From: Aldrovandia affinis
Lineage: Eukaryota > Chordata > Actinopteri > Notacanthiformes > Halosauridae
Length of the DNA stretch: 64,000 bases
Direction of reading: 5' to 3'
Assembly (NCBI GenBank): GCA_029706075.1
Contig: JAINUG010000005.1
Span: forward strand, 8,525,501-8,589,500
In this document: piece after piece, positions 1 through 64,000 of the stretch
Layout of the letters: each line of letters begins with the position of its first letter
Position numbering within the stretch: position 1 is the stretch's first letter
The notes under the pieces: model-generated
Database searches by the model: none
Told to the model about the DNA's origin: nothing
What the model saw: the letters and a program-made list of their open reading frames with translations, nothing else
Made by a program: the position numbers and the translations under genes

Positions 1-118
1 CCCAAGGTATTTAAATGAATCCACAATCTCCACATCAGTTCCATTAATACTCCTCCTATGAAAATCTACCACAAGTTATTTTGTTTTGCTAACATTTAAA
101 ATAAATGTTAAACAGCTG
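1..118 (-). pseudogene. LINE reverse-transcriptase fragment, cut by the window edge
   Basis: Read on the minus strand, the first ~115 bases encode a stretch typical of the RT domain of L2/jockey-type LINEs: a KTK-x-LVVDF block followed by VEIVDSFKYLG. A stop codon replaces the usual glutamate after KTK, so the copy is dead. The element runs off the left edge, so its length and 3' end cannot be judged. The family-level assignment is inference from these two motif blocks only. Confidence 0.6.
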
Positions 119-3100
119 AGCAAAAATTTCAAATAAATAACAGCGAACATCATTCACAGCTAGATACAAGCAGTCAGAGTCCTTTGTTATTCCCCTGCCT
201 GGTAAAAGGCTTTGCTGTCACTTGATGCAGACACGACCTTAATGTCTTTTGGTACGACCATGCAGGGCCGCACACAGCCTACTACCTACTCTGCATCGTG
301 CATTAAAATCATCGCTGAAGCTTAAGTGCTTTTTATAGGAATGTTTAAGACTTCTGCCAATGAGACTGAGTAGGAGCACATCCAGATGTCCAGGTAGGAC
401 TCTGGCATGCTTCTTCTGGCATGCTCCTAATATGAACTTGACCACCTGGGACCACCGGAGAGCAAAGGGAGATAGATGGTCTGCATGAGACACATCCTGT
501 AATTTCATGCTCAAAAAGCCAATGGATTCTGTCCCATTATCTAGAGCCTACTGTTTGTTTTTTGGCAGATCTCTCCTCCCACTGTTACCTACATGTTGGG
601 GTGAAAAGTGCAGTGGGCTGCACGGGTGTGCATCCGTCCGACCACAGGGCTCCAACACACAGTGATAAGAGATAAGATGTGAGGCAACCCTAGTCATTTA
701 AAATCTGTGACTCATTTATTGCTGCGAAAGTGAGGGTAGGACATCAAGGGATTTTCCTTTAATCGCACCTCTCGGGAATGTGAGGTTGTAGAACAATACT
801 CCCGATGTGTTCCTTTAAAAGGCAGGGAAACAAAATTGGCAGCACGCTGACGAAAGCCTTATCCTAATTCAACAGGAATCGGGGGAAATTACGGAAAGCT
901 GAGAGTCATTTGCATCTGAAAAAAGTTCATTTCTCCCTTGTTATTAACTCCGAACACAACCTGTATCATTTATTTATTTCTTCATTTCGAGATTCTCTAG
1001 CCCCTAAGTTGAAGATCTAAGCCCAAATTTCTGGTCACGGACGACTAATCACAGTAGGGCCCCAGAACTGGAACCACAAACACATCATTCACAGCATTGT
1101 AAATCAGGACCTCAAAGAGCATCGTTTAGCCTGGAGCTAAGATTGCTTGTTTATCAGATGGTGCCTAAGTCTAGGATGGAAAAGTTTTATGGCATGTGCT
1201 TATGCAGACAGGCTGGCTGCTGGGAATTTTTTGTGTGTGTGTGTGTGTGTTGGGAGTTTTAATGACTCCTGACTACCAGGTCTTGGTTTCCCCTCTCAAA
1301 CTTCCAGAGATAACCAGTCCTTTCATGTCAGGGAGGAGTGGGCGTTTATACCAAGGGGTTTATACATGCCAAGTACTGATGCAGTACAGGTTATGGGACA
1401 GTTTAACATGCTCTAATTGCTTTTAATATATTGTGAAGATATGAGATCGTAGCTGATGTAAGTGGGGAAAAGGGCTGGGTTTCTTTATATTGTTGTCATG
1501 TGCCGCCTAATAGAAAGCACTGAGACTCAGATTTGCTTTCGTACAGGTAATCTTGCGCTGCGTGCCTAAAGGATACTATATATTAACAAAAATATAACAT
1601 TTACACTTTTTCAAGCGGACTAATATTTTGCTGCCTCTTTACTTGTTCTGTGATATGTTGCTTGGAGTGTGACAATGCTAAACCCCAGATGATGCATCAA
1701 ACTCACAGTGACTGATTCTGATGTCTCAATAAGCACCTGCCTGGTGCACAACATGTTACACCTGCACTTCTAGACCGTTCCACAGCCTCCCCGAGAGCTC
1801 GATACACCTGCCTGCTACATTTTTCATTGCCACCTGCTGGCCAGTAAACATCATACATGTTTAATTACAAACACTTCTAGGCCCTGGGGAAGCATTTTGA
1901 CATTTTTGCAGTTCACATTAACACCTTCCCTTTGTCCGTTATTGTAGAATGCAGTTCCGCTCAGTCCTCATGACTACATGTAGAAATTGTGATATTTTTG
2001 TATTATTATTATACAATACAATAACAATCTGGCAGTTTCACAGCATTAAGAATGAGACAATACAGTGTAAAAAAACCTGTGGCATACACAACTACATAAA
2101 AGGCAACATATGGATATTTTTCTATTAAAATACAAATCCCAAAGTGGAACAGCTCCAATATGAAGCATAATCATAACAGCTACAGATGAGTTTATGGTTT
2201 CAAGCATTCTCAAGTACATGTGGAATGCTGACTGCCCACCTTGACACCTGCCATGAGACAGTGAGAAGACAATAACATCAGTAATAAACAGGAATTGACG
2301 CTTGGGCAACTAATACCTTCATATCAGAGACCTAGCTAACACAAATACAGTGCAAGCAAAGTTACACCTCATGCAACATAAATCATACCATTATGAGAAC
2401 CATAACTTGGAAGTTTTTTAAACATTGTTAATAAGTGAATGGCTATAGTCTAGATGTACTGTAGTATGACCAAGGGGTTTTCTTCTGTTCTGCCACCTCA
2501 GCAAGGGTCGGGTCTGGACGGGTCACTCTTAGCTCTTTGCCCGATACCATTCCCAACATGGCCAAAGGCATTCCAAGGAGAAGTAGGTGTGTTTATTGTA
2601 GATATTATGAAATGAGGATGCTCTTGTTCAGCAAAACGTAGTGCAGCAAAGCATGGTATTTTTGTTATATTGTGTTTGCTGCAAGAGGCTTTAAAGAATG
2701 AGTATATGAACTGTATATAAAATAATTTTAATATATTGACAATTAGTTGTGTTCACTTAGGTGCAGGTGCCGATTAATTGTTGACTCTATTACTGGTATG
2801 CTGCTGTGGAGTCTGCAAACAAAGGGCTTGGGGTACGCAGTGCTGCTGAACACTGAAAGAAGGCGGTGGGCATTCTAATGCAGTCTGGGAAAATGAGTTC
2901 ATTAAAGTATTTCTTAGATAGTAACCAAACATGATGAAAACTCTTGATTTCCTGAAATGAGAATTTTTAAACACAGTTGAGATGAACTCAGTATTGCCAA
3001 AATGACACTTGAATATGAGTTACGTGTTATATCAATGCCACCAACGTAAGTATATTTGACTAGAATTTGAGTACAGTGGTAGTAACCAACAAAATATCCA

Positions 3101-3980
3101 TCAGAGGAAAATGTAAAATGCAGATGAGCAGTAACATAATCACTTTGTGATCTGTTTCCGTGTTCCCTTTTTTCAATCATTTTCTATGACTGTTTTCAAG
3201 CTTGCTTCCACAAGTACAACACGTTTCCTCTCATAAAAACATGTCAAACACTTCCCTGTCATGCTGAAACAGGTGGCACATAGGGATGGAGCTGACCTCT
3301 GACGGTGCTTGAATTGATCTGAGGTGACGTATGCCTGCGGAAATAAAAAAACCCCACAAAGAACCATTTTACTGGAAGCTCATGTTCTGCAGGGTGCATT
3401 TGAATGTTGCTAGTGAAATGTGGGGCAAACCAGTATGGAGCCTATTTTAAAGAAGCAAACATAGGCAGCAAATGTTCTCGTTTATCAAAAAGAAGCGTGT
3501 CCAAATCAGTTGGTGTTTTAACGTCTTGGGTTCATTCACAGAATTGTTTTATCTCATGTCACCATATGTACAAAACGTTGAATTTTTACAGCAAATAAAT
3601 GTTTTACTTACTTAGCTTAAATGTTATTGCAAACTTTACATACAGATGTTGTATAAACGTGTTTGTTTACAGTGCACACACATTTCCGCAACTTTAAGCT
3701 AAAGAATTAAATCTTCCTTTGTGAGATTGGTATCCATTTTTCCATTTCCATTTTTCCATTTTTCGCAGATTTTCTAATTAGGTCACAAGGGGTATTTTGT
3801 CATCAAGTTGTTTCGCTGAGCTTCTTCCTGTATTATTGTTGAATGGGGCAAATATTTCTATGATGCATTGTGTTATAAAGCATATAACTGCATTTCAAAT
3901 CTGATAAATAAATAAAATTGTCTTCAACTAATGCTTTGATTAATCGGTACATTTAATAGATTAATCATTACAGCCATAAC
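119..3980. other. Intergenic, no gene recognised
   Basis: No open frame here resembles a known protein, and none carries convincing splice signals. The stretch holds a TG microsatellite at 1,232-1,250 and otherwise AT-rich unique-looking sequence. By position it lies in the region 3' of lunapark. Confidence 0.5.
1232..1250. repeat. (TG)n microsatellite
   Basis: About nine uninterrupted TG units. Confidence 0.9.
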
Positions 3981-3983
3981 ATA

Positions 3984-5143
<1,160 letters not shown>

Positions 5144-5790
5144 TAAGTATAATATCTGGGCACTGTATCGTTACTGCAGGACAACACTAACATGATTGAC
5201 TGTACAATTGAAGAATTACTTAGCGACTTACTTACTTACCTTTTATATTTGCAAACATAACAGAAAAATCTATAGAACATAATGATTATTTATTTCGCTA
5301 CAAGAAAAATCAGGGATTAAAATATCAATGGCCCAAGCTCAATTTTATACAATTGCACTGCACTGTGCCACTCAAACAAAAACTAAACTGCGTTTGCACG
5401 AGCACTAGTTTTATTGGTATCAAAATAGGGCCCTATGAGTTAATACTGGATATTATACTGAATGAATAAATCCTTTCCTTCCTGTACAGAGAAAGTCTGG
5501 AATAGATTTTTGTTCATTAATTAATTAATGAATTAATTTATGGTCCAATGGCAGCCTCTCATTGTTTTCAATATAGACTTATTTTGTTCTTGCTCTTCAC
5601 AAATTGTAACAACAAAATTATGAAAAAAACTCAAGAAATGCATAATGCTTTTTGCATACGTTATGCAAGTCATTTGCATGCTTTTCAAAATACACAACAG
5701 TTAGCCAAAATGTATGCACACCCTTGCAGTCAGTTATTTGTGTATGAGTTTGATGACATAAAGCTAACTCTTTAGCTAATTACTAATCCT
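5144..5790. other. Intergenic, AT-rich, nothing recognised
   Basis: AT-rich sequence without repeat structure or coding signal that I can recognise. Confidence 0.4.
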
Positions 5791-5799
5791 GTAGTATTT

Positions 5800-6560
5800 T
5801 TGAGGTTCAGACACATCTCAGGAGGGGGTTGTTACTCCTGCTTCTGCCATAATTTATCCAGCTCCGTTAAATTTCAAGATTTTTTGATGCATTTTAGTGG
5901 TTGAAACAAAAACCTTCCATTTGGCCAAGGTCTTTGATTTCCGATGGGCCGTCCAGAAAGTTGTATTTGTTCCCACTTAATTTTTTCTGTGTAGACTTGA
6001 AATCATGTGTTGCTTGTATCATATCATAATCAAGTTGCAATGTACATTTCTTACCAATCTTGAGCAAGAGGGAACTGCCATTCAACACTGACTGCATGAA
6101 TCTGCTGCTCATGGAAAGAGTTTCAGTGAAGAGACTTCTTCTGAAGCCACAACACAAAAAGAAGAAAACAAATTGATCAAACTGCACATTAGCAACACTA
6201 GTTGGGACTATGTTTTGTGATGAAACTAAAATTGAGCTTTACGGATACGCATCAGCAGTGACTTTGGTGCAAAAAAGGTGAAGCTCATTTTTAAAAGACT
6301 ATTATCCCCTCTGTGAAATACAGAGGTGTGCTTGTTTTGCTTAAATCTACCAGTACTTGGGCCATTGTTTTAATCGAGACAAAGAATGGACTCTGGAATA
6401 TATGGAATATATAATGGAATATATGCTGTACCAGGACATTTTGTTTGAAAAGCTTGTTCTTCAGACATAATGATGCCTGACTTTTTTTGGAAATATTTTT
6501 TCATTAGATATGTTCACCAAGAACAACAATTACTAACACTGAAGGTGGGTGAGAAAAAAT
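5800..6560 (+). mobile_element. Highly decayed Tc1-like transposon
   Basis: Near 6,205-6,260 the plus strand encodes CDETKIELYGYASAV, the block carrying the first catalytic aspartate of Tc1 transposases. Surrounding sequence gives only scattered similarity with stops. I see no terminal repeats, so the boundaries are approximate. Confidence 0.5.
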
Positions 6561-7201
6561 GCAATTGTAAAAAGGGTTGAATTAACAGATTACATTATGT
6601 GTATATGTGGCTAGGGCGTGACTACATTGTGGCCAATGAGATCGTCCATCTTTTCCCCTTTAACAAAACCCTGCATTTATGCTGGGCGGACAGCTCATTA
6701 TGACAGGATGACAGAAGTACTTTTCCCAGGAGGAGAGGAACATACTGAGAGGTTCTGATTGTAGCTTGCAGCCAGTGTGTTTTGTGTGTGAACCTGTGTT
6801 GCGTTGCTATTTATCATTCCTGGTAACCAATATTTATTTTCCTCTCCTATCTCTCTCCCAACCACAATTGAAAGCGGGCAGAAAATAATAATACAAAAAT
6901 GACAAATAAAGTTAAAAGTAGTGTAGGGCATCTTAGCGTTAGATGATTTTAATTATTTAGAGTCAATAACAATTAGTAAAATTCCAAATGAAATGCAGGT
7001 CTTGGGTGGTGTTGTGCCCAACAATGACCACTATGTAGCTAACGCCCTTCTACTCAGAGAATGCCGTAAGGCGAGTTAGTTATAAAGATGTGACTTTGGA
7101 AAGAAAGAAATGTAATAAAAAAGTAAATCCATAATTCCAGTCAATTTAAAAAAAAAGATATGAGTCAGTACACTTACACTCAACTTACACTTACACTTAG
7201 G

Positions 7202-7311
7202 TCTATGGTTGGCCAAAGGGCTCATAATAACAAACACATTTTAACCTTTATCAAACGCATTTGTTAATATCGAACACGTTTAATATTATGAGCCCTTTGG
7301 CCAACCATAGA
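7202..7311. mobile_element. Short palindromic MITE
   Basis: Arms at 7,202-7,228 and 7,285-7,311 are perfect 27-bp inverted repeats (arm begins TCTATGGTTGGCC) around a 56-bp AT-rich centre. It has no coding capacity. The size and structure fit a miniature inverted-repeat transposable element. No target duplication is obvious, so the superfamily is undetermined. Confidence 0.65.
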
Positions 7312-7749
7312 GGCTGTATTCCCACTACATTTTACCACACTCTTCTTTGAATCTGCTTTCCTGTCCAGCATCAGGAGCTGAAAAGCCTATACCCCAGTTC
7401 TTTCCAAAATTGTTCAGCACAACCCCAAAAGCAAAACAAATGTCAAGGCCATTTGATTTCCATTCTAAACCAGAAACAAATTATATACAGAGAACCAGCA
7501 CACTGGCTCTGTTTACAAACATTCCAGAGGGGCTGATGGGAAGTGGAGTCCAGAACATATCAACATATGGAACAGAGGCTTGTTTCAAGAAAGCAATATA
7601 CAACAAAGAATACTACTTGTACGGAGAAGAGAAATTGAACAGTTTGAAATTGTTTACCTGCAATAAATGTTAGTTAGTTTGTCTTTATATGTGTCATTTG
7701 TCAGTAACTGCTTGCACGGATCACATTACATACATGCATTTTGTATGTA

Positions 7750-8239
7750 ATGTGCATTATGCACATAAATAGTCATTATTAAGCCTTCTCTTTGATGTTC
7801 AAAATTTAGGGAACAAATATGTCGGATCCCAAAAATAGTGTGTAGTTTTGTCGCCTGGCATGGTTTAGGTCCACTCAACCCCTTAGAGGGCAAGGTAAAC
7901 GCCAATGCCTTCATCCTATGGTGAAGCATGTCTTCCAGGATGGCAATGCCTCCATCCACAGGGCATGAGCGGTCACTGAATGGTTTGATGAGCATGAAGA
8001 CAATGTAAACTACATGCCATGGCTGTCTTAGTCACCAGATCTCAAACCAATGGAACATTTATGGGAGATTCTGGAGTGGCGCATGAGAATACCAAATAAT
8101 GGAATATCTCATGGAAGAATGGTGCTGCATTCCTCCAATAGAGTTTCCACACATTTGTAGAATCTATGCCTCGTGGTGGCCCAATGTTTCATTAAGACAC
8201 TTTATGTTGGTGTTTCCTTTATTTTGACAGTTACCTGTA
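7750..8239 (+). mobile_element. Tc1/mariner-like transposon, 3' half
   Basis: The plus strand holds a decayed transposase C-terminus: around 7,935-8,090 a DGNASIH block, then VTEWFDEHEDNVNYMPW, a stop, and SPDLKPMEHLWEILEWR, which resembles the last catalytic segment of DDE transposases. The element ends with the terminal repeat at about 8,212-8,239, the same terminus found at 44,405 in the opposite orientation. The 5' half is absent. Confidence 0.75.
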
Positions 8240-8919
8240 TATGTATAATCATGGTTATTCACAATTACATTGTTTTGTTTATAGCAAAAAATATATATTT
8301 ATGTTCACATATTGGGATGTAATTCCAACAGAACTTATTGCGTGTTCACATGTTCATGAGCGCACGCATTACTACTGAAACAAAGAGAGGCAGGGGAATG
8401 ACAATGATTGTCGAGGGGCTGATTTCTCTAGTAAGTGCCATGCACACGCTTTGTGACGTGCATTCATGGGACAAAATGGGAAATGGGAAATTATTTCTGA
8501 AGCTCAAAAAAAAAAGAGAGACAAAACATTTGTAGATATTAGTTCGCATGTCACCTTTTTTTGTGAAACAAGCCTGTGAACAGCATACGGCAGAGTGAGC
8601 TGAATGACCCCTTTAAAGAAAACACAATGACTGCACCTGTAATGGGGTTTTTAGTTTTTTAAAAGTGATGTACCAAATTAACATTTAACTGTTTAGGGAA
8701 AAATCTAAACGGTTGCGAAATTCACATTGTTTAAATGATAAATGATTAAAATCCCTATCTAAAAGTCTAAAAAGATATGATTAAATGTTTACAACTATGC
8801 CATTATGTCCTTTGTCACTTTATGAATCAATTAATATTGATATGAATAGCAAACAGCACTGTTTAAATGTTAAGACAAGCATCAGATGCATTGCATGAAG
8901 TGTTGACAGCAGGAATCGT

Positions 8920-9106
8920 GAACTCCAGTCCTGGAGGGCCACAGTTTCTGCAGGTTTTTTGTGGTTTCCTTTCAATCAGCAGCCAATACTGGCCTTTCAA
9001 AACAAGGTGCATGGACTCTAGCCAATCAATGACTTAAATTAAGCACTTAAGTGCTTAAACACACCAAAAAAAAAATGACACTGCGGTTCTCCAGGTTTGG
9101 AGTTTG
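8920..9106. mobile_element. Non-autonomous inverted-repeat element (~190 bp)
   Basis: The left end (8,920-8,944, ACTCCAGTCCTGGAGGGCC) is repeated in inverse at 9,081-9,105 with several mismatches. The interior is non-coding. This ACTCCAG...GGAGT type is common in teleosts. I take it as a DNA-transposon derivative of unknown superfamily. Confidence 0.6.
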
Positions 9107-10199
9107 AAATCCAATACATTTTATTTTATTGCATTTTTATATCTTATATTTATTGCATTTGTATTATAAAGCAATTTATAATACAAAAAACTTAAACAGC
9201 TGTAAATTATTTAATGAGAGCAACCATAGATATTAAAGAGTTTATAAAAAACTATTGTTGTATTATACAGTTAAAATGCAATTGGAATCTTTAGTATTAC
9301 TGATCAGTGAGAATATACTGTATATGTTATAATTGATGTTGACAGATCTGATTTTCCTTAGGCCATGTTTTTACCTACTACATCTCTTAATATCAGTTAG
9401 TATTGAAGTCCAATGTTTAGAGGCTTTTATAGAAAATTCTGATATGCAACAAATATTCTATTGCATTTTGATATAGTGCAATCAGCTCTAGAGGCGGCTC
9501 TTGAAAATGTGTTGGAACAGTTAACACTTGAGAGTGTGGTGTGGTTCCCATAAATGTGAAAGTTAAGGGCCTGAGCCCAATTCCAGTATATCCAAAAACA
9601 CAATGGGTGCTGTCATTGTTGAAAAAACACCTACTTAGTCAAATCACTCACAACCATTCACAAAAATGAAGACACACAAATGTAGCCTTACCAGGCTGTT
9701 TTTCATCCCTGCTGAGTTAATGAATACCTTTGCCCCCCTTCTCCTCCCCACCTCCTCTACTGCTTCTATCAGTTTAATTGCTCTGTGTGATGGGTGCCAG
9801 AGGTGGGGGGCTGGGGGGGTCCTGCCCCTAGCTTCTGCTGAACAGCTAGGCTGGACTGCATCCCACAAAAGGAGCAGTCAAACCCTGTATGGCCACCAAT
9901 AACACGGATTTCATTACTGGAGTTTCCTGATTGGAATGATAGATGCTGGGCTTGGGTAGACGAAAAGGTCGCCTGGCAAATAAGAGCGCGTTGTTCCTGT
10001 ACCTCACTCGCCCTGCGGTACATATCACCAAATTCAAAGAGCACACACTACAATAAATGCAGTTTCATTTTTTAATGAGCATTTGCTATTTAACTTGGGA
10101 GTACCAAGGGGAGATCTTGGCCAATCAATATTATAGTACACTTCCCATTCTATCAATTTAGTGTCTGCTTATGGTCCATTACTGGGTCTAATAAATTGG

Positions 10200-10870
10200 A
10201 TTAAATTCATAAAAATGAGAGTTTCACGGAAAATCTTAATGCCCCTACACCCAAAGGTATTTAATTAAACTTTAGAGAAGTGCACAAAGCCAGACTTATT
10301 TAATAATCATTAAAGTCGTCCCATCAATACCTGGGAATTACTTGATATTCAGTCTTAATTAATTCATTCATTAATTTGGCTACCAAGATGTCCTCTGGAG
10401 CTGCAATGCCTGTGTTACATTTACTAAATACCAGTATACATGAGAAAGGGTCTAAGAACAGTGCAAAGCTAAATGTGATTATTGTTTGGACATAGTTTTA
10501 TGATTTATTGCAATAATTAGGGACAAGATGATAAACATGAATATATTCTTCCCCGATCTTTCACTTAAAATAATCGTTCCAGTCAGGATTCTTTTAAACA
10601 ACAACGTGCGTCAATAATTTTTGTGCAGGCTGAACCTAATTAGATAAACACACAAGTCATCCGCTTAGGCTCTTAAACAATTATGCATATCTTCCATCAA
10701 GTGTGATAAAAGCTCAAAACAAAATTATAAACTGTGACTCTGAGCCCAAGCAGATGTTTTGATACTGGAGCAAATCATGATTAAAACGATGAGGTATGTG
10801 ATCAGGTCCCCTGGGGTTATATCTTATCACTTGGCTAAACATCACAACCTTGAAGACAAGGGCCAGTTAA
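10200..10870. promoter_or_regulatory. Candidate conserved non-coding element
   Basis: Repeat-free AT-rich sequence dense in homeodomain-type words (TTAATTAATTC near 10,357, AATTAG near 10,638) and TATGCATAT-like sites. It has no coding frame. The call rests on composition and on position 3' of lunapark. Conservation is not shown. Confidence 0.25.
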
Positions 10871-11953
10871 AGTTACTTAAGTTTCTCTAACACAGCCATA
10901 TCTACCTTACCCTCACACCGCCCTCCCCTCACCCTCACCCCCCCAACACCTCCGGCTACAGTTTTACAGCACATGTTCATAACATCAGAAAGTAAAATTG
11001 TGTCAAAACAATATTTTCATAGAATCAGAAGCTAAGACTTGCCCGATGCTATCCTGCTGTGCAAACATGCCAAAGGCGATGACTGGAATGAAAGACACAT
11101 GACCAAGAGAAGGCATGTTTTGGACAGTGGGTTGCAATATCAGGGTTTTTTTTCCAGTTCTCTTAAGCCAGTTCTCTGGATGTTGTGACAGGCCTTATTG
11201 ATTTCTGGGTAAAGGGAGGAGGGGCAGTGAGAACACTTCGCTTACTGTGATGACTTGGGAGTGTTAGCGATTCGTCCCAGAGGAATTCACATTTTCTAAA
11301 AGCAAACCCCTTGTGCTAAAAGTAAAGAAGCCCGCAATATGATAACTTAGAGAGTCCTAATTATGGTATTCGTGAAAAGATGAAACCAAGTGCAGTCTAA
11401 AATCTTGTTGCTTCGGGCAGAATCAACAGTTCGGCATTACACTGTGACCCCAGTGCGTCTGGAGGATACGGCAGGCGCACCAAAACTTTTTTATTTTTTT
11501 TCCAGCTACTGTGAGGGAATGAAGAGCATCGATTGCTTGTGATTATTAACTAGACTGGGATAAGCCCTCTCCTTATTATGTAGATTACTGAGGCTCCGCA
11601 CTCAAACATATTGTACAGATGCAGGGGAGCAGCTGCTCTTGCAGATGGTAGGTAGACGGATCTATCATTATGCTTCCATTGTCTCCACTCCGATTGTTTG
11701 GGGGACACCAGAACTGCATTAAAGAGGAATCTGAATGCAATGAATTAAAAAGGAAAAGCACAAACCATAAAACAAAATTTATACACCGGAGGCCCCCCGA
11801 AACAGTGGGGAGTGGAACCCGGGCAACCATTTCACACAACAACCATGGTGTGATGCCAGTCATGTATACTATGAAGAAAATCTGTTGAATGCAGCAATGT
11901 GCAAAAACATATGCTGAGTTTTTTTCTACTGACTAATTTACGCGAGGAAAATG

Positions 11954-12170
11954 AATTCCAAATTAAAGGGAAAAGAAAGCTCTTTAAATAATAATTTTAA
12001 CAAATTCACTACCTAACCTTGCCTCAACATTTTTTCCAAAGAAGACCACAGATTTTTCTTTTAGGTGAAGAAGACTAAAATTAATTCCAAATTGAAGGAA
12101 AAAGAAAGCTCTTTAAACAATCATTTTTACCAATTCTATATGTAACCTTACCTTCCTATGAAGACGGATC
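11954..12170. repeat. Diverged direct duplication, ~129-bp period
   Basis: About 85 bases from 11,954 recur from 12,083 in the same orientation, both copies carrying AAAGAAAGCTCTTTAAA near the start. Mismatches are scattered, so the duplication is old. No mobile-element hallmarks are seen. Confidence 0.7.
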
Positions 12171-15100
12171 ATTTTCCTCATGACATAGAGGTGTTGTAAC
12201 AGAAGTTACATTTCAAGCTACCCAATTATCAATAATGCCACACTAGCAATTCAGCATATAATGACTATTTTAATACATATATTCCCTGTGAATTGCACTG
12301 CAACAAACACAACAGCAGAGCCTTTCTGGTGTAAATGGCAATTATTCTGACCCACCTTGTATTTGTATGTGTCTGTATGTGGGCCATTACATCACCTTCT
12401 TCAAACAAACACTAAACAATAGTTTAGTGTTTCTTTGAAAATAAATGGGCAAGAGCGCTTGACAAATCTCTAGGAGTTAGCATTGTTAAAAATGCTTTTT
12501 GACTATGGTATTTTTACACAGGATAAACAAACATGGCTACTTCCACTTGACTTACCTGCACACTTAGAAAAATGAATGCTACACATGGGACTGACCTATA
12601 AACTGCTAGCCTGGGTAAATTTGCTGAAAAAAATATCTGGTTCAGGTAAAGCTAACCTATTGTAAAGGTGGGTCAGTGGAAATGCTGTTTAAGTCAGTGG
12701 TGCAAAATATTTCTTCCCTTCACAAAGCCAGGCACAGTGTGGAAGGGGTTATGCTAACATTTCAGTGTCTGTTTTGCCCTGGAGGGGGACCTGCAGTTGT
12801 CCATTGGAGTCACCCCCACCTGCTGTGCATTGTTGAGATCAGGATGCTACAACCGGCAGTACCTCCCCAGCCCTGCTCAAACATGACAACAAGTCACTAG
12901 TGGGAATTACACGCTGAAAAATTATAATAGAGAAGGTCAAACTGCATTGTAAGACTCGCTGGCCCTTTTATGCCAACTTTAACTAAGCAAGAGCATGCAG
13001 TGCAATTCACTGTGGTCCCTTTTCACTTATGACACTAGCACACAGAATTTTGCAATATGTTTGTAGACGTTTTCAGCCACTTATAAATACAATTCAAGGC
13101 TATTACCATAGTTCATGACCTGTATTAGATTTTATCAACCAAATTGATATCTTGGGCTCTTCTTGCAGGTAGAAAACACTCTTACAGAAGTTTAAGAACT
13201 AACAGTGGCATTATTCTACAGCATATTCATTTCATCATGAATTAAATGCCAAAAAACACAATAGAAAATTCCGCTCTCTTTTAAAGGTTGATAATAGATC
13301 ATTTGCCTTGACACCATCGCATCTTTCTGGAAGCGCCTCTCTAGGACATACACAGAGAAGAGGACGCTAAATCATACTGTGAGACATCACCAAAACAGAC
13401 ATGAAGTGATCACGTAGCATGAGTGCATAAATACAAGATGGGAAATAAAGCTGGCAGGTAAAGCTGCTGCTATCTAAGCAAGCAAACATTTCTTACTGAA
13501 CTTTGTATTTTACTTCTTCTGTGGAAAACACCCTAGTCAGAAAGCATCTTTAACAATGTGAACATAGAGATTTGGTAGCTTGTTAATTCAATAGGATTTT
13601 ATAATGAGCATTTTGACTTAAATAAGGAATACAGGCATACCCGTTTAACGCGTCCCCATTCAGCACTGATTTGCTATAACGCCGTTTCACCCACATGAAG
13701 AAAAACATTGCTCTTTTTTTCAAATGAAGACAAACCATCATTTTAAACTCTTACATGCCTCACTGACCACTACCCTATTGAAAACAACAAATTGCAATAT
13801 AAATTCTAGCACAACTTATGGATACTATAACAATCACACTGTCTTGTTATATGAGATTTCCAGCATGTTCTTTGTTAATGAGCAGACACAGACACAGACA
13901 TGGCAGCCCATTCCAAAGTTTGTATTGTAGAATGGACAATGCACCTTTTGACCACATCTTCTTTTAAATGAGACAGATGTCTTTCAAATAATATATGGTG
14001 TGAAAACAAATTAAACTCTAAATAGGCTTTTACTAGTTCATAGCTAGCTAACTAACTACAGTTATTAGATACTTAACCTTTAAAAAAAAATCTAGACTAC
14101 TATGGATATCACCTGTATTTTAATGGTTAAAAAGGCAAGGAATTATTCAATTTGTAATAGATCTCTATTAGTTCAATATGAACAAGTGACCCCTTAATAT
14201 GCTTTTTGGTTTAATGCTCTGTCCTGCTTGCACGCATCCACTCCGCTGAATGGGGTACATCTGTATTTATTTATCCGTTTAGTCGTTCACCAGCTATTGA
14301 TATTTTTACCCATGGAATTTTGCCTGGTTAAAATGTGTTAGCTAGTTAGCTAGATAGATTTGCATTACTGTGGGGAATGTGTCCATGATTCTACCCAATG
14401 AATTGGAATGTGTAGCGTTTAAAGAATGAATTGAACTTCACGATGAGGGATAATAAAGTACAACTTGACCTGATCTTTCACAAACAACAGGAGTGATTTT
14501 CAAATGTAGCAATTGAGTCTGTGTGAATAACTCAAGGCGATGGTACTGGTGTCAAACCTCGGGCCCAGGCTTGAGTTAAAAACATGTGCTGTACACATTT
14601 CCACTAGAAACACCGCCACCACTCTCATGCTGCATGTTTCGTTTGATAGGTAAGACATCCCATTGTTCTGTTCCTTTGTACTGGTGAAATTGCAGCTGAG
14701 CCCAGTGGAAATTATGTTTCCAGTAATAATAACTGAACCAGAGGACTACAGTTCCTATCGAGGGACCAGACATACAAATCGTTGCTTTCATTTCCTCAGG
14801 TTACAAGGAATGGATTTCATAAGAAGACACAAGTGCAAAAAAAGGATTTGCCTCCAGTCCCCAATGTTTTCAGCTTCAATAACAAGTAGAGGCTTGCGGC
14901 TCAACATATAGAATATTGGATTCTACTTGACAATGATGATGCTACACTGCACTCGTTATTTACTTTAAAAAGAGCCTTATTACAGACTTGGCACAAGATA
15001 GAGGTTTTTGCTCTGAAAAAAAACAGCAATTACCACAGAAAGTTACTGTCCTTCCTCTGTTTAAATGAACATCACCAAGCACCCACAGCTTAGTCACATA

Positions 15101-16200
15101 AAAGTGCAGTTTTTTCTTGGAAAAATCCAATGGAGCAAGGACATAGACCTTCAAATGAGATGAAATACAGCTCAAGTTGAAGGGCGTAAATAATCATAGA
15201 AACAGTTTGTCTACATATTTGGAAAAATGATGTGTATATGTACATATACACATAAATATTTATTTGATACAATTACTATATATTATAACATATATTGTCA
15301 TTGAATAGGGCAGAGGCAAGCCTTAGGATATGAACATTAATTTTTAGGTAAAATCAGATGGTTGGGAACCACAGCAGCCAATTGATAAGCATGGAAGCAG
15401 GGGTATGCAGCTGAAGGCCATTAAGAATTGTATGAGACAAAGACACACTTCAGTTTGGCATTTCAAGCAACACTTGAACTTTATACTCCCATGACTCTCT
15501 ACTGAAATCCGCAGCAGGACTAAACTCTAAAGCCAAGACTCCCTCAGGCTAGGGCAGGCTCTATGGCCGCTCCAACAGTCCATAAGGGCAGGCCAGTCCT
15601 GCAGAACAATGACATATTCATATAACCGCTAGTTATGTGGGCCAATTATGTCAATAAAGATAGGAAATAGCAGATAACCTGTGGTACAAATGGTACAAAG
15701 AACTACACAGACACTACTATTGATGCATGTTTCAGTAAAACACAATGGTGATGCAAAGGGCAACATTTTTGATTCCAGAGGCAAGTAAATATATTCAGCA
15801 AAATAGGCTACAATTAATTTACAACAAGCTACTCGGTCCACTGTGGTTAGGTTTGGATAGTTATTAAGCCCATGAGGGCTCTCTTTTTTTTAAAGCAATT
15901 GAAAAGCCCTTTCCTCTCTTGTATGCTCTGATTTCATGCATTTATTCAGTATTGACATAGAATTTATTCCAGAATAAATCACTTCCTCTGTGGCGGCCCG
16001 AAGAATTCCTCACACCCTGAGAGAAGCTGCCAGTTTGCATGGGGAACAAAAACAACAACAACAACAACAACAAAACGGTAAACTATACCAGAAATAGATT
16101 GATCCCTGCAGACCAAGTAAACTCTTTCTCAGTGCATTTATAATTCATGAATCTACCATTACCTACTGTTTTATGTGTATATGCCACCCCCCTCCTACCT

Positions 16201-16201
<1 letters not shown>

Positions 16202-16237
<36 letters not shown>
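16202..16237. repeat. (CA)n microsatellite
   Basis: About eighteen uninterrupted CA units. Confidence 0.95.
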
Positions 16238-16240
<3 letters not shown>

Positions 16241-16599
16241 CTTAAATCGGCCACATGGTGCCATAGTCAGGGGAAAATGAACGTCTGCAGCACAAAGCAT
16301 ATTTCGACAGAGGCTCATCTTCAACTGAGCTCCTGTTTAACTCCCGTGTTAATGACAGGTCCACATGCGGTCACGTTTGATTGGAAAGCCCAGAGGGACG
16401 GGTCCACACCAGTCACAAGGGCATTGTTAGTGTCTTCAGGATGGCCAAGAAGAATGGCTGATTATGCAACTACAGCCTCTGATACTACTAGGAATTCTAT
16501 TTGAATAACTAACAGAACAGCTGTTTGCTGGGCACCACCATGCAGCGCGGCATACACAGTTATGCTAATTCAGGCAGTGTTTCCCTTCAAGTTAGCTCT

Positions 16600-17560
16600 G
16601 AGTCATTAGAGCACACAACTAGCCCGGATCCTTCTGTCTAACTAATAATTGGCCATTATTGATATTAATTACCATTTTTGCACCCTCTCTCCCTTTTGTT
16701 GACCCAGTATCTGTTGGTAAATCTAATCAGTGTGGTCTATTAAGGCACTGAAATACGGGAGACCCTACAGAAGTCACGAGCCATTCATCAAAAAAGAAAC
16801 ACAAGGCCAATTAACTAGAGGGGCAGACAGTTGTCTTGATTCGCTGTTGACTACTTCTTGATCACCATTATAAATTGCTAATAGGGTAGAAACCGCTAAG
16901 CAGGGAGTCTGTAGGGGGCCTGCTATTGCACACTCCCTGCCTGGTGACAGGTGAGGGAGGCCAGTGATGGCCTTATTGATGCGGCCTGCCCATCACTCGC
17001 ATTTATTGTGAAGCCTCATGATGTCACAGCTGATCCCTTCCTGCTGCGAGTCAATCAAATTAATTAGGGCCCTGAAATTCTGTGCCATCGTTTTGCAGCA
17101 TGCAAATGACCTGCAATTTGAGGCTGAAAGACAATGAAGTAAATATTCAGCCCCCACAGCCGGACTTGACATACAGCAGTCTCCTGCATCATTTTATAAT
17201 AAGGGCTGAAGCAAAAGGGTTTTTTATGGCTTCAGATCAAGAGATCATAATAGAAGCATATTGACAGATTTTTTTTCTCTCTCAATGCTCTGAGGGACCT
17301 GCAGTAGCAGGAAAATATATCAAAAGCCTATCATCAGTGCTTGGATCTCGCGTGTAAAATCAATAGGAGCCATAGATGGCTTGAGTTTTCACAGTTCTCC
17401 TCCGTCATAAGAGTGCATCCTACAGTACTGCGCCTCGGGAGACGTTTGTAACTTAGCAACCACGAGGTTTTCACCGATTAGCTACACTGTATAGCTATCA
17501 AAGCAATTATTCACAGTTGCCTTTTGTTCCAAAGGATCGAGGTAACTGAACATGATATGG
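16600..17560. promoter_or_regulatory. Candidate enhancer-like conserved non-coding element
   Basis: Repeat-free stretch with a dense mix of developmental-factor words. TCAATCAAATTAATTAG lies at 17,051-17,067 (PBX/homeodomain-like). An exact ATGCAAAT octamer lies at 17,100-17,107 and TTTTATGG, a HOX13-type word, at 17,222-17,229. No coding frame is supported. The region lies where tetrapod HOXD enhancers sit relative to lunapark. Function and conservation are inference. Confidence 0.35.
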
Positions 17561-18247
17561 TAGGAGGTTAATTAACACCCATGAGTTTGTTAATTGCCTC
17601 TTAGCATTACAATCGCGTCTTCTGGCTGGAATCGCTCTCCAACCCCCTTTAACTCCCTTCTTAAGCCACGTAAGCTATGAAAGCAAAGGTTGTTTTTAAC
17701 CCTTGACTTCACCGCAAACACTACTACCACCCCAAACTTTCCGTTGTGGACATTACTAACCACTACACTGTAGCCCCACATGATTAATTGTGTTGGTTCA
17801 ACAAATGCATATCAAATCATGAATACTGTTTTCAAATATTATTTGAACTTAAAACTTAACCTTTGGGACACTCAGAGATCATTGGTTGTTGCTACCCATC
17901 TACTAGGCCTACCTTAGGTACAGTACCCTCCAAAATTATTCACACCTATTCTATTGATATATTATTTAAAAAAGGTTTTATCAAATAAACAATACAGGTA
18001 AGGAGCAATATTGTATGCTCCTAAAAAATTACATTATTTTATATTAATACAATTGCTTTTTTTTTTAATAAGTCATTTTTCCCAAAAAGAAGTCACAATT
18101 GTTCACACCTCTGTTTTCAGTACTTTGAGCATCCTCCCCTCAGAAGGATAACATTACAGAGTCATCTTCTATAGTGTTTTATGAGATTTGTGAACCTATT
18201 GTTGAACCATTCCTCCAAGTTCTGCGCTTATGAACTGCCCTCTTCAA

Positions 18248-18472
18248 TTAAAACCACAAATTTTCGACCAGGTTCAAGTCTGAAGACTGAGATGGCCATT
18301 GCAAAACAGTAATTTTGTTGGCTGTTAACAATTTCTTGGTTGAGTTTAAGGTATTCTTGGGATCATTGTCTTGCTGAAAGATCAGTTTGCGGGCAAGTTT
18401 CAGCTTCCGCCAGAGGGAACCAGGTTTTTGTCCAAATGTATTGATACCTGGACAAAAACAACATAACATCAA
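18248..18472 (-). pseudogene. Tc1 transposase fragment of the outer element
   Basis: This minus-strand frame of 74 residues contains [10 protein letters not shown] (second catalytic Asp) and LQWPSQSSDLNLVENLWF (catalytic Glu), with the spacing normal for a DDE Tc1 transposase. The N-terminal helix-turn-helix part and the first catalytic Asp are not in frame with it. Confidence 0.75.
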
Positions 18473-18902
18473 AGATCAACTATATATTTCACTGCAGATA
18501 TGATGTTCTTTTCAACATAAGCTTCCTTCTTCCGACACCAAACCCACCGCTGCTGTGCATGGCTAAAAAGCTCGTTTTTGGTCTCATCTGACTACAACAC
18601 CCGGTTCCAATCAGTTTCAATGTTGTTTAGCAAACTACAGATGCTTATTTTTGTTGATTGCCCTCAATAGAGGCTTTTTTGACAACCCTTCCAAAAAGCC
18701 TATTGGCATGGAGGTGGTAATCGTAGATTTGGAGACTTTGTGTCTTCAAATGCAACCAAGATGCAACCACCCTTGTCCCTTGGATTTGTCATTGCCTCCA
18801 AATCCATCTGCCTCACTGTGCATGGCAGGTTTAAGTTGCCACTGTTACAGTTGCTTTATTCTTCTTAAAACCAGGGTAGATGACAAATGAATTTTACATG
18901 TA

Positions 18903-20883
18903 CAGTACTGTGCAAAAGTCGTAGGCCACCTAAGAAAATTATGTTTAAAGCTATTTCTATGGGCAGTATGTGTTTATTTTCCTGGAAAACCACTATATAA
19001 CATTAGTATATAACACAAGTAAACATGAATAAAATAAAAAGTAACAAGAATTTATTGTGTTTTCCAAAATGTTATTGATATCTTGTGAGATGGCTAGAAG
19101 AAAATAGGTTTGGTTCCCAAACCTGTCCTCAAGGCACTCCAGCCATTCCATGTATTTTGTTTAGTTTGACAGACATAAAATTTGAGTTTTGAATCAACAA
19201 GGCAATTCTCAGGGAGCAATCGCCTGCCTAACTGGATTTCCAAGATGTGATGTTCAAGCTGTCATAAAGAAATTTGAAGAAACTGGGCAAGTTGAAGACA
19301 GAAGCACACAGTGGAAGAAACAAAAAGCTGTCTTCATCTGATGAACAGTACTTAAACGTCACTTCCTTGAGGGACAGAAGGACATTTTTCAATCAGAAGG
19401 ATTGCAATACGCGAAAGGCCATAAAGCATGGAGCGACAACCAGTGGCAGAGAGTCTTATGGAGCGATGAGTGCAAATTTGAAATGTTTGGTTCACAAAGA
19501 TGCCAGTATGTCAGAAGAAGTGTTGGCGAGAAGTACATTGATGTCTGTCTGCAGCCTTCTGTGGCTTCTCTCTGTCATCGTCTGTGGGGGCATTTCAGCC
19601 AACAGTGTAGGGGATCTGGTAAAAATTGATGGAATTATGAATGCTGAGAAATATAAACAGATCTTGATTCATTATGCTGTACCTTCGGGAAAATGACAGA
19701 TTGGTAAAAACTTATTTCAGCACAATTACAACCCCAAACACACTGCAAACACGGTTAAAAGACCTCCTTGGAGGGGAAGTGTGCAGATGGAACACTCACA
19801 GTATTAGATTGGCCACCTCAGAGCCCCAACCTCAACATAATTGAAGCTGTGTGGGATCACTTGGACAGGGAGAAGAACAAAACGCAGCCAAAGTCAAAAG
19901 AAGACTTAAGACAAATTCTGCATGAAGCTTGGAAGAATTTACCACAGGACTATTTGAAGAGTTCATACGCAAAACCGATAAACGCCATTCCTGCCAAATC
20001 TAAACCAAACAAGCCGTGATTGAGATCACAGTGCTGTCTTTGCGATTTAAAAATAATTTTGTTGCAAGACTTGGTCTTATGCTCTATGTACAGTTATTCA
20101 ACATTTTGTTGCAGAAATCGATACACCCCATGCCCTCTTGTGAGCACAAACCGAGATATCCACTACTGTATTTTATCCTTTAAAAGACACAACGTACTAA
20201 ATTCGCACAACCACGCAGTACAATTTAGAACAGGGACCTACAAAGCAAAAAAGTATAAGATTGGTCTTTTCACCATAATATCAGGGCAGAGAAGGAATGC
20301 AGTCCCCCACTACCAGAAATTATGCAGTAAAGATTCCCACATTTGCTAAATTTGCAGTGGTCAGCACAACTGAAGTGCAATGGCATGTCTTGCTCTGGGT
20401 GAACCAATTTTAATTTAGCAAAAAATCGGATTGTGGATTTATCTGCTTTTGACACAAAACAAAATGAAAAATATCAAATTATATATTTATTTTTAAATGT
20501 AGATTTTTGGACATCTGGCTTTCTGTTACTTTGCTTACATCCATTTAGGTTCACCCTTTTTGGAATTGATAAGCTATACCAAGAAAGCACAATAAAAAAA
20601 TATTGATTTATTGAAACTCTTTTGTGAACTCTTCATTTGAAAAAATTGCATGACAGTCTACCAAAGCAAATTGTTTAAGTTTTGCATCCTAATGGTGGCC
20701 TCACAAAATATGGACTAGTTTTAGAAACACAATAAGTTTTTGTTACTTTTCATTGTATTAAGTTTTCTTTGTGTTTACTTCAATGTTATAGTAGTGTTTT
20801 TCAACCGAATAAACACTTACTGCTCAGATAAATGGCTTTAATTTGATTTTTTCAGAGTGGCCTAAGACTTTTGCACAGTACTG
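18903..20883 (+). mobile_element. Complete-ended Tc1-like transposon nested in the outer Tc1
   Basis: Both ends are present: CAGTACTGTGCAAAAGTC from 18,903 and its inverse ending at 20,883, each flanked by TA. Similarity between the ends continues for about 120 bp. At 1,981 bp it is longer than the usual ~1.6 kb. It carries a plus-strand transposase with frameshifts. The insertion site is inside the outer Tc1, so it is younger than its host element. Confidence 0.88.
19200..20019 (+). pseudogene. Broken Tc1 transposase of the nested element
   Basis: Recognisable blocks occur in order but in different frames. First comes a helix-turn-helix-like start (about 19,205-19,290). Next is WQRVLWSDECKFEMFG with the first catalytic Asp (about 19,444-19,490), then a NPKHTANTV-like block near the second Asp (about 19,730). 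Last is LDWPPQSPNLNIIEAVWDHL with the catalytic Glu (19,804-19,863). The C-terminal frame ends in a stop at 20,017-20,019. At least two frameshifts make it inactive. Confidence 0.8.
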
Positions 20884-21221
20884 TATGTTACCTAATTTTT
20901 ACATCCCAGTAAAACAAGAAGGCATGCGAGGCCACAATACAGTTCCCTAAGCTTGAGATTAACTTAAAAAGTAGCATGTTAATGCAAATTTATTTTTGGT
21001 GTATTTTATTTCAAATAATAGTTAGGGGTGTGAATAATTGTGGCATATCTTTTGGGGGAAATGAATCACATGGTAAACAAAATATTTTTCTCTGAGCAAT
21101 TGTATTAGTATAAAATAATACAATTATAGCATACAATATAACTCATTACCTATATTGTATATTTTATACAGCTTTCTTTACTCATCTTTATCAAGGATGT
21201 GAATCATTTTGGAGAGTGCAT

Positions 21222-22130
21222 TTTGCATTTTCCTCATCTGACGACTGCTACAGACCCAAATCCAAGATGCAAACAGCAATGTGCTCCATCCTTAACATTA
21301 AAAGTCCAAACTAAAATGTATTAGCTACTCATATTTACCGACAGAGCACGTTACTATTAGATTGCATAGGGCCTGCTTTAATTAGTAATTCTATTTTTTA
21401 CTTTTTCCTCTCTATTTTGGTTAGTCTGCTTTTCACTTATCCAATACTAGATTTTATTTCTTATTGTTGTGGGTCGTTAGAACAATTTACGTAGGCTATA
21501 TTGTTTAGACAGATTTACTTTCCTTTTTCCTCAGGAGCGTAATTATTTAACGGTCCGTGTTTAGACATTTACAAATGAAAGCCAAATACAACTAATGGCC
21601 TAATTAAACGTGTCTAATTTTGCCGGTGTTGTTCGAAGAACAAATACAAAAATTAGGTCGTGCACCATCAATCTTCTTGCAGAGATATACATTCCTGTTT
21701 GAAGAAATTAGCGAGTAATATTTACAGAAACCGTAGCATCTGGTCAGCACGTCCTTCTGTTGAGTTCGCTGTTCATTCCCCTGCGCGCGCTTCCCCTCGC
21801 GTCTGACGGAAGATGTCTGCCCCATCATGGCTAGGTACGAGGAAGGAGTAACAGTGAGATGAATGACATTAAGCTGCGCAAAATATGACGAAATTTCAAA
21901 AGACTATGAATTATGGTCCACAGTCGTGAACTTGACCTATTAAAATTGCAATAATAAAATAGAATAATTTAAAACAAGTAAGTGTGTGGAAAAAAAGTTT
22001 AAATCCGTGTAAATTGTGATATTCTACTCATAGATTAGATCCCATTTCTACATCATGCCAAATATGTATTGGCATCTTCTCTTTAAATAAGAAATACATG
22101 AAAATCAGCTACATTTAGCATTTGAATCAG
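21222..22130. other. Intergenic, nothing recognised
   Basis: AT-rich sequence with no gene or repeat I can identify. Confidence 0.4.
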
Positions 22131-22136
22131 ATGCAA

Positions 22137-22226
22137 GTTGTTCCAAACCCGGCTGCGCCAGTCCGCCAGAAGCCCCAATCGGGAGCAGCATTTGGCTGTC
22201 CACCCCAGAGGGACAGAGAGCCGGCA
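22137..22226 (-). repeat. Fragment of the dispersed repeat seen at 31.8-32.5 kb
   Basis: The reverse complement shares with 31,995-32,110 the sequence GACAGCCAAATG, then a C/G-rich block, a CGGGTTTGGAAC end and a GCCGGCTC segment, in the same order. Relative to that copy it lies in the opposite orientation and is truncated. Confidence 0.6.
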
Positions 22227-22299
22227 TGAGCTCGCCGAAGAACAGCAGGACAACCTAATAAACATAGTTGGGTGAGTTCCGTCTCGGAACAGGCAAACA

Positions 22300-23950
22300 T
22301 TACCTCAAACATTGCTAATGCCTCCAGGTATTAGCCTGGCCCATGGAGGTGGGTGGTGAATTCGTGGGGGGGGTAAATTGAAAAAATAGAGGGTATAATT
22401 GGCTACCAAATTATGATAAAAACGGAAAAAAAAAAGAAGAAAAAAAGTTTAAAAGATGTCAATGTAAGGTTGATGGTAAAACTTGCAATATTGGTATGTA
22501 CGGTGCGATTGTGACATATTTGGTCATTTATTTCAGCTTACTCCACAACCAGAAAAACACTTTACTTCCTGATAAAGACAAGCAACCCTGATCCTGGAGT
22601 GGAAATCCCCTCTCACGAATGGTGAAATGCTGAGTATTTTGAGCACGTGGTCATTGTCTCAACATAACCTAAAAACTTAATAATGAATCCAATTATGTCA
22701 TTATGGTCTGGTATAGAAGAAAAACCAGACACACCTCTGGCATCCAAGGACCATAACTGTCTATCTCTGAGGCTTTTAATGACATCCCAACATGTTTCTT
22801 TTAGTTGTAATGTTTAACTTGTAATTTGATCAGTTGCATTCAGTAGATTATTTTATTGTTCCAATTACAAATGTGTTTTTCACATTCAAGGGATTGTTTC
22901 ATTCACAAATTCTGTGTTTTATGTTCATGTTTCTATTTGTAAAATGACAAATTACATGGCAAATGATCCACAATGATTCATTAAAAGCAAAGGAATAACA
23001 TATATTTCTGATCTATTTAAAAAAATTACACAAATTCAGAGTTACATTGTAATTATAATTTGCACTCCCCCAGTTTAATAGGAGTATCCTGGCTGTGTCA
23101 CTGTTGCTTTGCATAGATTTTATTAGTGTTGGAGGTAGCTGCTGTTTCAGTGTTGTAGTTAATACATGCTCTTCAGAGTGAAGCCTCCCCCTAGAGCATA
23201 GCTCTCAGAGCCCAATTACAAGTTCCATCATCAATCATAAGTATTATTTATTCAGTAAAATGAATTGCTAATTAATAACTGATGAGCATTACGGCCTTGA
23301 ATACTGTAAAGCTATTAATTATGCTTTGCAGTTTGGGAATATGTCTGTAAAGGGCTACCTGGCAAATTTTCACAGCAATTACTACCGCTGCATTCCAGGG
23401 TTTACGTCTATGAGGATGACAGTATTAACTACCCCCCACCCCCACCCCCACCACAAGGTTTATTGAGATCATTACAATCATGAGTACTGCAGTGCAGTGG
23501 CTTCACAACAGCATTAGCAACAGTGTTTGCATGTTCTGGGCACCCGATGCAGGGGTGAAGTAGATGAGAGTTTGAGTAAAACCAAGCCAAGTTCAATGTC
23601 TTTATTGATGAGGCTCCATTATTGGCCATCCTTGCCCGGTGGGTGGCTGTGGACTCTCACACAAGGTCTCAGGCCCTCTGAGATTAACTTTAGCTAACGG
23701 ATTCTGTTTTGTGCATTCATGTGCACACTGACATGGCTGACTGTCTGCTTACAGGCGTAGTTTCACTCCATTCTTTGATACTGCATGCAACATAGGCTAT
23801 GACTCATAGCTGATCTTGATATGAAACAGTTGTGTTTGATATTACAGCAGCGCATGACCCAGTCATGTTTGGCAAATGAAATAAACAGTCAATGTACACT
23901 GTGAAACAGATAAAAGATGTTAGCCACAATCAAAACTGAAGCTTTTGTTC
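22300..23950. other. Intergenic, no gene recognised
   Basis: AT-rich unique-looking sequence with a G-rich patch near 22,360 and a C-rich run near 23,431-23,452. No coding signal or element is recognised. Confidence 0.4.
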
Positions 23951-23964
23951 CCATTTCATTATAT

Positions 23965-24325
23965 CTCATCTCATCTCATTGTCTAAGCCGCTTATTCCTG
24001 GTCAGGGTCGCAGGGGGGCTGGAGCCTATCCCAGCATGCATAGGGGCGAGAGGCAGGAATAAACCCTGGACAGGTCGCCAATCCATCGCAGGGCACACAC
24101 ACACCATTCACTCACACACTCATACCTACGGGCAATTTAGACTCTCCAATTAGGCTAACGTGCAAGTCTTCGGACTGTGGGAGGAAACCGGAGTACCCGG
24201 AGGAAACCCACGCGGACACGGGGAGAACATGCAAACTCCACATAGAAAGGCCCCCGGCCTGGATATGAACCCGAGACCTTCTTGCTGTGAGGCGACAGTG
24301 CTATCCACTGCACCACCGTGCCGCC
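23965..24325 (-). mobile_element. tRNA-derived SINE with perfect target duplication
   Basis: On the minus strand the 5' end (24,325) reads as a pol III promoter: a box-A-like GTGGTGCAGTGGATAGC and a box-B-like GGTTCATATCC. A ~270-bp body follows and the 3' end consists of GAGAT repeats. The 361-bp body is flanked by the identical 14-bp direct repeat CCATTTCATTATAT at 23,951-23,964 and 24,326-24,339. Intact duplications indicate a fairly recent retroposition. It is a very widespread teleost repeat; I do not assign a family name. Confidence 0.88.
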
Positions 24326-24339
24326 CCATTTCATTATAT

Positions 24340-26140
24340 TAAGTCTATAAATTGCATTTTTAAGTTAAGGTAATCCAAAAGTGAAATAATTATATAACAC
24401 AGAGGTAACTGAGACTTGGTTTGTGGTGTGATTTCTTTTTCAGGGGATATTTTTCAGAATTTACAGGAACACACTCAACTGAGGTCAGAGGACAAGGACA
24501 TACTTTTTACTGACTCCTGAAACAATTAAATACAAACCCATTGATAATAGAGTTGTGTTCCACTCTGATACGGTCAATGCAATGCCCCCCTCAGTCCAGG
24601 AGCACTGTATTATTAATCAGTGTGTCAATTTTTGCATTTTTAACATTTTAAATTGTTTCAATTTCAAAAGCAATTACAATTAGGAAGGATAATGAAAGTG
24701 CCTTATGCACAAATGTTGTGGCATTTTGATTGTCATCAAAATTAAAAATTGTTAGATAAATTGTAAGATAAAAATCGCAGAGAAGGGTATCCTTTAGACT
24801 GGGTCTTCTTTGCTCCATCCTCAAATAATTATGGTATGTACACACATCGTAGATTTAATTATGGTTTAAACTAATTGACTTTATTCTGCATTTTTAATCT
24901 TGGGGGTTAATTTAAATTCCTCTGCCTAACTCTTGACCAGCTGTTGCGGAGAACTACTGTCCCACACGCCTGCCAATAATGTGTTTTCTGCTGGTCTATG
25001 CAGGAAATTGATTGATTTGTCTTGAAATTAAGCTTGTATTCTGCAGAAAGACTATACATTCAGAATATTAACAGTGAATATGTAGATGAGAAGATTAATT
25101 GCAAAGAGTGATCATTAGGTTAATATGCAGGCCTCACATGTTCAATGGTCTTGTGCTGCCTACCCAACATCTTCCTTACCTTCCTGATGATTTTAACCTT
25201 GGGTCAAGGCATAGGTTGTCCATATATGAATACGGATAATTGTCTTATTCTCATTCGGAAACACAGCCTAATAGGTAAATTGTGAAATAGATACAGAGGG
25301 AGTCAAACTGATGATAAAGAACCATGAAAAGGTATAATTCTTGCCATAAAAATCAGTGAAGCAGCTCTTTAATTTATTCATTGTTACAATTCAGCACAAA
25401 TTTTGCACATTTGTGGCACTTTTTTGCATAACTTCATCTAGCAAACTCTATCTGCAACAAACAGAGATGGATTGAGTCATGCATGGCTGTTTAAGCTATC
25501 CAGAGTAGAGGTAATAAATGGGCATGACTGTAATGCTGAATTGCAGCTCAGTATCTTAATCTCTTATACTGCTCTCTTTATTTGTGACAACACATTAAGC
25601 CAAGTGCTTGCCATCCACCATTTCCTTTTTTTTGCCTGAAATCACAGAACAGCAGCACGTTCTCAGAAAAGTAGTTCCGGAACATATTTTTCTCTTGGGA
25701 ATGCACCACACTACATGCTCCACACTTTGACCAACATCATAAAATGAAGATGTGCAGTAAAACAGACACATATTTTGTTCTTGCCATTTCAGGTCAGAAA
25801 AAAATGTTTCAGTCCTATGAAGATTCAGGACAATATGACGCCACATCTTACCCCAGCATTGATATATTTTTGTATATGTATTTGTTACTGGTATTTCCTT
25901 GTCCCTGTAACCCCACATTCATACAGTCATCCACGCCCCACAGCATCACCTGATTGTATTAATATAGCACATTTAACAAAGTGTATGTAACGGACTAAAA
26001 TAGCTTTTGTGTAGATGGTTATCTGGCATAGCATGACATGATGCACTGTGACCCCTAGCTGCAACCCCACAGAGTATGGAATGTGTCGAGGGACGGGCTG
26101 TATTTGATAGAAATATAACCCCCCTGCCTGGGCATCCAAA
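24340..26140. other. Intergenic, nothing recognised
   Basis: AT-rich unique-looking sequence. Short open frames here do not resemble known proteins. Confidence 0.4.
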
Positions 26141-26149
26141 AGACAGTCA

Positions 26150-27300
26150 TAGTTTTCAATCTGCGTGGTTATGAAGCGCCCACAAATGACATTTACGAGG
26201 GCTGAGCAGTGGCTGAATTACTCAGGTTAAACGCAGCTTCCCTTGGAGCCCCCAGGCGAGGGGAGAGCCTTGTCCAAATGTTAATTGAGATGGGCAAAAT
26301 GAAGGGGATGCCACAAAAGAATGCAAACTTCTCCGCCCAATTTTAACACCCAGAGAAGTTTTTATTTCCGCAGGGCAAAAGATGCAGAGATTGATTTGTG
26401 GATTAGTTCGTTCTTTTTTTTCTGAGCCATTTAATAGAAATAATGTATGGAAGCAATCTAGCAACAGACATTTTGGAAAATCTATTTGAGATCATTTCGG
26501 CTGAAGCCCTGGCAGTTTGTCTTCTGAAGGGAGAGGAGCAAAGGATAATTGTCTTCAGTCTAGTAAAACACAGAATAACTGCCATCACACTTGAGTGAGC
26601 TTATAGCCAGCCAGTCCCAGGGCCTCCAGAAGATAGAGCAGTTAATGTTCCCTTTTATTTTAGAGGATATGTCACTTGTATCACAGATTTATACCATGAT
26701 ACAGCAATTTCGTCCAAACAGATGGATAATGGTGTCAGAGAAAAAAAGCCCTGTTGTTATTGAGTTCAGCGCAGATTGTTTAGAGAGAAGCTCATATTGA
26801 GCAGATCCTCATGTACTCTCTGCTCTTAATCTCCCTAACCTCAATGGTATTAAATTTCATCATTTTTGTTTGAAGGAGGAAAATTTGGCTGTAATGGTTT
26901 CCTAATAGTGAAGGCAGAGGGTAGAAATGCAGGGACCCTGGTATGCAGCGCTGCTATAAGCACTGCTGATTTATAGGGCTCTTTATGACAGAAAGGAAAA
27001 TGATCTGCTGCAGGTATAAATCAGGTGAAGAGTAGGAAATTGAACTTAGATATCATCTTGTCAGACGCTTAATGCTCTTCCTCCTGTCACATTCGATAGG
27101 ACCAATTTGGAGAATCCTGCAGAGGTAAAAAGAAGACAATTAACAGTGACAGTGCAGTAATAGATGAAGCCATAAGATGAACCTGCTGGCTGTAGGATGC
27201 TTTGTATGATTTCCGCATGAGGTACTGCCAGGGGTGTGTATAAGTCAGAGCCTACCATTCCCCATTTCCAACCAGGATGCAGGACAATGTGCCGATTAGC
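26150..27300. promoter_or_regulatory. Candidate conserved non-coding block
   Basis: About 1.1 kb without recognisable repeats and with balanced base composition, containing words such as TTTATAGGGCTC and GATTTATACC and several ATTA cores. It contrasts with the AT-rich, microsatellite-bearing DNA on either side. There is no coding frame. The regulatory role is inferred from composition and from position 3' of lunapark. Confidence 0.28.
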
Positions 27301-28026
27301 TTCGTTTAGGTTGTTTTTTTCCCTCCAGTTGTTAACTGGATTACCCTCACTCTTGTGATATCCAGAATAAAAAATTGCAATTACTTGATATTTTTTTTAC
27401 AAGTTGACATTGGAAAAAAAAGGGTTGAGGGTGTGGGGGTATTTGTTGTTTGGGTAAATCTACAGTTCTGTTCCTCATTGATTTCCAATGCCTCAGCCGT
27501 TCACAGGCTCTTTACTGCCACCTCCTATGCAGTCAATATTCAGGAAATATTTATTCAGGGTTTCAGATATTATGCAAAGAGCCTGCCCTGCCATGGATGT
27601 GCTTTAAATCGCCAAACCATTTAAAAAGAGGGGTCGGAGGTTAAATGGGATGAATATCGTTGTGAAATAGGATGAACAAAACAACCTCCCATCTCCCTGA
27701 GGCCTTTTCAATGTCACCTCTTTATAATTGAAAAAAAAAAAAAAAAAAACAGGAGAGATTCTCACAGAAAAACAAAATACAATCAGGGGACAATCATTCA
27801 GGGTATCTGTTTAGTGTCTTCTATCAATACTGTTTCCAACTCGGAGTGTAATATTCAGAACAAAAGGCTCAAAGCCGACAGCTGAGAGAGAGAGATTCTG
27901 TCTGGGAGCGTCTGTGTCCTTGAAAGTAGGATCCAAGTACATGTGTTTGGTTTCATCTCTCGACACTACTGTTGCACCGAATGGCAGACATTTTTAAATG
28001 TATATGTATATATATATATATATATT

Positions 28027-28805
28027 ATGTGCCCCTTTAAAGTTGGGGAAAAACATAATATAGCGCATTACCTGTACTGTTCAGTTTTCAATAGGATTTA
28101 GGTCAGGGCTCTGACTAGGCCACTCAAGGACATTCACCTTTTTGTTTTTTAGCCACTCATCTTTTCTTTAGCTATATGCTTTGGGTCATTGTCTAGACTT
28201 TTTCTGTATTTTGCTCCATCCATTTTCCCTTCTATGCTAACATGTGCCCCAGTCCCTGCTGATGAGGAACACCCCCCTAACAGAATGCTGCCACTACCCT
28301 GCTTTGCAGTAGGGATGGTGTTCTTTGGGTGATGTGCTGAATTGGGTTTTCGTCAAATGTAACATTTTGCATTTAGGCCAAAAATGTCTATCTTGGTTTC
28401 ACCTGACCATAACACTTTTTGCCACATGGCATCAGAATATTCAGAGTAGTTTTTTTGCATACCTCAAACAGGACTGAATGTGTATTGTTGACACATGCAC
28501 ACATTGACCACTCTTTGTCATAAAGTTCTGTAGCTCCATCATAGTTGCCATTGGCCTCTTGGTGGCTTCTCTGATCAGTCTCCTTCTTGTTCGGTCATTC
28601 AGCTTGGATGGACTGATCTAGGCAAGGTCCTAGTGGTGCCATGCACCTTCCACTTCTTAATTACAGTCTTGAATATGCTCCAAGAGATATTTAAGGCCTT
28701 TGAAATCTTTCTGTATCCATTTCCTGATATGTGTTCACAATTTCTGAACATTAATTTTCACTTGGAAGTTGTAGGGTAAAATGTGTAAATAAAGTTGGAA
28801 AAAGT
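28027..28805 (-). mobile_element. Tc1-like transposon, left part, split by a LINE
   Basis: The reverse complement carries decayed transposase and flank sequence typical of the 'GTGCCC(C)TTTAAA'-ended Tc1 group, for example the inverse of TGGTCAGGTGAAACCAAGAT around the first catalytic Asp near 28,400. The sequence AGGGTAAAATGTGTAAATAA near 28,774 belongs to its subterminal repeat. It breaks at about 28,805 and resumes after the LINE at 30,389. The same family occurs at 32,672 and 48,665. Confidence 0.75.
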
Positions 28806-30388
28806 GTAGTATACTTCTATGGAATTCTTCCAGTACCACGTGCTAGTAAAGGGAAGCACAATTCCTGTATGGAGATTTAACACGTGGCTGAAAACCTGGT
28901 GTAGGAATGAGGAGTACAGGTTTATGGGGCACTGGGATTCCTTTTGGAACAGGGGTGACCTGTACAAGCGGGACAGGCTACACCTGAACCGGAGGGGTAC
29001 AGCTGCATTGGGCCAGCATATGTTTAGGGTAGCAGAGGAATACTTAAACTAGGGACTGGGGGGGGGCAGGGAGGAAAATTGGTGTAGTATTAAGGATAGG
29101 GAGGTACAGACTGCCCAGATGAAAGATACCAGGGCAGAGTATAATAATAACTGTAAAGATATCATTAATAAAGATCTTTTAGCCCATAATGTGAATAGAG
29201 GTGGTTCAGCACAGTTATGTGTGGAGGGGAAGGACAACATAGGTGTGAGTAAGTCTCTGAAGTTCCTGTGTTTGAATGCTAGAAGATTTTTTTTAAATTG
29301 AACTGGAGGCTGTCATGTTGAATGGGGGTTATGACATCTTTGGATTACTGAAACATGGCTTGGTGCAGCAGATAGGGATGAAAATAATGTGGAGGGGTAC
29401 CAATTGTTTAGGAAGGGTAGAACTAATAAAAGAGGAGGGGGAGTGGCCCTTTATGTGAAAGACAATCTTAATGTGCAAGGAATTCCAGGTATTAACTCAT
29501 TCATTCCTTGTGAGCACATCTGGATTAAATTACTGTAGGATGTAGAAAAATAGGATGAAAAAATAGGATGATAAATCTTTACTGGAGATTTTGGTTTAGC
29601 AAACAGTTTGGAATCGACTAAAATAATCCAAGATGATTTAAACAAAATCCAAGAATGGGAAGACACATGGCAGATGACATTCAATATTGCTAAATGTAAA
29701 GTTATGCATGTGGGAAATAAAAACATAAGACAGGAGTAATTTATGGGATGAGAAAAAATAGTAGGTGTTCAATTTGAAAAAGACTTAAGAATTGTAGTTG
29801 ATCAAAGTCTATCTGCATCTAGGCAGTGTGCTACAGCAGTGAAAAAGGCCAACAGGATGCTGGGATACATAGCAAAAGGTATTGAGTATAAATCAATAGG
29901 TTATATAAGAGGTTATATAATGCCTTTGTCAGACCTCACTTATAGTACTGTGTGCAGTTCTGGGCACCACACTACAATAAAGATATAGAAGCTCATGAAA
30001 AGGTTAGAAGAAGAGCAACTAAATTGGTACCTGGTATGAAAGGTAAAAGTTATGAGGATAGACTTAAGGCACTCAATCTATTTAAGCTTAGCAAACTGAG
30101 ACTTAGGGGGGATTTGATAGAGGTTTTTAAATTCCAAAAAGGGATTAAGAAAGTGAACTACCAAAGATTTTTTAAGATAAGTGGGGTCAGCAAAACAAGA
30201 GGCCACAGGTGGAAATTACTTAAAGTTAAATTCTGCACGGATATTAGGAAGTTTGTCTTTGCACAGAGAGTTGTCAATGCCTGGAACAGCTTGCCAGGTC
30301 AGGTAGCAGAGGCAAAAACACGTGGGCTATTCATGTTCAGCCTAGATGGGATGAAAGGCCTGTTCTGGTCATTATGTGTTCTTGTGTT
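28806..30388 (+). mobile_element. CR1/L2-like LINE, internally deleted
   Basis: Three parts of a non-LTR retrotransposon occur in order on the plus strand. The first is the end of an ORF1 with an esterase-like DRLHLNRRG motif (28,819-29,052). The second is the start and part of an apurinic endonuclease (about 29,245-29,535, with CLNAR and RGGGVALYVKDN). The third is the end of the reverse transcriptase and the C-terminal region (about 29,580-30,392). The main RT palm is deleted. The 3' end (CATTATGTGTTCTTGTG) fits this group. The element lies inside a Tc1. Confidence 0.82.
28819..29052 (+). pseudogene. LINE ORF1 C-terminus with esterase-like motif
   Basis: This 77-residue frame ends in GDLYKRDRLHLNRRGTAALG. 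The D-x-x-H pair resembles block V of SGNH/GDSL hydrolases, which some CR1/L2-clade LINEs carry in ORF1. The upstream catalytic serine block is missing, so the piece is non-functional. Confidence 0.65.
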
Positions 30389-30392
30389 TTAA
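29580..30392 (+). pseudogene. LINE reverse-transcriptase C-terminal remnant
   Basis: The first frame gives QDDLNKIQEWEDTWQMTFN and KCKVMHVGN, the region just after the RT palm motif. After frameshifts, a 146-residue frame (29,952-30,392) gives the QFWAPHYNKDIEAHEKVRRR thumb-like segment and the LRLRGDLIEVFK and FAQRVVNAWNSLP blocks of CR1/L2-type ORF2. The catalytic palm lies in the deleted part. Confidence 0.8.
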
Positions 30393-30453
30393 TTTCAGGC
30401 TGTAAGGGAAAAAAACTTGACATTTTTGAGAAGGGAGTTTAAAAGGGCACTGT
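30389..30453 (-). mobile_element. Right end of the split Tc1
   Basis: TTTTAATTTCAGGCTGT and the terminal AAAAGGGCACTGTATA resume the Tc1 sequence broken at 28,805. The undisturbed order of these blocks is seen at 32,720-32,806. Confidence 0.75.
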
Positions 30454-30530
30454 ATATCATATTATAAAGTTTTAATCTTCTTTCACATTACAATGTTTCT
30501 GTATGTTGCAGCAATATAATATAAATACGA

Positions 30531-30534
<4 letters not shown>

Positions 30535-30579
<45 letters not shown>
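30535..30579. repeat. (TG)n microsatellite
   Basis: About 22 uninterrupted TG units, the longest simple repeat in the window. Confidence 0.95.
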
Positions 30580-30581
<2 letters not shown>

Positions 30582-31780
30582 GGTTCTGGTTTTTGGGCTT
30601 TATTCATTTTTAAATTTGGCCATTTTATTATTTTTCATGGATGACTTAAAAGTTTAGTTTATTGATGCTCTCACTTTTAATAAAATTAGATGTGATTTGA
30701 GGAAATATATTTATAATTTTCACTTTAAACAACTCATTAAACTTATATATTGCTGTTTATTTTAAATATTGTAAATGTCCATTCCTCAAAGTGCATTTGT
30801 TTGTAGTAGTATTGATTGTAAATTATTTAGTCTCATGGCTTGTTTACAAAAAAAATCATGCCCTTTCCTCCACATCACTTTCAAAGTTAGGAACATTTCA
30901 GAGTTCTGAACAACCTCCATTCCCAATGCGTTTGTATGTCAGAGGTTCTAATGTAATATAAATTTGAAAAAACACAGAGCCAACCTACATGATTGCTACA
31001 TGTAGGAATCATGGGCTAGCATTGCTCTGGAATAATAATAATAATAAACTTATACTGTGTCCCACCTTTGGTTCCCAAAGGTTTTGCATTATTGTTATTA
31101 TTATTATTTTGCATTATTGTGTGCATGTTGGCAAAAAACATGCACACAGAAAGTCGGAATAGCACACAGTTTACTGACAGGGCCACATGTTTTTTTTAGT
31201 CACATCAAACCAAAAAAATGATTAGCCAGGCTACAAGGTGGTGGCTAGGTAATGAAAAATATTTCAGTACAGAGCAAATAAAAATATTCCATACTTTGAT
31301 CATGAACAGCTGACTGACACTAATTCCTCACTTAATGAATCCTGTCTCTTGCATGAAACACATTAAAACATCCTCTACTGTTAAAGCATTTTTTCTCTTT
31401 GACCTTGCCCTGCTTCTGCTGACAGCCATTTTGTCTGAAGTGCTTCCTTGTGGCTGTACTCACTGTACTGGACTTACACTCTTCTGCATCCAAACAAATA
31501 CCCAAGTTTATTATTTATTTGCTTTATTCAATACTGAATAATTTGATATATATATATATATAATTCATTTTTGCCCAAGATGTCATTTACCCCCCTCTGG
31601 TTCTATTTGTACTTTTTTCAAAATGTTTGTGCTTCCTCTTGATCCTTTAAATGAAATGTGTGTGTTCTCCTCATTGTTTAGCCGTCTAACCTATTGATTT
31701 TCTCTAGTTTGGGGTCCAGGTTAGCTAGATATTAGGACATGAATGAATGTTGGATATGCCACATGAAAAAAATGTTACAC
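30580..31780. other. Intergenic, nothing recognised
   Basis: AT-rich sequence with AAT/ATT simple repeats near 31,027-31,045 and 31,092-31,108. No gene is seen. Confidence 0.4.
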
Positions 31781-31799
31781 ATTTTTCCCCCTTTTCTAC

Positions 31800-32480
31800 G
31801 AAGTTGCAATGCCCAATCATATTCTTTTTTTTCCTCCCAATTTAGTAACCAATTACACCCTCTATTTGTTTCAATTTATCCACTACACACGAGTCCACCG
31901 CTCATCTCTACAAGGCAAGCTAATTCTCAGAGGGCAGTGAACACTACTTCCTTCGAGATGGAATTGGCCCACCCACATTCTGGAGACACCCTTACGTTCT
32001 TCACGGCGAACTCGAGCCGGCTCACCCTCCCCCCTTCCCCTGGGGCAGACAGCCAAATGCCGCCCCCGATCGGGGCTAATGACCAGGGCCGGTCTGGTAG
32101 ACGGGTTTGGAACCACGTCCCTGACAGGCAGCGCACACCATATCGGACCAGCCAAAATACGGTGCGTTAGACCGCTGCGCTATCAGCCCCACCCAATCGT
32201 ATTCTAAGCCATTCGCTGCAACCTCCACTGTCAATTTGTGAGAGCGTAGACAAGCGCATGCTCTCCTCTGAAACACGATGTCAGCCACCGCTTCTTCTCA
32301 CACTGCAGTCTTGAAGTTTATCTTGCACAGACATGAGTCGGAGGAAGACGCTTTTTGCGCAGCTTTATACCGGCAGACTGTGGACACGCGATTGACCAGC
32401 GGGGGTAGCTGGCATGCAAAACTTATTTACTCTGAAATGCACTACCCAGCAGTGGAATCCTCTAGGAGCAGCTGATTTTA
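31800..32480 (-). mobile_element. tRNA-derived SINE-like or composite dispersed repeat
   Basis: On the minus strand from 32,190 the sequence GATAGCGCAGCGGTCTAAC resembles a tRNA box A, and GTGGTTCCAAACCCG near 32,115-32,101 resembles a box B. The GC-rich body at 31,995-32,110 recurs at 22,137. Short similar segments (CCCAATC-ATATTC) at 31,811 and 32,195 hint at a composite. Long open frames here reflect GC content and match no protein I know. Confidence 0.5.
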
Positions 32481-32671
32481 TACTGAAGTAATCAGAATCA
32501 CTACAATTGAACACGGCTGGAGGCGAATTAGCTTGGTGTGTGATCTGGAAGGTGATTGGTTACCCCTGAGCTAGTTTACAATTGGTATGATAAGTGGGGT
32601 GTAGACTTATTAATCCAAGTTATTGTAGTTTATTATTTTTAATTAACGATCAGAATTTTTTTTTTTTTTTC

Positions 32672-32800
32672 ACTTGGAAGTTATATGGTAAAATGTGTAA
32701 ATAAAGCTGGAAAAAGTCTGATTGAATGTTTTAATTTCAGGCTGTCAGGCAACAAAAGGTGACATTTTTTGAGACGGGGTGTAAACTTTAAAAGGCACGG

Positions 32801-32806
<6 letters not shown>
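32672..32806 (-). repeat. Solo terminus of a Tc1 (same family as 28.0 and 48.7 kb)
   Basis: The subterminal sequence GGTAAAATGTGTAAATAAAG, then TTTTAATTTCAGGCTGTCAG and a terminal AAAGGCACGGCATATA, are colinear with both halves of the split element at 28-30.5 kb. No transposase sequence adjoins it. Confidence 0.7.
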
Positions 32807-32833
<27 letters not shown>

Positions 32834-32900
32834 CTATGTATAGAGAGAGGGTAAGAGGCAAATCCTTCATAAATTGTAAAAAAAAAAAAAAAGGGCACCG

Positions 32901-32931
<31 letters not shown>

Positions 32932-32982
32932 CTATGTATAGAGAGAGGGTAAGAGAGGCAAATCCTTCATGAATTGTATAAA
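32791..32982. repeat. Tandem duplication (~100 bp x 2) with CA tracts
   Basis: Two head-to-tail units share a GGCAC-CGCATATATA start, a CA tract (about 32,807-32,833 and 32,908-32,931), CCTATGTATAGAGAGAGGG, an AAATCCTTCAT segment and an A-rich end. They differ at only a few positions. Each unit begins with the last bases of the Tc1 terminus. Confidence 0.85.
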
Positions 32983-33288
32983 AATTTAAAAAAAAAGGCT
33001 TGCCTATGTTGTGCAGTCCATGAAATTACTGTGTTTGTACTAAAGGATGGTGGTAGATTAATCTTTTCTTCAAAATAAAGGTTTCATAGCTCAGATTTTT
33101 CAATGGTCCTATATGATAATCCAGATGGGACCTGATGGTTTTAGGAGGGCATATTGACCCTTGAATATCGCTATTGCACATAGTGGGAGAGTGAAATCAC
33201 AGATGGAACTAGCATAATAGGCTAACAAGGAGACATGGTGCACACTCATGCTCTCTGCATCCAGTGTACCTGCTGATGTCCACGGATC

Positions 33289-33517
33289 TATAGGTAACTG
33301 CCAAAATAAAGGCAACACTTATCTGTAACATGGGGGGATACTCAAACAACCCATTGCCTGGGTTAGGAGAGACCCAGGCAGGGCGGTGGGGTGCTCGTTG
33401 GAAAGAGGTTGGCCGGGCCTATCCGCAAATACCGACCATGGAACCCCCAATGGACATTTAGTGGTACTGCGCCCATTTAAAGGATCCCACATTTACTCAA
33501 GGGTTACCTTTGTGCAC
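33289..33517. mobile_element. MITE of the CAGGTAACTGCC family
   Basis: The left terminus (33,289, TAGGTAACTGCCAAAATAAA) is clear, while the right one near 33,495-33,517 is eroded. The interior matches, in inverse, the MITE at 39,113-39,305, sharing GTTGGAAAG and GGCCTATCC in order, so the two form a deletion-derivative subfamily. Confidence 0.65.
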
Positions 33518-33519
33518 TG

Positions 33520-34870
33520 GTGTCAGAATCAGCCTGGACAGTTCAGGTCAGGCTTTATACCTGTATTCCAAGATTGTGCTGGGAATCACTTTAAAGATGA
33601 AAGCATAGCTGAGTAACCGAGTAGAGCTCAAGCTCATTTCTACCAGAAAGAGTAAAGTTACTTAAAAACACCCTGAATGTGTTCTAAGGCTGCTTTTGAA
33701 TACCTAGGGCTGTGTGAGGTGTCACATACCAAGCAAGGAGGGCTGCTGGATTTCATGTCAACTTCTGTTCTTCATTATTTAACTAGTCCAATAATTGACT
33801 AATAATTGACTAATGTCAGTCCAATCTGGTATTTTTGCCAAATGTTTTGATTGGCTCATGCATGACAGCTGATATTCTTGTCTCTATATGAAATACTTTA
33901 CAGTGGTCTAATCTATGAGTGAACCAACACTGATGCATACAGCTAATCAGCCATTTGAGCCAAGGTAAGTGGTGGAACCAAAAACCTGCATACCCCTGCC
34001 ACTATCATGTGTAGTCAATCAGACTCATATGAACCAATCGAAAGACTTGGCCCTCCATAGCAAATGCTATGATTACTTCAGTTCATTCACCACTTAGTAG
34101 CTACAGCATAAATGCTCAGCCCGTTTTGAGGTTCACAAGGTCTCCAATTCTCCCCTTCACTATTTTTTCAAAAGTTCATTTTCAGTCTAGTGCTCAGATC
34201 TTGCCTTTTCAAACTGTAAATAAAAAGGAGATAAAGAGTGGGGTGAGATGCTGTACCCAAACTGTGATTTGTGGTTTACAATTGTAATTCCATTCAAATG
34301 AGTGCATTCTTAGTGTTTGATGACCTTTTGTCAAATATATTACTGCCACTCAACTCTGTGGCATTTAAAGACCAAGCAGCTGAAAATTATAGCTGCTGTA
34401 GGAAACATTTTTTTATTCAAATATCATTAAAACGAACATGATAAATCGGTAGCGTTGAGAGAAAGAGCTTCTGTGAGAGAAATTCAGTGCTCCCAACCGT
34501 GTTTATGGTCTCCAATTCTGCATTGTGAATTTATGTCTCTGAACGATTCGGTCCGAATCTTTTGTTTGTCAATGATTGGTATCAGAACTTGGCTCTGAAT
34601 AGTCCATCGTGGCGATGCCAATGCCACAGACCAGTCAGAGCCATCTAGTGGCATTATTATGCCATTAACAATGCATTTTGCAATACAACAGTGGTTGTTT
34701 GGCTTGGATTGGACGGTTACCTGATAACTGATTTACATCCATTGCAGCTAGGATGCATTATTACACACACCGCTTTGAATAGGCCAAAAACAATCGTTCA
34801 GAACCTATTGTCTGGTGTAAGAGGTGTCTGTGAGCTCTTATACAAACCCTGAATTTGATTTTAATGCTGC
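33520..34870. other. Intergenic, nothing recognised
   Basis: Unique-looking AT-rich sequence without coding or repeat signals that I recognise. Confidence 0.4.
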
Positions 34871-34879
34871 TCCAAAGGA

Positions 34880-35310
34880 GATGGAACTAGTAGAACGGCA
34901 TGAGGACTATAATGATGCAGATGACAACATCCCACGGTGAACTCTAATATTCATAAAGAAACCTGGCCATGCAAATTACTTCTGCGACACCATCTTATCA
35001 TACATATTACATTATATATAAGCCGTCTTTAACGGTTTGTCAATTCAGATTGGCAGGGGAGCTCTTTAAAGCTAAGTAATGGATTGTGTATTAAAGAAAA
35101 AAAAAACTGGTTTTGGATTATCGTTTATCACAGGACGGTAAAAACGATGGAATTTTCTGCAGATGCATCGGGATGGCATTAAGGGGCTCTTTTAAGACTG
35201 GGGGGAATTGTGAAACGTTTGCCCCTAAAGGCAATAAGAGGAACAGTGACAAGCTGGGTTGCACTTGTCTATTTTACTTATTTGGAGCCTCGGTTTGATA
35301 TTCCGCCCAA
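34880..35310. promoter_or_regulatory. Candidate conserved non-coding element
   Basis: Repeat-free stretch with ATGCAAATTA at 34,969 (octamer/POU-like), TTCATAAA (CDX/HOX-like) near 34,951 and TTATCGTTTATCAC near 35,120. No coding frame. Regulatory role inferred only. Confidence 0.28.
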
Positions 35311-36085
35311 ATAGCCAGGTTATTTTCCTCCAGGGTTCAGGGGGCCACAGTGTTTCATTTCTTCAGAAAATTGTTTCTCAGGATTTCAATCTTGGGCTGC
35401 TAGATATGACAAAACACAATATCAAGAACACTTATGTTTTTTATCTGCCATATTTTCAGGGTATAAATAAAAGATCAGTATAAATTTGAGTCAAGTGCCC
35501 CAGAATGCTCATGTGAGAGATGGATGCGAAAAGAAATATGGACCTTGGGATTGCCCCATTGTACATTTTCATACTGAATTCAGAATTACTACTGTGCCAG
35601 GCCATGTATGCCATTTGTCTTCCCTGGAAATCAATTAGCACCTTGCTGATAAAGCTAAGCAGATGAAATTCCTCTCTTGTCCAGGTACAATGTAACTTAG
35701 GGTCTTGGAAACCTTTGTTTATTTCCGTGCCGTACATCCTTGTGCGAGTGCGTTTCAGATGAGATTCGTAATGTCAGTGTGAATGACAGATTGTAGCTTC
35801 TTAAAGATAGCAAGCTCTTTTCTTTGAATAGGACATGCTGATTGGTCACAATGATGAATCAATGTCAAAGGATATTCCAATTTTGTTTTTGCATATTAGA
35901 CACAAGCAGCAAACATCCAATACCTGAGAATAATTTGAGGGTAAACACTACTGGTTTCTGAAACACGCCTTGCCATGTGGCAGGAGACAAATAATGAATC
36001 TTTTTAAATTTCATGCACATCCTGTAGAGCAATTTTGAGTGTGTATATTGTATGGAACAACAAGGTTATTTATTTTTTCTTTCTT

Positions 36086-36109
36086 TTTTTTTTTTTTTTT
36101 TTTTTTTTC
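36086..36109. repeat. Poly-T tract
   Basis: An almost pure run of about 24 T between 36,086 and 36,109, without an adjoining SINE or LINE body that I can recognise. Confidence 0.85.
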
Positions 36110-36379
36110 AACCGTTTGAGAAAGGCAGAAGATGGATTTGATGAAAACTGTATCATTTCTCTGTAAGATGTATTGCCTTGAATTTGGATCTAATCTCGCT
36201 CCATCTGTTCCTTCAGTGAAGAACTCTATGAAGGTGCTTTTGTATTGCGAAACAACTGTCTGAAACAAAAAAATTGCAAGGTTTACAATAATGAAATCTC
36301 AAAAAAGGAGAAAATTATTTTTTTCTAGGTAGTGCAGTACCGATGTCAAATAAGATGAATGTAATTTGACGGAATGGCA

Positions 36380-37200
36380 TGATGCTGACAGCAAACCATG
36401 TCGCAGTGGTCAAAATTATTGAATGTGAGTCTTTACACCTTCAGACACTTAACATGCACTCTACAGAGTAAACCACAGTGCAGGCGCATGACTGACAAAA
36501 CAATCACCTAAAAAGATTCAAACATTATCCTCTTAGCCACTTTTTTTTTTCTCCCTTTTCACACTTTTCAGAGGTCAAACTGCATCAGAGCGTGGTACAA
36601 TTGGGCCAGTTACTGTTCATGTCACATTGATGCATTACCGAGCACAGAGGGTCACGTCTGTGTAAACATACATTATCAAATCCCAGAGAAATGTATCGGA
36701 TAGTGACCTCTCTGGCTGTGGCCAGTGAACATAAAGAAAAAACGGGACAAAATGGCTGGGGCCGGTGGAGATGACACTCCCTTTTTGCAAATGAAGAGGG
36801 TCAAGCAATCAAGACCGGCCGGGGGTGGAGTGTTAGCGCCATTATCTAACACTGTCCGAAATGATCAATGAGCTAAAATAAAATGATCACAAGCTAAAAC
36901 AGACGGGCTAATGAAAATGGAATGTGTTTTAACGCGCCCTTTTTTTGCCGTCCCCCCGGTGACATGGCCAGATAGAACACTGACAGGGTGGCAGCTGGGA
37001 GATAAATCAGCCCGCTAACATGTCTAATACCTCATTTCAACACGGGACAGCCTTTTACTGCCGAGTAAAAGATTCGGTCATCCATACGGGCTAGCGAGGA
37101 TGAGGAGTGACCTGCAATTAAAGTTTACTAATGTGCATACAGCAGACTGGCATGAGGCGATCAGGATATCACGTGTCTGTAAATATTTATATATTTTTAC
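36380..37200. promoter_or_regulatory. Candidate conserved non-coding block
   Basis: About 800 bases without recognisable repeats, with balanced composition and several homeobox-type and GATA-like words (TGATCAATGAGC near 36,863, AGATAAATCAGC near 37,001). It is the closest such block to the 3' end of lunapark. No coding frame. Function inferred only. Confidence 0.3.
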
Positions 37201-38525
37201 CCAGGTTGTGAAAAGGACCGTTTACAGCTGTAAAAAATATCTTGCGTAAGTATATTTTGCAAATGAAGTGGCGCCTGCTTGCGTATGCATAAACATTCAG
37301 CCATTTTAATCGCCTCTCTTTGAGCTGTCGCTGTGTTAATTGAGAGGTGATGGTTCTCTTAAACGAGCATCCATCTGTACGCTCGACCACTTCTGCACTC
37401 AACGCCTTGCCTGTCAATATGGCGTTGTCCTGTGTTACTCCCCACCCTATTCATCCGCCTGGTCCCTGGGGGGCGGGTGGACTCTGAGGCGGGGTTAACA
37501 AGGAACAACGTGCACAACAACGTGTGCTTACAAAAGCCCTTGTTCCCCATTACTGCAAAATAGGCAAAGAGGGTCATTTCCGGAACAGAAAAGGTGATCA
37601 GGGGCAGAGGCAGTGATCTTGTGACAGATTCAGTCTCAGATTCAGCGTGTAGAATTTAGGAAGAGTTACAGGAAATGCAAACTACACCCATTTTCCGTTG
37701 AGGTTCACGCACTGTTTATCCAACGAATCTAGAATCAAATGGAATACCTCAAACGTGGAAGCCTTAAGAGGATGTTACATGGAGCTTTGGAATTAATCTG
37801 CATTTATATACTGGAATTTCATTATACTGCACTATAATTTCAGTCACTACCTGAGATGCAAGACCTGAACATGAATCAAATAATCTGCAGAGCGGACCTG
37901 GAAAAGGTTGACATTAATAACAAGAGGGAAGGGTTTATAACACTTGGTTTGCACAAATCAAAGGTTGCAGCCTAAAACATGAAAATAACTCATTTTATTT
38001 CATTTCAAACGGGAATATTTAAAATACACACATAGGCACAGAGGATGGTCGGCTCTTTCTACCTTTTTTCTTAGCAGTAATAAATAAAAGCATTTTTCAT
38101 GGTATTTCCATTACTGTGCTGTTACTGGGCAAACATGAGGATGCCCTCACTATGCCATAAGTACCCAAAACATCCTGACAAGTACTTTAAGAAAATGTAC
38201 CATATCATTGAATTAAATACCTATCTACTATAATGCTTAAACACCTGGCAGGATCATTTCTATGCAATGTTCTATGTAACAGTATATATATATGTAAAAG
38301 ACATCCTGTGAGACACAAAGAAACAAAACCGTACTTGTGTTGCAAAACTTTTCTGCTCTACTAAAAAATAAAGAGGAAAAAAAAAGACACAAAACCTATT
38401 TTCATGATCACTCAGAAAGACATTCCTTTGCTTGGATCATTATTGCTTTATGTTCAGAAGTGCTGTAGGTGCATATGCATATGACATGTAAACTCCTGGT
38501 AGAGTGAAACATAAGAGCCCATTCT

Positions 38526-38531
38526 TTTATT
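38526..38531 (-). terminator. Candidate lnpk polyadenylation signal
   Basis: TTTATT here reads AATAAA on the minus strand, about 250 bases past the lnpk stop codon. Other AATAAA words occur nearer the stop (38,757) and further on (about 37,995), so the site used is unknown. Confidence 0.3.
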
Positions 38532-38778
38532 ATTAAACTAAAAAATGTATATACATATACACACATATATCCCTTTTATCCAGACAATACATGAAATATT
38601 TTAGCTTAGCTACTTTCAAGAACTGGCACTCTCATGTAGTGTCTTGATTAAACAGTGGTAAACCAGGAATAGATATTTTTAAAATAACATGAGCAAATCA
38701 AACTATCACAAGAAAAATATCTGGACCAATTTGAGTGTGTTGGCACCATTATTATTTTTATTTTTTTCGGGGGGTCTG

Positions 38779-38951
38779 CTACTCGACCTCCATTTGGGAA
38801 ACATCCAGCTCCTCCTCTTCGGTCTTCTCAGAGGGGGTTCCCTCAGATTCGGGGGTCCCCGGGCCATCCGCGGCAGGGGCGACTTCGGTGACCTGGGTCT
38901 CCTGTGATTCAGGCTCGGATCCTGTGGGGGAATCGTCCGGCTTGCCGCTAT
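38779..38951 (-). CDS. lnpk: lnpk coding exon 12, acidic C-terminal tail and stop
   Basis: This exon follows a TTTCCAG acceptor. It encodes about 57 residues rich in E, D, S, T and P, starting [11 protein letters not shown] and ending MEVE before TAG. The exon requires one base from the previous exon (phase 1). The acidic low-complexity tail after the zinc finger is typical of lunapark. The 3' UTR continues to the left. Confidence 0.88.
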
Positions 38952-41900
38952 CTGGAAATCAGAAGACACATCAAGGCTTTGAAGAGGCACTCCAAGAGGG
39001 GGATGGACTGCTGTCGCACTTATGATCTCAACCATTCCTTTGAGCTCCGCAGGAACCCGCAGCAAAGGTGGTTAGGTTAACAAAGAAAAATGGATCTCTA
39101 AATATTGCTACGTACAGGTAATTGCAAAAATAAAGGCAACAGTGGAGTAAATGAGGGGTCCGTTAAACAGGTGCAGTACAGCAATTGTCCGTCAGGGGTT
39201 GCCAGGTTGGATAGGCCTGGACCTCCCCTTTCCAACAAGGCCCCTCTCTTAGCACCCCCTTCATGGGTTACCAAAGTGTAGCCTTTATTTTGGCAGTTAC
39301 TTGCATCAACAAAATGTTATTACCAAAAACATCAGTATCTGTTTAACAAGCTGGTGTTATATGCAGGTTAATAATGGGAGAAGCCAAAGCTTAAAAAATA
39401 AGTATTTAATGCAAATTAAAGGACTTTTGAAGGGAAATATTTAAAGTAAATGATCTTTGTAAATCATTATACATTTGTTTTTATTGAAAATCCTGCAGCC
39501 ACACTGTAACCAGTTTGTCAGATGTGCTTTTGAAAACAGCACAGCGATATCACTGCATGGGTTCTTTTGTACAAAATATGTACAGCTACAGAACAAATGA
39601 GTTTCCTAAAGTTCATAACCCAACAGAAAAGTCAAGGACTCAAGCACTTTCACAACATTGAATTTTCCATGTTAAAATCTGTCACTTTCAAGGTTTCCAA
39701 GGACCCAACACCAACACAAATCAGTGATCTGAGAAACAGAGAGGAAACAAAACCTTGTTCAGGAGCAACATTTAGCAAATATCCCTTTCAAAATGGTGGG
39801 AGGACATATCTTTTGGACATCCAATGTGCTACAGTAGAGGACAAACAGGAGCCATCAGATGGGTACAGTGATTGAGGAGTTAAAAATTGCATAATTGGTA
39901 AGCATCTACTGCATGCATGTATATGCAGCCTATTGGCACTACAGTGATCCAGCTAGCAGGAGCTAAAGGGTTGGGTAATTTACTTCTCTGACTCTTAATG
40001 TCCAAAGAGTGGGATCAGCATGTGCTGGGTCTTTTAGGACAAATACAAACAGATACAAAGGAAGAAGAGGACACCAATGAGCAGGCTGTCGGATTGTCTG
40101 AGCCGCAAATAAAGGACAGGAAGCACAGTACACCCCAAAAAATTAAAGTTACATAAAATGTATTTTTATTATACACATTTGATATGTATGCGTTTTCTTC
40201 TCTAAGGTGTCCCATGGTCCCTGCTCCTCCTTAATGCTGTACACACTGCATATACACATGACCTATTGATATTTTGCACAGTGTTCTATTCACGATATGT
40301 AAAAAAAACTATATATTTATACACATGCTATACATATGCTATTCTAGCCTGCATCTATATTTATACTGTAAATGTACTATATTTGTATTTATACTATACT
40401 TGTATTCTAGTTGTGTTTATGTCTGCTCTGCCACTTATTCACTAATTGCAATATCCTAACTCGTTTTGTATACAACTACAAGTTACACTTTTTGCCCAAT
40501 TTTACACTTTGTAATAAATTGAGAAGAAATATTTTTGAAGCGAGCCTCGGTTTTGGATTTTTATCCATCTTCTACAACAGTGTGCAGGCCTCCTTCACCC
40601 CTGTCTATATTTCAGACCGACACAGCCCTTTCAGATTGTGGTAATACAAAAGGCGCAAACTTTTTCCAAGGTTTTCCATTATATATAAAATAAAAGTCAA
40701 ATGACAAAGTTACCTGGTCAGACCCCTCTTGCACTGCTCCAAGCGCTGTACCAGTTACACACAGCGTGAGACAGCACTCATGATCTATGGCTGAATAATC
40801 TAAATACACGGAACAGTTGTGTGCCCTTCGTGTGTTCAAATGTTTTATCACGCGATGACAAGCATGTTGATGCTGTAAATCCACTGGCACTCTAATCCAT
40901 TGGCCATTAGCTAAGGAATGGAGATTGGTGGAACAAGGCGCCATTTTTAAAGGGCTGTTATCCATGGGGCTGTGTTACAATGAAACCTTTCTAACTGGTG
41001 ACGGTACTGTGGAAACTACTTTAGTCTGAGGGGCTGTGGTGGCAGTGGGGCTTCTCCGTTTGCTATCCTCAGCTACTCAATCAATAGGTATAAAAGACAG
41101 TAAAACATACGTAAAAGGTAGTTACACAATGCTGTGTTATGTGTTACAACACAGACGATGTAAAAAAGCAAATACCATGCCACCAGTATTAATATCCTGG
41201 TATGAAATCACATTGAAAGTATTAAATATGAAATGACAATATTAATGACAGGATTTAATATGACAGTAAGGAAAAAGGACAAAAGTTAAGGATAAATGTC
41301 ACAACACCCCCGGCAGAAATTTTAAGGAATGGCAATTATTGAAAAACGGTCAACACACCCTTGTGGCCATTTACCGGTCTTCGATTTTTAGATTACGTTC
41401 GCACTCAGTCTAAGCATTAATACTACTATTGTTATTGGTTTGTTGGACGTTATCAGTGGTGTTTAGACACAATGCACACTGGGAGCAGGGTACCTGAGGC
41501 ACAAGGGCAATCGTTGGCCTCGGGGGGCGGAGGAGGGTCCCGGGACAGGCAAATCGGAGCGCGCCCTTCTCTCGAAGCTGAACTCAGGCAGTCGGGGGGC
41601 CTGGGGCCGTGTCTTCCTCGCGGGGTTCAGGAAATAACAGTAAGCGCATCTGAAGGCTGAAGTGGGAGCATCGTAAAACATGGCGCTCAAAAAAACACAC
41701 AGTCATCTGAATCATTGTCATGCATTTTTATATGGACACCCAGATTAATATATATGAAAATGAAAGCAATGATATTCTAAAAATCCATCAAAGATGCATA
41801 AACGCATCAGATCGATGGGCTGCCCTTATTAACATATTCAATCTTGATACACTCTGCTTTTGCTTACACAGACTGACGGTGCCAGCAGATTTTAACAGCC

Positions 41901-44900
41901 TTATGATATACTGTACTGCCACACACTAGAGGGCAAACGAAGGCACTGCGTTTGATGGAGACTGACAGAGAGCGGTGTTTCTCTAAATCTTACCAACGTA
42001 TTCAAATTCCTCTTTTAACGCCATGCCGTTATGGGAAAAGCACTGCTGGCATACAAGGGCATATCTAAATAATGAGGAAAAGAAAACAGGGCAAAGTTGG
42101 GAAAGTGATTAACCTTTTCATGCCATCGATGACAAATGCCAACAACAAGACATCATTCTGCTAATACATTTAATATTTTAATATATTTAAACTAATGGTT
42201 CATGCTGCACAATTAATGTCTTGAGAAAACAAATAAGAAAAGCAACAAGCAAAAATCCTATATTTTTATATTATACTACATGGTAAAACAAATAGCTATG
42301 AGAGTGGGAGAAAGTGGGCGGCAGTGTGGTATAGTGGTTAGGGAGCGGAACTTGGAACTCAGAGGATGTAGGTTCTATTCAAAGGTGAGGCACTGCCCTT
42401 GAGCAAGGTACTTAACCTGAATTACTTCAGGAAACTATCTAGCTGTATAAAGGCATTGTATGCACAGAATTGTAAACTGTGTAAGTCACAGAGCGTCTGC
42501 TAAATGCCTGTAAAGTAAATGGAAATATGGAAAAGGGGGTGCAGTCTTCTAGGAGCAACGGTTACCTGTTCTGAGGGCCGTCCCCTACAAGGTACTCGAT
42601 GACTCTGTCCATGGCGCCTCGGTCCCGTGGGAGGATGGGTCTGGCAAGGGGCGGGCCCGGGGGGTGCAGCCCTGTCATGCACAACAGCGGCAGTGACACG
42701 GTCAGGGTTAAATGGCTCTCCCGCTTCAGAATACAAATCACCATCCCAACGCCTGAACGAGACGAAGAGTCTTCACCGCCGTGACCTCAACCATTAATCT
42801 GCCGTTCGCGGGGAGGAACGATGATAAATGCTTTGAAGGGGACGGATTTTAATAATTACTTGTGGACGGGCGTCCCTCAAGAATCACGTGTGGGAGAAGC
42901 CCCTGCTGTTTAGGTGAGTGGTAATTAATATAATTAAACATCAAGAGCGATCATCGCAAGAAGACTGGTCATTTCTGTAAAGCTTGGCAAGGCTTCGGCT
43001 ACCTGCTGCTTATTAATTTACCAACATATGGAAGCACTGTGGTGTCTGAGTCAAACTGTTTCTCACTTTCAGTTTCTAATGAAAGCATTTGGCACCATTT
43101 CGCGAAAAACAAAGTGCAAGTATAAACATTAAGTGCAGAAATTGGTCCACCCAAACAGAATCGTTTAATCTGGTTTTCAGCATCCAGCAAGGCCATACAG
43201 ACGCAGAAAAAATGCACACCTGCTTCATTAATCACAGTTCAGACATTCTTAGATCTTCTACACCTACTCTCTAAGACAAGCCACCCCTCAATGTTGGCAC
43301 TACAGTGCAATTAGACTCTGTTGCACCTAGATCATTAGCAAAAGACCAAAGCACATTTTCAAGAACCAACATCAGTGCAGGAAGAGCTAGGGGTGAAAAA
43401 AATGTATCCCTTAGACCCTTAGGAAAATAATGGTATATATGCACATCTATTTGGTCTTTCTTGTTTAAACAGTGCTTCTGTGCCAATGGTCAACAGTTGG
43501 CCAATAGCAGACCAGATTTACATGGGGTAAGAAAAAACAAGAGTTGCACATTGTGAACACAATACAATGCTGCCAGCTTGAGACACCTCACATGAACTTT
43601 AACAATATCCACAACAGCCTTAAAACCACATTGTGCATAGAATATAACTGGTATATTGGGTAAAAACAATATATTTCCCTACTCTGCACTGCCAATTTCT
43701 TATACGAATAGAAAATATGGTACTTACAATCAGCAAAGGCATAGCATGGCTATTGATTTAGTGAACCCTGGCAGGTAAAATACAGCTCAAAGCAGCATTG
43801 AACGTGCTCAAAACACCTGAACTTTTATTTAAAATCGTGCAAAAAGTGTCGTGCATCACGATTTTCTGCCAGACTGGAAATATCTGACACGTTCCTTGGG
43901 TGGATGCAAGTGGCCCAACATCCAAATGCATGAAAAAAAGCACAGAACACAAGTTAGGACTGTGAAACTTATACTTGTAATGAAACTAATGTTTTAGGTA
44001 GGCTACCTTTATGCTTCCAAGCAGGATGTTTATGTTTATACCATATTTACATTGAGAGATACGGGTAACTGCCAAAATCAGGGAAATAGTGTCTTAATAG
44101 GGCTTTGGGCCACCACAATCCTCCAGAACAGCTTCAATGCACCTTGACATCTCTACTCACAAGGTCTTATAATTAAGAGTTCCATATTATTGCCCATTTT
44201 TCAACATAGCTGTAGTTTGATGGCAACTAATAACCATACCTGTATTTTAATTAGACTTCTGTTAAGTCATTTATTAAATGACTAAAAGCCAAGCGGTTTT
44301 CTGGGCAGAAGGGCATTAGTTACATAGCTAGTGATCATTGCTGTACACATCATAACCTTAGTCATCAGAAAGATCTTTGTTTATCCTATTTTATATGCTA
44401 TATGTACAGGTAACTGCCAAAATAAAGGAAACAGCAGCATAAAGTGTCTCAATAGAGCGTTGGCCCACCACGAGCCACCAGAACAGCTTCAATGCGCCTA
44501 AATTCTACAAGTGTCTGGAACTCTATTGGAGGGATGCAACATCAGTCTTCCACTAGAAATTCCATAATTTGGTGTTGTTGATGGTGGTGAAAAACACTGT
44601 CTTATGTGCCACCCCAGAATATCCCATAAGTGTTCAACTGAATTGAGATCTGATCACAGACGGCCATGGCATATGGTTCACATCGTTCTCATGCTCATAA
44701 AACCATTCAATGTCCCCATCCAGCCCTGTGGGACATTGTTACCCTGAAAGAGACCACTCGTCAGAATAGAAATGCTTAACCACAGGATGAACGTGATCAC
44801 TGAGAATGGCTTTATATCTATTGGTGTTTATTTTATTTATTTAACCAATGTATTTACCTTGCCTTCGAAGGGGTTGAGTGGACCTGAACCATGGCAGGAA

Positions 44901-47900
44901 CATTCACTTTGCACCATATCAGAGCCGCCAGAACCCTTCATTTACTCAAGTGTTCCCTTTATTTTGACAGTTGCCTGTATCCTTTGGCTGAGACTCCCGT
45001 GGGGGGGACATAAAACTGGCCATAGCGTTGCCCAGGGAGGAAGTCTTTCAGTCAGCAGGGATGTATCTGCTTCATTGTGAAATAACTCCTCTAGTGAATG
45101 GGCCAGCTATAGTTTGCCTGCACCAGCTGTGTCTAGTCCTCATGCTTTGACATGACAATGACATGCACACAAGTCCGCACTCTCCCGAATCGATGGAGGA
45201 TATTACAGCAATCGGAACGCAGTTGTAATTCAACATTCCAAATTGTGTAATAAAGTCATGATTTAAAAAAACGTAATGCAGAATGGACATGCCTGCATAG
45301 AACTGTAGACACACAAAGAATAATTTAAATAAATTTGCAAGAGAAAAACTATAAGGAACCTCTGAGTCTGTTCTTTTCACTTGGCAATCACCAGTGTTCT
45401 GGATAACAGGGAGGACCATTTTTTGTTCCAAGTTTCATCAAAATCCATGTGTAGTTGGCCAAGCTACACACAGGAAATGGTAACTCAATCAGGATCCCAT
45501 GTGACCTTGAACTTTGACTGTGTTACTTAAAAATCAGTTTTGGTTCTTGTGACCAGTTTGCATAAAATTTGTTTCCAGTGTCACTGAAAGCGTGTGTAAT
45601 TTACCAGACGGGAAACAGAAGCAGACAGGTGAACAACAAAAGGGATATCTCAAAACAATGGCCTTTTAGACTTTGGAGAAGAGAAATTGGGCATGTCTGA
45701 CCGACAAAGTAGTATTGCATTGACACTCAATGCCAGTCTGTTGCCTTGTTTAAATTGAAGTTATACTCTAATATGTTTTTTCAACCAGTCCAGAACACAT
45801 AACACATGAAAAACAAGTTCAGATTAAGCACTTACATCTATGGAAGAATGCAGTAAAGCTGCTCACAAGTGGTTGGGGGGAATTCTATGTAAATCTACAC
45901 ATCTAAGAACAGAGGGTTAAAGTGCACAGAAATTACACTTGGATGCATAAGAAACTTCCAATACAATTACAAGTAACAGTCAGCCCTGTTTTCAGCCCTT
46001 TTCAGACTGAAAACACAGAATTTAGTCTTTGGCTACTAAAAGACTACACACCATGATATTTGATCATGCCGCAAAAAAGTTATTGCATGCGTCAGAAATA
46101 TCCCAGCCATTAGCCAAGCTAAATAACCCAAACTGAACAATGTAACATCGGGCCGGACAGTGTCTAATGTCATCTTATGTCACGATCCTCTTTGATTAAG
46201 ACTGTGAGAAGGTGGCAGTGCAAGGTCTTTGGAAGGAAGGTGGTTATTATTAGCCAAGTTCAGTGCGATGCGTGGGATGTTTGGGCCCTTTTCCATTGCA
46301 CAAAAAAACAAAAACAACGGGAACTAACGCTAGTTCCGGTTCTAGTTACCGTTCTTGTTTCCACTGACTTCAGGGGAAACAGTTACGGTTTGCGGTAATT
46401 CAGAGCAAACATCAACAACGCAAAGGAACAATTTTTCCTTCCTTAATTTTGGTTAAGCTGCCATATGAAAAAATGTATCACTTGATACATTAAGCTGCCA
46501 TATGAAAAAACGCATCACCTGATACATGTGTAGATGTATTGTGTTGATGAGAATGTGTAGATATACTGTGTTGTTGTATTGTATCATATACATGAATCTG
46601 CCATATGAAAAAACTTATCACTTGATAGCAAGTTATAGCACGATTAAACATTCAAGTTTTTTCCTCTCTTGCCCACCCAGAAATCTACTTGCCAGAACTG
46701 CCCTCATATGGCATAATTTAACCTGGACATAATCACATAAAAACAGAAACTGCGCTTCTGTAACAACATTAGGCTACACTTTATTTTTAATTAGAACTGC
46801 ACTTGTTTCATAGTCCTGTGGTTTTCTACATTATGCTGATATTCCTTTTTCAACCAATGCTAACAACAATGCTTCTTCCCCCTCACAATCAGTCGCTCGA
46901 GTGACGCAAACTTGTGTTTGTTTATTTAATTAATAATTTTTTTGTACCTTGAAAATCAACAACGAGAACTATGTAGAACTGGAACCTTGGCGAATGGAAA
47001 ACCCAAAGTGCCTGTTTTCTTGTGCCAAAAAAGCAAGGGGACAGGAAGGAGGAAGAGAGCAACGTGCATTGAGATCCAGTTGCAGTATTAGCTTTTTATC
47101 TTGTTTCTGACATGCCGTACATGTGTTCTTTAGGGAGGGATTAAAACTATACTCAAACTTTTGAATGTGCCTGTGTTTCATTCTGTATTCCTATGCAATG
47201 TGCTGAATACCTCAATGTGTCACCAACATGCTACTGCTATACTGCTTTATTTAGTTTTTGTCGTTATTTTGAAAGTGCATTTCCCTCACATTTGTTTTGT
47301 TGCCTCAGGTTGCAAAAAGTGTGTTCAGTTCTGTGTTCAATCACCCTTTCGTTCAAGCCCAAGACCTGAAAAACTAGACACTTAGAAAGGACATTTACAT
47401 GCATGCTAAAGTACTATTCATTTGACAGTTCAGTTCTGAAATATTGAGAGTACATATGCAAATTGATACAACAAATAATCTGATGACCGCTTATGGTCTA
47501 AAATATACATAATATGCTCAGTTGCAGTTGTTTTCATTGAGACGTTGCTTGTTCATTAAGAAGTAAACAGTATAAAACCTGAAAATAATCATACAATAAA
47601 CTGATTGAGTTATACTTTGTGTGTACCTTTAAAAAATATTTAAAAGATACAATAAACGGATATTCATGATACTGGGTTATACGAGTATCATACCAAGAAA
47701 ATGTCATATTGTCCCGCCCCTATGCCAGATTAAAGACCTCCAACACCAGCAGCCCTACAAGATTGTGGTACTACAGGTGGGAGTTGGGGATGGGGGGGGG
47801 TTGATGGGAAACCAACTGGATCCATCAGGCCCAAGGGTCATGTGACTCCCCTGTGAGTGGCTCACTCACCCATTCCCGGGACGGGAGTGCCAGGACTCAT

Positions 47901-50900
47901 GGGCCTCCGCATCAGGCTCTGCTGAGCAGCCGCGGCGGACAGGTTCTTCTCAGGGGGGCCACCCGGGGCCGAGTGGAGCAGCGGGCTCGAAGGGGTGGCC
48001 CCTGGGGCCAGTGGGGGGCGGGCAGCAGCACTGACAGGGGTCCCCGCTATTTGAGCCCGAGGGGCAACATTGCGCTGACGAAGTTCTAATGAAGGGAAAA
48101 AATACATATATTATTAAAAATACACTTTTTTGTTTGTTTTGTTTTTAAACACATACTTTAGAACCTCAGGAATACAAATGCAGCTATAAACCTTATTTTA
48201 ATAACCAATAATTAAATGAGCGGTCATCTCATTAGAACATTGATTCATTTTTTCTATAGTGAAATTGGCTTTCACAACTGGCCCACGATGGAATGAGTTT
48301 AACAGACATTTATTCATTTTTTCATGTTGGACGATAACAGACCTTCTTTGGCCTCTTTTGCAAACAGTTCGATTTTGTTCTGGCCCTTCCTTATATCAAA
48401 GACTGCAGACTTGGTATTCTGTAACAGCAGTGCTAAGACATGTCCCTTTGTCTAATTTTCATAATATTTTATGTTTGTTTTGTTTTTTATCAGTGGAATG
48501 TGAATGGTTTTCATTTCACAAACCTGAAGTAGCGTAATTACTTATGCTACTTCAAGTTCGTATCTCTGACGGTCTACTTTATACCATATATAAACACTCA
48601 CGCACACATGTACACACACACATACATGCATACATGTACTCACATTATACATGTACATATATAGAATGCCCCTTTTAACACCCCGTCTCAATATTTTCAC
48701 CTTCTACCACCTTACAGCCTGAACGTAGAACATATTAAATAAGATATTTCCACCTTTATTTACACATTTTACCCTACAACCTCCAAGTGAAAATGAATGT
48801 TCAGAAATTTTGAGAATTTTGAGCACATACCCGGAAATGGGTAATGGGTAAGATTTCAAAGCCATTACTCAAAAAAGGCCACAATCAGTCTCGTTTGAGG
48901 CCTACAAAAAAAACACTGAAGCCATATGGCAAAAAGTGTTGTGGTCAGATGAAACCAAGATACATTTATGGCCTAAATGCAAAACGCTACTTTTGGCAAA
49001 ACCCCAGTACATCACACAAAGAACACCATCCCTACTGTAAAGCATGGAGGTGGCAGCTTTCTGTTATGCGGGTGTTTCTTGTCAGCAAGAACTGGGGCAC
49101 TGGGGCAAGATAGAAGGGAAAATGGATGGAGCAAAACAAAGAAAATTCTTGAGGAAAACCTACTGGCCTCTGCATGAAAGTTGAAATTGGGAAGGAGGTT
49201 CACCTTTCAGCATGACAATGACCCAAAGCACACAACTAAAGCCATAGGACTGGCTAAAAAACAGAAAGCTGAACATCCTTGAGTGGCTTAGTCAGAGCCC
49301 TGACCTAAATCCCCACGCAATCTGACTGAGCTTGAGCCACAGAATGGGCAAAACTTCCATGTCCCATGTGGTCAGAACAAATATTGGCAATTAAAAACAT
49401 TTCTTTAAAAAAATCACTTGCCTTGGCCTGGTCTAGAAGGCAGCTGGGGCCCAACTGGTGTGGAGTCCAGCTCCATCTAAAAGATGGAAAAGCATTTCAG
49501 TCACTGCCTCTTATATATTCATAAATCAGTGTATTAGTCTGATCCTTTTCAATGTAGACGACACTTACAACTTTTTTCTTTGACTCCGGATCAAATCTTT
49601 CCAGGATCATTTTAGCATTCTTATAAGTTTCTGTCTCCATCACCTCTTCAAGCTTCAAAATAAAGCATATTACGGTGAGTATCCTCATCACTACAGATCA
49701 GTTTTCAAGGGCATAAATACTTCAAATACAAAATATATCAAACTCCACATTTTTGCCAGGATTAAAACAAACAACTTAATCCACAAAGAAATCAAATTGT
49801 TAGTTGATGGTTTTATAACTTTTATAAGGGTTCAGCCATTTTAATCCAGGTTTGAAGTTGCAGAATATTATATGATAAAGTGTGTTTGAATGTTGTATAA
49901 ATTCTCAAATCTTGAGCTATATGGTTGTAAATATTCTTTGAAAAAAATATATATATCAGAGCGAGCAAGAAATAAGAATTTGTTGACTGGTAGCTAGCAT
50001 TTATGGGAGAAACACATTCAAACCCGTGGTTCTGTACCCAAACACCACAAGTTTAACCTTCTTAAACTCTAAAAACATTACAGTTTATGACTTTTGACTA
50101 GACTTGTCTATGTTCATCTCAATTCGGTGACAAACAGGCATCAAAAACACACAGATCAACTCCTGCAACAAACAGCACATTTTTTATATCTGCCCCTGAT
50201 GGGCAACAAAAACAAACAAAATGAACATTGATGAAACCATCTTTATAATTGTTTGTCTCCATCTCATCCACTACATCTACTCCCCCTGACACTGAAGAAG
50301 TGGCTGCTTTCGCTGCTTGCACTGGTCTGACAACACCTGCTCTCTCATAATCTTGTCCCTCAATAATGGTGGAAAGAGTAGACTGAGACAAATAGGCTTA
50401 CAAGGCAACTTTTCTCCCCACCGTCTCGGTTTGGCTTTGGCATATTATGCCACGTCTCTACCCGGTATTACTGGCCCATAACATTTGGTGCAGGTCAGTC
50501 ACAGGCACCTGATCGACCAAAGGAACTGCTATTGAGTATGGAGTCAGGTAATACCCTTCCGAAAATACTCTTCAACATCACTGTGGGTATACTTCGAAAG
50601 GAATGTTTTCCAATTTATTGACATCTGCTGCTATATGAATTACAGTCAATTCTGGTTGCAATTAATTAGCATTTGAGAGTAGGTCAACAATAACAAGTTT
50701 CAGAAATCTGCTCATTTGAGGAAATCCATATTTAGCTACATCAGTAATTACTATAGTAAATTCATTACTTTAAAGAGGTTGCACCGTCAATGAGAGAATG
50801 CATACCGCATGTTCACCTGGACTGACTCAGTTCCCTGTCTGCAGATCCCCACAGCAGCACACACACACACACCAACTGCTTAAATCTGCCATTCTGATCT

Positions 50901-53900
50901 GTGAAAATGCTGGTAGTTATTAGGAGCCTTGTGCATTTTTGGTAAAGAAAGTGCCCAGGGTCCTTTGCATATACAATGGGGGAAATAAGTATTGAACACA
51001 TCAACATTTTGTCCAGTAAATGTATTTCCAATGAGCCTATTCAAGTGAAATTTGCACCAGACTTTGGTATTAACTCAAAGAATCCAGACAAAAAATCAAA
51101 ACATTAAAGTCCATATGTAAATAAAGTTATGTGTAATAAAGTGGAATGAAACAGGAAAAAAGTATTGAACACACCACAGAAAAAGCAGTACACCACAGCA
51201 AGGAAAGGCAAGGAACCAGCTGAAAACCATAACTAATTAGGAGGCAACTCTACTTCCAATCTGTGCTAATTAATGTCAGCTGGGTTAGAATATATTGATG
51301 GGCTATAAAAGGTTTTTTTTGTTACCAAGGTGCCACACAAGAAACATCTAATGATGGGTCAAAGAGCTCTCTCAAGACCTTCGCAACCAGATTGTTGCAA
51401 AACATGAAAATGGAATTGGCTACAGATGCATTTCACAACTTCTGAATCTTCCAGTAAGCACCGTTGGGGGCATTATCCGTAAGTGGAATCAACATCACTC
51501 CACCATCAACTAGCCACGCACAGGAGCTCCTCGCAAGATTTCTGATCAGGGAGTCAGAAGGATACTTAGAAGAGTAGCCAAAGAGCCAAGGACCACTAGG
51601 AAAGAGCTCCAGAAAGACTTGGAGCCAGCAGGTACAACTGTGACAGAAAGGACAGTTGGCAATGCACTCCACCGCCATGGTCTCTGTGCACGCTCAGCCC
51701 GCAAGACTCCACTACTGAAAAAAAGACATGTTGAAGCTTGTTTAAAGTTTGCCAAACAACATTTGGACAAGCCAGTGAACTACTGGGAGCATGTACTCTG
51801 GTCAGATGAGACCAAAATTGAACTTTTTGGCTGTCACACAACACACCATGTTTGGAGGAGAAATGGCACTGGACATCACCCGAATAACACTATACCAACA
51901 GTGAAGTTTGGAGGTGGAACTATCATGATGTGGGGCTGTTTCTCCTCTCGTGGTACTGGCAGACTTCATATCATTGAAGGAACAATGAATGGAGCCATGT
52001 ACAGAGAGATTCTTGAGATGAACCTGCTGCCATCCACCAGGATGCTGAGGATGAGACGTGGGTGGACCTTCCAGCAGGACAATGATCCAAAGCATACAGC
52101 AAAGGAAACTCGCAATTGGTTTCAGAGAAAGAAAATCAACTTGTTGGAATGGCCCAGTCAATCACCTGACTTAAACCCAATTGAACATTTGTGGAAGCAT
52201 CTGAAGATCCAGATTCACAAGATTTAAAGACAATCTGTGTAGAGGAATGGGCCAAAATCACACCTGAATACTGCGGGCGATGAGTTACTTCATACAGAAT
52301 GCGCCTTGAAGCTGTCATTACAAACAAAGGCTTCTCCACTATGTATTGAATTAATTTCAGTTAGTGTGTTCAATACTTTTTTCCTATGTCATTCCACTTT
52401 ATTACACATAACTTTATTTACATATGGACTTTAATGTTTCGATTTTTTGTCTGGATTCTTTGAGTTAATACCAAAGTCTGGTGCAAATTTCACTTGAATG
52501 GCCTCATTGGAAATAAATTTACTGGGAAAAATGTTGATGTGTTCAATACTTATTTCCCCCATTGTATACACTACCAGTCAAAAGTTTTAGAACACCCCCA
52601 TCTTCCAGTTTTTACTGAAAGTTAAGCAGTTCAGGTCCAGTGAATAACCTGAAATGGAACAAAGGTAAGCGGCAAACTGCCAGAGGTTAAAACCAAAAAA
52701 AGTTTAGGTTACCAAAAACTGAAAAATAATGTTTATTTTTTGGCAGTGAGTAGTTTCCTACACCATCAAAAGGCACTTGGAAACTGACGGGAAGAGGTCT
52801 GGCAGACCCAAAGCCACAACAAAATCAGAAGACAAGTTTCAAAAGCTTGCGTGATAGGACAACAGCTTCACTGGACGAAGTAAGGAAGTCTCAGTTTCAA
52901 CTGTGAAGAGAAGACTTCGAGCTGCAGATTTGACAGGTCCAGTGGCAGTAAGAAAGCCATTGCTAAGATGGCAAAATAAGAAAAAGAGGCTTGCCGGGGC
53001 CATGAAGCACCGCCAGTGGACTACTGAAGACTGGAAGAAGGTCTTATGAACCGATTAATCAAAATTTGAAATCTTGACATTTTGAAAGGTTTTTGTAGGC
53101 CGTCGAGTAGGCAAAAGGATTTCAGTAAATTCGGTTTAAAATTTCAGTAAAAACTGGAAAATTGGGGTGTTCTAAAACTTCTGACCAGTAGTGTAGTTCA
53201 GTACTGTATTTCTTTAAAAAATTAAATATATTTTTAAAAACTGAGCTCAAAATATGCCTACTGTATACAACTAGATAAATATGAATTCCCATCCCAAATA
53301 TATGTTCCAACTTGTATGACAAATAAGTTACAAATCAAAAAAAGAAAAAATGTTACATGGGGCCAAGCACATCCACCAGTCTGACACATAAGTCACAATA
53401 TGATTTCAAATGCAGTAAACATTAAAAATGAGCAAACACGACTTATTTTTGGTGAAGCGCAAATGTTAAAAATGTGCTCATAGTGGCCATGTTTCATGCA
53501 GCAAGGTCCTATTGATAACTTTAATAGACAAGTAGCATCAAATTAGTGCAATTGAGATATACTCCACAACCGGAGGTCTGGAACTGAATCCTGGCCATGC
53601 CAGTGCGGACTATGGCCAGGCATGCCATGGGGAAGACTATACTAGGCCTCAGCACTGCCTAGAGAGGGAGGGTATTGGTTAACAGGGTATACTTTGCATC
53701 ATGTAAAAGGAACTCCTCCAATTATTGAAGACCCAGTCATATCAGTCACAATGACTGCACAGTGCAGCTGGTGGCCTGCAGAGTGAAAACAGCAGCGTCT
53801 GGCTGCACTGTCGCGTTTCAGAGGGTGTGCACACAAGCCTGTGCCCTCCTGAATTAGAAGTAAGTGCAGCCATGGGGTGAGCCTACAATCACAATTAACC

Positions 53901-56900
53901 ATTCCACATGGGGAGAAAATAAAAACTTGGGGGAATAAAAAGAAAAACATAAAAAGACATACAATAATACAGCTACCAGGGAATTTAAATGTAAACTTTT
54001 TTTGGAAGACAATGTTTTTAATCCTGATATGCATGTAAATCCTTTCATAAACCTACTTGTGAGTGTAAAAAGAATGCAGTTTTATCCTTGATATGAATTT
54101 TGTAAGTGTTTTATTTAAACGTTTTTTCGTCCCATTTATCAGGTTAAAAATGCAAATGAGACCACTTCTCAATTCAGAGGAATTGAAGCGATGATCCCCT
54201 TAAGCGATGACCCTTTATCCAAATTATGCAGTGGTAATTATAATGCACAGAAAGCTAGAAATCATAGATAACTTTATAACCCCTTTTTTTTTTTATGTAA
54301 TTGCATTTTGTATTTTCATATTGCATTCTAAAATGACAAATTAGAATTATTTTTTTAAATTACATTTTTGCAGTGCCATTTTTAAATACTACTCAAATAT
54401 TTTTGCATGGCTACTTTGTACTTCCTAACTAAATGCATGTAGTGTGTATTTTCCAGATTCCTCATTCCCCCAAAAAGTTACTTCCATTTCAGACTGATGG
54501 CAAACTTTTAGACTTTAGAGTAATACTAATGGTGGGCTTTCACTTTTTTTATGGATAGGTGATGGGTTCAGGGGGTGTAATGAGATATTTGAACACATGG
54601 GACAAACATCTCTGGGACTTTGATTGCATCTCATCACAAATCTCAAACACATCATTTAAAAATGAGAAATAGGCAATTTCAACATCTCAAACAGATGGCT
54701 CGAGTTTGGAAAATCCTTGATTCACAGGTTTCTGTGAGCTTACTCCTGCTACACATCTGGCAACGTAATGTACTACGAGAATGCTTTGTAGTAATGTAGC
54801 TACTGTATCATTTGATTACTGATGACTTGGAAGACACATTTTTATATCTGTAATATTATGTAAAAGTGTTCCCAAAATCGATTTTTACGAGGGACAGATC
54901 TGGGTAGCTATTAATGGATTACACATAGGTAGCTATCCATTACTATGAAGTGAACATGCATTTTGTCCTTTAGTATACATAAGAGCCACACTTCTACATT
55001 TAAATATAAAAATATATTCATGGTGACATTCGTATCAAAATCATGTTAAATTATTCGGTGAGATTACATTTCAAAATTCTGCATAAATATTTAATCCCAA
55101 TTGTGGGAAAAATTCAATACAATGTTTGTTAATTGTCTTTTTTGACATCCCATAAGAATGAGAACACTGCCTTCCATCTTGTGTTTGTAATTTAAAATTC
55201 CCAAATCAATACAAATACAATAAATCCCTTGAGTTTATGACTTGCTTGGTATGGGGAAAAATAAATAAATCACATAACTACAACGTCAAAAGTGTTAAGT
55301 TAGAAATTAGGGATCTGCAAGCTTGGAAAATATCTACAAACAGTAATGGTTTTTAATTTTGCTTAACAGCTTTATTTCAAGGCAACACCAAATATTGCTA
55401 ATTGTTTACATTATAATGAGAAGAATAATTACATGCACCAACTTCGATAATGGAATGTGTGAAAATCCATCAGCCATAATTATTGGAAGTTATTAGACAT
55501 GACAGTAAATGACAGGCAATTTCTCAGATTTATTTCCTCTCAGCACTTAATGCTATTAATTTAAAGAAGGTCGTTAGCACAGTGCTTTGCGGAATAAAGT
55601 CTCTTTGCCAATTAACCGCTGTCTGCATTGATTTTAGATTATTTATTAGCAGTAGCAATTAGCTTGCTGCAAAGTGCTGCAAAAACTCAATAAAGGCAAT
55701 AGGAGGCAGGAAACTTCAAGTAATGGCTTATAACAGCCTCTATCTCTTGTGTTACTGCTTATACTACTGCTGAGGAGGGAATCTGTACTGCCCTACAGAG
55801 GAAAATTAGGCACATTTAAACATGAGTTACTTGCTAATGGATCTAAGAGGTTATGACACACATGAAGAGTGCAAGGATTCCTGACAAGTCTAAAAGGTTA
55901 GTGCTATTATAAGTCGCTCATGGAAATTAGTAAGTGTTAAGGGGTTATTTTAACTCGGTTACCAGGATATTAATGGAACACAAGGCCAGACTCCACAAAT
56001 GTGAACTGTAATACCAACATTTTGTATTCAGATCACAGGTTGAAGTCATGCAGGCCAAAAAACAAAGCACAAATATAACACATAAAATGTACCACAGAAA
56101 GCAAAGCACTTAAAGTTACACTTACAATTTTTCTTTTTTGGGATTTCAGATCATCTAATTTTTCATCTGGAATGAAAAATGAGAGTAAATATACTAAAAT
56201 GCATGTGATCAGACCTTTTTTTCCTTATTTATCATTTCTGATTTTTATTTAAACCAGTCTGCAAAAGGGAAACCTTCAAACAACTTAAAACAATACAGCC
56301 CAATCTAAACAAAATAAAATAAACCCTTACTGTTTCTTTCTGTTCGTCTTGAAAAAAGTGAAATCAGCAACTTCCTCGTAAACCACACTCTGTTGAAAGA
56401 AAAACAACAAAATGGAGAGAAACTACACAAATGCTGGCATCTTCAAGAGCAAAAGCAATTGTCTTTATAATAGCAAAACCGCATGCCTGTATTAATCATG
56501 TGTAATCATATACTCCGCATTGGAAAATGTGAAAGGGGAAAACAAACAAAAAAACTTTTAAAAGTTTACTTACAGTATTGGAAATGTTAAAAATAGCAGG
56601 GCTAGTATTAACCGTCCTGTCCATTGTTGAGGAAGATACCAACAATACACAACTAAACAGGTGATCATGAAGAGGAGAGATGAGTATAGCAGCAATCTTC
56701 CCACCCATAACTTCAAAAGTCTCTGGTTCTTCTCAGTAAATTCCTCAAGAGTCTGTATATCCTGTAAACACACAGAACAGAAACATATTCAGAATTACAA
56801 ACAAGTACAGCCTGGTCATAAAGAATTACAATAAACTACTTTTCTTCTGGTTTACATGTAAACACAAAGTATTCAATCATGCAGTATCAACATAGGGGAT

Positions 56901-59047
56901 TATCACACATACAGGTAACTGCATCTCTCCAATAAGAGTTCTAGACACTTCTAGAATCTATGCCAAGATGCAATAAAGCTGTTCTGGCAGCACAATACCC
57001 TATTAAGACACTTCATGTTGATGTTTCCTTCATTTTGGAACTTACCTGTATATCAAAACAGGAAAATAAACTACTACTAGACTACCTAGTGTGCAAACAC
57101 ATAACTTTGGAGTCATTTGACAAATCATAAGACCATTTGACTTTTCATCTAAGAATTTTTCACAAAGCCAGACCATTTACGCAAAGGCTTACTTGAGAGC
57201 AGAGAATGACCTAGCAAGTTATTTATACATTTTAATAACCATGATAGGGAATGCCAAACGTTTTCGGAGTTGCGTAATCTACCCAAAGATATCTGAAGGA
57301 GAATATTATTTGGACCTGCCTGCTGCTGACTGAATGGGGGTGCAAGACAAGGAACATGTGTGACTGTCACTCTCAAGAGTCATACTGAATGATCGGGCTC
57401 ACTGTCAGATCCGAGGCCAGAGCCTCCTAACGAAATCAAGACCCCTGTTCACTGCAGCATCCAAAAATACACCCCTCCATGGCTGACACTGCCTCTACCA
57501 CCATAAGGTGACCTAAGGGGTTCATTACTTTCCAAGGTTGGAGAAGTCACTGTAATGCAATAAAAAAAGTTAATTTTAAAAATGTTAACTCACTGTAAAA
57601 GTCATTTTAAAAAAAGGTTTACCTTATCTATTCCTTCCAAAATATCCACTGTGGATGGTTTGGCCTGTTAAAAACAAAGGGAAATGGGGAAAACATGAAA
57701 TGTATGATTTCAGAGTACCTTTAAAACACACAAAAAAGATTTAATGTATAAATACTAAGGGTATAGGAAAAAATGCGATCTACAAAGAGTACTGCCTAAG
57801 TAAAAGTACAGGTGCATGCAGTTGAAGAGCAGTAATGTAACAAACTAGCACATTAAAATTGTGCATGATTGACATTTAGGTAAAAGGACAGTTGGATGCA
57901 GTTAAAATTCAATAATGCACCAAATGACCACATTATAATTTTGCATGTCTGTTCATTCCCTGTGGCATTGGCAGTGGATATTTCAATGTGAGCAGGAACA
58001 GGCTGTATAAATTCAAGTGAAATTTCCATTTCATAATTATAGCTCGCACATAAATGTGAATCTTACTCTTTTACTCTAACTGCAGTACCATATTTTTTTA
58101 AACAAAACAGTTTATATTCTAGTTTCCATTCTGTATTTTAATATTTTTGACAATTTCTTTTTAATCTTCACATTGCAAAAATAAAATTTATTACAAAAAT
58201 AAAATAGGCATGTTAGCATAGAATCAACAAACTAATCTACCAAGACTAGCATGTACTGTGACTGGACATTCTAACCGCATGTTGAAAACACTTCACCAAC
58301 AGTAGGCCCCATCCCATCTTATTTGATCATAAACATATTCCAACCATGCAAATGTAAAGGTAAAACCAGCCATTTAACTAAATTGGTCAACTAAAATATT
58401 TCAGGAGTGCATTTCTAAAGAATTTAAGGATAAGAGGTAGGGAAAACATTTTGAGTAAAAGGCCAAGTTAAAACGCAACCAGTCATTGGTGCTCAATCAG
58501 AAATCTGACACCCGAACAGTGCACTTGAGGACTTTCATTACACCAAAATAACAGCTTGGCAATACCACCCATAGATGCTGCTTACTTAAAGCAATGTCCA
58601 TATAGTATTTCACAAATCCCTAAGCACCCTGCACTCGACTACTGGAATATAGGCCAATCAAATATGAGGTTTTGATATCCTGTTCTCCAACTATATAAAC
58701 GATAGGTGTAAAGAGTGGCTTGCCCCCCCTCCAATATTCAAAACAGTCATCAGTGCCCCCCAAGAATTTGTAGATATAACACATTCCTATTCATTATGTC
58801 TCCCCAATATTTAATATGTGGTTATGCCCTTGATATTAGCGGGTAATACGTAAAAACGTTAGGTACACACATATCCTTGAAGGACATCTGTCAAACTAAA
58901 AATCATGCATGTTAAAAAGGTGAAACACTGTCTTTACTGTTTTATACTTAAATAATACATACATCTTAAGCAAAGAAGCTTGCAAGTCTCCCAGTGAAGG
59001 ATGTGGATATCCATACATACCCTCCACCGCGATACAACAGCCCCCAT
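38779..59047 (-). CDS. lnpk: Lunapark, ER three-way-junction protein (12 coding exons)
   Basis: Join on the minus strand: 59,047-59,021; 57,664-57,623; 56,761-56,574; 56,389-56,331; 56,166-56,126; 49,652-49,569; 49,476-49,422; 48,085-47,870; 42,671-42,566; 42,064-41,994; 41,656-41,494; 38,951-38,779. The ~407-residue product (human 428) has MG at the start (myristoylation in the family), a coiled coil at 24-40 and membrane segments at about 46-66 and 74-98. A second coiled coil covers 102-140 and a proline-rich linker 150-265. The zinc finger is C278/C281...C300/C303, LNPARK is 306-311, and the tail is acidic. Family knowledge: lunapark acts with atlastin and reticulons at ER tubule junctions, with both termini cytosolic. 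All junctions fit in phase except exon 11 to 12 (see that exon). Teleosts can have two paralogues, and I cannot tell which this is. Confidence 0.96.
39113..39305. mobile_element. 191-bp MITE in the last lnpk intron
   Basis: Terminal inverted repeats of about 28 bp begin CAGGTAATTGCAAAAATAAA at 39,115 and end in the inverse of a GTAACTGCC form near 39,303. The interior is non-coding and matches the element at 33,289 in inverse. It lies about 160 bases upstream of the exon 12 acceptor. Confidence 0.8.
41494..41656 (-). CDS. lnpk: lnpk coding exon 11, second half of zinc finger and LNPARK
   Basis: The exon starts after CACTTCAG with [18 protein letters not shown], carrying zinc-finger cysteines 300 and 303 and the family's signature. 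Read straight, the end at CTCAG|GTACCC is in phase 2, while exon 12 needs phase 1 and would otherwise begin with a stop. Dropping one C from the C6 run (plus-strand G run 41,522-41,527) restores the phase and turns the end into [12 protein letters not shown] weaker donor 12 bases on (CCCA|GTGTGC) would also give phase 1 with no base change. So a sequence error, an allele or another splice site are all possible. Confidence 0.85.
41994..42064 (-). CDS. lnpk: lnpk coding exon 10, first half of zinc finger
   Basis: Encodes [20 protein letters not shown], including the CQQC pair (278, 281). Acceptor TTATTTAG, donor GTTG|GTAAGA. It enters in phase 2 and leaves in phase 1, matching its neighbours. 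Confidence 0.95.
42312..42522 (+). mobile_element. tRNA-derived SINE in an lnpk intron
   Basis: The head contains a box-A-like TGTGGTATAGTGGTTAGGG and a box-B-like AGGTTCTATTC. The 3' part ends in a decayed AGCGTCTGCTAAATG tail shared with the SINEs near 63 kb. It lies only ~45 bases from exon 9. No clear target duplication is seen. Confidence 0.7.
42566..42671 (-). CDS. lnpk: lnpk coding exon 9
   Basis: Encodes the highly conserved [19 protein letters not shown] and the [10 protein letters not shown] segment just before the zinc finger. Acceptor TGCATGACAG, donor ACAG|GTAACC. Phase 1 in, phase 2 out. Confidence 0.96.
42780..42990. promoter_or_regulatory. Candidate intronic regulatory element
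   Basis: Repeat-free intronic stretch with ATCACGTG near 42,883 and GTAATTAATATAATTA near 42,921. No coding frame. Low-confidence inference. Confidence 0.2.
44060..44165 (-). mobile_element. Truncated copy of the CAGGTAACTGCC Tc1-like family
   Basis: Starts with a GGTAACTGCCAAAAT terminus and continues with TAGTGTCTTAATAGGGC and CCAGAACAGCTTCAATGC, which are shared with the copy at 44,405. Only about 100 bases remain. Confidence 0.65.
44405..44979 (-). mobile_element. Tc1-like transposon with both ends, internally deleted
   Basis: TACAGGTAACTGCCAAAATA at 44,405 is mirrored by TATTTTGACAGTTGCCTGTA ending at 44,979. Transposase-derived sequence reads on the minus strand and is broken. It lies in the lnpk intron between exons 8 and 9. 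Confidence 0.8.
46280..47007. mobile_element. Possible hAT-like or other inverted-repeat element
   Basis: TTTGGGCCCTTTTCCATTGC at the left and the inverse of an AATGGAAAACCCAAA segment at the right form imperfect terminal repeats. GGTTCTAGTTACCGTTCTTG and the inverse of GAGAACTATGTAGAACTGG form a second inner pair. No transposase and no target duplication are visible. Confidence 0.33.
46455..46630. repeat. Three copies of a CTGCCATATGAAAAAA motif
   Basis: CTGCCATATGAAAAAA plus a following ATCAC-TGATA segment occurs at 46,458, 46,495 and 46,598. The first two are a 37-bp tandem repeat. The ATCACTTGATAC part is partly palindromic. It is a local minisatellite-like duplication inside the lnpk intron. 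Confidence 0.75.
47870..48085 (-). CDS. lnpk: lnpk coding exon 8, proline/alanine-rich linker
   Basis: Starts E-LRQRN across the junction, as in other lunaparks, and encodes a 72-residue P-, A- and S-rich cytosolic linker ending GTPVPGMG. Markedly GC-richer than the flanking introns. Acceptor TTCATTAG, donor ATGG|GTGAGT. Phase 1 in and out. Confidence 0.95.
48665..49345 (+). mobile_element. Tc1-like transposon remnant in lnpk intron 7
   Basis: The left terminus and subterminal sequence match, in inverse, the elements at 28-30.5 and 32.7 kb. The plus strand holds transposase pieces: LWSDETK-like sequence near 48,940, KHGGG near 49,040, [13 protein letters not shown] near 49,207, and [10 protein letters not shown] with stops near 49,282. 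The right terminus is missing. Its end lies about 75 bases from lnpk exon 7. Confidence 0.78.
49422..49476 (-). CDS. lnpk: lnpk coding exon 7, followed by a GC-AG intron
   Basis: Encodes [18 protein letters not shown] plus one base. The downstream donor is CCAAG|GCAAGT: GC in place of GT but otherwise an excellent match to U1. The resulting GQELRQR junction agrees with the family, which supports GC use. The preceding intron is only 92 bases. Confidence 0.9.
49569..49652 (-). CDS. lnpk: lnpk coding exon 6, second coiled coil
   Basis: Encodes [20 protein letters not shown] and then DPESKKKV, near-identical to other lunaparks over the coiled coil after the membrane segments. Phase 0 in and out. 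Donor GTT|GTAAGT. Confidence 0.96.
50974..52564 (+). mobile_element. Well-preserved Tc1-like transposon with ~200-bp terminal repeats
   Basis: CAATGGGGGAAATAAGTATT at 50,974 is repeated in inverse ending at 52,564. Similarity between the ends runs through about 190-210 bp, with a second internal copy of the AAGTATTGAACACA word in each arm (IR/DR layout). TA flanks both sides. This is the best-preserved DNA transposon in the window. It lies in the lnpk intron between exons 5 and 6, opposite to the gene. Confidence 0.9.
51352..52227 (+). pseudogene. Tc1 transposase with few disabling changes
   Basis: The largest intact frame (51,619-52,227, 202 residues) has all three DDE positions: [24 protein letters not shown] and [19 protein letters not shown]. 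Upstream in the same frame are helix-turn-helix-like segments ([20 protein letters not shown], then [12 protein letters not shown]) and a [12 protein letters not shown]-like hook. Three defects are visible: a frame break right after the start codon near 51,353, a TAG at about 51,512, and a premature C-terminus after KIQIHKI. Confidence 0.85.
52569..53193 (+). mobile_element. Tc1-like transposon, internally deleted, abutting the previous one
   Basis: CACTACCAGTCAAAAGTTTT at 52,569 is mirrored at 53,193, with long inverted repeats including AAAACTGGAA/TTCCAGTTTT. The N-terminal transposase region remains in broken form ([26 protein letters not shown] around 52,890-52,985), and the DDE core is deleted. 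The same family is present at 61,205-61,975. Confidence 0.83.
53197..55400. other. lnpk intron sequence, nothing recognised
   Basis: AT-rich intronic DNA without exons or repeats that I can identify. Confidence 0.45.
55420..55940. promoter_or_regulatory. Candidate intronic conserved non-coding element
   Basis: Repeat-free block with many homeodomain cores, such as AGCCATAATTATTGG near 55,472, CCAATTAACC near 55,608 and GCAATTAGC near 55,653, and several near-duplicated CTGCAAAGTGCTGC words. It lies in the longest lnpk intron. No coding frame. Inference only. Confidence 0.35.
56126..56166 (-). CDS. lnpk: lnpk coding exon 5
   Basis: A 41-base exon encoding [14 protein letters not shown] (first residue split), matching the family exactly in register. 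Acceptor TTCCAG, donor ATT|GTAAGT. Confidence 0.95.
56331..56389 (-). CDS. lnpk: lnpk coding exon 4, second membrane segment
   Basis: Encodes [19 protein letters not shown]. It completes the second membrane segment and its basic cytosolic border. The acceptor is TTTCAACAG followed by AG. Using the first AG keeps phase 2. Confidence 0.95.
56574..56761 (-). CDS. lnpk: lnpk coding exon 3, first coiled coil and hairpin
   Basis: Encodes [20 protein letters not shown], then membrane segment 1, a WYLP turn and most of segment 2. Only a few residues separate the segments, which fits the hairpin-like insertion of junction proteins. Acceptor TTTACAG, donor ATACT|GTAAGT. Confidence 0.97.
56911..57050. 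mobile_element. 140-bp MITE of the CAGGTAACTGCC family in an lnpk intron
   Basis: Both ends are present (CAGGTAACTG at 56,912 and its inverse ending 57,048) and flanked by TA. The interior corresponds to the last part of the copy at 8.1 kb, so it is an internal-deletion derivative. Confidence 0.75.
57623..57664 (-). CDS. lnpk: lnpk coding exon 2
   Basis: A 42-base exon encoding [14 protein letters not shown], the conserved segment before the first coiled coil. Acceptor TTAACAG, donor AAG|GTAAAC, phase 0. Confidence 0.95.
59021..59047 (-). CDS. lnpk: lnpk coding exon 1, start codon and myristoylation site
   Basis: Encodes MGAVVSRWR followed by AGG|GTATGT. It corresponds to MGGLFSRWR of mammalian lunapark, and Gly2 is the myristoylated residue in the family. 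The ATG has G at -3 and +4. The 5' UTR part probably begins after a TTTTCCCAG acceptor at about 59,110, which is uncertain. Confidence 0.9.
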
Positions 59048-60385
59048 CCCTCTACGAGTAGGGTAGTTCTCTTATCGGCACACACTTCTTTTACTTCCCC
59101 CAACGAGAATCTGGGAAAATATCTTCACCTGCTGACACACATGCAGTGGTGGCTGCATTGTCGTAAAGTGAGATTTTACATACGCACACAGAGAAATCCA
59201 GGTCTTGATTACCTCTCAAATTCAATTATGAAGTTAAGCCTTGTAATATTGGCTTACTTACTGCACTGTACTTCCCGACCGAGTGAAAGGCTTATATTCA
59301 ATAAAATGCTTGCATCTCAAACTTCCCATCGCTATGTGGTTGAATATGTCCCCATACTAAAATTTTACTGGCAAATAATGTCACAGATATCGCACTAGCT
59401 GGCTAAAGTTCTCTTGCCGAGTTATCGCCATATCTTGCAGGGAAATACAGTCACCAGCCAGCTAACTAGTTTAGCCAAGTGTAACGGCCGAGCACTAAAA
59501 CTTAGTAAAGATAGGCACTTCGACTAAGCCTCCGGGAGACGGAATTATACGATTTTCGAAACTTCACCCTCGATTATTATCACTAGTTAGATGGCTAGCG
59601 CTGGCTACATACCCAATAGAAACAACAATGACGCTCATCTATTAAAAGTCGTTAGCTACCTTTAACAACTATTCCAAATCCATGATGTGCACACGTCCGA
59701 AAACGCAATACTCTAACCATCAGAGAGCGAGCTATCAATCAATTTTCATTGATCAGTGTTAATGAACTAATCAAACTAGTTTGAGGAGCGGTAGCTAGCT
59801 ACTAGTTAGGTAAATTAAAAGGTAATGTCATAACTAACTAGACATTCGGCTAACTAACAGCATTGGCTCGCAATGCAATTGAAACAGGAGCTACTGCACA
59901 CATGTTGTTGTGCCTTATCTGGCTCACAAACATTACCCGATTTGCGTAAAACTTATTATCTATCTAACTTTACTTTTGAACTCGGCTATCTAGCTAACGT
60001 TACGCAATGTAGTCTGTTGGCTTTCTCGCTACATGGTAATTTTTCAGATATTAAACATTGCAGCTAGCGCTAGGTTGTATTAAACGAACAGCGAATGAAT
60101 GCATAGCTATGAAATTGTATCAAAGTGACAGTTTGTTATCATAAATGTATAGCACTAATTAGCTATCAGACTTGAAACAAAATGTAACTTCTCGAAAAGT
60201 AAGGTAGCATGCAAGCTAGGTACCTAACAAGCGAACTAAAAGAATTAAATGGGCCTAAGTATTCTCAGACGTACATTAAATTATCGAAACCAGATAATAT
60301 TTTATTCATTTTAAACGTCACCAACATAGTTAATTTGACGAATATTTCGATATAATCCAGCCCACTACTATAACGCTATATTTAC

Positions 60386-60480
60386 CTGCAGGGGTTCGCC
60401 AGCTTGGTAACACCGTTTCAAGAGCTTGGGTCAGCCCCCTTCTACGCTTGACTTCCCATAATGCTTCATAACAGGGACGT
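60386..60480 (-). other. lnpk: Probable non-coding first exon of lnpk
   Basis: A strong donor, CTGCAG|GTAAAT, lies at 60,386/60,385 on the minus strand, next to promoter-like sequence. No other exon is expected here. The transcription start is unknown, so the right limit is a guess. Confidence 0.5.
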
Positions 60481-60560
60481 AGGGCTTCGTCACGTGACGT
60501 GTTTTTTGTAACGCGTGAACCGCGGGAAGTGAGAATTTAGGAGGAAAAATTGGGGCGTGA
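60445..60560 (-). promoter_or_regulatory. lnpk: Likely lnpk promoter with CLEAR/E-box and ZNF143-like sites
   Basis: GTCACGTGAC at 60,489-60,498 is a perfect palindrome that equals the TFEB/TFE3 CLEAR consensus and also fits USF. ACTTCCCATAATGCT at 60,451-60,465 resembles a ZNF143 site. CpG-containing words (ACGCGT, CCGCGG) cluster here. No TATA box is obvious. Site identities are motif matches only. Confidence 0.5.
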
Positions 60561-60996
60561 ACCACCGGCAACCCGGGGTTTGGCAAAGTTCTGCCAGAAC
60601 AGGTGTATGCGCTTCAGTTTTAAAATGGTTTGGGTAATAAAAAAGTGAACGAGCTAGCTGCCGTACCGTAACATGTACACTTTAAAAAATTTGAAACGTT
60701 ATTCATGTATGGCATATCAACGACGATTTAGCCTATGGTGAATTAATTTGTTAACCATGGTAATATTTTTAAATAAGTGGGATGTCTGTGTAATGGCAAT
60801 ATTTACTTTCATTATTGATGGAGCAGTACCATATTTGTCAAAGTTTTGCCCAAAACTTAATTTAGCATTCTATTCTTCTGAATTCATGTGGCATGCAAGA
60901 TTGAAACTGCATAATCAGTACTGTATTCGTAAAAGCTGTCAACAAAATGTAGTGTGACTGTTTTTTAGGCCTGCATTACAAGCAGCTATTAAATTG

Positions 60997-61145
60997 TGCT
61001 TCTGTGTGGCCCAGTAGATAGAGCATGGTGCTGACAACGCTTAGGTGGTGGGGACCATTCCCATTGAGACCACATATACTGAAAAATGTATGCATTCACT
61101 ACTGTAAGTTGCTTTGGATAAAAGCAACTGACAAATTGCATATAT
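60997..61145 (+). mobile_element. tRNA-derived SINE, diverged copy
   Basis: A diverged version of the SINE at 62,883, with a box-A-like GTGGCCCAGTAGATAGAGC, a degenerate box B and the GTAAGTTGCTTTGGATAAAA tail. Confidence 0.8.
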
Positions 61146-61204
61146 ATTACACACATGCTCATCTAAAGTTTCAAGCAAGTGTCTAATTTAGCATCCTCAG
61201 TCAC

Positions 61205-61975
61205 TAGCAGTTCAAGTCCAGTGAATAACCTGAAATGGTACAGAGGTAAACTGAGGTTAAAAAAAAACTTTGGTTTACCAAAAACTGAAAAATAATGTAC
61301 ATTTCAGAGTTTTAAAAAAGGCCCTTTTCAGGGAACAAGTAATGGGTTAACGTGGTCACTCTGTGCAAGTTGCCGACTCTGGATCCAGAAAAAGAGCCCC
61401 AGACCATCACGCTTCCTCCTCCATGTTTGACAGTTGGTGTCACACACTGAAGAACCATCCTTTCACCTACTCGACAGCCTACCAAAATTTCAAGATTTCT
61501 AATTTTGATTAATCGGTCCATAAGACTTTTTCTTATTTTGCCATCTTAGCAATGGCTTTCTTACTGCCACTGGACCTGTCAAATCTCTAGCTCGAAGTCT
61601 TCTCTTCACAGTTGAAATTGAGACTTCCTTACTTCGACCAGTGTTAAGCTGTGCTTGAGGCTGTTGTCCTGTGAGCCGCCTATCACACAAGCTGTTGACT
61701 CTCAGAACTTGTCTTCTGATTTTGTTGTGGCTTTGGGTCTGCCAGACCTCTTCCTGTCAGAGTTTCCTCCAGTTTCCAAGTGCCTTTTGATGGTGTAGGA
61801 AACTACTCACTGCCAAAACAAAATCATTATTTTTCAGTATTTGGTAACCTAAACTTTTTTTTTAACCTCTGGCAGTTTACTGCTTACCTTTGTACCATTT
61901 CAGGTTATTCACTGGACTTGAACTGCTTACATTTCAGTAAAAACTGGAAAATGGGGGTGTTCCAAAACTGACAAG
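61205..61975 (-). mobile_element. Tc1-like transposon, truncated at its left end
   Basis: Same family as 52,569-53,193 but in the opposite orientation. The right terminus near 61,950-61,975 is partly preserved, while the left terminus is lost. Two overlapping minus-strand frames carry transposase parts: [20 protein letters not shown] (61,499-61,690) and [18 protein letters not shown] (61,312-61,521). The C-terminal DDE part is deleted. Confidence 0.82.
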
Positions 61976-62374
61976 TCACTCTGAATTTATATATTATTTC
62001 AGAAGACAGGATCAGAAGATCTTATCAAATTATTGGGCAATTGAGCGAGGTATATTTTCACAGAGTATAAATGCATTCTTGTTATTTTCTCTTGAACTTC
62101 TGTATTGGATATACATGCCGCGTTTGTGATCAGGCTTTTTGAATTTGTTTGTTTTTAATCTAATGGTACTTTCATTTTGAAATATGACTGCTTACTGTCA
62201 ATTAAACAGGACAGTAACATCAACTGTAAATGCATTTAGGCCTAATGTTTTCTTCTCCAGATTTGTTCCATGGTTCCATCTTGATTTTGATTTGGCATGT
62301 GGACATATATGAGTAAGTGCAGCATGGTTTCAATAGTAGAGCTTGTGGTTCAGTGGACTATGCTTAAAATTACT

Positions 62375-62680
62375 AGGGCCTGTCTCACGAAGCAGGATTA
62401 GTGGGTTAGCGAGCTAACTTTGTGGTTAAGCCTGGGTATTCGGTCTCACGACTGACTCACTTTAAACCTAACCTGCTCCAGAGGAGATTAAGTTCAGGCT
62501 AACGGATCCAATCCTATAAAAAGGCCGCCCCCTCACAAATCAGCTCTCTGTAAAATGGCCTTACCAATCCTAGAGAATTGTGTCATCTGATTTTTTTATA
62601 TCAGAAAAATCCAAAAACCAAGGGTTAAGCCCAAAGTTAGCTCACTAACCCACCAATCCTGCTTCGTGAAACAGTGCTCT
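62375..62680. mobile_element. ~305-bp inverted-repeat MITE
   Basis: TCACGAAGCAGGATTAGTGG at the left and its near-perfect inverse at the right (about 62,621-62,680) form ~55-bp terminal repeats around a non-coding centre. The ends resemble PIF/Harbinger-type MITEs of fish, but no clear target duplication was found. Confidence 0.65.
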
Positions 62681-62882
62681 GGATCTGTTCATGTTGCATG
62701 CAATTGGCTGTGTTACAAACGCCACCCCTTTTGTGTGCACGCGCTCATAGCTAGATCGGAAAAACCAGGGTTGACAGAGCAAGTTGATAACCACCGTTGT
62801 AAGACAGCTTAGTCGTAATTGCCTTTGTTAGGCTTTGTGTAGCCAGCTAACGCAAAGATACCCTGACTATGTTGAACTTCTT

Positions 62883-63050
62883 GAGACAGGCCTCTGGTTG
62901 TGTGGTTCTCTGTGGCTCAGTTGGTAGGGCACAGCGTTGGCAATGCTTAGCTTGTGGGTTCAATTCCCATTGGGACCATATATACTGAAAAAATTTATGC
63001 ATTCACTCCTGTAAGTCGCTTTGGATAAAAGCGTCTGCTAAATGGCATAT
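62883..63050 (+). mobile_element. tRNA-derived SINE
   Basis: Box A TGGCTCAGTTGGTAGGGC (62,913) and box B GGTTCAATTCC (62,957) match a tRNA, and the anticodon-arm position reads TTGGCAA. A short body and the tail GTCGCTTTGGATAAAAGCG follow, then GTCTGCTAAATG. It is not a tRNA gene, because the acceptor stem does not pair and the tail is SINE-like. Confidence 0.85.
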
Positions 63051-63112
63051 ACTGTATATATTGTTTACATTGGAGTTGTCCAATACAGTGTAGAATCTCT
63101 GATTAAAAATTA

Positions 63113-63390
63113 CAGTCAGGTCCAGAATTATTGTCACCCTTGATTTAAATGATCCAAAATGCTGTATAAAATAAACAATAAAAGTTAAGCGTTATATTGT
63201 ATGCTCAAAAATGCTAAAGTGATATTATTGTATTGTTCAGATAAAAACAATACAAAACAATACAATGTTGTATTGTATATTGTTCAGAGAAAAATATTTT
63301 CTATATCAAGTAATATTTATTTCAATAAAGATGTGTCCCAATTAATGGCACCTCTAATAATTATTTTAAATAAAATCCTTACAAAACTTG
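63113..63390 (+). mobile_element. Left end of a Tc1-like transposon
   Basis: TACAGTCAGGTCCAGAATTA begins a Tc1 terminus corresponding to the end at 5,100-5,143 in inverse. It is followed by AT-rich subterminal sequence with repeated ATTGTATTGTTCAG-type words. It stops near 63,390 without transposase. Confidence 0.7.
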
Positions 63391-63572
63391 TCATGGTTTG
63401 AGTGCCTGTTTAGCCCTGTGTGGGCGTACTCCTTTCTAATCCTCCTGAGTACGTTCCTGCCCCCTTCCATACCTAATCAGCTGATTGTTCACAGGTGTTC
63501 GCTGCCTATTTCAGTTTGCTGTTTTCACTGCTCCTCGCTTCAGTGTCAATTCATGTGACATTGAAGTCGGTA

Positions 63573-63740
63573 TGAGACAGGCCTCTGGTTGTGTGATTCT
63601 CTGTGGCTCAGTTGGTAGAGCACAGCGTTGGCAACGCTTAGGTTGTGGGTTCAATTCCCATTGGGACCATATATACTGAAAATATTTATGCATTCACTCC
63701 TGTAAGTCGCTTTGGATAAAAGCATCTGCTAAATGACACA
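63573..63740 (+). mobile_element. tRNA-derived SINE, near-identical to the one at 62,883
   Basis: Starts with the same GAGACAGGCCTCTGGTTGTG as the copy 691 bases upstream and differs at only a few positions to the end of the tail. Box A and box B are intact. It is followed by a TA-rich simple repeat (63,740-63,778). Confidence 0.87.
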
Positions 63741-63778
63741 TATATATATATATAAATATAAATATATATATATATAAA
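63741..63778. repeat. (TA)n-rich simple repeat
   Basis: Imperfect TA tract with two AAATA interruptions, directly after the SINE tail. Confidence 0.85.
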
Positions 63779-64000
63779 TGCTGTATGGTTCGCAGTCCTA
63801 AAAAGAGACTAGAAACTAGGAACTAGGAACTAAAAAGTACTCACTTCAGTTTTTCTCGTCACTTCTACAGAAGTCCAGTGTTTACTTTTGTTTTTGTTTG
63901 GTCTGTTTTCTGGGTTACTTACTGGCAGACTCAGGGCAGTTATCTTGCTGTTCTTTTTCCTAAGCTGCGTCCACACATTTCTGTTTGGGTTCCAGTCTGG

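What the first reader, a model, noticed from the sequence alone, without database searches (positions are those of the whole stretch)
1..38778. Exon-free 38 kb on the 3' side of lunapark: candidate homologue of the HOXD 5' regulatory desert
Lunapark reads leftward here. In jawed vertebrates EVX2 and HOXD lie on its 5' side, while the desert beyond its 3' end carries limb, genital and neural HOXD enhancers. I see no gene in the left 38 kb, and repeat-free blocks with homeobox, POU and HOX13-type words stand out from transposon-rich DNA. If the order is conserved, this window covers the proximal part of that regulatory domain in a fish.
Basis: partly seen in the sequence, partly recalled or inferred. 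Interest (0 to 1): 0.7.

Follow-up and report, generated by a model that had tools for sequence, protein, structure and literature searches.

The report
Duplicated HoxD enhancer desert in fish
The gene-poor DNA beside lunapark in this fish is very probably part of the switchboard that controls the posterior HoxD genes, and the same genome keeps a second, clearly related copy of it beside a second HoxD cluster in which hoxd13, one of the main targets, was not found.

Summary
Position and gene order hold. lnpk reads leftward, stop codon 38779-38781; the next genes found to the right are evx2, hoxd13, 12, 11, 10, 9, 8, 4, 3, 1 and mtx2. I found no protein-coding exon in 1-38778 with a limited query set; the bases next to the stop are probably lnpk 3'UTR.

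No second species was available, so I compared the genome's own second lnpk-evx2-HoxD locus (contig C2111). The two lunapark deserts share collinear blocks across the left 38 kb and 28.7 kb further left: 27 HSPs, 13.2 kb, chain score 5871, against at most 833 for three control stretches and 0 for shuffles. Seventeen blocks (7.5 kb) lie in the window. They look non-coding and avoid mapped repeats. A 2.3 kb stretch holding two of them recurs genome-wide only at C2111, bar one 40-base match.

Best reading: the lnpk-proximal part of the HoxD 5' regulatory landscape (C-DOM/5DOM), a known kind. Enhancer activity, tissue and identity with named mouse elements are untested. The word claim is only partly supported: PBX/HOX- and MEIS-type words yes, HOX13-type CAATAAA and POU not clearly.

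The parts
38779..59047 (-). lnpk (lunapark) coding exons found: stop codon 38779-38781, last exon to about 38958, 41565-41657, 41995-42066, 42541-42672, 47868-48095, 49575-49652, 56573-56764, probable first coding exon (MGAVVSRWR) at 59047
   Evidence: tblastn with a recalled human-like LNPK and reading of frames; Pfam PF10058 at 41995-42066
37945..38778 (-). probable lnpk 3'UTR stretch, weakly alignable to the other copy (58% with the last exon); AATAAA on the minus strand at 38526 and 37994, not matched in the other copy
36486..37154 (.). conserved non-coding block (71%); cores 36570-36701 and 36767-37010; four conserved RGGTCA-type words
   Evidence: genome-wide only at C2111 apart from one 40-base match
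34856..36232 (.). conserved non-coding block (66%); core 35223-35577 at 85%
34272..34389 (.). short conserved block (72%)
28543..28710 (.). weak block (64%), 19 bp overlap with a mapped repeat
27548..27672 (.). weak block (65%, E 0.002)
26278..27291 (.). conserved non-coding block (72%); cores 26498-26740 and 26949-27227, the latter with conserved TGATTTA, TTTATGACAG, ATAAATCA and two more TGACAG/CTGTCA words
25970..26197 (.). conserved block (63%); an open frame runs through nearly the whole block in both copies, but without codon-phase bias
25188..25604 (.). conserved non-coding block (77%)
25054..25126 (.). short block (73%)
23154..23466 (.). conserved non-coding block (74%), longest exact run 47 bp, TAATTA twice conserved
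15798..17711 (.). largest conserved non-coding block (1.9 kb, 69%), five cores
12690..12954 (.). conserved non-coding block (72%)
11497..11922 (.). conserved non-coding block (80%), two cores
11289..11450 (.). weak conserved block (62%)
10730..10786 (.). short block (79%)
1651..1815 (.). conserved block (71%)
414..465 (.). short weak block (77%, E 0.005)
1816..10729 (.). 8.9 kb spacer against 0.47 kb in the other copy; holds multi-copy repeats at 4033-5151 and 7854-8244
28711..34271 (.). 5.6 kb spacer against 1.1 kb in the other copy; dispersed repeats at 30339-30457, 31829-32194, 32667-32999 and 33889-33983

Best explanation
The left 38 kb is the lnpk-proximal part of the HoxD 5' regulatory landscape (C-DOM in mouse, 5DOM in zebrafish) of a teleost that keeps two HoxD loci, presumably from the fish genome duplication. 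It works, most likely, as an array of distal enhancers: HOX, PBX and MEIS proteins and other factors bind the conserved blocks, and the blocks contact evx2 and the 5' hoxd genes across lnpk inside one chromatin domain. By analogy with zebrafish and mouse they drive late posterior expression (cloaca and genital ducts, tail, fin, spinal cord). Shown here: gene order, two related loci, collinear conservation of blocks without codon bias, little overlap with mapped repeats, and that one 2.3 kb stretch recurs only at the other locus. Inferred: enhancer activity, target genes, tissues, chromatin contacts, age of the duplication.
For: Gene order lnpk-evx2-hoxd13...hoxd1-mtx2. Two lnpk loci in the genome; the second, on C2111, lies beside evx2 exons (610253-611068, minus) and homeobox hits from 631444 to 678881, the first two read being hoxd12 and hoxd11. 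Collinear chain of 68.8 kb against 37.4 kb of the second locus: 27 HSPs, 13,211 bp, score 5871; the reversed sequence and 3 of 3 shuffles give no HSP; three stretches of the right flank give plus chains of 508, 833 and 527 and minus chains of 734, 346 and 453; the observed minus chain is 674. 27 of 28 desert blocks show no codon-phase bias and 69 of 344 gaps are multiples of three; two lnpk exon blocks give 5/25/7 (p 5e-5) and 3/6/16 (p 0.004) as positive controls, while a third with 13 mismatches (7/3/3) does not. The stretch 34856-37154 recurs genome-wide only on C2111, bar one 40-base match on C2. An atf2-type gene, the usual far landmark, lies at C2111:478242-478553, about 100 kb beyond that copy's lnpk stop. 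TGATNNAT (11 of 17) and TGACAG (6 of 14) are conserved between copies more than permuted words in the 28 blocks.
Against: No alignment to another species was possible, so homology with named elements (GCR, CsB, CsC, Prox, GT2, islands I-V) is untested. Constraint does not prove enhancer function or HoxD as target. No atf2 match lies on C2022, so the far boundary on the window's own contig is unknown. The genome-wide search with 1-9000 did not list C2111 (40 of 16,641 candidates scored). CAATAAA is sparser in the blocks than outside; the unbiased word scan gives nothing that survives correction (best AATAAA 13 of 24, p 1.4e-4 among 941 words); several tested words show no conservation (GLI-type none found, TBX-type 0 of 5, CTCF-type 0 of 5). 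No fin or limb specificity is shown.
Confidence: 0.86

Rival explanations
1. The blocks are constrained regulatory DNA, but serve evx2 and/or lnpk itself (spinal cord and brain expression) rather than the hoxd genes.
For: evx2 and lnpk are the nearest genes and both are found at both loci, whereas hoxd13 was found only on C2022. Three blocks lie within 4.6 kb of the lnpk stop.
Against: In mouse and zebrafish the corresponding landscape controls posterior Hoxd genes (PMC7185996, passages; review PMC13121165, passages). The C2111 locus still holds hoxd12 and hoxd11. The chain reaches about 67 kb from the lnpk stop.
Confidence: 0.25
2. The blocks nearest lnpk are 3'UTR, alternative exons or a conserved lncRNA, not enhancers.
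For: The 34.3-37.2 kb blocks lie 1.6-4.5 kb after the stop codon on the same side as the 3'UTR, and the stretch 37945-38853 aligns weakly (58%) between copies.
Against: 37155-37944 has no chained match; the three AATAAA words between 37.9 and 38.8 kb are not matched in the other copy, nor those in 34.2-37.2 kb; no codon-phase bias; most blocks lie more than 10 kb beyond the stop.
Confidence: 0.08
3. C2111 is a recent segmental duplicate or alternative haplotype, so similarity reflects youth, not constraint.
For: Only two lnpk loci were found and the block order is the same.
Against: Outside the chained blocks no collinear match reaches E 0.01 and spacings differ up to 19-fold (8914 against 468 bp); 14 of 40 fourfold-type sites differ in three lnpk exons; each locus carries its own evx2 and Hox array; a Hox13 N-terminus was found on C2022 but not on C2111.
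Confidence: 0.02

Closest known systems
HoxD centromeric/5' regulatory landscape of mouse (C-DOM: Prox, GCR, GT2, islands I-V)
   Same: Position beyond evx2 on the 3' side of lnpk (mouse order recalled); gene-poor as far as tested; many separate conserved non-coding elements
   Different: Not aligned here; duplicated in this genome; enhancer activity untested
5DOM of zebrafish hoxda
   Same: Teleost HoxD locus with a 5' landscape; by review PMC13121165 (passages read) its deletion removes hox13 expression in the cloaca and has a minor effect on hoxd13a in fins
   Different: Zebrafish HoxDb has lost its protein-coding genes (PMC3286462, passages), while here a second HoxD locus with evx2, hoxd12 and hoxd11 keeps its desert
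Cichlid HoxDb locus
   Same: lnpb lies beside the second HoxD cluster (PMC2080641, passages)
   Different: Cichlid HoxDb holds only hoxd9b and hoxd4b, with chrna1b and lnpb upstream; here evx2, hoxd12, hoxd11 and further homeobox hits remain, with an atf2-type gene about 100 kb beyond lnpk
Eel HoxD clusters
   Same: PMC3286462 (passages and section 9 read) reports two HoxD clusters and names HoxD12b and HoxD1a
   Different: Species here not identified; eel HoxD12b primers match both copies imperfectly (2 and 5 mismatches on C2022, 4 and 4 on C2111)

Membership tests
HoxD 5' regulatory landscape (C-DOM/5DOM) | Lies on the 3' side of lnpk, with evx2 and HoxD on the 5' side | tested here: met
HoxD 5' regulatory landscape (C-DOM/5DOM) | Gene-poor over tens of kilobases | tested here: inconclusive
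   No tested neighbour gene in 68.8 kb and four ORFs without a Pfam family over cut-off, but the query set was short and no full annotation was made
HoxD 5' regulatory landscape (C-DOM/5DOM) | Array of conserved non-coding elements | tested here: met
   against the second copy in the same genome only
HoxD 5' regulatory landscape (C-DOM/5DOM) | Sequence homology with named elements (GCR CsB/CsC, Prox, GT2, islands I-V) or gar/zebrafish counterparts | not testable with these tools
   No other vertebrate DNA is held; three key papers are not in the library
HoxD 5' regulatory landscape (C-DOM/5DOM) | Far side bounded by atp5mc3/atf2 | tested here: inconclusive
   atf2-type gene on C2111 about 100 kb away, none on C2022; the ATP synthase c search did not complete
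HoxD 5' regulatory landscape (C-DOM/5DOM) | Contacts with and enhancer activity on posterior hoxd genes | not testable with these tools
   needs 4C, ATAC or transgenic assays
Teleost ohnologous HoxD pair (3R) | Second lnpk-evx2-hoxd locus with a reduced gene set | tested here: met
   hoxd13 not found on C2111, though 611-629 kb of it was not read
Teleost ohnologous HoxD pair (3R) | Split dates to the teleost genome duplication | not tested
   no tree with other fishes; 14 of 40 fourfold-type sites differ

The most novel reading that the evidence does not exclude
Both copies of the HoxD 5' landscape have stayed under constraint since the teleost genome duplication although the C2111 copy lost hoxd13. 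The enhancers would then be held by hoxd12, hoxd11 or evx2 (or by divided tasks between the copies), and the pair would be a natural test of which blocks need hoxd13 as target.
Probability: 0.5. Interest if true: 0.55.

Novelty: new member of a known kind. Interest (0 to 1): 0.45.

Why it matters
Whether digits arose by co-opting an older cloacal control region is a live question that rests on this landscape. Zebrafish, the fish in which it was deleted, has lost the protein-coding genes of its second HoxD cluster. A fish with two conserved landscapes and unequal gene sets lets one ask which blocks depend on hoxd13 and which on hoxd12, hoxd11 or evx2, and the block coordinates given here can be cloned directly.

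Tried and rejected
The genome-wide DNA search with 1-9000 was swamped by repeats (40 of 16,641 candidates scored, C2111 not listed) and was replaced by a direct comparison of the two lnpk loci. Eel HoxD12b primers did not assign either copy to eel 'a' or 'b'. CTCF-like words: 17 in 294 kb against 9, 2, 8, 2 and 7 in mononucleotide shuffles, including two perfect ones at 1829 and 34640, but none conserved in the blocks (0 of 5), so no boundary claim is made. The ATP synthase c search did not complete, nor were searches with two other block stretches. Hintermann 2025, Schneider 2011 and Gehrke 2015 are not held. The global alignment of the lnpk 3' side misplaced the last exon; its values for 37.2-38.9 kb are not used, and the BLAST block and the check replace them. 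POU words: in all 28 blocks ATGCAAAT is conserved 2 of 4 times, more than most permuted words (rank 0.03), but both lie left of the window; none is conserved in the window blocks. Dropped before the motif counts: the block overlapping the last lnpk exon (37945-38853) and the blocks to its right. Rejected: recent duplication; coding origin of the blocks.
Full report
Setting. The window is G000:C2022:8525501-8589500 in a genome of 1.22 Gb in 2576 contigs. Lunapark (lnpk) is on the minus strand; the stop codon is at 38779-38781 and coding exons run up to about 59047. The next 200 kb to the right contain evx2, hoxd13, 12, 11, 10, 9, 8, 4, 3, 1 and mtx2 in the canonical order. A run of N lies beside evx2, so part of it cannot be read.

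Is the left side empty? None of the queries (LNPK, EVX2, nine HOXD homeodomains, MTX2, ATP5MC3, ATF2, CHN1) matches below E 0.1 in 1-38770 or the next 30 kb left. Four ORFs of at least 120 aa lie wholly left of lnpk and reach no Pfam cut-off. Of 348 ORFs of at least 45 aa only these four were scanned. A full annotation was not possible. The bases just left of the stop are probably lnpk 3'UTR: AATAAA on the minus strand at 38526 and 37994, and weak 58% similarity of 37945-38853 to the other copy.

A second copy. The lunapark zinc-ribbon model finds two loci: the window and C2111:583191-583265, minus. C2111 also has evx2 exons at 610253-611068 (minus) and homeobox hits at 631444, 638192, 645843, 649733, 665806 and 678684 (plus) (150 of 280 candidates scored, so the list may be incomplete). 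The first two are hoxd12 (81% to the HOXD12 query) and hoxd11 (96%). The Hox13 N-terminal model finds five loci, one on C2022 and none on C2111 (6 of 6 candidates scored). I take hoxd13 as probably absent there; the stretch between evx2 and about 629 kb was not read. I call C2022 copy A and C2111 copy B without assigning them to the published a/b names. Seven contigs carry five or more homeobox hits, which fits a teleost. Species and date were not determined; the teleost genome duplication is the natural origin but is inference.

The deserts align. Copy B left of its lnpk stop (about 579139) was compared with copy A. With 30 kb fetched left of the window the collinear chain reaches window coordinate -28665, the edge of what I hold of copy B. 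At E up to 1e-3 it has 27 HSPs, 13,211 bp, score 5871, against 674 for the minus strand. The reversed sequence and three of three shuffles give no HSP. Three stretches of the right flank give plus chains of 508, 833 and 527 and minus chains of 734, 346 and 453. At E up to 0.01 and left of 37.9 kb there are 28 blocks, 17 of them (7543 bp) in the window; four of the 17 are weak (E 0.005 to 9e-5: 414, 11289, 25054, 27548). Cores, defined as merged 100-column windows of at least 80% identity, number 15 in the window (3047 bp, merged identity 0.77-0.85). Four core regions were aligned separately; in 23154-23466 one exact run is 47 bp.

They look non-coding. 27 of 28 desert blocks show no codon-phase bias in mismatches; one left of the window has p 0.03, about what chance gives. 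69 of 344 gaps are multiples of three. Two lnpk exon blocks give 5/25/7 (p 5e-5) and 3/6/16 (p 0.004); a third, with only 13 mismatches, shows 7/3/3 and is not significant. A few short blocks have an open frame through their whole length, 25970-26197 nearly so in both copies, but without phase bias.

Repeats and uniqueness. Sixteen of 17 window blocks have no overlap with mapped dispersed repeats; one has 19 bp. An insertion would itself break a block, so this is not an independent test, and the repeat map is a lower bound. Spacers differ strongly (8914 against 468 bp; 5561 against 1092 bp). One stretch, 34856-37154, holding two of the 17 blocks, was searched genome-wide: it hits itself, C2111 in three pieces and one 40-base stretch on C2. 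A search with 1-9000 listed repeats and did not list C2111. The other blocks were not searched this way. Three lnpk exons differ at 14 of 40 fourfold-type sites, which argues against a recent copy.

Words. I tested 30 words against permuted words in all 28 blocks, window and 30 kb left of it together. Conserved in both copies: TGATNNAT 11 of 17 (permuted 26%), TGACAG 6 of 14 (19%), RGGTCA 10 of 20 (16%), CAGCTG 4 of 8 (17%), TAATTA 4 of 9 (21%), ATGCAAAT 2 of 4 (24%), CAATAAA 3 of 5 (19%; permutation rank 0.07). Not exceeding: among others TTTACGA and TGGGTGG (none present), the TBX-type 0 of 5, CTCF-type 0 of 5, LEF-type 1 of 5. No correction was made for 30 tests. In the window blocks alone the conserved counts are TGATNNAT 9, RGGTCA 6, TGACAG 4, TAATTA 3, CAATAAA 2, ATGCAAAT 0, and CAATAAA is sparser than outside the blocks (0.27 against 0.51 per kb). 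An unbiased scan has AATAAA on top (13 of 24, p 1.4e-4 among 941 words), not significant after correction. Core 26949-27227 combines conserved TGATTTA, TTTATGACAG and ATAAATCA, words that I recall as HOX, PBX and MEIS types.

How it probably works. In mouse the corresponding landscape carries Prox, GT2 and islands, is bound by HOX13 proteins, and contacts Hoxd13 (PMC7185996, passages read). In zebrafish, by the review PMC13121165 (passages read, citing a 2025 paper not held), deleting it removes hox13 expression in the cloaca and has a minor effect on hoxd13a in fins. With a Tetraodon BAC holding the 5' landscape, hoxd11a, hoxd12a and evx2 are preferentially expressed, in proximal mouse limb (PMC3897358, passages read). 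I infer that the blocks here are enhancers of evx2 and 5' hoxd genes, acting across lnpk. Cloaca, tail and neural use is at least as likely as fin use, so the finding should not be sold as a limb region.

What is new. The kind is known. The added point is that two landscapes persist in one genome and that copy B keeps the blocks although no hoxd13 was found beside it. On C2111 an atf2-type gene lies about 100 kb beyond lnpk; none of the nine ATF2-query matches is on C2022. Published CNS work on teleost HoxDb covers the cluster up to lnpb, in cichlid with only hoxd9b and hoxd4b (PMC2080641, passages read). My library searches (capped listings of titles and abstract starts) showed none on two retained 5' landscapes; this is no proof of absence.

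Limits. One genome only; no expression, chromatin or cross-species data; gene absence rests on a short query list; genome-wide uniqueness was shown for two of 17 window blocks; the age of the duplication is not measured by a tree.

Noticed in passing
right flank, window coordinates 137093 and 171429: hoxd8 and hoxd1 are both present in the C2022 cluster; PMC4166920 (passages read) lists both as lost in Pantodon.
   Followed up: partly
51514-52227: 237-aa open frame with Pfam HTH_Tnp_Tc3_2 and DDE_3 matches over cut-off, a Tc1/mariner-type transposase inside the lnpk gene.
   Followed up: partly
62910-63051 and 63601-63742: Two neighbouring SINE-like copies, each a tRNA match followed by a UnaL2 LINE 3' element match.
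   Followed up: no
36572-37108, also 12934 and 25201: Nuclear-receptor-type RGGTCA half-sites conserved in both copies, four of them within about 540 bp; label recalled.
   Followed up: partly
41790-42086: Conserved sequence extends about 200 bp into the intron beside lnpk exon 41995-42066; PMC7185996 (passages) reports HOX13 binding in an Lnpk intron in mouse.
   Followed up: no
right flank, beside evx2: A run of N abuts the evx2 exon, so part of evx2 cannot be read.
   Followed up: no
C2289:3394508-3394959 and C2111:478242-478553: Two atf2-type loci match the ATF2 query best, and none of nine matches lies on C2022; the window's own contig may have lost or moved this landmark.
   Followed up: partly
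1829 and 34640: Two perfect CTCF-core-like words on the minus strand in the desert; not inside the conserved blocks.
   Followed up: no
32790-32999: 98-bp unit tandem repeat, 2.1 copies, with an inner AC run.
   Followed up: no
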